A DNA stretch of 64,000 bases. It comes from Diphasiastrum complanatum (taxonomy: Eukaryota > Streptophyta > Lycopodiopsida > Lycopodiales > Lycopodiaceae). Position numbers and translations under genes: made by a program. Where the stretch lies: the NCBI GenBank assembly GCA_029204225.1, contig CM055111.1, forward strand, positions 21,592,507 through 21,656,506. The letters run 5' to 3'. The notes below the pieces were generated by a model, which was not told the DNA's origin, did not search any database, and saw only the letters and a program-made list of their open reading frames with translations. Shown one piece after another: positions 1-64,000 of the stretch (the first letter of the stretch is position 1; the number at the start of each line of letters is the position of its first letter).

Positions 1-34
1 AAACCATCGAGGAAGCTAAGCTTCAGCTCCTGCC

Positions 35-659
35 TGTTGAATTTCACACGTGTGGACTGTCCACAACATGTACTTGTGACCTCCTAAGGTGTGTAGATGC
101 ACCAAGATCAAGACTAGATTGAGATTCAAGATCTATCTTTGATTCTATGGCAAAAACACACTACTACATGCATTCAATCACTTCCAACTCTCACTCACAC
201 GTGTGGGAAGTGTTCCAAAAGTAATCTAAGTAAAAACAAGATGCTCTCCTTGGGTAGAGAGAGAAAGCTAGAAAATCACTTACACTCAAAATCCACTCAA
301 TCTCAAAATCAATTAGATCCAAATGAGGAGTACAATGATACTAGTAGATTCATGAGCTACCACTATGCTTAACTATGATTGGACCACACTTTTCCACCTC
401 TTAATCCTATTGGACCATTGATCCATGCGCCTCTAAATTCTATTGGACCATTTTCAAGCAAACCTCAAATTCTATTGGACCACTCATGGTTCCACCTCTA
501 AATCCTATTGGACCTCTTAAACTTCATCAAACAAAAGCATTACACTTGTCTACACTCTAATTGGCACAAGTTTGGCCTCCTACTCTATTTTGGCTCAATA
601 GTGGCTCACAAGTGGAAATGGATAATTTGCCATCTATGCCAAATTTGACCCTATCAACA
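35..659 (-). repeat. 3' LTR of copia-1 (about 625 bp)
   Basis: On the + strand it begins TGTTG and ends CAACA, the expected short terminal inverted repeat. Its first ~55 bases match the sequence at 4282-4336 next to the primer-binding site. The right end at 659 is chosen from the CAACA terminus; the other LTR is truncated, so it cannot be confirmed by alignment. Confidence 0.75.
378..514 (-). promoter_or_regulatory. Five evenly spaced CCAAT-box repeats in LTR U3
   Basis: ATTGGACC (GGTCCAAT in element orientation) occurs at 378, 409, 442, 474 and 507, with spacings of 31, 33, 32 and 33 bp. Each sits in a degenerate unit resembling 'cctctaaatcctattggacca'. CCAAT elements are typical plant promoter motifs, and U3 is where LTR promoters lie. 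Regulatory function is inferred. Confidence 0.6.
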
Positions 660-951
660 TCCTACACCTAAATGCTTGACTATGAAATTCTATGAGACCC
701 CTATATCAAACATTTTTATTTACTTTACAATTCTCCACACTTGGGAACATCCTCCACACATGTGAGATTCACTTACAAACTTCTATCATAAAAAAATACC
801 AAGCTAGATTTTTGCCAATTTCTCACACTCCTCAAAAAAATAGCCTGGAAAGGTACTAGATCACTTGAGAAGTTTGTAAATCTTTTTGAGTGGATCCTTT
901 GGTATGCATAAGAAGTGAAGATCAGCCAAGGGATCCATCATAGCATCACCC

Positions 952-2637
952 TCACCATATCCATGATAAGATCTCTTTGGTAGAGATCTCTTGCCAATGC
1001 CTTTGAAGAGTGCTCCACCAATATGCCACTATGATCATGGGCTTCCTCCATGATTGATGATGATCTTTACTTTGAAAGTTCCACTTGCATGATGGATGCA
1101 CCATAAATAGAGAAATCTGAGGCTTCCAAGCCTCATAAGGATCATGGAGATCAAGATCATAAGATGTGAAACAATGGTGATTACAAAGATTATGCTTTCT
1201 AGCTTGACTAGTCCACATACAATGAACTATATCCATGATGGATCTAATCTTGATATCAAAGACTACCTTGATCTTTTTTAGGCTAGTTACTCTCTCAAGG
1301 ATGTAAGTGTCCACTTTGGATGCTTCACTTAATCTCAAGAGGAGTTTACAATTTGCCTCAAAACATGTGAAAACATGATTTTCAAAAAAGTGAGTACCAA
1401 GCTCAATCTTGTTCTTACTAGAACCAAGAGCATACTTTTGACAATACAATATCTTGCTTTCAAAAAGTATTGGAAACACATCTAAGTCAATAATGACAAG
1501 AAACATGTCCATACCATAAGCATCATACAAAACTAGTATAGCTTTTCTTGAACTTTGAGATCCAAAAAATTCAATGAAGCAAGATAGCATTTCAAGCAAA
1601 GGAAGATAAGCATATATGAATGTGTTGTAGTAGATACAACATGAAAGATGCCCCTCTTTGCCATGTAAAGTGAGCCATAAAGACTCGGCCATGCATCTTG
1701 AAGATCTTCTTGAAATCATATGAAGAAGAAGCTCCTCCTCACACATTGGCCCCATCATAACTTGAATACCTTCAAAAAAGATAACTTGTGATGCTTCTTG
1801 AGAAGCCTTGATCTCGGCCACTTCCAAGATTGAATCTTCATGCAATGTGACATCTCTATTCACAATCACTTTTGAAATAGAGAGTGTAAAGACACTAAAG
1901 GCCTCCTTGATGGATGAGTATCCAATGATGATCCATGATCTTGGATCATCATTCCTTCTTGTTTCCAAGGGAATATGTGCAAAGCAAGCACTACCAAGTT
2001 CACTAAGGTGATCAACCTTAGGCTTCATCTTGAATAAAATTTCATATGGTGCTATTCCTTCAAGAGCTCCAATACTCCTCAAAGCTTTGATCTTCAATGA
2101 GAATTTCTTCTCAACATATGCTTTGAAGAATAAGGAATAATCATACACCATAATACTTGAAGAGAGAAGATATGTGCATCTTGTGTGATCATCCTCCTTT
2201 GAAATATTGGACATATACGAAACATCAAGAGAGTTTGAACTCTCACTTGGATCCAATTTGTAGATGCCTTCAAATCTTGATCCATATGCAAGGATCTCAC
2301 CATCCTTCTTAATCACACAATTGTCAATATTGAAATTGACATCAAAGCCACTATCAAGAAGTTGGCCAACACTTAAGATGTTCTTTGTAAGCTTTGGAAC
2401 AAAAAGAACATTGTTGAGAAAGAGATCTTTAGAAGATGCAAGCTTCAAGGGAATAATCCCTACTCCTTCAATATTGCACTCATGCTTGCTTGCAATGTAT
2501 ATGGTCTTCTTGACTCCATCATAAGGCATAATAGATGAAAAAAAGTGCTTGGAACCACCCATACGTGAAGATGCTCCACTATCAATATACCATGAGTCAT
2601 CCTTGTTGAAGGTGGAAGAGGAGAAGCTTGATGCCAT
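952..2637 (-). pseudogene. copia-1 pol remnant: protease and integrase tail fused to unrecognised sequence
   Basis: This is a 561-codon open frame. Near residue 16 is WYIDSGASSRM, the copia aspartic protease motif DSGA. It is followed by the usual 'ILSVGQL' and 'GIYKLD' segments of the protease/pre-integrase region. Near residues 185-270 are integrase C-terminal motifs (APYEILFKMKP; IIGYSS; VIVNRDVTLHEDS). The HHCC and DDE integrase core between them is absent. After about residue 290 the frame stays open for some 270 residues with no similarity I recognise to copia reverse transcriptase or RNase H. The product, if made, could not copy the element. Confidence 0.75.
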
Positions 2638-2721
2638 AAGAGAGCCTTCTCCATCACTTGCAATATAGTCTTCTTTCTCATTGGTGATGTTGACTTGATT
2701 GAGTTGATTCTTCTTCTTGAA

Positions 2722-3526
2722 GCAATTGGTGGCATAATGGCCTTTCTTGACACAGTAAAATCACTTGATCTTCTTCTTCTTGAGATTTGAAGTAGAAGCA
2801 TGAGAGGTATCCTCCTCCTCCTCTACATCTTGGCCTTTAGCTTTGTCATTAGAGAAGTGATGGTGTTTCTTCTTACTCCTCTCTTTGTGCTTGGCAAATA
2901 GAACTTTGCCATCATCATGATTGAGTGATAGCTTGTCCATCCTCAAGAGTTTGTACTCTTGTCTTGATTCTTCAAAAATAAGCACACTTTGAAGGGCCTC
3001 CAAACTTGATAGTTCCTCCTTAATGGCATAGGATTGGAAAAGGTTGTCATATTTATCTCTCAAGCCATTGAGAATGACTTGGACTAGCTCACTTTGATTG
3101 ATTGAGTCACCAATACATGCAAGCTCCCTATGTATATCCTTGACTCTCAAAACATAATTAGATGCACTCTCATCACTCTTTTGACTACTTTGGAAGATTT
3201 AATTTCTAAGAGTGAGGAGCCTAGAGGTGTTCTTAGCCTCATAGATGGACTTGAGACAATCTCAAGCTTCATGATGTAGAACAATCACCAATCTCCCTCA
3301 ATAGCTCATTAGAGACATTCATCTTAATGTAGTGGAGAGCCATCCTAGCTCTCTTCTTGTATTTTTGTACTTCTTGAAGGACTTGAGGCTCCTCCTCAAT
3401 CCCAAGTACAATGTCCATCACATCTTGGAGTATCAAGATGGACTCCATCCTCAACTTCCATATTGAATAATTGGAAGTAGACAATCTCTCACTTGGTTGC
3501 AACAAGTATGAACTCATTGAAGTCAT
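2722..3526 (-). pseudogene. copia-1 gag, frameshifted, with nonsense codon in the zinc knuckle
   Basis: The N-terminal part (3526 down to 3269) begins MTSMSSYLLQPSERLSTSNY and has the copia gag N-terminal pattern (NYSIWKLRMESIL). The second part (3150 down to 2761) is the UBN2-type gag core, ending in a basic Lys-rich stretch. The frames differ, with the break at about 3150-3269. The second frame stops with TGA at 2763-2761. Reading on gives F-Y-C-VKKG-H-YATN-C, so the stop sits exactly where the first Cys of the CX2CX4HX4C knuckle should be (TGC to TGA). Confidence 0.75.
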
Positions 3527-4268
3527 GTAAAGTGGAGATAAATAAAAGTGTTGAACAAAAAATGTTGCTTCTCTCTCACTATAGGATCCAATAATGGTGT
3601 GCTACCATCTCCTATGCAAGATCTTGCAACAAACTGTGAGACGATTCTCACTAGCTATCTCAATCTCTCCAAAACTAGATCTACTTCACATCAAATGATG
3701 GAGTATGGGCAAAGTTAGGATCAAACACTCTTAGCACGTGTGAAATATGCTAAGAAACCAAATTTGACTCAAATACAATGATATTGCATGAAACAAAATG
3801 GCTAAGATCTCAAAACAGTGCCTAGATCACATATAGATGAGATTGGTAAGCATTCAACTATGATTTTGGATCAAACAAGCAATCGCTTGACCAAACCAAA
3901 TGTGTCCACCCAGGTCTAGGTGCCCTACCTAACCCTCTTCAAAGCTTATAACTTTTGATTGGCACAACCAAATGGAATGAAACGGATTGCATCAAAAACT
4001 AGACAAAAATAGCTTCAAAACAAGCTATCTAGCAAGATTTTTGGATCAAACATGAAAGAGAACTCCCAAACTGAAATTGGATGTTCCTCACACGTGTATG
4101 AGCACCTGATTCCGTACAGTACCAGGTCAAACCCAATCAATGCCCTATTGATCTCTTTTGATCGAAAATTGGACAAGATAGCTAGGAAAATGGATCTTGA
4201 CAATTTCTACTCAAGATTGATGAATAGTTTTCACTCAAATGGATCAAAATGCATGGTAACTTTAGGTA
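3527..4268 (-). other. copia-1 untranslated leader
   Basis: This AT-rich stretch between gag and the primer-binding site has no supported ORF. Its position makes it the element's 5' leader. Confidence 0.6.
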
Positions 4269-4281
4269 GGCTCTGATACCA
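4269..4281 (-). other. Primer-binding site (initiator tRNA-Met type) of copia-1
   Basis: The minus strand reads TGGTATCAGAGCC, the common plant copia primer site complementary to the 3' end of initiator tRNA-Met. It abuts the LTR end at 4282. Confidence 0.9.
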
Positions 4282-4336
4282 TGTTGAATTTCACACGTGT
4301 GGACTGTCCACATGTACTTGTGGTCTCCTAAGGTGT
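4282..4336 (-). repeat. Truncated 5' LTR of copia-1
   Basis: Nearly identical to the LTR terminus at 35-90 apart from a small gap and a few substitutions. Homology ends at about 4336, where gypsy gag sequence begins. Confidence 0.8.
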
Positions 4337-5491
4337 TTACGTGGAAGTAGTTGCTGTCTAGGTAGTTCTTGGACATGGACTAGTGTCATATAACGTGGGT
4401 TATATGGTGCTTGTGGGTGTGCGCATGGGGCATATTGTTGAGGTCGAGAGTATTGCATGTTGCATGGGTTGTACCTACAGTTAGATGTGGTATGGGTGGT
4501 CGTATCACACAGTATACAGTGATGTGGTGTGTAAGGATTGTGTAATGGGCACTCATTACCGGTATGTGGACCACGACATTGTGGGCACCAAGTGTCTTCT
4601 TGCCGATGGATAGTGTTACCAGATGGCAATTGCTCTGGCAACCGACTTTGGAAAGATTTCAAAGCTTGTTGAAATTCTTTGTTGAATTTCTCCATTTGTT
4701 GTTGATGTTGTTGATTCATCAATTCAAACTGAGATTTCCAGACCTGGTCAGAATCTCGGGGCTCACTTGGACGGTTATCAGGGAATACACGGTGAGTTTT
4801 TTTCTCTTTCTGGTCCTCATCATCAAAACCTTCATCTTCTTCACGAATGGCGTCGGACATAGCAGATTTAAGAATAAAATACTCTTCGCTAGGTTTAAGC
4901 TTTTCCCGGATGCGTCTAAGAAGACCAATGATAAACCAATGATCAACATTTTATCAGTTAGTTGTTCCTGGACTTGACTTCTGAGATGCTTAAAGCGCTC
5001 AATATAGTCATGTACGCGTTCATCTTTTTTTTATTTTTATATTACTAAGGCGTACAAATGGGCTTTTTGTGAGTCAGAAAGGTTGGAAGCGTTTAAAAAA
5101 GGACTCTTTCAACTCTGACCAGTCTTGTCGATCATCACAATCAAGGTTGAAAAACCACTCTCGTGCTTTATCTACCATGGTCATCGAAAAAAATTGGACT
5201 TCTGCATTGTCAGTATATTCTCCATACACTTCGCATGCATTCTCAAAGACTTGTAAAAATCTATGAGGGTCCACATTACCATCGAACTTTGGTGATTTCA
5301 TTATCGGATTGGGTAGTATGATGAGCATTGTGAACGGGTTGATCATCAAGATTTTCAGACTGATTGGGTCTCCACCTGGATGGTCCAGGATCTTGATTTA
5401 CCTGAGATATAAGGTAATAGGGTTTGTTCTCATCATTTGGATGATTGGGCGGTGTAAACTCGTCCAAAAGTTCTTCTGGTAAGCTGGCCAT
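4337..5491 (-). pseudogene. Ty3-gypsy gag fragment (gypsy-1)
   Basis: The gag start is the ATG at 5491 (MASLPEELLDEF...). A frame break near 5290 leads to a Retrotrans_gag core (KFDGNVDPHRFLQVFENACE ... AREWFFNL ... FFKRF) at 5074-5320. A second break near 4900 leads to an acidic, Gln-rich segment and two zinc knuckles: CPQCRGPHTGNEC (one residue short of the classic spacing) and CILCDTTTHTTSNC (classic CX2CX4HX4C). The frame runs into the copia-1 LTR remnant, so no protease or pol survives. Confidence 0.75.
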
Positions 5492-6000
5492 GAGAATTGA
5501 TGGGATTCGACTTAGATGTGATGCAACTGGTAAAAATGCGACAAAAAATGCTACAAAAAAAGTTTTTTGCGACAAAATTTTTGCGATAAAAGGTGACACA
5601 AAAAACCTACAAAAAATGCAACAAAGTTTTTTGTGAAAAAATCTTTCCCTTTCTCTCTCACAAAAAATAACAGAGGTATTCAAGACTTGACTTGTGTCAA
5701 AATAACAATGAATCAATCTGTATAAGTATTCATGCCTCTTGCCAAGTGCAAGAATCTTATTTGTCCTATCCACAATTTGACATTGATCAGACTCAGACTC
5801 TATCCTATGACCTAAATCAGTAATTCTAAGGTTGTATTGCCTCTGATTAAAGCCCTCATGCACTCGATTGGTGGTGGAAATCGAATCAAATTAAAATTTT
5901 TATTACTAAGTGTTTTTTTGAGACTTGAGGTTGTGCTTCAGAGTAACAAAAAAAACAATTGAAAATTCATTCTATCTCTATGTACTTCTTTGATGTTTAT
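5492..6000 (-). other. Leader upstream of gypsy-1 gag; T/A-rich repeats
   Basis: The stretch 5520-5650 is a run of degenerate 'gcgacaaaaaattt' repeats. I find no confident primer-binding site or LTR boundary. Confidence 0.35.
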
Positions 6001-6054
6001 AATCAGACTAAGGATTACAATTTTTTGGGTGGGTGTTGAACGTTAAATAATGAT

Positions 6055-7680
6055 TTGCTTAGTTTACACCCCACATTTCCTAGCCCGCTAGAGAATGAAT
6101 CTAAAATTGTATCTCCAAATACTCAGTCTTTCATGGATCTAATCAATGACTCCAATATTCCCTTTAAGGCCAACTTACAACTTGAAATTCTTCAAAGCCC
6201 TCCTCTCTTTCAATCCTCTTCTTGTGGAGAACTTTATCAGATGGAGTATGAGCAATAAGAAACTATAGAAACGTTGGTGAATCTTGGATCTAGTGTATTA
6301 CCAAAGACGCTCGAAATGCTAGTAGGAGTGCAGTCATCAAAGATTTACAAAGCCCTTTACCCTGGAGGCTTCGAGAAATGGGATGGCTTTGAGGAGGAAG
6401 AACCCCGATAGGGAAGTTTTTTGCCTTCTAATTCTCAATATTTATTGGGCCTTCATTAGCAACTTCACCAAGCTATCCAAGAAATGGTGGAGGACAAGGC
6501 ATTGGTGGATCTACACATTCTAGAACTAGGCCATGACAATACTTTGATGGCTCATAAGCTGATACAAATAAAGAATATGTTGTTGGTGTCAAAGCAACAT
6601 GAGCACAAGGACACCAAGCAATTGAAGGAAGTGCAAGCACATGAGCGGCCTTGTAGAAATATGTTAGACTAGCCTACACAATGCACAAGAGCAAGTAAAT
6701 TAGGCCGTCCTTGAAGCTAAGCAGTTAGATCCCATTATTTCAAAGTTAGTTGGACATGGCCCAATTTGAGAAGAAATAGATATTGAAAGAGTTAACTAAT
6801 GTGTCAACTGAACGAGATTGTCTTTTGGCAACTCTTGTGATGCAAATGCCTACCTCTCAGCATGAAATCTCATACTTGATGTAGAGAGTCTCAGCCTACA
6901 AGACCACATTTTTGGGCTTTCAACAGAAATTTGACCAGTACAAATTGATGGCAATGCAAGAAGTTGCCGAGGCAATTCAGACGGGTCCCCAGATTCAAAT
7001 CCCCCTTTAGTCTCAATCTCACCCCAATATATTGAAGAAGAGCAAGGTGGAGATGGTGGTGCTTTTCAAGATGTCTAGGATCAAGGTGGGGATGTCTCAC
7101 AAGAAGTACAAAAGGCTTCATCTTCTACAACTAAATCATGAAGACACATACTTGCATCAAGGGCTTTTAAGCCACCGACCATCATTGAAGGAGAAATATA
7201 AGAGTTTCTAAAGCAACATTCTTATAAATCTTCGAGAGGTGGTTAGGTTCTCAAGTTTTGCATGTCAAAGATCAAGGCAAATTATTCAAATAGATATCCG
7301 TGCTTGGTGATCAATCCAAGTGGCGATTATCCATTTTTGAAAAGAACCTTGTGGCAATCAATACTTATATTGTGAGTCCACGCCAGTTGCGGGTGGATCC
7401 CTATTACGTGCTGATGCCAAGATGGAAGAAATGGGCAGAGTGTGGCATCCCAATGGGCAGAATATCATGCACATTGGCCAATTATTTGTCAAAGTATAAT
7501 TGGGCCATTTCCTTGGATTTTTACCACGCGCTTACAAATTTTGCACAACAATACTTGACCACCAAATTCGACTATGAGACAAGTTGCGGCGTATGCATAG
7601 GACCTTTGGCAACATCAAGACCAATTGGGATGATTTCTTGCCAGATATGGCATTTGATACTAACGTGCGGCTAAAGTATT
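6055..7680 (+). pseudogene. Unrecognised broken coding-like region
   Basis: Several short + strand open segments lie in a row: 6055-6258, 6484-6672 (Leu/His/Lys-rich, possibly coiled coil: LVDLHILELGHDNTLMAHKL) and 7300-7674 (YVLMPRWKKWAECGIPMG). They look like one long protein broken by stops and shifts. I do not recognise the family. An accessory gag-like ORF of a retroelement is the likeliest explanation, as all neighbours are retroelements. Confidence 0.3.
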
Positions 7681-8247
7681 GGGACATCAAAGATCAATTG
7701 TTGTTAGCAAGATTGTATTATAGAGTATCGATGATCGGTGGATCTTGGAAAAGTTAGTTTGTGACGTAGACAATATGAAGGTGGCTTAAGGGGGCGCACA
7801 AGTGTTTTCTTCTACACCACATGACTAGAATCTCGAGCAACTTACTTTTATGGAGAAGGTCACATCACATTTCATCAAGCAACGACATGAAAAGAAAAGC
7901 TCACTTAGCCAATAAATGGTTCTACACAGGTGTCATGGGACCGTCACCAATTTTGATGGGGGATATCGTTTTGGCCTCACTGGCTATTAGCCAATTCCTA
8001 CCTCTCTTGTTATTTGAATTTGAAAAAGTGGTGGAAAACACCACCCTTTATTCACGACCTTGATTTTTAGGCCTCTAAAAAATTCAACTTTTGCAATGGC
8101 CTATAAAGTACTTTTATGTCTATCTATCACTAACATATCAATGTGATCATTGGTTGACACACAGGGCACCAAATCCCTCACACTTATTTAACTAATTTAG
8201 ATCTCTCAAAACTATGTACATGGTGAGCCCATTTTCCACTATAAATA
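7681..8247. other. No recognisable gene
   Basis: No ORF here resembles a known family. A TATAAAT at 8241 precedes the copia scrap, but nothing ties it to a transcript. Confidence 0.4.
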
Positions 8248-8460
8248 ATGGCACCATGTACGTCAGCTTTTATGTTCAATCAAAGAAAATTGGAGACTCT
8301 ACCATTTTGGCAATTGGAGGTCCTTGCTTCTCCTTTGACTCCATCTCTCTCATGTTTAACCAATGTATTCTCATTGGTTTCACAAATTAATTATGAAACA
8401 AAGTGGTTCATTGACTTAGGTGCCACAAGGCACGTGATTGGCAACATAATTTGATTCAAG
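8248..8460 (+). pseudogene. Ty1-copia protease fragment
   Basis: The frame contains NYETKWFIDLGATRHVIGN, matching the copia protease signature WxxDSGAT.H with the catalytic-loop Ser replaced by Leu. No other copia domain is continuous with it. Confidence 0.5.
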
Positions 8461-9001
8461 AACTTAAATTTTTTCACATGGGAAGGTGAAGAACATAAGC
8501 AATGTGCCTTATTATTGGTGTAATGGCAAATCAACAACCTAGAGTTGAGTTTGTCAAGGACATATGATGCTTGATGAAAAATATGGATCAAGATAACTCT
8601 TGTGGTCTCTCTAAGTTTGATGCAACCAAGCTCGATGAATAAGACACGACACAGTCTCTTATATCTCAATCTCATCTATGACATCAAATGATAAGTCATC
8701 CAATTATCAACTATGATAGTTTAGATTCACTTAACTCTGGTGAATGGTTTGCCAAGAGTGCATGATGTGCAATACTCAATTTGTGAGAGGCTTATGTACA
8801 TGTGTAAACAAGACTTAAAGTGAATGTGTTTTGAGGGTTGGGCCCTCCACTAGTTAGTCCCTTTGTTTGTGAAAACCAGCCTATTCATGATAAGAACCAA
8901 GAGCAAGGATTTCCAATATATGTGCGCCCTTTCTCATTTTTGTGATTCGTCTGGCAATATTTGTTGGATCGCAATTCAGGCGATTGGAGCGAGAGAGAGA
9001 T

Positions 9002-9088
9002 ATGAAGCAGCTGGTTCATCATCTGGCAATGCGCCTTGGCTCCAGCGGAGGGCTTTCAGGACGGTTGCACATTCCATTATGCTGGCAA
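9002..9088 (+). CDS. IVD: IVD exon 1 (presequence)
   Basis: There are 29 codons from ATG, beginning [17 protein letters not shown] and ending LCWQ before the donor caa|gtaaga, phase 0. The peptide has Arg, Lys and His but no Asp or Glu, and alternates basic and hydrophobic residues as mitochondrial presequences do. It is assigned on position, phase and composition; the sequence itself is not conserved between species. An in-frame GTG upstream (8942) was not taken. Confidence 0.6.
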
Positions 9089-10942
9089 GTAAGAAATATT
9101 GTTTCTACAATGAGCTGGTTGTGAGAAGAGCGACCAATTATTTTCTAAGCTTCTACTGTAATAGCACAGATTATTTTTGTGTGAAAAGAATGATCGATTA
9201 TTTTTGTAAGTGCTTTACTGAAATCTTGTGGATGTTCAAATGATGGAGCTGGCTATTGGCGCAACAAGCAAAATGGTGTACTGGAGGAATTGGAGTAACG
9301 CTAAGAAAGTATTATTAATTAATGCTTTAAGAGGCCTTAATGGATTGGCATGCTTGCTTTTGAATCGAAGTGCAATCAAGCTTGACCGATTTATCTTTCA
9401 TTGACTAGGTTTCGCAATGATTTAGTTTCTGGATGTTCAAGCCATCTGCGACGTCTTTATGTTAGATATAGAACTTAGCAAACAAATTTTGCAGAAAATT
9501 TTCCATTTGATATAAGAAACTTCTTTCTTGGTTTTTCTTACCCCGTTCAATCCTTTCCATCAATAGAAGAGTTTTAAACCACTTGTTCGTGTTTTCGTGT
9601 TAACCTTTTTTACTTCATAATAGGATTTTTTATAACGTTTTGAGATAAATGAACTTGCACACCAATAAAGATCAACCTTGCTTACGAGCTTAACTCAGCC
9701 CAAACGCAGGTAAAACGGTCACACTTCAAAAGAAATGGAAGCCGAGCGCGAACTCAAAGACCAAAGCTCTCGCAATAGAATGTTATCTAGCAGCTGCACG
9801 GCTACTCTATCTTGCCATCCTTAATTGATCATGCTGCAATAGATTCTATTACATAATAAATTACAGCAGTGATTTCGTGGAATTTTATGACACCATTAGA
9901 GACCATATGGATTCTTCACGGGTATGAGGATTTGTCGGATGTCCTATTGGGGGTTGAAAGTAGCAATAAAGTATATGCACTGAGGGATGAGTTATGTATC
10001 TGAAGGGGGTTTAGATTATGACAAGGACAGACGATTAGAACCATTGGGAACACAAATATGCTGGTAAGGATTTTGGGTTAGAAGAAAAGAAATAATTTGT
10101 GAGAATAGTGAGGTCCGCAAGGAATAGATAAGTGTAGGTTTCGTAAGGATCAAGTTGAAGCCAAAATTTGTACTTCAATTTTTCATTTATGTTGTGCATA
10201 TGGTATACTACAGAGCTAGTTTACTTTGAATAGATAGTAACACCTAAAGTGGGAAGTAAGTAGCAACATATTCTCGTTAGGGACCACCTGTGATTATTTT
10301 TGTCAGTTACACATAACTTAACTATAGGTGCTGCCCCACGTACAGTTGATTCAGTTAGGAACTTCAGTTAGTGCTAATTAAACCAGTGTATTTTCCATCC
10401 TTGCTTAACCAACGTGAAAGGTGATGGTTAACTAACTAAAAGATTGATTGAACAACAGCATGGGCAGCATTTCATCCTCATAAGTGTTACGAATGTTCAG
10501 TCAGGTGCCAACGTTCAGATGTTTCTGCTCGTGAAGTCTTCGAAAGGATGACCTCTATATATGGGTGTCATATTGTGAAACTCTTTGATCATATAAAGGT
10601 AAGTAATCACTTGAAAGATGGTTTTAGCTTGATCTGTATCCCATATCTTATATATATGGCTGTCGGTGCAACTGTATGTTAAAGAGGTGACACTTACTCT
10701 ACATCTTTGATGTGTCTGTGAAAACATAATCTCTCTGTATTGACCAAGGAGGTCTTTGAAGCCCTTCCCTAATTTGCCCATATTTGCCGGTCTCATACTA
10801 AAATCAGGCCCCGTGAAGAGAACCCCTAGCTTATTGCTCTCACCCCCATTTTAAGAGGTACCGGATTTCAACTCATCAATGTATAGAATAGATTAGCATG
10901 AATAGAGTAAGTACTATATCTGACGCGCGCGCGCGCATGTGT

Positions 10943-11020
<78 letters not shown>

Positions 11021-14000
11021 TTATTAATGTCCTTGAAATACCCTATGGTATATAGGACTAGGAAAAGGTACATGTCAAGTGTGCACATAGGATCTTAAAG
11101 CTTAATCATCTAACGATAACTACAAATACAATGCATAAAAATGTCTGGTCCAATCAGGATCCACCAATCAGGATCCAACAGCCTGGAATAGTATATCATG
11201 ATGCCCATCAGCATGGAAGAAATGGTGGATGGTATGCTGCGAAGGTGTCACTGGACGTGCTGTGGACCTCTGCCGCCGGATAGGCTGCCGGTTTCATCTC
11301 TGTTGCTGTGGCGCTCTGGGCTGTGGCCTAATAGCTGTCTGTCTCTTTGGCCGTCGACACTGTCTCTGTTGCCTGTGTTATGGAGTCTGCAATCTCGGCC
11401 TCTCCATCTGAATCATAGCTTGTGGGTAGATTGGATCTCTGTCGCCGACGGGATATGCACTCACTGACTCTCAACTGTGTAAGGGGATGTGTATCAATAT
11501 CTAATCTCCTCCTCCTCAAGTCAGCCATCTCCCGGATCATGAGTGCGACACATCTAGGATCCTCATAAGATATCAAGGTAGACAGTGTGGCTGGATGCTC
11601 CCTGAATAAGCAGTAGTACCTCCCTCGAATCTCATAGTAGGCTGGACATCTGAAGAGGAAGTGTGATTCGTCCTCAATCTTATGCATGGACAAGTCATCC
11701 TCTCGAGTTGATTCACTCGGATGTGCATATTGCTAGTACAAAGAGCAATGGTGGAACTACAATGTTTGTCACCTTCATAGATAACTACTCAAGATATGGA
11801 TGGGTATATCTACTTTCCTCTAAAGCACATGTTTTTGAGAGTTTTGTCAGGTTCAAGACTTTTGTTGAGAAGCATCATGATCACAAGATCAAAGTTTATA
11901 GAAGTGATAATGGTGGAGAATATATCTCAAATGAATTTAAAGACTTTTGTGATCAAGAAGGGATCAAGAAGGAGCTATCTTGTCCTTACACCCCTCAACA
12001 AAATGGGGGGCCAAGAGGAGAAATAGGACTTTATGTGAATGTTCTAAGGCTCTGAGGTTAGATGCATGGCTACCTAAGTCTTTTTGGGGAGAAGCTTTCA
12101 TGTGTGCTAATTTCTTATGTAATAGAGGTCCATGTAGCTCTATAAATGGTAAAGCATCTTATGAGTTGTTGTATGGAGAAAGGCCTAATCTCAAAGACTT
12201 GAAGGTGTTTGGATGCATTGGCTATGTACATGTCCCTTTGAACACAAGGACCAAGGAGGATCCATCATCCATGAAGGTGATCATGGTAGGCTATGGCAAT
12301 GCAAGCAAAGGTTACAAAATTTTCATTCCCTCTTCTCAAAAGTTTGTCATTTCTAGAGCTGTCATTTTTGATGAGACTAGAATGCATAAGCTTGAAGGTA
12401 ATTCATCTAACCACTCTATTGGAAGAGAGATAGTCGAGATCAAGAAGGAGCTTGATCATGAGGAGGAGCTAGAGCCAAGGACACCAAGCACACCAAGAAG
12501 ATCCACAAGGACAAGGATGGAGCCATTAAGGCTCACATACAAGGACAAGGGTAAGCAAGCCGAGGGAAGTACTTCTTATGCTTTCATCACATCTTTTGAA
12601 GAGCCTTCAAATGTTAGTGAAGCCTTAGAATCAAAGGAGTGGTTTCAAGCTATGTGTGATGAGTACAATGCAAGCTTAGCAAAAATATGCAAGATCCATT
12701 AGTTATCCATTGGAAATGTGCCAAGAGGATATTGAGATACATCTTGGGTACACTAGATTTTGGAATCCTTTACAAAGGTGATTCCATTAACTCGCGCTTT
12801 TAATGATTCAGATTTTGTAGGGGACAAGAAGGATAGAAAGCCAACAAGTGCCTTTGCAATTTTCATTGGAGAAGGTGTAGTTTCTTGGCTATTGTTAGAA
12901 ATAAATGACTATGCTGAAGTTAATCCATAGGTTACTTTGACCCAAAAGGTGGAGATTTCTGTAACCATGGGTATTTAGTTATTTAGGCCCTCTAAGTTTG
13001 TCTTAAGTTTAGTTGGACCCAATTTTGGTCATGTACTGACTCATGGGTCCTTTGGAGTCTAATTTGGTTTAGGGGCCCTATCTTGACTTTTGGGGATGCA
13101 CTACATTCAGTAAGTAGGTAGAGTACATATTTGCTTATTGTGTCACATAAAGGTTATACAAGTCTACAAAGTTATAATACTTAGTTATAAAGCTTGGTTT
13201 CAAAGTTTGTATATAAGCTTTTAGTACATAAAAGCTATTGTAAATCTTGATTTGGCTTCAACAAAATTTTTAAGAAAGGGGGGGAAATAAAATAAAGTAA
13301 ACTGTACTTGCAGGCTGTACCTGCTGCAAGTATAGACCTGTGTGCCCTTCTTCTTATCTTTCTTAGCCTCTTTCTTGGGCTTAATCCACCTCCTTGTAAC
13401 CTTCCACCTGCACACACAAAAAAAATGGCAAATCCTCCATCCTTTTCACTTTTGGGGAGGAAATTTGAAGTTTTTTCCTCCACCTCCTGCTCATGAACGT
13501 ACAGTTGTACCAGCACCTTCTCCTAAGTCTAAGGACAAGCCTTAGAGGAGATTTAGGTGTGTCTTTGGGCCATAAGGCCAAGATGTCAAGGCGGTGACCC
13601 AAAAGGTGGGTGGGGACGTGACCCAAGTGACCCTTGGGTGAGGTGGCGTAGGGAGGGTGGTGGCCATGTGATTTGAGGGTAGGTGGACCCCATAAGGGGA
13701 TGCCACTTGTTTTAGGAGCCCATGTGCTTGCTAGGTGGTGATTATAAGGCCCGCCACCCAGCAAGGCTTTTTTGGAAGGAAAAGAGGTGGGATGGGGGTT
13801 AAAGGCTCCATTTCCATCATTGAGGTGCTTATTGTGGCTTAGTCTCCTTCAGTGGTCTCAAGTTCTCTAAGTCCTTTTGTTGCGAAGCCCTTGCAGTATT
13901 TTCTTTGCCTCCTTCCTTGGAGCGCTATGGACCCTGCTATGCCCTCGGCTGAAGGACCGTCTTCACCACCTCCTCCTCCTGATGTAGACACTAACCAACT

Positions 14001-17000
14001 TGTAAAGGCCCTAAATCTGCTGCAAAACCAAATTTTAGAAATGCAGGCCAAGCATGCCGCAGCCGAGCAAGAGTGGCGTTCTTCATCGCACTCGCGGTCT
14101 GTTGGCGTATATTCAATGTTTAATCCGGAATTCTTTTCGCGTGAAAAGAAAGACCGACTTCTTGATGTGGTATTGTCATTTTTCCATGCACGATGCGCCT
14201 GATAGTACAAAGGTCGCGCTCTCATGTTTTCACGCGGAAAGGCGTTTACATGGTGGCAGGATCTGAAGGAGAGGGCTACTGCCCCTTCTACATGGGATGC
14301 CTTTCAAGAAGCCTTTAAAACGGCTTTTCTTTCGGTGTTGGATGATTTCGAGCATTGGCGGCGTTTCGCCACCGTGCAGATGGGTACTAGGCCGTTAGAG
14401 GGGCTTCCAAAAGAATTTTAGCTAGAAGTGCGGCATAACCAACCGCATACAATCGAAGATGCAGTTCCCTTTGCGAAAATCTTCGATGACGCCCATTTTG
14501 CCTCTTGCAAGGAGCAAACTTTGCCCAAGGCTGAGCAGAAAGAAAAGAAATTTTTCAAGAAGCGGGGCAGAGATAAGACGGCGGACACTGGTTCCCAAGG
14601 CGGGAAAATGCGCGTCAAATTGGATCGCACAGACTACGACAAGGCAATTACTGGCGGGTTGTGCTTCTCATGCATGGAGAAGGGGCATCTTTCAAAAGAT
14701 TGCCCAAAGAAAAAGCAAAAGAAATCTGGCGGGCAATCGAAAAAATTTAAAGCGCTTGGTAATTCTAGTATTTCTTTTGTTGATTTATCCTTTAAGGATG
14801 GCTCTAGTTGCAAGAATTGTTGATTTAATATAGCTGTTTTTGGCCCCCACGATCTCATTCTTATGAATGGAATCGTAGGACGCCAAGCTGTGGCTGTTCT
14901 TTTTGATGATGGTTCCACATATAACTTCATAAATGCAAAATTGGTGCAGAAGCTCAGGGTGGCTACTGCGCCAAGTAATCACTTGTACATGGTGAAAATG
15001 GCGTTGGGGGAAGATCGGCAAGCTTGGGATCAGCTTGTTCCTCAGCTGCCGCTTCAGATCCAAGGTTATGTTGAGCCGCTAGATTTTCATATTATGAACT
15101 TGGATAGCGTAGACATAATCTTAGGAAAAGAATGGTATTATTCTAAAAACGAGTCTTTAAGAAAGGATTATGTGTCGCATAGTATTTCCTTTTTGCATAA
15201 GGGCTCGTTGGTTGAGCTAAAAGGCGATGTAAATAGGCCTTTTGATCCTTTGGTTTCTGCTTTAGAAGTTGAATATTTGAAAGATTCTGGCAATAAAGTT
15301 TATCTTTGTTTTTTGAAAGATGAAACTTATGTGGATGACCATGCAGTCCAGAGTCTAAATATTGATTTATCGCATTTGCCTTTGATTGTGCCTGTAAATA
15401 ATCCCTTAAGTGTTAACTCACCTGAAGGAATAATATTTAACAAGCTTAGGCAAGAGTATAGCGATGTTTTTCCTAATAAGCTCCCCGATGGCCTACCTCC
15501 CCAAAGGAGTGTTGACCATCAGATAGAGTTGCTTCCTGGAAGCCAACCGGTATGTCTTTTTCCATACAAGGTTAGCATCAAGGAAGAGGATGAAATTTCT
15601 AAGCAGTTACAAGAACTCCTTAGGATGGGCCATATTCGGCCTAGTAAGTCCCCTTGGGGAGCACCAATCCTTTTGGTTAGTAAAAAGGATGGTGGCACAT
15701 GTTTGTGTGGTGACTTTAAAAAGTTAAATGATTTAACCATCAAGAACAAATATCCCTTACCTAGGATGGATGATCTTATGGATCGTCTGAATGGAGCTAA
15801 GTATTTCTCCAAGATTGATCTTAGATCAGGTTACCATCAAATAAGGATTAGGAATGAAGATGTTCCTAAGACTGGCTTTCGATCCAGGTATGGCCATTAT
15901 GAGTTTTTAGTGTTACCTTTTGGACTCACGAATGCGCCTGCCACTTTCCAGCAGATGATGAACGATATTCTTCGTCTATATCTGGGAAAGTTTGTAGTGG
16001 TGTATTTGGATGACATATTAATTTATACTCGGACCCTTGAGGAGCATGAAGAGCATCTTCGTATTGTCTTGGATCTTCTAAGGCAAGAAAAGCTCTATGC
16101 TAAGGAGTCGAAATGTGAGTTCTAATACCTGGGCCATGTCATATCGGATAAAGGTCCTAAAATCGATTATGACAAAGTCCGTAAGGTACGAGAATGGCCG
16201 AGACCTCTGACAATTCGAGATGTGAAATACTTTTTGGGCTTCACAGGATTCTTTCACAGGTTCATTATGGACTATGACGGTCCTTTATTAGGACAATAGA
16301 CCAGTTGCTTTTGAAAGCAAGAAGCTGGATCCTGCTCAAACTAGGTATTCCCCCTATGAGAAGGAGCTTTTTGCAGTCATTCACGCGTTAAAAATCTAGA
16401 GGCATTATCTTTATGGTGCTAGATTTACGGTAATGACTGATCACCAATCCCTTAAGTATATTTGTGATGCCAAGGACCTTCGTGGCCGTAAGGTGGTCGA
16501 AACTCATTCGGGAGTTGTCTTCGACATTAAGTATCGTAAAGGTACGTCGAACTGTGTTGCCGATGCCTTGAGTCGGATTGGAGAAATTAATCAATTATGC
16601 TTTGTTGAGATCCAATCTGGTTTGTAACCTTCACTATGGGATCTTTGTCGAACCGATAGGTTTTTTGGTCGCATCTGGCTAGATGTCCTGATCGGAAATT
16701 CTAGATCTAGTGATGACCTTGGGATGCAGGATCCCAAGCAATTCCAAAATGATAAGATACTTGAAGACTATTCCATAAGGAATGGCCTGCTTTTCCGAAA
16801 GGGAAAGGTTTGTGTGCCAGATAGGGAGGACTTGCGGGCCCAAATCCTGTAGCAGTGTCATGACAACCCTTGTGCTGGTCACCCAGGCATACAGAGGACA
16901 CTTGACCTTGTTAGGCAGAATTTCTTATGGCCTAAGATGAAAGTTCATGTGGAGGCATACGTTCAAAGTTGTGAACAATGCCAACAAAACAAAGTGGAAA

Positions 17001-19022
17001 GACTCAAAGTTGCGGGTCTTCTACATCCCTTGGAAATTCCCAGTAAAAAATGGGAAAGTATTTCAATGGATTTTGTGGTTGGACTCCCTAAAACCCGGAG
17101 TGATCGATGCCATTTGGGTGGTGGTTGACAAGCTAACCAAGATGGCGCAATTTATACCAACTAAATTAACTGTCAAGGCATCTGAACTAGTCAGCTTTTC
17201 GTTGAAAAGTTGTTCAGATTGTATGGTTTGCCGAATGATATTGTTAGTGATCATGACTCCAAGTTCATTGGCAAGTTCTGGCAAGCAGTTTTTGAAAAAC
17301 TTGAAACAACCTTTAGTCTTAGTTCTTCGGATGACCTAGAATCTGATGGGCAGACAGAACGTGTCAACCAGACGTTGGAAGATATGCTTAGAGCATATGT
17401 TTCTCACTGACAATTTGATTGGGAAAAGTATCTCCCTTTGGTTGAGTTCGCGCACAATAGTGCCAAGCATTCTGCCACCGGATTCAGTCCATTTATGCTG
17501 ATGTATGGCTTTCAGCCGCATTCTCCAGTTTTGGTCGGACTCAACGGTCTCAAGGTGCAAGCTACAGTAGATTTCCTGCAAAGCATGAAAACCACTTAGG
17601 ATAGATCTCAGTTTTATGCTAATCGTGGTTGCTCACCTCGGGATATTGAGGTCGGAACCTGGGTGTATCTTAAAATCCCTAAGGATTCGAAGGTACTTCG
17701 GACGGGAAAATGCCATAAGCTATCTCCTCGATATAGCGGACCTTATAAGGTTGTAAAGAGAATCAACCCGGTCGCTTATCAGCTAGATCTTCCGATTGGG
17801 GTTAAGGTTCATTCCATGTAAGTCGTCTAAAAGAACGACTTGTAGGAAGGATTCCCTAATTCCGGAAGGTGAACTAGTTGAGCTCGAGGATCTTTTTGTT
17901 GATGGCAGTTAGGACCATGTCCCGGATAAAGAAAGTGAAAGTAGTCGGTCGGGGAGAAATGGAGATGGGAGTGTCCGTGGGTGCAATATATAAGGTAGTG
18001 GCGTATGTAGTCCAGGTATGAAGGTCAGTGAGGGGAGGAGGTGGGGTACGGGGGAGGAATTCTCTCCAGAAGGCACCGGAGGAGGAACTGCAAAGGGATT
18101 CGACTAAGCTTTTACCTTTTTGAGTTTCATACATTCGTTTCTTCCGTCGGAGGGCATGATGGAAAGATCGACGAGATGCAAGAAGAAGGTGTGTATTATG
18201 CAATCTAGCTTGGGTGACTTGGAGATGGAGGAAACGACACTCGCGTCAAACCAGGGAGGTTGGATAGGGTGTGACGAAGTGGGTGGGTGCCGATGTGGTT
18301 TGGAGGGAAAGGAAAATGATGCAGCAGTATGTAGTGAAGTGGTAAGGAAGATAGCTTGTGTCTCCAGCGGTGTGTGGTGGGGAAAATGACAAAGTAATGA
18401 GCTGACGGCCTCCTGGTATGTCTTGATGTGGGAACGGTCAAAAGTGTACTTAGGTGCACGAGAGATGGATGGAATAGTGAGTGGTTGGGAAGTCGGGATG
18501 GAGCCCATACTGAAAGATAGGAAGGAGTGATCGGAAAGGGTAGTGGGATTTGGAGGTGGTGTAGTCGACATGAGACAAGAAGGGCGTATCTGGAGCAGTT
18601 CTGGTAAAGATGGGAGTGGAAGGGACAATGGGTGAGGGAGGGCTCGAGTGGGATTGCTGTTGAGCAGCAGTGGGAGCAGGTGTCTGCGCAGCAGGAGGGA
18701 CCTGTTGCTCAGCAGGATGGGCTGTGGAGGGGGAGTGGAGAGGAGGGGCAGCAGGTGGGCTGGGCAGTAGGTGGAGCGGAGGAGGAGGGCGGAGCAGCAG
18801 ATGGGTAGGGCAGGGCAGGGCAGCAGGTGGAGTGGAGGAAGAGGGCAGAGCATCCGATGGGTAGGGCAGGGCAGTGGGTGGAGCGGAGGAGGGTGGTTGG
18901 TGGGCAGCAGGTGGAGTGGAGGAAGGGGGCGGAAGCAGAGGAAGGGGGCGGGGTTTTGCACTCCAGGGGGGGGGGAGTGGGGGGGGGGCAAGGAGATCAG
19001 CAGCGATGGACAACCATCACCC

Positions 19023-19078
<56 letters not shown>

Positions 19079-19136
19079 TGATATCTTTTTGGGGGTGGGG
19101 GGGGGGGAGCAAGGAGATCAGTAGCAATGGACAGCC

Positions 19137-19192
<56 letters not shown>

Positions 19193-22100
19193 TTAACGTC
19201 TTTTCCATGCCAAAAGGCATATAAGACTAGTAAACGTACATGTAGTATGTGGTAATAGTGGGAGCGTATGAAACGTCTCCGAAACAATAAATAAAGAAAC
19301 ATCTACTATGAAACTGAAATAACTGCGCTGAAATATGTAGCAACATAGTTGAGAGTGATGAATTAGTGTATCATCTTATCCTCTAGATTCTCATACTAAG
19401 CTATTTCTAGAATTAATTGTTATTAGTGTTGATTCCTTGTTTGATGCCATAATTCTCTGTATTAATTCTCAGCTTTGGTTTGTTGGCTTCATTCTTGTTA
19501 ATTGGGCTACAAAATTTACCCTAATCTTTTTCTATGCAGTCGTACAAAGGAAAATGGATGTCCTTCAGTAGTCTTCTTGATGAAAAAGCATCACAGGTAT
19601 TCTCCTGTGTGCTTTCAAGTACCACCTGCCATTCTCCTTACTTTTAAGCCAGATAAGCTGCCTTGCACAATTTATATGCAATGTGTTGCCCTAATTTTTT
19701 GGAGCATTTGTGATAAAATTGCATTTTGTTCACTTGACTTCTCTATTCCTACTCTGGATGCTGTGTTTCTTTAAAAACAACTTAATCTCTAAGGGTGAAA
19801 GGTAACTTGGAATCAATCAGGCAAGCTGTATTGTCTGATAAAGAGTCCGGGGAACTTTTGTGGCAAAATTTTAAATGTTTGGTTTATCTAGTGGCAACTT
19901 GTTTTAAGTTTCCACCGCGATTGATTTCTATGCAGTGGCAAACTGATGCCGACAGTAGCAAAGGCTCTTCTGGGATTCTTGATGAGACAGCATTGCAGGT
20001 CTTCCTTCTTCCTCTCCTTCACCTCCTCCCACTTTTTTCATTCAAGAGGAGGAACTCACATATCTCATTGCCTCGTGTGATTACTGCATTCAAAGTAATA
20101 TGCATTCAAAGGGTAGAAACTTTGTGCAGTAACCTGTAAATATAAATTGTAAAGAGGGAGAGATAGAGAGAGAAGAAGATCATAACGATTTAAGAAGTCT
20201 CTATCAATGTTGTTCAGCATGAATCAGATCTAAGAAAATTCAGGCTCTGATTGAGCCTTTTACTGTAGCAGCAGTTTATTATTTCTCTGTTCTTCTTGAT
20301 TTGTTTGGTATTGGCTAACCATCCTACTATTGTTCGATTGACTCCCTTGCATTTCTTTTCGATTCCATTGTGTGTTTTTGGTGATAGCATATTTTGCATA
20401 AGTACATATCTATCAAGTGTCATCTTAACACTATGTTTGAAATGGTCTTTTTCCTTATTTCTAAACTCCCTTCTTACTCCACCTACGTTCCAAATTTCAT
20501 TCTTGTTTGCTATTGCTCTGCTGCGAGTCCCTGCATGCCTCAGTTCATCCTTGTACTTAGTTTTTCAAGATGAAAATTCTGGCTAAAAATTGGTTGGGAG
20601 TAATTTGTTGTTGTCATCATTTGACAAATTGTCTGGATTTTCAGTTCAAGGACAGTGTGAAGCAGTTTGCCCAAGAGAATATTGCGCCCCATGCTGCAAA
20701 GATAGATGTTACAAATTCTTTCCCAAAGGTAAGTCTCTCTCATTGTGATGCATTCAGTCCGTGACTAGAAAATGCTACTTTTTGGAAATATTTTCAACCA
20801 ATGATTTGACAGGATGTCGACTTGTGGAAACTGATGGGAGACTTCAATCTGCTTGGCATCACTGCCCCTGGTTCGTGAAGGTCTCTCTGAAGCCTTTGAA
20901 TTTCAGCAGAGCACATATTTATTCAGTCAAATGATTTATCATAGTAATCAATAAACTGAAGTAGACCTACGTGAGAGATATGCCTGTGATAGTTCACATG
21001 TCTATCATAGTTGTTTTGAGCAAAACAGTTGCTCTTTAGTTTCATGTCAAGAGGGCCTTAAAGCTTATCGGAACATATGCAATTCATAAATGCTTAGCAT
21101 CTTGACCACCAAAAGTGCTGTGTCTGCGAGCATGTGTTTGTTTATTCTGGAGTAGCAAGTCCTCAAGATAGTATGTATCTTACAGATGATTTAAAGCCTC
21201 TTGTCTTGTGTGCAAGCTCTAATGAATTTAAGGGTTCTATTATTGGTACGCTAGTCTGTGAAGGTATGTAAGGCAAGGCTATGGAAGATGTAATTGATGA
21301 TTTCAACAATTGAGATTGTCCTCATTGTTCTAGGAAGCTTGACCAGGTTAGTAGACCTCAAAATTTTCGTGAGAAGGATTGTCATGACTACAAAATGGCA
21401 AGAAACTATACTTTTTGCCAATGGCTTGTAGGACTTTTTAAAGATCAAAACTTTCTCAAAATCAAAATACAGAAATAAGTTGTTTTGTGCGCTTGTACAA
21501 GCATATGAAATTCGTAGTGATGACAAAAGGGAACTGCTACTACTGACATCTTGATATTTTAGAGAGTTTCAATGAAACTTAAGATGAACCAGCTTGCTAT
21601 TCATGTTTGGACAAAACTTTGTTCCCAAAAGTTTCTACTTTCAAATTGGTACTTAGGTCAGAACATTCAAAGTCAGCACTTCAGCCTACCTATACATGAG
21701 GCCAATTCAAAGGTTTACAGTACCTCTTTTGTGGTTGATATTGAGCATTCGTCTGGAACGAATGGACTTAAAACTTATGAGTAGAGAATGTAAAACTATC
21801 TGTATCGGTTGTTTGATGTGTCTTAGAACTAGTATCTAGTATCAAACTGAGAATGCAGTCCACAGAAGGAATTCTGCTCTGTTATTCTCCCATGGAATCA
21901 CAAAGGGAATATAGCTTATGCCTGTTTGGCTACTAAAGTTGGATATGATGAGGTAAGTTCTATTACACATTGGCATCATTTGTGCAGAAAAGTATGGAGG
22001 CTTGGGATTGGGCTACTTATATCATTGTCTGGCCATGGAGGAAATCAGTCGTGCATCTGGTTCAGTTGGCCTTTCTTATGGTGCCCATACAAATTTGTGT

Positions 22101-24687
22101 ATTAACCAGCTGGTATATCAGCCAAAAGCTTGTTACAAAAAACAGTCTATTCACTTGTCTCAGTTACATCAATCCAGTCTCCAACTTGAATTCATATACT
22201 GATTGATGTAACTTGGACTTAATAATCTGATAAAGTTACACACGTGCTGTTGTTTTATCTAATCAGATTATTCATTTTGTTAGGTGCGGAATGGCACAAC
22301 TGTCCAAAAGGAGAAGTATTTACCAAAGGTATTAAATATGTAACAAAAATTCGTTTCATTTTGACAACCAGGGATTTCTGTGTTTGCGAACAGTAATTGT
22401 CCTTCTTGTCACTCAATGGCAGAGCTACCTTTATGTAGGATTCTGTGGATAATTCTTGGACTTACAAGAACTAACCCCACAATTCACACTCAAGAAAACT
22501 GGTGCGTGTAGAAATTAGAATATTTGTGAAGCAAAAGGCTTAGCTAAGTCATTTACTTTGTTTGAAGTTGATCAGCGGAGAGCATATTGGAGCGTTGGTG
22601 ATGAGCGAGCCTAACTGTGAGTTTTTCATTTCAATTTCTTATCTCATTATGTATATTTGCAAAAATCCCAATTTCGGCATGTCTTTTATTAGTAGCACTT
22701 TATACTTAGTGTTTTCATAGCAACCTGAGAGGTTCTTTGTTCACTTTGAATGATGAATTCATGTGTTAAGTTTGTCCACTTGCTAAATTTTTAATATAGT
22801 GTTGACCTGGAACTGTGAGTATCGTGATCTGTTTTCAAGGTCTCCTGGTAGTATGACAAGTCAACATTGTGCAACTCTCTCCTCTTGGATTTGTGAATAG
22901 CCGTATGGGAAACTGCACACAGATATGTGGCTTTGAGACATGAAGCTGATCAATGTGGGGATGGTAGAGAATTTAGAGAAAGACAAATTGAGAGGTTGAC
23001 CATCTTAGTGCTTGCCATAGAAAAGAAAACTTCAGAGCTAGAAGCAATAAGTTGCGAGCCTTCAAAGAAGATTGGGAATTTAATGTTTTGCTACAAATCA
23101 AGTGTCATGAAGTTTGGCACTGTTTTGACTCCTTGAAAGCCATTATGTCATTGAAATTTCGATACCAAAACTGAATCTCACATGGTATTTGGATATGCAA
23201 TTGGGCAGTTCTTTTCTACGAAGTTCAAAAAGCAAACATTACAGATATTTATCGATCATGCATGTCTGATATAGTAGACGTATTTGTCAGTTTACCTGTG
23301 TAATGCTTAATTTTAATGATTGAAACACACATTCAAGCTAAATTTGGGTGTGTAGGAGACGATACATTCATGCACAGCTGGTTCCTATCACTGCACGTTC
23401 CAGCACAATGCTATTTCACACCCTCGGAATGCAAGATTCCCTGCTAGATTATGAGGAGTTTATATTGATTGATAGCTAAATTATTAATCATCCAAGAGAA
23501 GAAGTAGAGAAGATCATAATACATTATGAAGGTGAAAAGGCCTGTGAACATTTGGTTTTGACAAGTGAGGTGGTCCACTTTTAAGTCCAGATTTATGTGA
23601 CCATGTTTAATCCTAGGTCTTTGTTTCATTGATGTATCACATTCCAGCATTTAAGGAAGTCATGATGTTTTTGTGAAAATCACATGCTAAGCTTTTTTTG
23701 CACTATGGACTTAAGAACCTGCTTTATTGGAATGGATCCACACTTCAAGCTGTTCATGGCAATAGATCCCGCTTATTGTTTAAATATCTGACTATTTTAC
23801 CCCTAATGGCTAGGTAAACTTAGTTAATGCAAGCTATATTGATGTAATTGGGGCAATTTATTGTAAATACATTGCGACCCTCCTGAGTCCTTTTGTAGTT
23901 ATATAAGTTAGTGCAAATGGGCCCAAGTGGCCAAGTAGCACAAGATTATGGTGACATCTCATACTTTCCTATGCATGTACTTGAGAAACTTTCCTCAAAG
24001 GAGGTTAGGTCTCCCCCCCCCTCTCGGGGAGTCAGAGGAGCACTTTATCTTTAGGTGCCCGGTATAATTACGAGATCAGAGGGAGATACCACTGTTTGTT
24101 CGGTGACGCACCTGTCACCCTACGATCCTTCCTAGCCTATGAGGACTCCCGATGCGCTGCACTCATGATACGAGAGATGTTTATACTGCGATAGGACTTG
24201 TGTCAGACAGCCCAGCAGAGTCATGTTTCTCAGCCTCAGATCACTTCTTTCTTCTCCAAGAGGAGAGGACGAGACCTAGTATTTGATGATGATGATGATG
24301 GTGATGATGACTTACCTGCCCACAGAGATCGGAGACAGTGTCCCACACATACGCATGTTGCAGCACGAGCTACTCGACCTATCACGAGGAGACTTCTTCA
24401 CCCTCCTAGACGATGTCAACGACCACCAGTGGCCCTCCATGCGGCCTGTATTACATCCTTTTATAGCATCAGCAAGACAGGAGTGGATGATAGTGTCATA
24501 CCCCACTCATGACTTTTAGCAGTATACATGCTCCATATATCATCACATCTATTTCAGCTCATAGCTTTAGATGTGTTATTTCTATTACCGTTTTGGAGAC
24601 GTTTTATATGCTCCCATTGTTACCACATACTTGACATGTACATTTATATGCCTTTTGGCATAGAAAGGACATTAATAAAGCTTGCTT

Positions 24688-24745
<58 letters not shown>

Positions 24746-27700
24746 AGGATGCTGACTTGACAGGGCAGATTGGGCTACGCTGATCTGACAGCGCTGCAGG
24801 GCTTCTTTTGCTCACTGGCAGCCGGTTTGGGCAGCTCACCATGGCTCCTCCTCGAGGGTAAGGCCCTCCTCGTGCCACACGGACTCGCTCCCCTACAGCT
24901 AGCACCTCATCCTCCCCCTCACTGTTGACTCACCCCCTGCTACAGTTCCCCCCTTGCTGCTTGCCACAATACCCTCCCCATCGCTGCTCGTTGACTCCAC
25001 CACGTTGTAGACTGATGATGTGGCAGCGCTGCCTGCCACGCAGGCAACGCTGCCTGTTGATGTAGCACCGCCCCCCACCCCCCCCCCCCCCCCCTTGCCT
25101 CTTCTCCACTTTCACTTTCCTCCTCTTCTTCTTCTTCTGCTCTTCCTTCTCTTTCATCTTCCTCTTCTTCCACCTCTTCCTCGTCCTCATCGATCTCCAA
25201 TCCTTTGAATCTGGCCATTCCTACCGGCCTCCTTCCTATTCCTATTTCCCAAGAACCTGTAAGAATTAATGGTTAATTGTAGAGGCCAGCCTGCGTGCTA
25301 GAAGGCCTATTTTTATTTTTAGTATAGGTACTATCTATTTTTAGTATAGGTACCTAAGTTAGTACCAATTTTGCTAGAATAGTATAGAAATCTATTTTAA
25401 CCAAGTTAGCATAGATTTCTATTGTTAAGACTTCATAATTGGCATTTCAATTGCTATTGTAGAAGGATAGCTTTTGCTTTTCATTGTGGGCAATCTCTAT
25501 AAGAGTAGATGGGCGCCCACCTCCATTGTTATCTCAATTTCTAGCTTATGAAGCATAGCTTCTTGCAGTCTCTCTTCTTCCTCAGCTTGTGGTTGATGAT
25601 TTGTGTGAGTACTAATAAGATTAGTCTACTCCGATTAGAGAATCTCTTCGATTCTAACATGGTATCAGAGCCATCTCGTTAAGATCGGGATCTATGGAAG
25701 GAAGGAGAAGATCAGCGCTGCAGGTTTTACTGGTGGAGATTGCATCTAGTGGAGGTGCTATTTGGTGAAGGTTGTATCTGGTGGAGGCGTCATCTTGTGT
25801 AGGTTTTTCTGGTGGTCACATCTGGCGCAGGTAGCTTCTGGACAGGCAGCAGTATCAGACAAGCAGATCTGAGGGAGGCAACATCCAGGATAGTAGAATA
25901 GGTATTTTCTTGTGCAGGTTTTATGTGGTGCAGGTTTATCTGAAGGTGGCAGCAGCAACCAGACAGGCAGTACTCGAGGCAACAACGATCAGGATAGGTG
26001 TTCCTGAGGGCGGCAACAACTGGAGAAGGCAGTACCTGAGTAGGTAATATCTGGACAGGCAGTACTTGAGGAAACAGTGTCCAGGACAGGTTTTCCTGAG
26101 GGCGGCAGCAGCTAGGGAAGGTGGTATCCGGACAGACCAGAGTCCTCCTCCTTTGTTGAGGGTGTTGGCTCACCTTATTTGGACCTTTCAATGGATATCT
26201 TCCTCACTGGGGATTTTAATGCCCGGACAATGTCACGACAGACAGAGTTCCATGATGCTACAGATCAGACGCGAGCTCATGCCCTTGATAGTGACAGCTT
26301 GGGGATCACCAGGATTTCTGATGATGGACTAGGACCTATTACTTCATATGGTGAGTACCTGTTGCAGTTTGGTGAGGCGCATGAGTTAGCCATTTATAAT
26401 GGCCTACCTCACTGGCCTATTTTTGGCAGCTATACTTGTCACTCTCACAGTGGCGATCATAGTGTGGTTGATTACCTCATGGGGTCACCATCATCCATTC
26501 CTCTCATTCATAGCTTCCGTATCTCCCCTACCACCCTCTTTGATCATTCGTTCCCATCCTTCGCTATTGGCCACCTTCCTCTACCACAACCTCAACGCCA
26601 GTCCATCCTTCCCCATGCACCCAAATACACCTTCCACCCCCTCTCTATCCCACTCTACCAGGAACCTCTTGCCTCCTTACTTATCTCTTTTCCACACAGT
26701 GAACCGCTGGAGTCACAAGCTGCCTTCCTCACCATATTGCTGCTGCTTTGGCTTTCCCCTTATAAACCTCACAAACACAAACTAATCCATCCACGATTAT
26801 CCCGACTTTTCCATCCATCGTGGTATGACGCCGAATGCCGATCCCTTCACCACTCTATCACAGATGCTCGTTTCCACGCCCGCCATCTCCTCCACTCTTT
26901 AACGACAATTGTACAACTGCACACTCCGTCACAAAAAACGTGCCTATGATGACTCCGAAGGAAACCATCTTGTGAACCTCCTTCTCAATTCCTCCTCTGG
27001 TGCCTTTTGGCGCGAGTTTATCCCTCGTGCCCCACCCCCTCTTTTGGACGATTTACATATCTAGACCGACTATGCTACCCAACTTTACACTATACCTACT
27101 GATATGCCCATCTCCATCTCTCCTCGACCTTCAGACTTCATCTTTTTCACCCCTGACTTGGTTCGGGCAGCAATCAAAAAGCTGAAAACCCACCACACAA
27201 GAGACATTGCAGACCTTGAGTCTGAGCTACCGATTCACGCCCCCGATACCCTTGCCCCTACGCTATCCACTCTCCTTAACCATGCTATTGTTGAGGGCTT
27301 CCCATCCTCTTGGTGCACCAACATCATACATCCTCTCCATAAAAACGGTGACCCCATGGTACCTCGTAATTACCGCACTATTATGATTGGACATGTTCTC
27401 GAGAAGTTATATGGCGTCATCCTCCAATCTGCAGTTAGCTCAGAGGCAGAGTCCAGGAGATTACATGCTTTCGGTCAGGCAGGGTTCCGCGCTCATTATT
27501 CCACTACAGATCACATATTCACACTTCGAGTCATCATTGAGGAAGCTAGACACAGGAGAGAAAAGGTTTATGGTTGTTTCTTGGACTTCAGGAAAGCCTT
27601 TGATTCTGTCCCACTCTCCTTACTTATCCAGAGACTCCGAGACCTGGGCTTCTCTACAGATATTATTCTAGCTGTCATGTGTCTCTATGAGAGGGTTTTG

Positions 27701-28637
27701 GGCTGCTTTCGTCATGGTAGTGGCATTTCTGAGCAGATCTGGAGTACCATTGGGGTTAAGCAGGGATGCTCTCTCTCACTAGTTCTCTTTGGATTATATA
27801 TTTGATGAGCTAGAGCAGGTCATCTCTCAGTGTGGTGGGGAGGGTTGTCAGTTGGGAGACCTTTTGATTGCCATCCTTCTCTATGCGGATGGTGTAGTAC
27901 TAGTCTCCCATACCAGAGAGGGATTACAGAGACAGTTGGACTGTTTACACACCTTTTGTACTCAGTGGGGGATAGGGGTGAACTTGTCGAAGACAGTTAT
28001 GGTCTTCAATACCTCTCGGTCCTTCATGCAACGCCAGGAGCTTACCTTTGAGGGACAGTCCCTAGAGGTGGTCTCTTCATACACTTACCTGGGTGTGCTC
28101 TTCTTTGGTCCTACCTTGACATGCGGCTACTTCTAGACTTGGGAAGGGCCATTCTTCCCTAGTCCAGCTGGAGAGATTCTGCTTCCGTAAGTCTATTCGT
28201 GATGCCCTGAGTAAGTGCAGACTGTTTGACACCATCGGATGACCTATCAGATGATGAGGCCTAGCGTACTCAGCCACCACCTCCTGCCAGATCTACACGA
28301 GCCTCCAGAGCTACCAGAGCTCCTCAACACCAGCTTCTATGGGTATCAGACGTTTTTTTTGGGATTGATATTTTATTCTTCCTCTTTACTTTCCTCAACA
28401 GAGAAGGCGGTTAAGCTCTTGCACCTGTACTCTCTTTAGAGTTGGAGGTTAAGCTCTTATATGCTTTTTACAATTCTATATTGGATGTGTCTTTAACTAG
28501 CTAGAGAGATTTCTATATTGTTTTTTCCACTTAGACTAGCGATTTTTATGTTGTCCGACATGGGAAGTGTTCCTACGAGATATGTACTTATTTCTTCTGT
28601 CTTATGTGCTCTTGGGCACCCAATAGACATTAATATA

Positions 28638-28734
<97 letters not shown>

Positions 28735-31700
28735 ATGTGCTGCCGCCTCCCCTGCATCCTCCCTCCTCGCTATAGCTATTACGCTGCCGCCTCCCCTACA
28801 TTCCCCCCCCCCCCCCCCCCCGCGCTGCAAATGAACCCCCCCCCCTGCTGCCATCTCCCTCACCCCCGATCTCCTCGTCGCAGTTGTCCCGTCCCCTGCT
28901 GCCACCACCGCTACATCCCCCTCCCTAACTGTAGATACGCCGCCCCCTGCTGCCACCTCCACCACCTCCGCTCCCCCCGCTGCAGTTGTCCCGCTCCCCT
29001 GCTGCCACCTCCCCAACATCCGCCTGGGTCAGGATATTGGTTTGGATAGAGATCTTTTATTGCAGCATGTTATTTTCCACCAGAGTCCTCGTCTTTTGCA
29101 AAGGATATTGGATCTCCATATCAGGACCTCTCACCAGATATTATCAAATTCTCAGAGTAGGGGCATATTCTCCTCACAGGAGACTTTAATGCCCGGACGT
29201 CTTCGAGACAGACAGAGTTCTTCGACACCTTTGATCAGCTGCGTGTTCGTGCCCTCGACAGTGATATGCTTGGGGTTACCAGGACCTCCGCGGACAGTTT
29301 GGGACCTATTACTTCATATGGTGAGCACTTACTGCAAATTGGAGAGGCGCGCGCATGAGCTAGCCATTTATAATGGCTTACCCTGCTGGCCACACTCAGA
29401 CAACTATACATGCCATCCTCACAGTGGAGGACATAGTGTCGTTGACTATCTCATGGGGTCACCATCCTTTGTACCCATAGTCTCTGACTTCTGCGTTTTT
29501 CCCACCACCCGTTCTGATCACTCTTTTCTCTCCTTCGATATCGGCCACCTCCCACCCACTCATTCATCTACACTACCCATGATTACCCGAGCACCCACGT
29601 ACACATTTGATCCCATTTACATGCCACTGTACTGGCAGTCCTTGGCTTCACTTTTACATTCCTTTCCTCATGACAGTCCAGTCGACACCTAGGCTGCTTT
29701 TCTCACCACCTCTCTCCACACGGCTTCATGGTCAGGGCTACAGATTATCGTGGTTCTCTTAGGCATCGCACCTCCTACTTGAGTCATTTGGTATCTCCAT
29801 CACAGACCTTCCCTCAGGCACACATCAGTATATCAGACGATTCCTCTATCGCACATATCTAGAGCGGACTTGGCATAACCAGCTAGGAGTTAAACCAGCT
29901 TTCTACCGGACACATTTCTTGGAGCTGGATGCATCTGGGACCCCGGTCATGCCACGCTACTTGGAGTCGGGACTATCACATTGCCTCAGATTCACACTGG
30001 GACAGCTCAGGGTGTCTTCTCATAAGCTAGCTATTGAGATGGGGAGCTTCCATGGTATTCCCAGAGAGGAGCGGATTTGCTAGCTATGCTCTCTAGGTGA
30101 GGTGGAGTCAGAGGAGCACTTTATCTTTAGATGCCCAGTATACTTTGGGATCAGAGGGCGATATCATTGCCTATTTCGAGACATGCCCACCACTCTACGC
30201 TCCCTCATAGTCTATGAGGACCCACGATGTGTCGCTTCTGTTGGTACGCGAGATGTTCATACTACGGAGAGATCTATACGGGAACCCCCAACATTTCACC
30301 TCACAGCCACTGATTACTTCATTCTTCACTAGGCGGAGATCGCGTGATTTAGTGCTCGAGGATGATGATTTTGACAACGACGAGGATGATAGCTGCTCAC
30401 ATGCTCATAGAGATCAGAGACAGTGTACCCCCCACCATCACCATCACGCTATTACTAGGATCACTAGACATCCTACTACACATGCTCATGCTCAAAGATC
30501 TCTGCTTGCGGATCTGTCATCGCTGGTGCCCATCGTTCTGCTGCTCGCAGGTTTGCCCTCCCCCATCGCGATGGTGATCGCTGCTCCCATCTGCCAGCGC
30601 CATCCTACGATCCTACTAGCTTGCAGATCTGCCCCTATCAATGCTCAACACCTGATCGGACCAGACTTCTTCCTGTCTGCCATCGCTGTTGGCTCGCATT
30701 TCGGTGCGGATCTAGCCTAACAAACATCTGCCTGAGATGCCTTGCCGTAAAGGGGCTCTTGCCCATCCTTCCAACGCTGCTTTGTCTTCTTCATCTGCTC
30801 CGTCTTCCTCTTCCATTTCAGATCCACCTTCATCTTCACCTTCTATTCCAGTTGCAATCCCTATCTCTTCGTCAGATCCTATTCTTGCTAATAGTGAATC
30901 CATTATAGCCGATCCTTTGACCCCGAATACCCCAGAAGAGGAATCACTTCTGCCTCCAGCCTTTATGATCTCCGTCATTCGTGCAGATTAGTTACATTCC
31001 TATGAATATCTCAACAACCATTGAGAAAAACTTTCTTCTCTTGAAGCTATTATCCAAACGGTGCAATCTCATCTTTAGAAACTAGATTCGTCTATTTATG
31101 ATCTCAAGAAAGAAGTTGCAGCGAAGCTCCCTTTCATTCGACTACTTCAGCTAAGATCCAACAGCTTGAAAGCCAAGTGGAATGGGCAGATGTGCTTAAA
31201 GGTCCTAATACTGCTGTTCTACCACCTCCACCTTCATTTATCTCAGCTACGTTTACCGAGAGCCGTTTGCGAGAGCAAAAGGATCTTAATGTCCGAGTCA
31301 GAGGTATTATGAACTCCCATGGTGCTGTTGGTGAAGCTAAAATGTTTCTTGAAGAGAGTCTTCAACACCACCACAAAGATATGGATACTGCATGGCGGCC
31401 TAAGAAAGATCCAGGGACTCTTGTCATACGTTTTGCATCTGGAACTGGTCGTCATGAAGTGCTAGGGAAGAGATCTACACTGAGGGGTACCGCGATATAC
31501 CTGGATGAAGACCTTACTTTCATTCAGGTTCAAGAACGGAAAAAAGCAAAACAGGAGGCTATAACCAATGGAAAGCGGGTGATCTACAGGGATAGTATCA
31601 TTCGTTTTGTAGATATTAAACCTGTTGCTATTAATGAGATATCTGAGATTGTTTAGAGTTAGTGAGATAGTTAGAGCACTGAAGAGATGCCAGTTGAATC

Positions 31701-34700
31701 TGTAAATGGTCTTCGTACCATATAATCCTGGACATTATCCCTTCTTAGTTAGTTTGGTTTTTGGTATGCTGTTTGACGACATTGCTCCGCCTTGGTTCCA
31801 TTTTACCTAATGTACTTGTTCGTCTTATACGGCTTTTGGCATGGAAAAGACGTTAAAAAAGCTTTCTTCTTTCTTTCTTTCTTCTCTCTCTCTCTCTCTC
31901 TCTCTAACAATCCATTTTTCGTGTTCTAGGATTTGGGTGTGAGGAATTTATTCAGTTGGTGCTGTTTCCAAGCAAATGGTGTCACGTTTTGCATGTAATT
32001 AGCCACGTGCTCAATAATAAACATTGTTAAACGTAGCCACTTGAAGAAGTATGCACTGGAGTAAAGCCTAAAGTGTCTCACTTGTGAGTTTTTATATGTG
32101 TTGCATTTGCCCATGTACCTGATGAAAAGCAATAGAAGCTGGACACTAACTCCACCAAATCAGGTTTTGTCGATTATGTTCACAAATCAAAAGCTTATAG
32201 GCTATATGATCTTTTTGTTAAGAAAAGAATTGTCAATAGAGATGTCATATTTGATGAGTATGGAAATACAGGTCGTATACAAGATTCTCAACCAAATCAA
32301 ACTCAAGAATTGGACTTTGATGGAGCCTTGAAAAGTGTATTTGATCATGATTTATAGGATGTCAAGCAAGAGGATCAATCTAAGAAAGAACAGGTGCAAA
32401 ATGTACCTTAAGAGAAGCTGAAGAGACCAAAATGGTTTCGTAGAACCTTTGGAGATGTGGATGCATCAAATCAAGCTGAACAGGGCACAAGAAGAATCTT
32501 GCAGGATAGGAGACAACCTCCTAGTATGAATTTTTCCCTATTGCTTCAATTATGGATGTGTAGGAACCTAGTACTTTATGAAGGAGGTGCTATGGATGAA
32601 GAGTATAGGTATCATCAAGAACAACACTTGGGATCTGGTGGAGCTTCTCAAAGGCAACAAGGCTGTATGTACAAAGTGTGTGTACAATGTGAAACCCGAA
32701 GTGGATGGATCATTGCATAAGTACAAGGCAAGGTTGATAGCCAAGGACTATATGCAAAAGGAGGGCATCAACTTCAAGGAGACATTAGCTCCCATGGTGA
32801 AGATGCACACTATCAGATCCATCATAGCTCTTGCCACACAATATGAATGGGATCTTTAACAAATGGATGCGAAATTAGTGTTCTTGAACGGTTACATTGA
32901 TGAGGAGGTTTATGTCACTCAACCAAGAGGGTTTGAAGTGAAAGGCAAGGAGTTGCACATATGCAAGCTAAAGGAGGCCTTGTACGGTCTTAAACAAGCT
33001 CCTCGTGCATATTCTAGGATCGACGAGTATCACACAAAATAGGGGTTCATCTCAAGAGTACAACGGATCCCATATTGTATATCTTTCATTTTGATGGTGA
33101 GATACTCATCTTGATTGGTAGTGATAATGCCCTAATTTATAAGATCAAGAGAAGTTTTTCTCAAGAATTTGAGATGGAAGGATTTAGGGCAGCTTATTTT
33201 TTGTTTGGGATGTTGCACCTCTTGAATTAAATTTGAAATTTCACTTAGCATAAACAAAAGAAGAAGTGAATGAGACTTTGTTTAGACAACTTATGGGGAG
33301 TCTCAATATGCTACTATCACTAGGCCATATATTTCATACACAATTGGTACTATAATTTAATATTTGTTAGATCTTAGAAAGTCACATTGGTGTGCAACAA
33401 AAAGACTTTTAAGATATCTCAAAGGCACATTCAATTGTTGGCTTGAATATGTCAAATCTTGAGATTTCACATTATAGGGATTTTTTGATGATGATAGGGT
33501 AGCTGATATTGAAAGCATGAATCTATTTCTGGTTGTCTTTACCCTTGGTCTTGCAGCAATCTCATGGGCCAACAAGAAGCAGTACTTGGTTATGCATGTT
33601 GCTTGCAGAATGTTAAGAAGTACAGGTTGATGCAACTCCCATTCATCGTGATAACTTGAGTTGCATACAAATTGATAAGAATCCTGTTTTCCATGCTCAC
33701 ACTAAACATACAGAAGTTCACCATCACTTTATTCAATGTACCCACAAACGAGCAGTTTGCATACATCTTGACAAAGGACCTTAGCAAGGAAGTTCGCTTG
33801 ATGTTAAGGCTAACCAACTAGTCATTAAGGGAGAGTAATGTAGGAAATATGACATGCACTAATGTGCTGCTCATTTTCGGTTATTTAGCTTAGCTTAAGT
33901 GGAAGCCAACAAGGCCCGCATGAGTAGGGTAGCACCTACTTGAATATTGCCTTCATGGCAGTTAGAGATTTTTTGAGATTAATTTTACTTCACTTGTACT
34001 TTCAGTTATTCAGTTGCGAGTGTGGCAACTTTAGGGTTTATTGTGCTCTTTTGTGAATGATTTTACAGTCTTCGGGTTGATGCGTAGTTGTGGTTGTGGG
34101 TGTGATGGATGATTAGCAACCTTCGAAACATAAGGCAAGATTGGTAGCTAAAAGGTTCGCCCAACAAGAAGGGTTGTTTGCTCGTGTCACGTTGACATTT
34201 ATGAAGACCATGTTGGCCTTGGTAGCGGTTGAATGGGATATCCAACAGATCGATGTCAAGAGTTCCTTTCTCAATGGGCAACTATAGGAGGAAGTTTACA
34301 TGGAGCAGATGATGATCGCAGTCGCGAAGCTTTCGCGAAGGAACCACGACTCTCTTGCGCTCGGATGGAGTTCAGATGCGATCGTTGGACACTGCCAGCT
34401 GAATCACTCCTATAGTCCTCCAGAGTGTAGTCAGGCACTGCTGATCTACGTTTATAAAATTAATGCAGCATTCAACATAGTTTCAACCAAGGTGCGGAAT
34501 TGAAATGAACAAGAAAAACTCAGACACACGATTAACAGCAGATGCATTTGCATTCGAGATCAGACACAACGAGAAAAACATCTATATTGATCTTTCTTTG
34601 ATTTCTTCAAGCACTGCATGCAAATCCACGCAGTGCGTTGGCGTGGGAGAAAAACACACTTCTCTCACGAGCAATCATCTCGCTTTACTAGCGGACAACT

Positions 34701-37700
34701 GGATCTACAGATCCTAGACAGAATTATCTTCGCACGCATGCGGACATGTATTCTGTATTTCGTCTTGATTGCTTACTTGCATCAGACTACTAGATTACAC
34801 TGTATGTGCACTCTGTTGATCTATATGTCAAGTATCATCCAGTAAGTATAGTCGCTCTATGTAAATCTAAGATTAGAGTGATTAAGCATCTACAACCAAT
34901 CAGGGAATTACAAGAGTGGCAGATTAGCCACGACCTAAAATGTATCTGTTGACGCATGCCATCAGATCATATATCTGTACTTCTGGGTACTTGTGTGATC
35001 TTTGTTGGTACTCTTTGGAACGTGAGGGCAAAACGGGTTTCGCGACATTTTTCGTGTCGCGTCATTGGTTTTGTTTCGCTCGTCTGCTTTGACCCTCGTG
35101 TTTGCGAACCGTTCGTCTTCGTTTCCTTTGACTTTCGTGTTCGCGAAACTTTTCGTGCTTCGTGTCTCCTGACTTTCGTGTTCGCGAACATCTTCGTCAG
35201 GCTGAGGGTTGAAAGCTAGCAAGGCTTTGTAGTTATAAACATTTCGTTTCTTTGGCTCCCTCTCAAAGCATGATAGCTTTACGATCACGAGATTGCTCCT
35301 TCGTCTCTCAAAGAGTCCTTTGTCCAGGGCTTTAGTGAAGATGTCAGCAACCATGTCGTTCGTTCCGATGAAGGTGGTCTGCAGCAGCTTCTTTTCAATT
35401 AGATCCCTGATCAAGTGGTACTTGATCGCAATGTGCTTCGTTCTGGAATGGAACACGGGATCTTTCGTCAGGTGTATTGCAGAGGTGTTGTCCATCTGCA
35501 AGACCAGGGGCTCGTTCCTTGTTTCGCCCAATTCGTCCAGGAACTTCCTTAGCCAGATTATTTCGTTGGCCATCTTTGCTGCTGCAACATATTCTGCTTC
35601 GCAGGATGACTGGGCTACAACGGTCTGCTTCTTGCTGACGCAGAGAACTGTTGCTCCTGATGCAATGGTGCATCCTCCTGAGACGCTTTTACAGTCGTCC
35701 TTGAGAGATGCCCAGCTAGCATCGCTGTAGGAAAGTATCCTGAAACCTGCATCACAACAATAACACAAGCCATAATCCCTCGTTAATTGAAGACATTGCA
35801 AAATGCGTTTTGCAATCTTCCAATGTGTCGAGCCTGGATTCGTGCAGAATTGGCTCATCCTGAACACTGCATAAGCAATATCAGGGCGTGTGTTGTCTGC
35901 AAGGTACATCAGTGATCCTATCAGCTTCCTGTAAGGTGCTGCATTTGTTCTCTCTCTTCCTCAGTCTTTGGACAGTCGTTGCTTGTCAGCACCGTCCCTG
36001 CGAGCATTGGAGTGTTCGCTCCTTTGCAGTTCAGCATCCCAAAGTCCTCTAGGATCTTCTGGGTGTATTTGGACTGGTGAAGGTATAACTTACCTCCCTC
36101 GTAGTCCCTTTCAATTTGTAAGCCTAGGTAACACCTGGCTTCTCCCAGATCCACTATCTCGAAATGTTTCGAGATGTCTGCCTTTACTTCAGCAATTAGC
36201 TGCTCACTCCTGCAAAGTATCAGAGTGTCGTCCACATATACAGCCACTATGATGATCTGCCCATCTGTAACTCTGACATATACATTAGAATCAGCCAACA
36301 AGGCTTGAATCCTAATGATTTCAGGGCTTGATCTTTCTTCTTGTACCATTGTTGGGCTGATTGTTTCAGACCGTAGATACTTCTGTGCATTCTGCATGCA
36401 TAGTCAGGAAGTAAATTCGAGACATATCCTTGGGATTGATCCATGTAGACCTCTTCGTCTAATTCGCCATGCAAAACGGCTGTCTTCTTGTCCACAACGT
36501 GGATCCTGAGGTCATAAGCTGCTGCATATGCAAATAACAGACGTAGGGACGAATGTTTGACGGCAGAAGAGAAGGTTTCAGAGTAGTCAATACCATATCT
36601 CTGAGAGAAACCTTTCGCTACCAGTCTTGCCTTGTATTTCGTGATGTTCCCATCTGGTCCGTATTTGAGCTTGAAAACCCATTTGCATTTGACAGTCTTG
36701 CGCTTATGTGGTAACGGCTCTAACGTCCATACTTGGTTCTTCCTCATGGACTCCATCTCTTCGTTCATGGCTTGGATCCATCTGTCCTTCTCTGGACTGT
36801 CAATCACTTCCTCGAAAGTCTGTGGTTCGCCACTGGATCCGTAGAACTCTTCTGATGTGGAAGCTGAGCTGCCTGGCACATATCTTGCTCGCGCTCTTCG
36901 TGGTTTTGTCGACCTTCTGGGAGATCCTCCTAAGATAGCTATGCCTTTGCCTTTGTCTGCTCTGCTCGGTCCGGAATCATCTTGGTTTATAGAAACTGCG
37001 GCGGCAGGTTGCCTCTCGAATCTTTCTTCGTCAGATTTGTCGCTCGAATGGGAGACGACTCGAAAATCTTCGTTTTCGTGTTCGTCCTCTGCTCCCTCTG
37101 TCGTTGGTGGCAGGTCATAGTACTGTCTCTCCAGAACTTCGTAGCTGACAGGATCGTCATTGGCCATTGTCCTGCTCTCATCGAATCTGACATCTCTCAC
37201 TGTTTTCACAGTGTTCGTGTCTGGCATGTAGACTCTGTAGTATGACGAATTGTTGTCATAACCTACCAGAAATCCCTGCTCGACTTTCTCATCAAGCTTC
37301 TTTTGAAACTTTTTAGGAATATGTGCATAAGCTGCACAGCCAAAGATTCTGACGTGAGACAGATTGGGCTTTCTACCCCACCATAGCTCATGTGGTGTCG
37401 TGTGAGGGACACTAGACTTGCCTGTTCTGTTCTGGATGTATGCGGCTGTAGCTACTGCTTCAGCCCACAGTGCCCTTGGAGCTTTCGAGTAGGCCATCAT
37501 GCATCTGGCTGCTTCCATCAGGGTCCTGTTCTTTCGTTCAGCAATACCATTGTGCTGCGGTGTGTAGGCTGCAGTTCTTCTGTGAATGATGCCACGATCA
37601 TTGCAGAAGTCAGTGAAGGGATTCGAGATGTATTCGCCACCTCGATCTGTTCTGATCTGCTTCACTTTGCTGCCTATACATCTCTCAGCCCAATTCGCAT

Positions 37701-40700
37701 ATTTTGTGAATTTATCAAGTGCTTCAGATTTATTCCTGAATAAAATACACTCTGGCAAATTTGCTATAATCATCAATGAAGGTTATATAATATTTTGAAC
37801 CTCCTACTGAAATCACGTTGAATGGTCCACAGATGTCAGAATGCACTAGCTCCAGAATCTTAGTCGTTCTGTAGGAGTCTTTGACGAATGGCATCTTGCC
37901 CTTCAAACATGCATCATAGGTGGTCGAACTGGTTGCATTCGAGATGCTGACCCCTGTTATTGCTCCATGATGGCTTGCTTGGTAAAGTGCCATTGAGTTC
38001 ACGTGGCAGAGTCTCCTGTGCCACAGAGTGTCTGGCTGGTCATCATGAGTCTGATGCACCTGATCTGTAGGTAGGCGTACCTTCAGATGATATAGGTTTC
38101 CTTTCCTTCTACCTTGAGCGATCAAAGTACTGGTACTGGCATCAATCACATTGCATGCTTCGTCAGAAAACATCACACGCATCCCTTGCATCTGCTATTC
38201 TTGCTATAGAGAGCAAGTCTTGTTGCAGAGTAGGCACGAACAGAACATCTTCGAGTCGTCTGTCTCTGTCGTTGGTGTTGAGCCATAGTGAACCAATACC
38301 GTTCACTTGATGTCTAGATCCATCTCCAAGAACTATGAATCTTGAGGGATCTGCACTTCTGAAATCAGACATTATTCGTCTTGATGTCACGAAGTGTGAG
38401 GTGGCTCCTGAGTCTAGAATCACCTCATGTGTGTCAGATGTTGATGCTGCACACACGTCTTCACAGATATAGGCGGTCGAGCAGTTTTTGTTCGTTCTTT
38501 CTTTGCCCATTTTCGAGCTCTCGGGCTCCTCGACATAAGATAAACTATTGCTGTTCTCCTGTCTGTTCTGTGCTGATTTGTTTCTCGGGTTCTGGCAGCA
38601 ATCCATGGCTGCGTGACCCTTCTTATGGCAATGGATACACTCAATCTTGGGATTGAGCCAGCATGTATCTACTGTATGCCCGTCTCTTCTGCATCTCACG
38701 CAAGTTTTCTTGTCTGTACCTTGTTGTTTCGACCTCCCTTTGCTCTTCCAGTTGCCTTTGCTGGTTCCCTCTACTTGCTGATCATGATCATGCCTCTGAT
38801 TCGGCTCCCTATTAGGCTTGAATTGCTTTTTGGATTTCTCTTTGTTGTCGTAGAGGGCTTGGTCAGAACCATCTTTGTGATCAAGATGTTCTCTGGCCTT
38901 GACTTCCTCTCGAATCTCGACAATTGCCTTTTTGAGGTTCATGGCAGGATCTTTCGCGAGCAGGGTTTTTGTCGTCTGGAATGATTCAACAGGTACGTGA
39001 GCTGCTTCTCAGCTGACACTGCATTCTCTGCTCCAGAGTTATGTAGTGATAGAAACAGATCCTTCATTTTTCTCACGAAAGAGGTGAGGTCTTTTCCATC
39101 CCACTGTACATTGGTCAGTTGATCTTCCAACATCATGATTTGACTTCTTGACTTCGTCTGAAATCTGGTGAGTAATGCATCCCACATCTCCTTAGCTTTG
39201 GAGAGTGTAGCCCGGTCAAGTGTGAGACTATCTTTGATGGAAGATGATAGCAAGGCTACTGCCTTGTCGTTTTTCTCCCTCCATTCGCGTAGCTCCTTGC
39301 CTGTTGTCGTAGGCATTTCTTCTGTGCCATCCACCCAGGGGAATAGTCCTTGGCCCTTGAGTATCAGTGATGTCTTAACTTTCCAGGCTAGAAAGTTAGA
39401 TCATGAAGAATCAAGTATTGTGCAGATCTTGCTCTGCATGCTGCAGATTGAAGCCATTGCTTCTTGGAGTCTGTTCCCTTGTTGATGGTTGTTTGTTTGA
39501 ATGCTTGGCCTCCTGGATCTGCTAGCTTCTTGGCTATGTCAGAATATGACAGGATGATCGGCTCTGATACCACTGATGAGGATCGCAGTCGCGAAGCTTT
39601 CGCGAAGGAACCACGACGCTCTTGCGCTCGGATGGAGTTCAGATGCGATCGCTGGACACTGCCAGTTGAATCACTCCTACAGTCCTCCAGAGTGTAGTCA
39701 GGCACTGCTGATTTACGTTTATAAAATGAATGCAACATTCAACATAGTTTCAACCAAGGTGCGGAATTCAAATGAACAAGAAAAAATCAGACACACGATT
39801 AACAGCAGACGCATTTGCATTCGAGATCAGACACAACGAGAAAAACATCTATATTGATCTTTCTCTGATTTCTTCAAGCACTGCATGCAAATCCACGCAG
39901 TGTGTTGGCGTGGGAGAAAAAAACACTTCTCTCACGAGCAATCGTCTCGCTTTACTAGTGGACAGTTGGATCTACAGATCCTAGATAGAATTATATTCGC
40001 ACGCAGGCGGACATGTATTCTGTATTTCGTCTTGATTGCTTACTTGCATCAGACTACTACATTACACTGTATGTGTACTCTATTGATCTATATGTCAAGT
40101 ATCATCCAGTAAGTATAGTCGCTCTATGTAAATCTAAGATTAGAGTGATTAAGCATCTACAACCAATCAGGGAATTACAAGAGTGGCAGATTAGCCACGA
40201 CCTAAAATGTATCTGCTGACGTCATGCCATCAGATCAGATATCTGTACTTCTGGGTACTTGTGTGCTGGTACTCTTTGGAGCGTGAGCGCAAAATGGGTT
40301 TGGCGACATTTTTCGTGTCGCGTCGCTGGTTCCGTTTCGTGTCGTTGGTTTCGTTTCGCTCATCTGCTTTGACCCTCGTGTTCGCGAACCGTTCGTCTTC
40401 GTTTCCTTTGACTTTCGTGTTCGCGAAACTTTTCGTGCTTCGTGTCTCCTGACTTCGTGTTCGCGAACATCTTCGTCAGGCTGGTGTTACAAATCATTCT
40501 GTCCAGCATCTTTGCAACTCTCTTTGATGTAATGTTCCACTTTGAAATTGCTTGCATGTTTCCAGTTTGTAGGTCATTCCTGAATTCTATGATCAGTTTG
40601 AATCATGTATACTCCCTATTTGATGCTTTTCTTATCAACCTTCAATGGCCTTGTACATACTGTGTCTTATATTCTTGTTTGGTCAGAAAGTATGGCTGCT

Positions 40701-43700
40701 TTGGACTCCATATCTTTCATCACTTTCTCAACTTAGGTCATGTAAATCTTTGTAGAATCTCATACAAAGTTTAGTTATAAAATATGGAGGCCGACTAGTC
40801 TTATTTTTTTATTCTTATGTAACAGTTATGTGCCTTATTTAAGAGTTCATGTTTTAGGCCACCTCCATCATTGGACAAATTCAAATACATCATATTTGAG
40901 CACTTTCTGTAATGCTTATTTATGTATGTTATCAGAGCCACAATGATTTCCTTGTTCTGCTTGCATTCCCATTCTGCAGAGGCCATAAAAATATTCATTT
41001 TTTTGGTTCATGTAAGATGGCATCATTCATATTGTAAAAACCAAGCCTTTAGAGTTTGGGAACGATCATGGTTCCTTACTGGAGATCGACCTGTAATTCA
41101 TTCTGTTAAACAGCTGGTTCTGATGCCGTCAGCATGAAATGCAAGGCAGATCGAGTGCAAGGTGGCTATGTTCTCAATGGTAACAAGATGTGGTGCACTA
41201 ATGGCCCAGTTGCAGATACTCTGGTATTCTCTACTGATGATTGAATGTTTTTTCTTGATGCAATTGGGGCCTATTATGTTATCGGTGAAAATTTTTCATG
41301 TTTTTGTGGTGGGCATTTGATTATTTTTTATTGAACAGGTGGTCTATACGAAGACCAATCCAGATGCAGGGTCGAAAGGAATTACTGCTATTATAATTGA
41401 GAAGGGCATGCCAGGGTAGTTACCTTCTGATATTGTACATTTTCTATGCAGTTGATAAGTAGCTAAACGTCCTGTTAAGCCGTGCTCAAAATGCTTTGTA
41501 AGTCTCACTAGCACTGTACAAAGAGTAGCTTCTAGCTTTCCTTAATCATGATGCATATTGTACTAGTATATTACCCAGTTGCATGTTTCAGAACACAATG
41601 TTTTTGAACACAAAAAGAATGTTTCTTCTAAAACATTGCAGATGCAGATAAAGTTGCGAATCAAATGCTGCTCAGATCCGAGGCAGTCAATCTTCAGAAA
41701 ATTACACTGACAAGCCATTGACACTATCCAAAGTGAAACAAGTAGTTGGCATTTATGATTCATTAGTTGTTTGAAACACAATTATTGAAGAAGTCCGTTT
41801 TCTAAACTATCTGAACTTACGATTTAAGTGACAATGTAGCAACTTTCCAGATCAAATAAAACAAATGACAGATATTGGAAGCTAAGTAGTGAGCAATTAA
41901 ATTTGGAAAATCATCATGTTTCATTACACACCCAAATCAATGGACCAGACAATTGAAAATAAGTCATGGAAGTAAGCAATAGTCACTGACTAAATGCCAA
42001 TGATTTGACTCTAAACGTCCTCATTTCATCATTTGCCATGCATGCTCTTCGTATAGTAATAACCAGCCAGGAATGGAGCTCACAATCAAAATCTTGCTGC
42101 TCAAGTACCCATTATGGATTTAGCAAACAACAAACACTGTGAATCAACTTAGAAGAATTTTCACGGTTCCTGCCTATCTACCTCACATGAAGACATGACA
42201 ATTTCAGTGAAATGAAGGCAAAATTGTCACATGTGATGCTTCTTAGAGGAGCCCTACTCGTGATATGAATGTCATTTTGTTGTATAAATGATGTCTTCTG
42301 ACTACTCCTGTTTCGAGTGAACTCTGCCTTCTGCCAAATAGACGAGTTCACGAATCGCAGAGAGGAATTGCAGCACAAAAAGAAAGCTAATTATATTCTT
42401 CGGCTGCATTTATTTTCTGTACTTCTGAAATTCAGCAAGTTGTGTGGTGGGCATCTGAGTCTTCTTTGCCTGTGACTCTAACTCACCTTCGTTACCTTGT
42501 CTCTCGCCCTATATTTAGGCCTCATGAATAGCTCTAGAGAATTGGACACTTGATGTATGTGTGGTACTGCAGATGGATTGACACACCATGATGCAAAGAC
42601 ACATGTGCGCTAACCAAGGAACTCACAAAAGGAATGTAGAGAACACAACAATAATGAAAATGTAGGCTGTCATATGATAAGTATTAAATATAGCTCTGGA
42701 ATGCTATGTATATGTACCAGAAAATAGCAGATGAGAGCAGTCACGAGGAACCATTGTAAAGTTGTAAGCTGGTAAGACTGTATGTGAATGTAATTTCTAT
42801 GTACGGATATGTACCAAAAAGTGCGCATGGAAGAAGTGATGTGCAGTTGCCTGCACCTTTCTAGTCTTGGTGTCTTCTAACCTACACTGGGTTACCACTC
42901 TAGTAAAATCTAACTATAATTGATAGAGTAAAAAGCATAGGTGAAGCCCACGATCCGGATCGTTAGGGTTAGGATTTGCCGGAATGCAGTTTTTATTTTA
43001 TTTTATTTTTCCTTGAAAATTTTTCAAGGGAGTTGTATAGAAGGGTGGAAGGATGCCGGTTTATCAACAGTAACTTGTTAGGCAAGTGCATACTGAGGGA
43101 TTGGAATTGTGAGTTATTGCACTAATTATCACTCTTAATGCTGATTGGGTCCCAAACTCATGGATGATGAGTGAGAATAAGGATGACTATGTCAAAGACA
43201 ACAAAATGGCCTACTTTACATATAAACTGTTATAATTTAGAAATCATGACATGGATTAATGAGCTGTTTCTTTTGTTTGGAACTTGGATCCGATGTGTGG
43301 TTGAAGTTTAGCCATACACAACCTGTAAACAACCTTTGACTTGAGTCCCAAAACTGTTTGATGAAAGCCTGTAGACTTGTGCTATCAAGGCAGAGTGTGT
43401 GTTTCTTGTAGCACCCTCTGGTCTTCTCCTATGTGTTAATCAACCATCAAAAGATTTTGTTGTCTTAGGTGCCTTCCCATTTAGTTGGATCGAATGAGAA
43501 CGTTGACTGTTTTCAATCCATTGTCTTTTTGGTTTGCAATTTATCTCTATCTGGAATTGATTGGATCACTATAGCTCTAGCCTCTGTGCAACCACTTTCT
43601 AGTTTATCAGTACGTTGTTCTTTTGATGTGTTGATTGATCATTTCTGAGTTCATTTGACGCTAACTAAACTATCAAAAAAATAAGAATAAAAATTCAGCC

Positions 43701-46700
43701 ATTTATCCTTTTTCCAAATAAATAAATAAATAAATATATATATTATTGGCGACATAGGTTGCGGATCACTGATGTTCCGGAACGCTTTTGCAGCGGATCG
43801 CAATCCACTGCAACCATGGAGTAAAGGCATTGTAGCAAGTGGTAGAACACTTATAATCATTATAACAAATCGAAGGTAACTGTCTCCCTCAGTCCACCCA
43901 AGCAATATCTATGCAGAAAGCATATATTCCATAGCATATTTTGGATGATCCATCAAGCTAAAACTGAATGTGATCTCCAATCTCTAAAAAGGGAAGTCCA
44001 AAAATGTTCGGTGGATCGACCATTACAATTACTCACCACATCATTTTGTAAACAAAAAAGTTTAAATAGTTGAGCCAATTCAAGAGCCTTCACATTGCTT
44101 TCCATCGAGGTAAATGCTGCCATTTTTTGTCAAACTTTCTACTATCACCTAAATAACATCATTGCATAACAAAATCCATGCAAATACTTACTCACCTCTT
44201 GTTGGGATTTTTGAATGGTTACAATAGTCCTTCAACTCTCAAATGTTTCTCTTAATTGAGGTCGTGCTATTTACAATTGACAAGCTAGTTCTCCACAATC
44301 GTTTTCATAATTAGCTTGTAGAAATACTTTCATTCCTATTTATAAGTTTTTGTATACTTGGTTCGCTTGCACTTGGAGAATCATGACATTCATACATGAT
44401 TTGGTGCCTGATTATGTCATTTTTCAACGCACATGCATTACCATCTCAGAGTAACAGCCTGTTTCAGATATAGTACCAGTTCACACTACCTTACTCTTGC
44501 CTTTGGTATGTTGGGGGATCGAGGCAGATATAAGTTAGTAGATATCTCGGTGAAGGAAACTGCATTCACCTCACCTACCTTGCTGAGTTCAGACGACCAC
44601 AAAGACGTGGTGTTAAGCTGTTACTACATTGTAATTAGTCGTTTCTAGCGTACTCTCTGTACTATTTAAATGTACTGGCAATTGAATGCTAAATTGGCGC
44701 AAGTGCCTGAAGTAGTGTAATTCATGAAGATTGGCTGTGGACAAGCATAACTGGATTACTACGTGCAGCTGAAGAAGTGCTGTTGTGGATCGATTTGGAG
44801 GTTACTTGGTTGGGCAGATGTTAACTCAGCAGCCGAATGATTGAATAAACCCTGGTGCATTTAACTAGTAGGTACATTGATGAATAAGATATATACACCC
44901 CAAAGGGGAAGTTTAAGCAAAAGTAAGCTCAAACAAGAGCGAAGCTTGCACTAAAGCTAAGATTAATCCAGATCCTGACATTAAAAATAAAGGTGCAAAA
45001 ACTATGATGATGTCAGTGGGAGTTTGCCAACTGACTGCAGCAGATCAGAAAAGTGAAGAGGTGGTGAGTCGGCTAATGAAGGGAGGTGACATGTAGTAGA
45101 CCCAGCCACCGTTGCCCGTTGCAGGATTGATAGGGCCTGAGCACGTTGCAGGGCAACGGAAATGCATTGTTTGAAAGAAGCCACAAGAATAGAACCAGGA
45201 ATACCTTGACGCTCTGCCGCCTGATGAGAACACATGCGAAAAAAATCCTCAAAGTGTCGATGCAATGTGCCATAAGTCTCAGTTGCCAGGGGGATGAAAG
45301 CATCAGTAGGGTGCCTGTTGGAGTAGTTTTTTTCCTTCTCTTGTGCTGCCACGCCTCTTGGTGTGAAGGCAGAGCGAGGCAGTAGGTCACCACGCGTGGG
45401 ATTAGCAACAACATCTACCAAAGTACGAACCATCTCGAGAGAGGACAATGTCAACACGCCTGCAGGAAGAGTGGGACGCGCGGTAGAAGGACATGAGACT
45501 GCTTTCGAGGACATGGAATCCTCCACCTCTGGCTTTTGCGGCCGCTGCATCTCTAACAAGATCATGCGTAGCTGTGCGCTCACTCCCAGAAGGATAGCGG
45601 AGGAGGTGGATAGCAAGAGCATCAATAGGGTGACCACAAACACACCTGGAGGGACCCAAGACCGAAGGATGAGGTAGCCCCAAGCGAAGACGAAGAGCAG
45701 TGGTGAAGATGGCGGAAGACAACCGAAAGGAAGGAATAACAGGCCGAGCTGATAGCCAAGCCCCCGCACCTGGACCCGCAGAAGAAAGAAGTCGAGCTCA
45801 ATGCAATGCCGAAGGAGCCTTAGAGAGCATGCTGGAAAGGGTTTGCTTGTGCACGCGCTCCAAGAGGGTCTCTTGCAGGTGATCTGAGGTGAAAGTGAGG
45901 AGTTGCTCAAAAGGAGGAAGACATGCTTGGGCAGAGAGGGGGAGCAGCTCTCGCGCAGCGATGAGGAGGTGTTGAAAAGGCAAAGAACCGCTATCCACAC
46001 GAGCAATGCAATCCACCAAGAGAGGGCAAACGCTAGAAAGGAACCGAGAAGACAAAGCAGGTGCGACAAGAGCCCAGCTCCCAAGAAAAGCTGCAGGTGC
46101 AGAAGAAACCGTAGAGAGAAGACCCACACCTCCACAAGAAATGGGTAACCGAGCTGAAAGGGTCTCCACACCATCCAAAGAACCCGGGCCCAAAAGGCGG
46201 CCAAAAACATCCATAATAGAGTTGTCAAAGGAAGAGAGAAGATGCAAAAAGTCCTGAGTAGGGGGGAAAGTCCACAACAGATAAGGACGCTAGATAAGCA
46301 AGACGTCAAGATGCCAAGCGCGACCTGAGTGTCACCCAACCGGGGAAGCATATCTGAATGAGCAACATCCTCTTGGAGAGCCTCACCATGAAAGGTAGAG
46401 CTGAAGGAAGTAGACCCAAAAGGACCACCCAGAATGCGAATGCCATCTGAAGGAGTAAGGAAGCCTTGAGGAGGAACAAAGTCCGGGGGAAGACCTGCTG
46501 AAGACCACACTGAACACTTGCGACGTTGAATAGACAAACCAAGAGAAGCCAGTTGCTCAGAGAAATGATGAAATGTGTGGAGCACCGTAGGAGCAGGACC
46601 AACAATATGAGTGTCATCAGCAACCGAAGGAAATAAGCAGGAGGGAAAGGCCTTGCAGAAGCTCGAAGGGCACGGAAATGAGCCAGAGCGAAAAGATGAC

Positions 46701-49700
46701 CACCCAAAGGATCACCTTGACCAGTACCTGTTGCAGACTGTATAGTAGAAAGATCTCTAGAGCGCACATGGTGACTGTAAAAGAGAGGAGTCTCAGTAGC
46801 ATAGAACAACCGCACAAATGGGATAAGCTGAGCCAACTCACCGCCCACAGCTCTCGAAGGATCGCAGCTCTAGAAACAGAGTTAAAAGCATTGGAAACAT
46901 CCACTTGGAGAACAACCCAGTCAGGATGGAGATCAAGAGTGGCACACAAACCATGAATGACAGCTTCACATCCGCCAGGAGTAGAGACGCCAAATTGATG
47001 AGGGGAGAGAAAAGAGGCGAAAATTTGTTGAAACTGAAAACAGATAGAGCGACTTACAAGACAGAGGAGGACTTCGCCAACAGCGATGGGACGGACACCA
47101 CCCGAGGCTTAGTCATGGCGATCAAATGAGACACAAAGATGTGCAACCGAAAAAGGAATGTGACCAGAGGCGATAAAAGAGCAGACCTGAAAGAGTTGAC
47201 CAAAGCCACTGGCAGAGTCCTCAGGTGGAAAGCAATCACGAAGGTGTTCATAGACCAAACCGGAGGGAGCACCAACAACAAGACGGGGACTACGATGGAA
47301 GGCACGAGAGAAAAAATCACGATCAAGCACCAAGTCAACATCAGGCACAAAGTCCATTGTTGTATCAGTACATATATTGTATGCAATCTGATAGATTCAT
47401 GTTTGTCATAAAATCATGTCTTAGCCAATCCACATGTACTGCGCACACTGTACAATGATCTTCTAAGTATGTGCTTAGGAGGAAAAATAAATACAATGAA
47501 GAATTTTGTGTGCATTTGCTTTGGAATGGCATATTGAAATAACTTAGGCAAAGAAATGCACATATATGGAATTTTCAGGAACTGTTTTTGCCTCTCTTGT
47601 GCTAGTTTCTTATTTGACCTGTTATTTGTTATAAACAAGAATCAAGACGACTAAGCAATTTCTTATTTATGAAATCATGATATATTCAGTTAATATCATG
47701 TGTAATAATCTTTGCAGTTTCAGCACTGCTCAGAAATTGGACAAGCTTGGCATGCGAGGCAGTGATACGTAAGCACAATGGACTTTGTTTGAAAGTTGCA
47801 TAATTCTTCTTTGTCACGTGTGGAGTCTGAAACTGTCTCTTACTCTTCTGGTGACAGATGTGAATTGGTTTTTGAAAATTGTTTTGTGCCCGAAGATAAT
47901 GTTCTTGGACAAGAGGGAAAAGGTACCACCCACAATCTTTTCTTTGTAAACAAGGCTATATCCATGCAGAAGTTTTGGTGTACGGACTGATGTTGTATCT
48001 TAGAGTTTTATGTAAAGCTCATGTCTTCTTTGGTGGAGGATTTTAGTTGCGGTGATAAATTTGTCTGTCTAGTTCTGGAGGCTGGATAGTAGGTGGTTTT
48101 ATTTAAGCGACAGTGTCACTCAGAATGAATATGTAATCATAATCTAGTTATTAACGCTTCAACCTTCTTATTTTGTATAAGATTTTAAGTCAGATTCACA
48201 GTGGAAAATTTTGAGATATATCTAAACTGTCTTAGTTGTACATTGACGGCTTTATAGGTAATAACAGCGATTTTCAATTTTGGCAGGAGTCTATGTAATG
48301 ATGTCTGGCTTGGATTTAGAAAGGTTAGTCCTAGCTTCAGGTCCTGTTGGGCTCATGCAGGCTTGCATGGATGTTGTTCTTCCATATGTTCGTCAAAGAG
48401 AACAATTTGGGACACCAATTGGAGAATTTCAGCTGATTCAGGTATAGCAAGTCATTGAAGGCAGACTTTTCCCTTAGTTGAGAACTTGAGCTTCAACCAG
48501 GTTTTGCAAGTTTAACATCTGTGTATATCTTGTGAGCATGATATGCAAAGAAGTTTCAGGAATGTCTACATTATCTTCTTATGAATTCTTTTATATATTT
48601 TTATTAACTCAAGGAATCAGATGTACGTATTATTTTACTGAGTATTTTCAGCATTGCTCATCCTCTTAAGCATGGCACCTCAGCAAGTCCTACCCTGCAC
48701 AGGCATAGTCTTTACTTGTTTGGTGGAACCTTACTCCATGCTTTGCACTGACCACTAGGTTACTACTCTGGGAAGGACCCAGTAGAACAAGGTGCTGTGT
48801 CAATGAGGTGCAAGCAGAAAGCTTCACTTTTGCAGCCAACTGAAGGCTGATGAGTGGTTGATAAATCTTCTCTGTTGATTTAGATCCTTAACAGTGTCTG
48901 AACATCAAACAATTTCTCCCCATTTATGGCAGCCTGCAAGTCTCAGGTCTGCTCCCCCCTGGTTTTATGTAATATTGGACTATAGTTGTGTGAGCATGCT
49001 GCTACAATTCGAAATTCCGAGTGTGTCTGTGGCCAAAATGATCTCATCCCAACTTGTAGATTGTACCTTCACTTACTCAAAGAAAGAAATTTTCTTTATT
49101 GTGTCTGGAAATCTGTCTCTCAAAGAACAAACCTTTGAAATGGTAAAATTTTTAGAGAAGTAAAAACATTGTCCACCACTGCATCTGCCATCATGTGAAG
49201 CTTATCTGAGCTAGATGTCCCTCAAAGTGGCAGGATTAGTGGGGAGGTTTGTCTTCATTTTGCTCCAATTGATATCAAGGTAGTTAGTCATTTTGATCTA
49301 TGAGATATGGCTCCACTCTATGGTTAAAGTTGACCTAGGCCATTCTCACGATGTGTGTGGGGCTTACCAGTATACATTGTTGTACAAAGAAATGTATGGT
49401 TAACTTCTGCAAATTGATGAGTTTAGAAGATTGATTTAGTAGATTAAGAGGCTTATAGGTGAGTCCAAATCATGTGGTCATGCTTGGATCGAGATGATCC
49501 TTATGAGGAGCTCTTGATCCTTATGAGGAGCTGGCTAGATGGTAAGGTTCAATCCAACTGGCATCCTGAAAAGTAGGAACAAGCTAAGCATGGCACATCA
49601 ATGAGTTTCTCACAAGTGAGATAGGTCCAGAAAAGAAGTCGAAGTGCAATGTTCTTTAGCATGAAAACCTAAACCTATCGCGTGTGCACTATTATGGAGC

Positions 49701-49818
49701 ACTTACGTTTATTTTTTTTCCACTGAATATCAAAATCAAGCATAGGATTATGTCTGTTTGCTATGGTGACCAACGACAACAGCCGTTGAGAGTAGGTGCA
49801 TGCTACCAGTCGTGCATA

Positions 49819-49875
<57 letters not shown>

Positions 49876-51586
49876 AGCCAGCACTCGCCTATCTATGGCT
49901 CCACGCAAGAGGGGGGGAGGTAACTCCCCTCGCTCTCCAGCTCATTCTGTAAGTAGCTCCACCCTGCATAACCTTCGCCATGACAGTCATTTACAAAGGG
50001 AGGTGGAGGATTTCCAAATCTTTAGTTATTGGAGGAGCCGTTTTTCTTACCAGGAATCCCTTGCCTCCTTACTTCACTCTTTTCCACACAACTAACCGTT
50101 GGAGTCACAAGCCACCTTCCTCACCACCTGTCTCCACACTGCTGCCACTTTGGCTTTCCCCTCTAAACCTCATAAACACAAACCAGTCCATCCCCGATTG
50201 TCCCGGCCTTTCCATCCACCGTGGTATGACGCGGAATGCCGATCCCTTCACCACTCTATCACACATGCTCGTTTCCACGCCCGCCATCTTCTCCGCTCTT
50301 CATGGCAACTGTACAACTGCACACTCTGTCGCAAAAAACGTGCCTATGATGACTCTGAAGAAAACCGTCTGGTGGACCTCCTTTTTAGCTCCTCCTCTGG
50401 TACCTTTTGGCGTGAGTTTATCCCCCGTGCCCCACCCCCTCTTCTGGACGATTTACATATTTGGACCGACTATGCTACCCAGCTTTACACTATACCCACT
50501 GATACACCCATCTCCATCTCTCCTCGACCTACAGACTTCACCTTTTTCACCCCTGACTTGGTCCGGGCAACAATCAAAAAGCTGAAAACCCATCGCACCA
50601 GAGACATTGAAGACCTTGATGTTGAGCTGCTGATTCACGCCTCCGATACCCTCGCCCCTACACTATCCACTCTCCTTAACTGTGCTGTTGTTGAGGGCTT
50701 CCCATCCTCTTGGTGCACCAACATCAAACATCCTATCCATAAAAATGGTGACCCCATGGTACCTGGTAATTACCGCACTATCATTATTGACACGTTCTCG
50801 CGAACTATATGGCACCATCCTTCAGTCTGTAGTTAGTTCAGAGGTAGAGTCCAGGAGATTACATGCTTTGGGTCAGCCAGGGTTCTGCACTCATTATTCC
50901 ACTACAGATCACATATTCACACTTCGAGCCCTCATTGAGGAAGCTAGACACAAAAGAGAAAAGGTTTACTGTTGTTTTGTGGACTTCAGGAAAGCCTTTG
51001 ATTCTGTCCCACGCTCCTTACTCATCCAGAGACTCCGAGACTTGGGTTTCTCTACAGATATTATTCTAGCCCGATGCATTGCACTCATGATACGAGAGAT
51101 GTTTAGACTTGTGTCAGACAGCCCAGCAGAGTCATGTTTTTCAGCCTCAGATCACTTCTTTCTTCTCCAGGAGGAGAGGACGAGACCTAGTATTTGATGA
51201 TGATGATGATGATGACGACTTACCTGCCCATAGAGATCGGAGACAATGTCCCACTCATACTCATGCTGCAGCACGAGCTACTCGACCTATCACGAGGAGA
51301 CTTCATCCTCCTGGACGACGTCAACGACCACTAGCGGTCCTTCATGCTGCAGCCTGTATTACATCCTTTTATAACATCAGCAGGACAGGATTGGATGATA
51401 GTGTCATACCTTATTCATGACATTTAGCAGTTTATATGCTCCCACATGTTTCATATATCATCACATTTATTTCAGTTCATAGCATTTAGATTTTTTCTTT
51501 CTATTATCGTTTTGGAGACGTTGCGTACGCTCCCATTGTTACCACATACTACTAGTCTTATATGCCTTTTGACATGGAAAATACAT

Positions 51587-51632
<46 letters not shown>

Positions 51633-52613
51633 GCTAGCTTGGTTCATCCGAGTGAAGCCTTCTGTTCCACATGAGATTCTCCTGGCCGAGTTTGCAGTTC
51701 CACCTATACAGATCGAGGCAACTCTTCAGCTCATTACCTATAAAAGAGGGTACAGGCATTACTAGAGATAGACAAACGATACATACAGATTGCACTATCC
51801 TCCTCACAGTGTCTTCATCATCAGGGGTACAGATTATCATTCGAGACTATCACATTGCCTCAAATTCACACTGGGACAGCTCAGGGTGTCTTCTCATCAT
51901 GAGATTGGGAGGTTCCATGGTATTCCTAGAGAGGAGCGGATTTGCCAGTTATGCTCTCTAGGTGAGTGGAGTCTGAGGAGCATTTTATCTTTAGATGCCC
52001 TGTATGCTATGAGATCAGAGGGCGATATCATTGCCGGTTTCCAGAGATGCCTACCACTCTACGGGTCCTCACGATGTGTCGCTCTGATGGTAAGCGAGAT
52101 GTTCATATTGTGGAAAGATTTAGACGGGATATCCCAGCATTTTACCTCAGAGCCATTGATTACTTCCTTCTTTACTAGCGAAGATCGCGTGATTTAGTGC
52201 CTGAGGATGAGGATTATGACGACGAGGATGATAGCTGCTTACATGCTCATAGAGATCAGAGAAAATGTACTTCCCACCATCACGTTACTGCCAAGCTCAC
52301 CAGACATCCTACGCAGAGACGTGCTACTACACATGCTCATGATCCTAGATGACGCCAGCAGGCTCCAGTGCTTTCTCATGTTGCGGCTCGCATTACATCT
52401 TTCTACAGCATCAACACAACTTTGACATCTTGATTTGGATACATAGGATAATTATTCACACACACTCTCACATACATGTCTATTTTAGTTTGTACTAGAT
52501 GTTTTCTTTATTACAGTTTTGGAGACGTTTTATACGCTCCCATGGTTACCACATACTTGACATGTACTTCATTAGTCTTGTATGCCTTTTGGCATGGAAA
52601 AGACATTAATAAA

Positions 52614-52683
<70 letters not shown>

Positions 52684-55600
52684 GCGTGCGCGCCTCCTTC
52701 CAACGCGATGGTGGCCTCTCTGACCCGATGGTATTCCCTCTCTCACACGATGGTGCCCCCTCCTTCCAGCGCAATGGTGCCCTGGTTGCGTTGCTGTTCG
52801 TGGTATTTGAGCGCTGCTGCTCCATTTTCCACAATCAAGTGGATAACTCAAGATGCTCATATAGGTTTGTTAGATAGGATTTACAAGGTTACACCTTCAG
52901 TAATTGCTTGGAAGTCAAATTGGTGAACTGAACATTGGATGCTCCTTTATGTGGCTAATTGGACTCTGGAATGAAACTCCTGGCCTCAAGAGAGGAATGG
53001 AGGCCTTTATTTACACAGCACTTATTGGGGAACATGACGAAGGATTTTCAATGGTGAACTTTCCAATCAACCCAAGAGCTTCTTAAATGGAGCTTTTAAA
53101 GCATTTTTACGGCTCAGATTAAGCTGGAAGTTATATGTCAGAGATTCCAAGTGGAACTTCACAAGCATTTGCACACACATTGGGAGTTCCCATCACCGGT
53201 TCTAGTTGTAGTCTTACTGTCCATCTGGATGCGTGTCGGAAATTTTCAAGTTCTAATTTCTTCATGCATCATATGTGTGCCTTGTTTTGTTTACATTGCC
53301 CGGTTCCACACAGGAATTTTCCAGTCCATTGTTTTTCTTCAGCCCTTCTATAATTTGCACAGAAATCTGCCAATTCTTTTTTTGTCTTCGGCACTTCTAT
53401 AATTTGTCAATGTTCATTTGTTCTTCACATACAAAATTGCTGGCATTTGCTTGATATAATGTTAAGGTTATACTGTGCGTTCTGTGCAGGGAAAACTGGC
53501 TGATATGTACACAAGGCTGCAAGCTTCAAGGTATTATGATGTTTAGGCCTTTTCATCCTTGGGATAAATGGTTTTCCAGAACCGCAAGCTTTAAGTCACT
53601 AGATTAGCTCTTATGTGAGATTTCACGATTTGGATGCTGAAGTTTAAATTAGTCATGTGCAGGGCCTATGTATATTCGGTTGCCCGAAATTGCGATATAG
53701 GTGTGATTGACAGGAAGGTCTCTTTGTGTTCCATATTAGATGAACTTCATCAACGGAAAAATTCTATAAGTTCAGTTGGATTGCATGTACTTTTATACCA
53801 AAACTGATGAAATCCTATTTTTGTATAAACTACACAAATCATATGAACCATATCTAGTTTTCTGTACAAACTTTACTTCCGTTTTCATGCAGAGACTGTA
53901 GTCTATTTTGAAAGCTTCACTTGGCGGGGTTTTCTGCTGAAAGTCCATGCTAAATTGATAAAACATTCAGTTGACGTTTGTTTCCATAGCACTTTCTGGA
54001 ACAGCCAACCCACAAAAAATGTTGTAGTGAAACTCAAGTATTAGATACAGCACTACACATGGTGTTAACATAATTCTGATATCATCCTCTGCAGGAGTGA
54101 ATGTGAAGGCTGTATCTCGGTTCCCTTAAGGGCCAACCAATAGCATGGGGACACTTGTCCTCTAGGAGAACCTAGTATGAGGCTGATCTTTGTTGGAAAA
54201 TAGAAATTTGGAAGAAGGGAGACACCCCTCAGTTTCAAAATGGAAATTTGACCACTCAAGCATGACAGAGTCATGGTCAATACAGCCACAGAATGTATAG
54301 ATCACTCAACGAGCAGAATGATAGTCTCCATGAGTTCATTGATTAGGAAAAAAGTTGAATCTAACCTGCTGTCGTAACTGATTTTAAAATGATCTAAGGT
54401 GCTCTAAGATTAAACTCCAATCAATCACGTAATCATTATGAGGCTCTTTAGGCCTATCTATACTGATAAAGGGCCCATGACCTAGAGTTAGGGTTGTGCC
54501 TTTGCAATAGGACTCAATAGTGACCATATGACCAATAATATTAGAAGTGATTGTAAAATAATGAATAAAGGGCCCGAAACTTATTGTGTAATGTGAAGAA
54601 ATAATGGGCCCAAGGAGTGTTCTAAAGTTTGCCTGTAGCTCTCTGCATTCAAAAACACTGTCTCCTCAGTGTGCTTATGAAAAACGAAGAAGAGCATTGT
54701 AGCATGGCCATAATGTGAAGATTGTTGCTTTGTAGCTTCAACAACAAATGACAAAAAAATCTGCAACATGGTGCTCCACTGGTGCTGACTGTGGATGATT
54801 CTATGTGGATGGACAAGGAATGGCACATAAAGACATCGATGTGAATCAGATGACTGCAATTTTACGAGGAGGATTGAATAGGGCATTGAAATGTCAAATT
54901 GAATTTAGCTTGATTCTTTTGTGCCTCCATGCTTCATTTCTTTGACTTCTCTGTCTTTGTTCACCCCTACCCAGCGGCCATGATCTGGTGCAAAATTTGT
55001 GCAATGGTTTTACTCAGGTGTCAATTCAAACTCTTGCATTCGCTATCTTTATGTGTTTCCCACAATTTCTTTTGTAGCTCCTTCTAATATGTTTTACGAC
55101 TTCAAACAGCTCAAAAGTTACACGCTTTGCATAAGTACTCCAGATGTCTCATGCCTGAAACATCCACTTTATGCTGGTCTATCTTCATCTTGTTTGAGAG
55201 ATTCAAGCATCTCGCGCTCTTCTTACAGCTTTGTAAACTAGAACCTAAATGATCATGTATGGTTTTAAGGGCTTTTCTTCCATAAGACAGATGATTGAAG
55301 GCATCATTGATTCTCTCTTTTAGTTTTTTTCCCACTGGCTTTAAGAATTCAGTCAACTACTTTAGAAATTACATAGGCAATCTAGTAGATTGCTGATGAA
55401 CTTTTTATACTTCTGATGATAATGACAGGATTGTGCTGGAGTGATTCTTTTTGCTGCTGAGAATGCCACACAATCTGCGCTGCAGGTCTCTCTCTCAATT
55501 TGCTAGCTTTATCATTGTTTTTGGTTGGTGTATATCTTGAAAATGATCAGATTTTCAAAGTTGTGAGTTGTCTTTCTAGCAAAATTCTTGACTTTTTCTC

Positions 55601-56501
55601 AGACTGTGAGGTATCTGATGAAGACCAAGGCTGTTACCTGGAGGCAAGTGATGTCTGGGAATTATGATGGATCATTTTAGTCTCATGCTAGGCTTTATGA
55701 GATGAAGTTTCTCTTTCTACCGACGGTCATTTTGGCTTTTAGTATGTCATTGCAGAATGAGTCAAAAGTTTCTTTGTATTGAACTTTTTTGTGATTTTGC
55801 TATTTTCCAGCAGTTATGGGCATTCTGATAATTTCCTGGATGCTCTAGTAACATTCTGCAGCCTTAGCTACTCATGAAGCCTTTATGATGAATCAATATA
55901 GTAACCTAATCTGATGTTTGGAAACTAACATATATCTAAATGCTCTGGTATCACATTGGGAAGCAGGGTAACACATACACATATATCTGACAACATATAG
56001 TAGATCTAGCATTTGTGACAGAGATGACAGTATGCTCTCTTCATACTCTATAATCCTGGGTTATTTACTGAGATCTTATGATGTTGCAACATACTGAAAC
56101 CAACTTGATTAGCTATGTCAGTTTTGTTATATGTGCTCAATGCACGTGTGTATATAGAGGTAAGTGCACATGCTTGCTCTCATATCTTTTTGTCTTGTGT
56201 GTGGGTGTGTACTTCTACTGGACGGTACCAAGAAGGTTGTAATCACTGAATCGTGCTTTCCGTAGCCTTTCTCCTTACATCAAGAGGCCATGTGAGAATG
56301 TTTGAGTGATATTTTTGATGTAGCAATCTAAGTATCTGGATCTTGTTGTTGTAGGCCATCCAGTGTCTTGGTGGAAATGGGTACGTGAATGAGTACCCAA
56401 CAGGAAGATTTCTCCGTGATGCAAAGCTTTATGAAATTGGTGCGGGTACAAGCGAGATCCGTCGAATGCTTATTGGCAAACAGCTTTTCAAAGGGGAATA
56501 A
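9002..56501 (+). CDS. IVD: Isovaleryl-CoA dehydrogenase, mitochondrial (16 candidate exons)
   Basis: This flavoprotein oxidises isovaleryl-CoA to 3-methylcrotonyl-CoA in leucine breakdown in the mitochondrial matrix, passing electrons to ETF. Joining exons 1, 2b and 3-16 gives 422 residues (420 with 2a); the Arabidopsis protein is about 409. All junctions are GT-AG and keep phase. Diagnostic parts are the first acyl-CoA dehydrogenase signature MSEPNSGSDAV across exons 7-8, the FAD-contact stretch [10 protein letters not shown], and helix-G GLDLERLV with the IVD-specific catalytic Glu (about residue 283). The C-terminus reads GAGTSEIRR where most acyl-CoA dehydrogenases have the catalytic EGT. 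The start is the ATG at 9002, giving a basic, Ser/Gly-rich presequence with no acidic residue in its first 29 positions. Exon 1 and the exon 2 choice are the least certain parts. Confidence 0.93.
9089..10922. other. Start of IVD intron 1, no gene seen
   Basis: AT-rich sequence with stops in all frames. A short minus-strand frame at 10515-10796 ([20 protein letters not shown]) is unrecognised and unsupported. Confidence 0.5.
10923..11017 (-). repeat. (GC)n then (AG)n microsatellite, tail of LINE copy A
   Basis: Alternating CG runs from 10923 to about 10936, then (AG)n from 10945 to 11017. On the minus strand the (CT)n directly follows 'gacattaataaagat', the end of a LINE 3' UTR, so it is read as the element's tail. 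Confidence 0.8.
11018..11693 (-). mobile_element. LINE copy A (CT-tailed family), 5'-truncated
   Basis: The minus-strand frame 11693-11328 has the LINE ORF2 C-terminal motif [19 protein letters not shown] and [14 protein letters not shown], shared with the copies at 24027, 30102 and 51966. The 3' UTR follows, including the hairpin at 11038-11051 and the ATTAATAAAG block. Everything upstream of the ORF2 C-terminus is missing. A copia integrase fragment abuts it at about 11690. Confidence 0.75.
11690..12957 (+). pseudogene. Ty1-copia fragment (copia-2): integrase plus RNase H remnant
   Basis: Integrase core starts with LIHSDVH and has [28 protein letters not shown] and YTPQQNGG. A frameshift near 12010 moves the frame to [11 protein letters not shown], then [20 protein letters not shown] and the [13 protein letters not shown] segment. 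At 12680 the sequence jumps to an RNase H-side remnant ([15 protein letters not shown]), so reverse transcriptase is deleted. A purine run ending AAAGGTGGAGAT at 12955 looks like the polypurine tract. Confidence 0.8.
12958..13270 (+). repeat. Probable 3' LTR of copia-2
   Basis: It follows the AAAGGTGGAGAT purine tract, holds no ORF and is A/T-rich with tandem 'aagttataatac/aaagcttgg' motifs. With no second copy in the window, the limits are approximate. Confidence 0.4.
13271..13926 (+). other. Sequence upstream of gypsy-2 gag, possible LTR/leader
   Basis: G-rich + strand sequence with a TATA-like ATTATAAGG at about 13740, ahead of the gag start. No duplicate copy downstream was recognised, so it cannot be called an LTR. 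Confidence 0.35.
13927..14823 (+). pseudogene. gypsy-2 gag (frameshifted)
   Basis: It starts [20 protein letters not shown], then coiled-coil-like [21 protein letters not shown] shift at about 14130-14220 leads to [21 protein letters not shown], the Retrotrans_gag core. A stop at 14419 follows GLPKEF. After that comes a basic region with the zinc knuckle [14 protein letters not shown] at about 14662-14703. Confidence 0.8.
14863..16125 (+). pseudogene. gypsy-2 protease and reverse transcriptase
   Basis: 420 codons. The protease motif near residue 14 reads [11 protein letters not shown]; most gypsy proteases have DSGST, so Ser is replaced by Asp. RT blocks run in order: [48 protein letters not shown] (VD changed to GD), [31 protein letters not shown] and YLDDILIY with the catalytic pair intact. 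The frame stops just after AKESKCEF, where YLGH should follow; the stop is a point mutation, since YLGHVIS continues behind it. Confidence 0.85.
16126..16627 (+). pseudogene. gypsy-2 RNase H region, internally deleted
   Basis: After the stop, [17 protein letters not shown] and [12 protein letters not shown] continue the RT connection. The sequence then skips to [20 protein letters not shown] and a stop-broken [19 protein letters not shown], then [11 protein letters not shown]. The segment between FFHRF and RPVAF is shortened, so the first RNase H strand is missing. Confidence 0.8.
16628..17880 (+). pseudogene. gypsy-2 integrase, broken
   Basis: The H..H..C..C finger is seen as GHPGIQRTL ... 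[12 protein letters not shown] at about 16870-16995. The core follows: [15 protein letters not shown], then after shifts [31 protein letters not shown] and [18 protein letters not shown], then a stop (17408) and [18 protein letters not shown]. The C-terminal [21 protein letters not shown] is typical gypsy. It has several stops and shifts and ends against a minus-strand LINE at about 17880. Confidence 0.8.
17880..19025 (-). mobile_element. LINE copy B (CT-tailed family), ORF1 start and partial ORF2
   Basis: Minus strand. A Pro-rich N-terminal frame begins [16 protein letters not shown] (19013). Further on, frames carry the end of the apurinic endonuclease domain ([13 protein letters not shown]), then [10 protein letters not shown], and at 18203-17874 [17 protein letters not shown] and [17 protein letters not shown]. 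Both match copies at 26500-27150 and 50100-50560. The first half of the endonuclease domain is absent, so there is an internal deletion as well as the truncation at 17880. Confidence 0.75.
18960..19188 (-). repeat. Duplicated unit: poly-G, 30-bp block, (GA)n
   Basis: Two copies of [G8-12 + CAAGGAGATCAGyAGCrATGG-ACArCCAT + (GA)n] lie head to tail: about 18975-19075 and 19090-19188. GA tracts are 19026-19075 and 19139-19188. On the minus strand each (CT)n is followed by the same 5' end of a LINE, so one LINE start has landed behind another. Confidence 0.75.
19189..19292 (-). mobile_element. LINE 3' UTR remnant of the CT-tailed family
   Basis: About 100 bp matching the 3' UTRs at 24590-24690 and 52510-52616 in reverse complement, with the hairpin ATGCC-AAAA-GGCAT at 19207-19220 and the GGAG/CTCC stem at 19260-19281. 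Its (CT)n is the 19139-19188 tract. Upstream LINE sequence is absent. Confidence 0.75.
19540..19596 (+). CDS. IVD: IVD exon 2a, candidate alternative exon
   Basis: 19 codons, phase 0 at both ends, between tttttctatgcag and |gtattctcc. The peptide [19 protein letters not shown] ends like the Arabidopsis segment just before 'FKESV' (SSSLLFDDTQLQ). It closely resembles exon 2b, 340 bp downstream, so the two may be alternatives. Inclusion of both would also keep the frame. Confidence 0.5.
19936..19998 (+). CDS. IVD: IVD exon 2b
   Basis: 21 codons, phase 0 at both ends, acceptor tttctatgcag and donor ttgcag|gtcttc. The peptide ends [11 protein letters not shown], which joins directly to [10 protein letters not shown] in exon 3 and matches the family better than 2a. 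An open frame continues upstream to 19795, so a longer form is possible but has no family support. Confidence 0.65.
20645..20728 (+). CDS. IVD: IVD exon 3
   Basis: 28 codons, [20 protein letters not shown] to SFPK, phase 0. This is the first conserved helix of the acyl-CoA dehydrogenase N-terminal domain. The donor is aag|gtaagt, close to consensus. Confidence 0.93.
20813..20870 (+). CDS. IVD: IVD exon 4
   Basis: [19 protein letters not shown] plus the first base of a Glu codon (phase 1). The donor is cctg|gttcgt. Confidence 0.92.
20871..21987. other. IVD intron 4, no gene seen
   Basis: 1.1 kb of AT-rich intron with no recognisable element. Confidence 0.6.
21988..22112 (+). CDS. IVD: IVD exon 5
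   Basis: Completes the split Glu, then [20 protein letters not shown] and [13 protein letters not shown]. Preceded by tttgtgcag and followed by ctg|gtatat. This is the N-terminal helical domain close to the acyl-CoA pocket. Confidence 0.95.
22284..22328 (+). CDS. IVD: IVD exon 6
   Basis: 15 codons, [15 protein letters not shown], with acceptor ttgttag and donor aag|gtatta. In the family this directly follows NQL. Confidence 0.95.
22568..22616 (+). CDS. IVD: IVD exon 7
   Basis: [16 protein letters not shown] plus one base (phase 1), donor t|gtgagt. It holds the first half of the acyl-CoA dehydrogenase signature 1, which continues in exon 8 after an 18.5-kb intron. Confidence 0.95.
22617..24026. 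other. Start of IVD intron 7, no gene seen
   Basis: 1.4 kb of AT-rich sequence. The frame 22927-23136 is short and unrecognised. A (C)10 run at 24012-24021 marks the junction with the LINE array. Confidence 0.5.
24027..24742 (+). mobile_element. LINE copy D (CT-tailed), 5'-truncated, with (CT)n tail
   Basis: It begins in the ORF2 C-terminus (gagtcagaggagcactttatc, EEHFIF..) and carries the Asp-rich end ([13 protein letters not shown]). The 3' UTR has a GGAG/CTCC stem and the hairpin ATGCC-TTTT-GGCAT at 24648-24661, then ATTAATAAAG and (TC)n at 24692-24742. Confidence 0.8.
25279..26135 (+). mobile_element. Solo LTR plus primer site and repeat-rich leader (copia type), nested in LINE C
   Basis: The sequence ends ...gattctaaca at 25659 and is followed by TGGTATCAGAGCC (25660-25672), a tRNA-iMet primer site. 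The leader after it (25841-26135) has degenerate ~91-bp repeats starting 'gacaggcag' at 25841, 25962 and 26054. No gag or pol follows; LINE sequence resumes at 'accagagtcctc' (26136). The left limit is approximate. Confidence 0.6.
26179..26949 (+). pseudogene. LINE C ORF2: apurinic endonuclease domain
   Basis: 256 codons: [16 protein letters not shown] (catalytic GDFN), [45 protein letters not shown], then [12 protein letters not shown], where the usual SDH/PLL motif has Phe for Ser. The start of the domain lies within the nested LTR insertion and is lost. Confidence 0.75.
27104..28136 (+). pseudogene. LINE C ORF2: reverse transcriptase
   Basis: Two frames overlap at 27789-27805. Motifs are [56 protein letters not shown] (motif A), GVKQGCSLS (motif B), then YADGVVLVS where motif C should be YADD, and [11 protein letters not shown]. 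Loss of the second catalytic Asp and the frameshift mean this copy is inactive. The domain order is that of L1/Tx1-like LINEs. Confidence 0.8.
28641..28732 (+). repeat. (TC)46 microsatellite, tail of LINE C
   Basis: 92 bp of pure TC after 'gacattaatataatt'. The next LINE begins at 28733. Confidence 0.9.
28733..30495 (+). mobile_element. LINE copy E (CT-tailed family), RT deleted
   Basis: It begins directly after the (TC)n with Pro-rich, poly-C ORF1-like sequence (including (C)18 at about 28803). The endonuclease runs 29042-29692 (QEILL-like frame, then [35 protein letters not shown]). At about 29700 it jumps past the entire RT to the ORF2 C-terminus ([45 protein letters not shown]). It has no 3' UTR of its own; another LINE 5' part joins at about 30495. 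Confidence 0.75.
30496..31905 (+). mobile_element. LINE copy F: ORF1-only element with CT tail
   Basis: Following a junction inside copy E, it has about 240 bp of 5' sequence, ORF1 (30737-31656, broken by stops), about 150 bp of 3' UTR with the family's ggcttttggcatggaaaagacgtta block, then (TTCT)n/(CT)n at 31865-31905. There is no endonuclease or RT between ORF1 and the tail. Confidence 0.65.
30737..31656 (+). pseudogene. LINE ORF1-like RNA-binding protein
   Basis: The N-terminal frame (30737-30991) is Ser/Pro-rich ([20 protein letters not shown]). A stop-broken stretch at 31000-31170 looks coiled coil. The frame 31177-31656 has [46 protein letters not shown] and [10 protein letters not shown]. 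This order resembles the RRM plus C-terminal domain of animal L1 ORF1p (Transposase_22 type), not the usual plant L1 ORF1 with a zinc knuckle. Family assignment is by pattern only. Confidence 0.55.
32090..34306 (+). pseudogene. Ty1-copia fragments (copia-3), + strand
   Basis: It begins in the integrase tail ([20 protein letters not shown]), then [39 protein letters not shown], stop, [34 protein letters not shown]. Further pieces of RT/RNase H follow with many stops to 33840 (purine tract aagggagag at 33827-33835). A second RT scrap lies at 34125-34306 ([28 protein letters not shown]) and is cut at EEVYMEQ by the minus-strand copia-4. Confidence 0.75.
34307..35199 (-). repeat. 3' LTR of copia-4
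   Basis: Aligns along its whole length with 39574-40478. It ends CTTCGTCA on the + strand. The first base is a, not t, so the terminal TG is mutated on this copy. It contains repeated TTCGCGAA palindromes near both ends. Confidence 0.85.
35215..35909 (-). pseudogene. copia-4 RNase H
   Basis: From [15 protein letters not shown] through [40 protein letters not shown] and [20 protein letters not shown] to [15 protein letters not shown], with the D-E-D catalytic set of copia RNase H. The frame reads on into the LTR ([13 protein letters not shown]), so the natural end is probably near 35215-35250. Confidence 0.85.
35921..37776 (-). pseudogene. copia-4 integrase (part) and reverse transcriptase
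   Basis: The 37776-36247 frame has [70 protein letters not shown], then RT blocks [60 protein letters not shown] and [18 protein letters not shown]. In [14 protein letters not shown] replaces the usual Q-MDVKTAFLNG. A shift near 36290 leads to [11 protein letters not shown] (catalytic YVDD intact), then [19 protein letters not shown] further shift near 35925 leads to RNase H. Confidence 0.87.
37750..38191 (-). pseudogene. copia-4 pre-integrase and integrase N-terminus
   Basis: [16 protein letters not shown] and CLKGKMPF give the H-H-C-C finger region. [20 protein letters not shown] and [17 protein letters not shown] follow. Shifts at both ends separate it from the neighbouring frames. Confidence 0.85.
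38190..39457 (-). pseudogene. copia-4 gag and protease
   Basis: Gag starts at the ATG at 39457 ([12 protein letters not shown]). An in-frame TGA at 39403-39401 interrupts it, then [20 protein letters not shown] and the UBN2-type core ([20 protein letters not shown]). A shift near 39000 leads to 38942-38163, with two zinc knuckles ([28 protein letters not shown]) and the protease motif [12 protein letters not shown]. Two knuckles are more than the single one usual in plant copia gag. Confidence 0.85.
39560..39572 (-). other. Primer-binding site of copia-4
   Basis: The minus strand reads TGGTATCAGAGCC, initiator tRNA-Met type, one base from the 5' LTR end at 39574. Confidence 0.9.
39574..40478 (-). 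repeat. 5' LTR of copia-4
   Basis: Begins TGATGAGG on the + strand and ends CTTCGTCA. It carries an extra ~20 bp 'tttcgtgtcgttggt' repeat at about 40320-40350 that the 3' LTR lacks. TTCGCGAA-type palindromes occur near 39588, 39599, 40382, 40418 and 40463. Confidence 0.87.
40479..41113. other. End of IVD intron 7, no gene seen
   Basis: AT-rich intron. The copia-3 RT interrupted at 34306 is not resumed here in any frame I can read, so the far side of the copia-4 target has been lost or is unrecognisable. Confidence 0.5.
41114..41223 (+). CDS. IVD: IVD exon 8
   Basis: Completes Ser of PNSGSDAV, then [20 protein letters not shown] and [11 protein letters not shown]. It includes the FAD- and substrate-contact residues of the middle beta domain. 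The acceptor is gttaaacag and the donor ctg|gtattc. Confidence 0.95.
41339..41415 (+). CDS. IVD: IVD exon 9
   Basis: [20 protein letters not shown] then EKGMP plus two bases of Gly (phase 2). The donor is ccagg|gtagtt. Confidence 0.94.
41416..45001. other. First part of IVD intron 9, no gene seen
   Basis: 3.6 kb of mostly AT-rich sequence with no continuous frame. A short (AAAT)n/(TA)n run lies at about 43720-43745. Confidence 0.55.
45002..47386 (-). mobile_element. Second LINE family: RT with C-terminal zinc and RLE-like domain
   Basis: Minus strand, broken into three frames. Upstream (47357-47109) [15 protein letters not shown] is a typical pre-RT segment. RT motif A is [14 protein letters not shown] (46949 frame), motif [21 protein letters not shown] (46848 frame), and motif C VADDTHI at about 46603-46623 in the third frame. 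The C-terminal part has [58 protein letters not shown] and [12 protein letters not shown], then a shift to [11 protein letters not shown] and [19 protein letters not shown]. The order resembles LINEs that end in a restriction-like endonuclease. No 5' end or tail is evident. Confidence 0.75.
45402..45722 (-). pseudogene. Zinc-binding and RLE-like C-terminal domain of the second LINE
   Basis: 106 codons. [20 protein letters not shown] is a CxC..H..C-like finger in which the final Cys is replaced by Tyr (usual form RCPHG). [15 protein letters not shown] and [11 protein letters not shown] follow, with the Asp expected in a PD-(D/E)XK nuclease core. Typical relatives have RPADIL at the last motif. 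Shifts at both ends place it in a different frame from the flanking parts. Confidence 0.6.
47718..47768 (+). CDS. IVD: IVD exon 10
   Basis: Completes Gly, then [16 protein letters not shown] plus two bases of Thr. The acceptor is tttgcag and the donor ac|gtaagc. The [17 protein letters not shown] stretch is nearly invariant in IVD. Confidence 0.96.
47858..47922 (+). CDS. IVD: IVD exon 11
   Basis: Completes Thr, then [20 protein letters not shown] and K plus one base. The acceptor is ggtgacag and the donor aaag|gtacca. Confidence 0.96.
48287..48441 (+). CDS. IVD: IVD exon 12 (catalytic Glu)
   Basis: [20 protein letters not shown], then [20 protein letters not shown] and [11 protein letters not shown]. 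The Glu in GLDLER is the catalytic base in the IVD family, supplied from this helix rather than from the C-terminal EGT loop used by other acyl-CoA dehydrogenases. Confidence 0.97.
48442..49823. other. Start of IVD intron 12, no gene seen
   Basis: 1.4 kb of intron. The frame 48894-49163 is open but unrecognised. A short direct repeat 'atccttatgaggagct' occurs at about 49499 and 49516. Confidence 0.5.
49824..49871 (+). repeat. (TC)24 tract upstream of LINE G
   Basis: Lies between ordinary intron sequence (...gtgcatatgatt) and the first base of LINE G (cgtacagccag). There is no LINE 3' UTR in front of it, so this tract is either the original insertion target or the last trace of an earlier copy. 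Confidence 0.8.
49872..51630 (+). mobile_element. LINE copy G (CT-tailed family), two internal deletions
   Basis: It starts directly after (TC)n. ORF1-like [18 protein letters not shown] is followed within about 100 bp by ORF2 ([14 protein letters not shown]), so nearly all ORF1 and the endonuclease are deleted. ORF2 runs as frames 50099-50836 and 50682-51197, through [52 protein letters not shown] and [17 protein letters not shown]. At 51069-51072 it jumps from FSTDIILA to the C-terminal [11 protein letters not shown]. The 3' UTR has the hairpin at 51562-51575, followed by (CT)n 51591-51630. Confidence 0.8.
51631..52681 (+). mobile_element. LINE copy H (CT-tailed family), 5'-truncated
   Basis: It begins right after the tail of copy G, within ORF2 ([20 protein letters not shown]). 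The C-terminus ([40 protein letters not shown]) gives a C-x2-C...H-x4-C zinc-like motif. The 3' UTR is the best preserved: GGAG/CTCC stem at 52531-52550, hairpin ATGCC-TTTT-GGCAT at 52582-52595, ATTAATAAAG, then (CT)n 52617-52681. Confidence 0.8.
52682..52860 (+). mobile_element. LINE 5' fragment (copy I)
   Basis: It follows the (CT)n of copy H and has Pro/Ser-rich codons with repeats of 'gatggt...ccctc' like the 5' ends of copies C and E. Ordinary intron sequence resumes by about 52860, so only a short 5' piece is left. Confidence 0.45.
52861..53489. other. End of IVD intron 12, no gene seen
   Basis: No recognisable element. A direct repeat of about 30 bp ('cttctataatttgcacaga/gtcaa') occurs at 53345 and 53395. 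Confidence 0.5.
53490..53530 (+). CDS. IVD: IVD exon 13
   Basis: [13 protein letters not shown] plus two bases of Arg. The acceptor is tgtgcag and the donor caag|gtatta. Confidence 0.95.
53663..53717 (+). CDS. IVD: IVD exon 14
   Basis: Completes Arg, then [18 protein letters not shown]. The donor is aag|gtctct. Confidence 0.94.
53718..55428. other. IVD intron 14, no gene seen
   Basis: 1.7 kb with stops in all frames and no transposon motif recognised. Confidence 0.55.
55429..55485 (+). CDS. IVD: IVD exon 15
   Basis: [19 protein letters not shown], phase 0 at both ends. The acceptor is aatgacag and the donor ctgcag|gtctct. Confidence 0.95.
55486..56354. other. IVD intron 15, no gene seen
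   Basis: 0.87 kb of AT-rich intron with a polypyrimidine-poor 3' end (gttgttgtag). Confidence 0.6.
56355..56501 (+). CDS. IVD: IVD exon 16 (C-terminus)
   Basis: [48 protein letters not shown], stop TAA at 56499. GAGTSE in place of the EGT found in most acyl-CoA dehydrogenases marks this as [11 protein letters not shown] is the second acyl-CoA dehydrogenase signature. Confidence 0.97.
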
Positions 56502-57221
56502 CTTGCATAGGCAATCTCAACCGATTGAAACATATGGACGGAGAATGGTGACTATCTGTGTCAAAGTATGAAAGAAGTGAACCGAAGAAAAGGGTGAATG
56601 GGGAAGATCATCTGCATAGCCTGTGCTACTACAAACTGTTGGCCAGTTTAGTTGACCTTCTCAGAGGAGCTGGTTGTTTGTTGTCTGAAGTTCTATTTCG
56701 TTCAGTTCGGCATGTATGAGTCAATCCTTATGATGCTGAGCTACATGATGACCATGGCATTGCTTTGAGTGAAATAATGGGTTGCTTATCAGGTTGGCAA
56801 CAATAATTACGTTACATTTTTCTTTTGGATTGATTTGGCTGATGTGGGGTTTTTTAGCCTCCACATCATGTAATTAGTTTCACTACCTCACACCAGGTAA
56901 TCAATTCTACCTGAAAGTTTTCTATGTTTCGCTTTCTCTCCGAGGTTCCATTCTCTCAGAGGAAATCCATCAACAGGGGACATTTTAAATATTTGCAGTT
57001 ACTGTAGACTTTGTTCTATGAAGAAAAATGTACGTGTTCCGTACCTTTGTTATTACGTGCTGTTTTGATAGTCATGTGTTTCTTTCAGTTTTCATCTTAA
57101 AAATCAAAAGCTCCATAAGCAATGAGGAGATGGCATAGAGGATTCTTTTCAGTATTGGTGAAAAACCTTGTCCTGACTTTACTTAAAATTTTGAAGAAGC
57201 TTATTCTGCAGAAAATGCCTG
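56502..57221 (+). other. IVD 3' UTR and downstream sequence
   Basis: No further coding. I see no strong AATAAA; the cleavage site is not defined from sequence. Confidence 0.5.
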
Positions 57222-57655
57222 TTAACAGCAGCAGGGCATAATGCCCATAAAACCCATGGGCTTTATGGAGGGTGTATTGCCCTGATACGATTTTAGGCCA
57301 TGGAAAAGTGGTGTTTTCAGAAAGAACCTTTTTACTAAACCACAGAAACTATCTGGCTTTTTCTGCTGGGTAAATTCCCGGCCCCTATACCGCCAGAATA
57401 GCGCCTGGAAGAATTTGCAAATTATTCGTCGGACTGCAACATCTGTCGTGTTCAACAGCCACATGGACTCTGAAGTAAACTTGACCATGTGTATCAAGAA
57501 GTCGGATTCTGATGTCTTTTATCAATGTCGGATTCCAATGCCAACTGCAAATTTTTGACGGATAGAGAGCCTTTTTCAATCTGTCGAAAACATCCAACAT
57601 AGCGTCCTGTGTAGGGCATGTCAACTGACAGGTAAATGGCACCTCACAGTTGAAT
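57222..57655 (-). pseudogene. Unrecognised protein fragment
   Basis: One minus-strand reading frame with two or more stops. It reads MPFTCQLTCPTQDAMLDVFD, ICSWHWNPTLIKDIRIRLLD, THGQVYFRVHVAVEHDRCC, SPTNNLQILPGAILAV, stop, then GPGIYPAEKAR, stop, FLWFSKKVLSENTTFPW, IVSGQYTLHKAHGFYGHYAL. Composition and regularity look like once-real protein. I do not recognise the family. Confidence 0.4.
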
Positions 57656-57905
57656 TAAAGTGTTACCTGAAGTAGGTTTTGAGCCTGAAGCTTCCATATA
57701 TTCTAGTCAGACGTTGCTCTTTTCCAAATGAAGTTGCAGCTCAATTTATACCCCTTGTTCGACTGTATTGGTATGGCATAGACGGGTACCAGTGTGCAAG
57801 TACAACAGCCAAAAAAGAGGGTGCTTGTAAGTTGCATCAGTTCTGCATGTAAATGTATGCAAAACCTAGATTCCTATAGTTTGCAGAGGCAATCTGAGAG
57901 AGTCA

Positions 57906-58345
57906 TTATTGATGGAGAGAGCATTTGATTGTTTGATGTTTCTTATTGGTATCTGGATTTGATGGATAAACTATTTTTGTTTGAAATAATTGGTATGAAT
58001 GAGTGTTTCTCATGACACGATCACTCAAACATGTATATTTGCCTGATCTTAAAAATATCATTTGCAAAGGATTTGCCATTTGAAATTGTGCCTCGAATGC
58101 TTCCAAAGCACCTCTTGCTGTCACAATGTCATTGCTATGGGCAACGACATGATCCTTCACGGCCAGATTGATCAACGATAGGGCCGTCTGAGTTTTCTTG
58201 TCAAATGAGCGATTATTCACGGGAGTTTTAGTTGGGCATTGTTCCACTCCTACTCCTTTTCAATTTGAATGCTCTTCATTTTGAATTTCCAAATGCTATA
58301 ATAGTTGAATACACTGTCCAACTTATTGGCTTCTCCAAGCACGCA
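57906..58345 (-). pseudogene. Ty1-copia gag fragment
   Basis: Minus strand, shifted frames: YYSIWKFKMKSIQIEKE and then RSFDKKTQTALSLINLAVKD and ALEAFEAQFQMANPLQMIFL. It shares the pattern FDKK(T/A)Q.ALSLINL.VKDHV with the scrap at 61018-61292. Confidence 0.65.
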
Positions 58346-58699
58346 TTCCGCCAAAAATGTCCTTTTGGTGCCTTAATGAAGCTCAATGTATGATCTTTTT
58401 GTCCCACTTGTCTAGCAGATCTACCATTGCTACGAGCGTTTTGGGCAAGTAAAACGGAAGAACCAATTCCATTTGTAGTATAGTGAGGTCGAGAATCGAG
58501 CCAACAGGGAGGAAGGTGATCTACAAGTCAAGGAAACTCTCATACACTAGGAGAAGTTGCAGTTGTAATTGGCTACCTATTTGTTGTGCCGGCGCCTCAA
58601 AGGGCTCTGGGACTTGAGCGGTTTCCCCAACACGCGCTTAAGTCTAACATTCATCCATCATGCACTTACGTAAAAGCCAACTTAGAAACGTAACAAGCT

Positions 58700-59346
58700 T
58701 AATTATTTAGACTTAGGAAAACTGGAATTCCAACCAACCCAAAAGCCAACTTAGAATCCGTCCCCAAAAGGTAACCAAAGGCAAAGACAAGCCACACATA
58801 AAACCCAAGGCATAGTGGTCACCAAACTGACCAAATGGCACAGCGGCGAGCCACACGTCGGTGACGTGGACCCTTAGGCACCGGCGACGCAAAAAGGTTG
58901 TAGTAAGGGTCCTTCCACTTGGACCAGTCCCGGAGGCGAAAACCGAAATGGTAATCATCCTCAAGAATCAACTTTATTAAATTTGGAAGAGGTTACATTC
59001 ATACATACACTGACTGGTCTCGGGGCACCAACACGTGCTGGGCATAGTGCTTGGCTCACGCTGGTAGAGGGAGCTGAGACCTGGCCACTGGATTCTTGGC
59101 ATTGGTTGAGCTGCCCAAGTTTCTGTCTGCTGGACTCCTCCTATAGTTCTGGTGTGATTCGATGCGCCCCCTCTGTCCTGGATATAGTGCTTTCTAGTAA
59201 AGCATGCTTTTTTGGACTTAGTTTTTATTTTGCTGATTAAGCTTGGCAGAATCAGTCTGGCTCCCGAACATGGGTCTCGGGAGCCGTCCCGGCGGCAGAA
59301 TCAACTTGGCTTCTGACTAGGCCATGACTCGAGCTCCAGAGCTAGC
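58700..59346 (-). repeat. 3' LTR of gypsy-3
   Basis: The stretch from about 58848 to 59330 matches 62502-62955 with few gaps (landmarks ggcgacgcaaaaaggttgta, ttggaagaggttacattcat, cgtcccggcggcagaatca). The lower boundary cannot be fixed, because the other copy is cut at about 62502. Confidence 0.7.
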
Positions 59347-60470
59347 TCATGACTTGTAACTACTTATCTGGTACAAGCTCTCTCTTTGTATCCTCAAGTG
59401 CCGTTGGTGGGTGACAAAGTTCGTGTTGTCAATCAATCGCTCATCCAGTTTGTACCGTTTGAGTAATGAGATGTGAAACACATTGTCTATATCCAAGCTG
59501 GATGGCAGCGCCAATCGATAAGCCACTGGGTTGATCTTATTTGTGACATAATATGGCCCAACATAAGGTCGAACAAACTTATGAGATAAGCCTTTTGGCA
59601 ACGCGATATTTTTAGTGTTTAGCCAAACTTGGTCACCTTCCTTAAATTCCAGTTCTCGTCGATGTGGGTTTACGTCAGCTGCCATGCTACGTGGCTGCAA
59701 AAATGCCTTCACCTCTATAAGGCTTTGTGTGCCACTCATTGATGAATTCCTCCACAGTGGGTACCGAAGTTTCTTGCACGCTTGTAAGAAAGAGCTCGGA
59801 ACAATTTGTAACCGACCATTGCTTATCTCAAAGGATGCCTTTCCAGTAAATCTTTTCACTTGGTTCTTATGTGTGAACTCGAGGATATCAAGTAGTTGAC
59901 CCAATCGGATTGGTCCCCAAGCGACATAATTTCCAGTTCTCACGAGGTGAAATAGACAAGTCCAAACTTTCCTACGAACTTGGTGTCTCGGTAAAAAATA
60001 ATCGTTCTAGGCAGGCCATGGTATTTGAAGATACATTTGAAAAATAACCTTGCCACTTCTTCGGCTGTCACTGAACTCTTAGTTGGGTACAAGGTGAGCT
60101 TGTTTGAAAACGGTCAACCACCACATAAATCGAGTCGAAAACCTGGCAACGTGGTAGTTGAACAATATAATCCATGCTCACTGAGTCCCAAGGGTATGCT
60201 GGTACTAGTAATGGCTGGAGTAGTCCTGCTGGGGCTAGCGGTTCCACCTTCACTTGTTGACATGTAGGAGAGGTTTGCACTGTAGGATTCAACGTCTGTC
60301 CACATATCTGGCCGATAGAAGCCTCTCTTGAGAAGTTCATACATGCACCCTGGATGTCTGGCGACTAGTACGCCATGATGCTCCCTCAAGATTTTCTTCC
60401 TCAGGTTGGTGTTGCTTGGGACGTATACTCTGAGTTGTTTATAAACAACCATTTGATCTATTTAAGTGAA
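59347..60470 (-). pseudogene. gypsy-3 integrase
   Basis: The finger region is 60452-60300: REHHGVLVARHPGCMYELLK then FYRPDMWTDVESY. The core is DSVSMDYIVQLPRCQVFDSI and VVVDRF. The C-terminal 59943-59347 frame has NPHRRELEFKEGDQVWLNTK, GPYYVTNKINPVAYRLALPS and VFHISLLKRYKLDE, the gypsy GPY/F module. The frame is interrupted near 60000. Confidence 0.8.
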
Positions 60471-60489
60471 ATGTTTTACAAGGCTTTCC

Positions 60490-61570
60490 CAGCTGGAATT
60501 TGATCATTAAGTCCTTAGCCAACGCATCTGCACCATAGTTCTCTTTGATTTCTTTGGAGTAGGACCAGTCACTTGAGTTGATACCATTGCCATCAAGTGC
60601 TCCTGTCTACTGAGTGCATCTGTTACCACATTATTCTTTCCCGCCGTATGTAGAATGTCTATATTGAATTTGAGAGAAAGTGTTGCCATCGCATCTGCTT
60701 TGGCGTGAGCATACCTTGGGATGAGAAGTACTTGAGTGATACGTTGTCAGTGAACGCCTTAAAAGGCTTTCCTGCCACATAATGTCTCCAATGCTCCATT
60801 GCTTGTACGACTGCAACCATTTCTTTTTCATGAATTGGCCATCGTCGCTCTACATCAATCAATTTTCTTTAAAAAATATGCAACTGGTTTTCCCTCTTGC
60901 ATCAACACGGCCCCAATAGCAAAGTTTGACGCATCTGTATGTATTTTGAATGGTTTGCTAAAGTCAGGTAGGGCAAGAATGGGTTCTTGAGTGATTTGTC
61001 GTTTCAGGTCTTTGGAACGCCGCTTCACATTTCAGTGTCCATGTGATCACATGGTCTTTCACTGAAAGATTGATCAAGGACAATGCTCTCTGCGCCTTTT
61101 TATCAAAGGCCCTCATGTCACTTGGAGGTGGTATTTGGCCGGACTTCAATACCTGTCACGATCTCCCATAACTCTTTCTCCATCAAAATACTCTCATTTT
61201 GAATTTTCAGATGTTGTAGTTAGAAGCCCCATCAAGTTTGCTTGCATCATCCAAAATTGCCTCATTGATGTTTGCCATTTTCAAACTGCTTGAAACTCCA
61301 CATGTAGCTATAAAGTGTATGCCGAAGCCAACTGTGATGTCATAAATAAAAATAATGACCTGCAATTTTTTGGCTTACTAGCCCACCTGCCGCTCTTTTG
61401 CCAAATTTCTTTAGATGAGTCTTTGTCTGGCTCCAACAACGGTGGCCACAATTTGCTAAATGCCTCAATGAATATCCTATAAAAATCACATAGCCCCACA
61501 AAGGATTTGATGCCATGAACAGTTTTAGGTGCAGCCAATCCAAGATAGCCTTGATCTTCTTAGGATCCAT
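60490..61570 (-). pseudogene. gypsy-3 RNase H with embedded copia gag fragment
   Basis: RT-RNase H linker: GIKSFVGLCDFYRIFIEAFS at 61538-61308. RNase H: FKIHTDASNFAIGAVLMQEG, RRWPIHEKEMVAVVQAMEHW, VAGKPFKAFTDNVSLKYFSS and NNVVTDALSRQEHL (60990-60507). Between the two, 61018-61292 is unrelated gag sequence. Confidence 0.8.
61018..61292 (-). pseudogene. Copia gag fragment inside gypsy-3
   Basis: Minus strand: MANINEAILDDASKLDGASN (start at about 61277), stop-broken KFKMRVF, then FDKKAQRALSLINLSVKDHV and a return to gypsy RNase H near 61018. It is the N-terminus of a copia gag, not part of a gypsy polyprotein. Confidence 0.65.
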
Positions 61571-62500
61571 TCGAATCCCGGTCGAAGCCTATAACATGTC
61601 CAAGGAAATTCAACTTCCTCTACCACAAACATCACATTTCTCCCTTTTCGTGAACAAGCAGTTCTCCTAAATGATATGGGAGAACCGTTCTTAAATGTTT
61701 AATGTGATCTTTGAGCTCTGACTAAATACTAGATGTCGTCGATGTACACAATGACAAATTCATTCAGACAGTCTTGAAAAATGTTGTTCATCAACGTGGC
61801 AAAAAATGGCTGGTGCGTTTGTTAGACGAATGGCATCACCAGGAACTCGTGATCTCCTGTATTGTGTTCGAAACGTCGTTTTGTGCTCATCACCTTTAGC
61901 TATTCGAATTTTGATGATTTCCTGATCTGAGATCTATTCGCTAAATTATTTGGCATGTTTGAGTTGGTCGAATAGGTCATCAATTCTAGGCATGGGATAC
62001 TTGTTCTTGATGGTACTCTTGTTGAGCATGCGGTAATCCACACACATTCGAGAGTCTTGTCCTCCTTCTCCTATGAACAACACTGTCCAAAAGGTGAGAC
62101 ACTAGATCTAATAAATCCTTTGTCTATCAGTTCACCAATGTCGTTTCAGTTCCGCCAACTCCTCTTGTGACATCCTGTAGGGTGCTCGTGAAGTTGGTTC
62201 CGTTCCTGGTACCAACTCAATTTTATGGTCCAGTGGTTTTCAAGGAGTAGCCTTAGCTTCCTCCGGAAACACATCGCTAAATTCCTCTAGCAGATTTGCC
62301 ACTTCTTTTGGCAAGTTTTCTTGTCACACGCTTTTCCCTTCTGGGACCTCTCGGCAGATACAAAAAAAGCACTTTGACCTTTTCCCTTTCGCCATTCTCT
62401 TCATCGCTAATGTCGCGACTAGATTTTGTTCAATATCGGTTTTCCCTCCAGGCAGGGCTTTTGTCATATAAAATTTGTCCTTGTAATCCAAGATGACCAA
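61571..62500 (-). pseudogene. gypsy-3 protease-RT remnant
   Basis: The frame 62611-62324 includes KFYMTKALPGGKTDIEQNLV and KRMAKGKRSKCFFCICREVP, the segment between protease and RT. The RT is present as broken pieces down to 61600 ([21 protein letters not shown]; a YIDDI-like stretch near 61745). Gag and protease are missing: the right LTR copy abuts at about 62500. Confidence 0.65.
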
Positions 62501-62501
62501 C

Positions 62502-62965
62502 GTCCGTGATGTGGACCTTATAGGCGCCGGCGACGCAAAAAGGTTGTAGTAAGGGTCCTTCCACTTGGACCAGTCACGGACGGCGAAGCCGAAATGGTAA
62601 AACATCCCCAAGGATCGACTTTATTAAATTTGGAAGAGGTTACATTCATACATAGACTGATTGGTCTCGGGCCAACAACACGTGCCTGGCGCTACTTGAG
62701 CTGCCCAAGTTTTTGTCTGCTGGACTCCCCCTATAGTTTTGGTGTGTTTCGGCACGCCCCCTCTGTCCTGGAATATAGTGCTTCCTGGTAAAAGCACGCT
62801 TTTCTGGACTTAGTTTTTATTTTGCTGATTAAGCTTGGCAAGCTTGGTAGAATCAGTCTGGCTCCCGACATGGGGGGGTCCTGGGAGCCGTCCCGGCGGC
62901 AGAATCATCTTGGCTCCTGACTAGGCCTTGACTCGAGCTCCAAAGCTAGCTGCATGACTTGTAAC
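62502..62965 (-). repeat. Second LTR copy of gypsy-3, truncated
   Basis: Matches 58848-59330. It joins the pol remnant directly, without a primer site or gag, so a deletion has removed the 5' internal part. Confidence 0.7.
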
Positions 62966-62979
62966 TAATTGGCTGGCTC

Positions 62980-64000
62980 ACCACAGGTCGGAGGCTCAGT
63001 CCTTGACTTCCTAACTCGCTCTGGGACCTTTAGGGGAGTGTCACCTCTTAGAGTCTTACAGGGCACCTTGGGGTGGCGCCTGAGTTACTTTACAACAGAA
63101 CAACAAAAGAAAATCTACCTACATGGCTTAAAGAATGGGACAACAAGGGCAAAGCGAGTGCTTGAATTTAGTACATTCAGATCTATGTGGACCAATGAAG
63201 GTAAAATCAAGTGGTAAAGCCTTCTACTTTATAACCTTCATTGATGATTATTCAAGGAATACTTGGATCTATACGACTAGGGAAAAAGTCTAATGCATTC
63301 GAATGCTTTAAAAACTTCAAAGCATTGGTTAGAAAATCAATCAGATACAAGAATCATGGTACTTAAATCTAATCGTGGTGGTGAGTATCGATCCAAATCA
63401 TTATTGACTTTTGCAAGACGCATGGTAGTTAAGCGGACAATTGACACATGTTGGTATGCCTCAACAAAATGTAGGATAGCTGAAGAAAAAATGGCACTAT
63501 AGTTGAAGTTGTTAGAGTAAGGATGGCTCACACAAGAACTACGGAGTCTTTTTGGGCCAAAGCTTTGAGAACAATTGTATTCTTGCAAAATATAAGGCAC
63601 CAATCGTTGCCATATCAATTGCACACCCCCTAGAGAGGGCCTTCAATGGTAAGAAGCTAGAAGAAGTTTGTGTGTATTTGGATGCGAGTTTATGTTTCAT
63701 ATCTCTAAGAGTGAAAGAAGCAAGATGTAGGTGTACCAAGCTTTAAAATGATCTTTACAAGATATGATGAGCAAATTAAAGGGTATAGATGCTATGATCC
63801 ACTTGGACAACAACATGCATATAAGTCGTATTTGATGTCTATATTGATGGGATCCATAGATTCGGCACATGATGAAAAAGATAGTGATGAAAACTACCAG
63901 ACTTTTCATTGGATGACGAAGCCAATATCACAACACCACTGTAGAACCACCGAGCAAAACATGAAGGTCGTGGTAGTCCTCCAATTGTGGAGACAAGATT
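62980..64000 (+). pseudogene. Ty1-copia integrase fragment, heavily broken
   Basis: [24 protein letters not shown] sequence at 63220-63285 and MVLKSNRGGEYRSKSLLTFA (63356-63415) mark the copia integrase core; the catalytic Asp of 'SDNGGE' is replaced by Asn. Downstream sequence is RT-side with stops in all frames. It runs off the window. Confidence 0.6.

Follow-up and report, generated by a model that had tools for sequence, protein, structure and literature searches.

Waldo, Dong and Kibi/Koshi are microsatellite-specific non-LTR retrotransposons of animals. Togen of fish, which inserts into (TG)n, is a further microsatellite-specific element, and strict target choice by LINEs has been documented in animals (PMC4640811). 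For plants, PMC3747384 describes a stringent-type L1 lineage (monocot 1a / LINE1-1_ZM) in which a conserved 3' stem-loop with compensatory changes is thought to be recognised by the reverse transcriptase (RT), and stringent recognition of this kind has been proposed as ancestral for green-plant LINEs. According to Table 3 of that paper, the 233 L1 families of flowering plants comprise 224 with a terminal (A)n and nine with no repeat, whereas poly(A) is replaced by (TTG)n in RTE and by (CA)n, (CAA)n and others in green-algal L1/RTEX; (CT)n does not appear in this table, which covers only flowering plants and green algae and gives its repeats as 3' repeats, not as targets. In addition, one review calls microsatellites 'landing pads' on which transposable elements of plants settle (PMC12477314).

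We analysed a window of 64,000 nucleotides from Diphasiastrum complanatum, in which a first-pass annotation had recognised a LINE family with a (CT)n tail instead of poly(A). Our data are best explained, with a probability of roughly 85%, by a high-copy APE-type LINE lineage that has an endonuclease, an RT and an ORF1-like frame and inserts itself into (CT)n microsatellites, its sense strand running with the CT strand. With Togen, Waldo, Dong and Kibi/Koshi it shares insertion into a simple repeat and the presence of that repeat at both junctions, but it differs from the animal elements in its land-plant host, its approximately 6,000 3' ends, its (CT)n target, its (TTTC)n tail and the near absence of a 5' leader, and the likeness is one of target. 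Like the stringent-type plant L1, it has a conserved 3' stem-loop with compensatory changes; unlike the flowering-plant L1 families tabulated, it has no poly(A), and the likeness is one of stem-loop. A simple repeat in place of poly(A) is also common to this LINE and to the plant and algal families listed with simple-repeat tails. The landing pads, as that review presents them, likewise associate transposable elements with microsatellites, but as a general preference across various elements, whereas here we see one lineage with orientation-fixed junctions and arrays. In the literature searched, no plant LINE targeting microsatellites was found, and we read this element as a land-plant case of a kind known in animals.

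A Pfam search of copy L054 returned RVT_1 (E=4.5e-24) and Exo_endo_phos_2 (E=1.5e-06), that is, the RT domain and AP-like endonuclease of an APE-type LINE; in the window, the RT ORF gave a domain E value of 1.2e-12 and the endonuclease ORF one of 0.0087, under the curated cut-off. Comparison of the RT with PDB structures gave R2 as the best match at 2.6e-13 and L1 ORF2p at 6e-10 at best. The closest named relative of the RT ORF was the D. complanatum predicted protein O6H91_13G068200 (identity 63%, query coverage 55%), which is annotated only as a hypothetical or uncharacterized protein; relatives of the RT were also listed from Ceratopteris and Adiantum. Copies share a common 3' block and are truncated at points from 24-30 nt up to several kb, a pattern of LINE-type 5' truncation. 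The exact 31-mer TGCCTTTTGGCATGGAAAAGACATTAATAAA occurs 2,957 times in the 1.74-Gb genome (backwards control, 0) and GACATTAATAAAG 6,062 times (backwards control, 45); the 3'-end block is thus present about 6,000 times.

All seven tails previously placed in the window were confirmed, at 24688-24742, 28641-28732, 31862-31905, 51590-51630 and 52617-52681 on the plus strand and at 10945-11017 and 19139-19188 on the minus strand; (CT)n of at least four units lay within 40 nt of the block in 7/7, and a run of ten A in the next 60 nt in 0/7. The copy at 28641 has a diverged block, TGCTCTTGGGCACCCAATAGACATTAATATAAT, in which a hairpin is kept. On the plus strand, the 3' part of one copy (24027-24687), with the 3' block and GCTTGC(TTTC)n, is separated by (CT)n (24688-24742) from a copy at 24743-28640, which contains the endonuclease-like ORF (26116-26949, below the Pfam cut-off) and the RT ORF (27065-27805) and ends in a diverged 3' stem-loop. 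A (CT)46 tract (28641-28732) separates that copy from LINE sequence at 28733-31861, internally deleted or composite, which has an ORF1-like frame (31102-31656) just ahead of the 3' block and (TTTC/TTC)n followed by (CT)n (31862-31905) at its 3' junction. Further along, a (CT)n tract not flagged as the tail of another LINE (49821-49871) adjoins the 5' end of a copy with broken frames and a first ATG at 49895 (49872-51589); the next tract (51590-51630) separates this copy head-to-tail from 5'-truncated LINE sequence (51631-52616), which is at an internal LINE position from base 1 past the tract, as seen in L001, and ends in the 3' block, the LINE ending at 52614 and the (CT)n of its 3' junction occupying 52617-52681. 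The minus strand carries a LINE 3' end with its (CT)n tail (19139-19342, tract 19139-19188), with LINE 5'-like sequence further along that strand, and a second-subfamily 3' end (10945-11083; hairpin ATACC-ATAG-GGTAT) with its own (CT)n (10945-11017). We observed that the tracts at 24688-24742, 28641-28732 and 51590-51630 run directly into more LINE sequence, and that (CT)n also lies at the 5' sides of window LINEs (49821-49871 and others), a feature absent from the first-pass account.

For the 3' junctions we sampled 97 ends, comprising the seven in the window, 50 copies found with the 31-mer and 40 found with a 13-mer, the latter 90 all from contig C1. Within 40 nt, (CT)n of at least four units began in 45/50 and 28/40 of the genomic copies, whose flanks had not been selected for (CT)n, so that 80/97 ends in all run into tracts of varying length and the association is not confined to this locus. 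The 17 ends failing this threshold include one that is not a LINE (L114, kept among the 40 13-mer copies), some in which only (TTTC)n or (TTC)n follows, and a few with no repeat to speak of (L046, L075 and L102). A stricter genome-wide count on the forward strand placed (CT)6 within 9 nt at 1,136 of 2,828 AAGACATTAATAAA sites. A poly(A) tail of the plant L1 type was found at 0/97 sampled ends, and poly(A)9 within 12 nt gave no match, against 5,746 AAGACATTAATAAA sites on both strands genome-wide; nor did the tails read (TTG)n or (TTGATG)n as in plant RTE, but GC(TTTC)n/(CT)n. At least two TTTC units separate the 3' block from (CT)n at 37/90 genomic ends and 0/7 window ends. A short GC(TTTC)n seems to be the tail that the element itself carries; the long (CT)n that follows is best taken as the target. 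Of the earlier description, the regular succession of LINE and (CT)n and the lack of poly(A) stand; the interpretation of (CT)n as the element's tail does not in the form given, as (CT)n is also found on the 5' side and can continue as (CA)n.

At the 5' side, the boundary could be assessed in 34 of the 50 focal copies, 15 of which adjoin (CT)n and 19 of which do not, the repeat occurring at both junctions in fixed orientation but incompletely at the 5' one. Among the 19, two reflect later insertions (L040 and L046), eight continue into LINE-like sequence, so that the break does not mark their 5' end, and nine show neither. At L040 the non-CT 5' flank turned out to be the terminus of an LTR element of high copy number, and TTTAAG at L046, considered as a 6-bp target-site duplication, was rejected, the upstream flank being, by eye, a terminal-inverted-repeat element. 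Full-length copies start a few nucleotides before an ATG, directly after (CT)n; the six focal ones (L039, L042, L049, L053, L054 and L055) were identified by someone who could see the tract, and their alignable part fails to reach it by 110-837 nt. In a sample drawn by ORF1 similarity and blind to (CT)n, 40 matches were listed, 20 retrieved, eight extended upstream and six followed to the start, and all six starts, some of which may be mutual alleles, adjoin (CT)n, with 22-53 nt of tract seen; L125 and (by eye) L133, among the 20 retrieved, have non-CT breaks. The pattern (CT)6-N0-9-ATGGCTCCTC was found at 34 minus-strand places, with 63 redundant plus-strand matches (backwards control, 0). 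Truncated copies lie in the repeat as well: L024 (254 nt), L025 (364 nt), L045 (190 nt) and L007 (322 nt) are flanked by (CT)n on either side, and their first 300 nt of upstream DNA show no similarity to the LINE, L024 sitting in (CT)n(CA)n and L045 in (TC)n(AC)n. L035 (269 nt) is also a truncated copy in (CT)n, but was not counted with these because LINE-like sequence occurs 178 nt further up. The shortest copies comprise only 24-30 nt of the 3' end, a length given as a range since leading pyrimidines are not attributable; the one in L050 lies between pyrimidine tracts and the one in L103, of another subfamily, inside a LINE tail.

Counting from the tracts instead, and without self-matches (those of the window with L001, and of L048 with L049, two loci that overlap), we found sense LINE sequence within 45 nt after 33 of 83 (CT)n tracts, in 22 cases within 8 nt; antisense matches followed only two of the 83, both where a sense match also begins, and one tract fell below the length needed for scoring. 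Of the 33 tracts leading into a LINE, 23 double as the tail of another copy, and LINE-(CT)n-LINE head-to-tail arrays have formed.

The 3' end contains a two-part fold, GUCU-[AUGCC UUUU GGCAU]-AGAC, with nine pairs and compensatory changes, as in stringent-type LINEs. In the window (52575-52604, plus strand), the letters give an outer stem of GTCT (52575-52578) with AGAC (52601-52604) and an inner hairpin ATGCC-TTTT-GGCAT (52582-52595). The fold was counted on 44 of 64 distinct 3' blocks, 20 having been left out by hand, among them some whose hairpin was damaged or diverged (L079, L081, L086, L096 and L097), cut off partway (L101, L103 and t19) or shorter in the loop (L111, L112 and t18), and near-duplicates; 94.9% of cells were paired, a figure that this exclusion makes favourable. 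Double-change cells numbered 27, versus 8.5 +/- 2.1 in shuffled alignments and 2-6 in slid frames, and two of five covariation measures were not above shuffles (double-change pairs, 4 versus 3.1; further pair types, 11 versus 11.0).

Since (CT)n tracts are common in the window, the repeat might simply be so abundant in the genome that it would turn up beside any repeat family. This is practically negligible as an explanation and is refuted by the controls: 1.9% of 20,000 random positions in the same loci meet the (CT) threshold (1.6-1.9% across two controls), against 80/97 sampled 3' ends, in agreement with the earlier judgement that chance was unlikely; and among mapped 3' ends (CT)n is close by in 59/68 and (GA)n in 0/68, with (CT)n at 0/28 other LINE breaks. 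The tract might instead be the LINE's own 3' tail, copied from the RNA or produced by RT slippage and later expanded as a microsatellite, with insertion at random sites. Most sampled 3' ends are indeed followed by (CT)n, other LINEs have simple-repeat tails such as (TAA)n and (TGTAA)n (among those given in PMC3747384), the proximal (TTTC)n looks tail-like, and nine non-CT 5' boundaries are left over. We nevertheless consider this improbable, as it leaves unexplained the (CT)n that directly precedes 5'-truncated copies where the DNA further up is not LINE, the head-to-tail arrays and the 24-30-nt copies within pyrimidine tracts; the junctions at 5' ends and at truncated copies argue that (CT)n is not simply a tail. 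When 30 copies were searched for target-site duplications, as repeats of at least 7 nt between the 5' boundary and the 3' flank, just 7-8-nt non-CT matches came up in nine, scattered and with several boundaries provisional; a duplication inside (CT)n would be invisible.

Less probable still is that (CT)n is borne by the element at both ends, as a CT-rich leader or promoter and a CT tail, or that multi-unit read-through RNAs carried the 5' (CT)n along. The start of full-length copies just ahead of an ATG, right after (CT)n, and the 23 of 33 tracts serving also as another copy's tail would fit, but 5'-truncated copies, which lack the leader, nevertheless adjoin (CT)n where they are cut short, and the cut falls at many different places within the element. 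Integration into (CT)n, by comparison, places the repeat on both sides of the LINE, as is often found, and the element would thus jump into CT repeats and pile up head-to-tail.

For such integration, the RT may recognise the two-part stem-loop at the 3' end of the RNA, the (GA)n strand of a (CT)n tract existing before insertion would be nicked, and the exposed ...GAGA 3' end could act as primer on the RNA's short tail of (UUUC)n or (UC)n for reverse transcription, GAGA-UUUC pairing being possible via G.U wobble; the cDNA, full-length or 5'-truncated, would then be joined to the upstream (CT)n. An insertion of this kind would be bordered by (CT)n at either end, which would let new copies land beside old ones and arrays grow. 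As the first ATG is mostly a few bases past (CT)n, the tract might also supply a promoter or leader. We offer only tentatively the fuller scheme in which (CT)n is target, primer of reverse transcription and source of promoter or leader together, each insertion leaving new landing pads and the element seeding its own arrays. Joined-flank searches of the genome found no pre-insertion (empty) site; L024, L045 and L032 each have a second allele-like contig, whose spacing shows the insert in both, and for the other sites tried no second contig was among the matches listed (40 candidates scored for each).

These findings suggest that a plant LINE reached approximately 6,000 traceable 3' ends by way of a common microsatellite, a system in which stem-loop recognition, the choice of target and the growth of microsatellites come together and can be tested, and they account for LINE arrays that annotators could misread as a single long or rearranged element.

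The first-pass annotation had described (CT)n as the tail of the LINE and had placed seven such tails in the window, none with a poly(A). We found that the seven tracts are real and correctly positioned. When copies were scored just past the 3' block, (CT)≥4 was common in both genomic samples and in the window, starting no more than 40 nt from the block in 45/50 copies of an exact 31-mer of the block (the first 50 on contig C1, hereafter focal copies), 28/40 places matched by a 13-mer outside that list and 7/7 window copies, compared with 1.9% of 20,000 random positions in the same loci by the same criterion. The lack of poly(A) was likewise borne out, a ten-A run being present within 60 nt in 0/97 of these sampled ends, and a whole-genome search found no poly(A)9 within 12 nt past AAGACATTAATAAA. 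Genome-wide, 1,136 of 2,828 forward-strand AAGACATTAATAAA sites had (CT)6 within the next 9 nt, with no plus-strand site repeated among the matches listed. The count is a conservative minimum, since GC(TTTC)n frequently shifts (CT)n farther from the block. Reverse-strand counts of this gapped pattern, being redundant, were left out.

GC(TTTC)n is often found between the 3' block and (CT)n, with at least two units in 37/90 genomic ends and 0/7 window ends. A start of this type was seen in 17/60 (CT)n tracts at LINE tails but in 1/24 tracts not joined to a LINE tail, a difference that is suggestive but not proof. On our reading, the tail belonging to the element is (TTTC)n, and its target is (CT)n. 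A few 3' ends (L010, L055 and L091) are followed by (TTC)n in place of (CT)n, which may mean that similar pyrimidine repeats are tolerated. A tandemly repeated stretch (18971-19204, 84%) with a minus-strand (CT)25 per copy lies beside the LINE tail at 19139-19188.

The strongest evidence for (CT)n as a target comes from 5'-truncated copies flanked by (CT)n at either end. These include copies of 254 nt within (CT)n(CA)n (L024), 364 nt with (CT)n on either side (L025), 190 nt within (TC)n(AC)n (L045) and 322 nt with (CT)n on either side (L007), none having LINE similarity in the 300 nt above; a similar 269-nt copy (L035) does have LINE-like sequence 178 nt farther upstream. In L050, a mere 24-30 nt of the LINE 3' end lies between two (CT)n stretches, and an equally short 3' end of another subfamily lies within a LINE tail in L103. 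With self-matches removed, sense LINE sequence was found within 45 nt past the tract in 33 of 83 readable (CT)n tracts, and within 8 nt in 22, fractions that describe LINE-bearing loci and not all genomic (CT)n, since the loci were picked for a LINE 3' end. Twenty-three of the 33 tracts double as the tail of another LINE, and antisense matches followed 2/83 tracts, each where a sense match starts too. Head-to-tail arrays of three units (24027-31905) and two units (49821-52681) are present in the window. By eye, ORF1-like sequence immediately precedes the LINE 3' end at 31102-31861 and in the ~1.04-kb copy L048; such short copies look internally deleted and are possibly non-autonomous derivatives.

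Reading of the alignment rows placed (CT)n at the 5' boundary or close to it in 15/50 focal copies (in L047 and L057 the tract is just 10-11 nt), while 19 lacked it and 16 extended past the fetched stretch. An LTR element interrupts one of the 19 (L040) and an inverted-repeat element another (L046); eight (L014, L023, L038, L041, L043, L050, L052 and L056) have sense LINE-like sequence no more than 15 nt above the break, which is therefore not a true 5' end; and nine (L009, L010, L012, L018, L027, L029, L032, L037 and L058) belong to neither group. The LTR element, found in L143, L144 and L040, is high-copy, mostly 97-99% identical among the places listed, and ends in ...GGCTTGTGACA; the site behind this end in L144 is presumably a tRNA-Met-like primer site. 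The window also holds a Copia-like element (34308-40483), with frames resembling integrase, RT and RNase H by eye, bounded by direct repeats at 34308-35204 and 39575-40483 that share 93% identity and are probably its LTRs. A second RT-like region at 45002-47108 on the minus strand (RVT_1, E=8.8e-06, under the Pfam cut-off) differs from the LINE by eye.

Six full-length focal copies (L039, L042, L049, L053, L054 and L055) start directly behind (CT)n, and their first ATG lies 3-25 nt from the start. The alignable part ends 110-837 nt short of the tract, and the starts were identified with the tract in sight. Frames from the first ATG are short in several of the six (17-202 codons), in keeping with their being old copies. 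A second sample was therefore drawn by ORF1 similarity, and the 20 stretches ranking after the query itself, among 40 matches listed, were fetched. None of the 20 as first fetched contained a full 5' end; eight copies were traced upstream, the start being reached in six (L135-L140) and not in two. All six starts adjoin (CT)n, with 22-53 nt of tract visible, five of the stretches beginning within the tract so that the DNA beyond lies outside view; certain of these copies may be mutual alleles or near relatives. Their first ATG is 3-4 nt in (37 in L137), opening frames of at least 102 codons. In the same sample, a truncated LINE lies right behind the tail and (CT)n of another LINE (L126), and non-CT breaks occur in L125 and also, judged by eye, in L133. 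Across the genome, ATGGCTCCTC starts no more than 9 nt past (CT)6 at 34 minus-strand places and in 63 redundant plus-strand matches, and the pattern read backwards gave none.

We aligned 44 hand-picked sequences of 64 distinct 3' ends. The 44 form an inner hairpin of 5 bp enclosed by an outer stem GUCU/AGAC, with compensatory changes from U-A to C-G (9 sequences), from G-C to A-U (13) and from A-U to G-C (4). Double-change cells numbered 27, against 8.5 +/- 2.1 in shuffled alignments and 2-6 in slid frames, the latter a partial control, since kinship alone can lift sequences above shuffles without structure. Pairs with a double change (4 vs 3.1) and further pair types (11 vs 11.0) were not above shuffles, because the changes mostly concentrate in few pairs and in subfamilies. 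Stringent-type LINEs are described in PMC3747384 as having a conserved 3' stem-loop that shows compensatory changes, and the LINE here resembles them in this respect. In the simplest reading, the (GA)n strand would prime target-primed reverse transcription, the RNA 3' end, (UUUC)n or (UC)n, annealing to ...GAGA ends, with G.U wobble needed for UUUC; (CT)n may also have a promoter role.

Microsatellite-specific LINEs other than Togen of fish are known. Togen itself is specific for (TG)n, according to PMC4640811. Among the LINE 3' repeats in Table 3 of PMC3747384, which covers flowering plants and green algae, not lycophytes, (CT)n does not appear; a 2025 review (PMC12477314) mentions that plant TEs, taken broadly, use microsatellites as landing pads. 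The literature searched, with subscription journals thinly covered, yielded no land-plant LINE targeting a microsatellite.

The window is C20:21592507-21656506 of the 1.74-Gb genome G000, and among named relatives of the RT ORF the best is a protein from the lycophyte Diphasiastrum complanatum. In this genome the exact 31-mer occurs 2,957 times (0 when read backwards), GACATTAATAAAG 6,062 times (control 45) and AAGACATTAATAAA 5,746 times (control 23), counts to which additional allele-like contigs contribute, C983, C2660 and C1451 among them. These three repeat regions of C1 at 99-100% identity, and the 3' block of the window has a 99% copy 0.4 Mb off, at C20:21242895. Both haplotypes thus seem to be present in places of the assembly, and its allele-like contigs would be of use in presence/absence tests.
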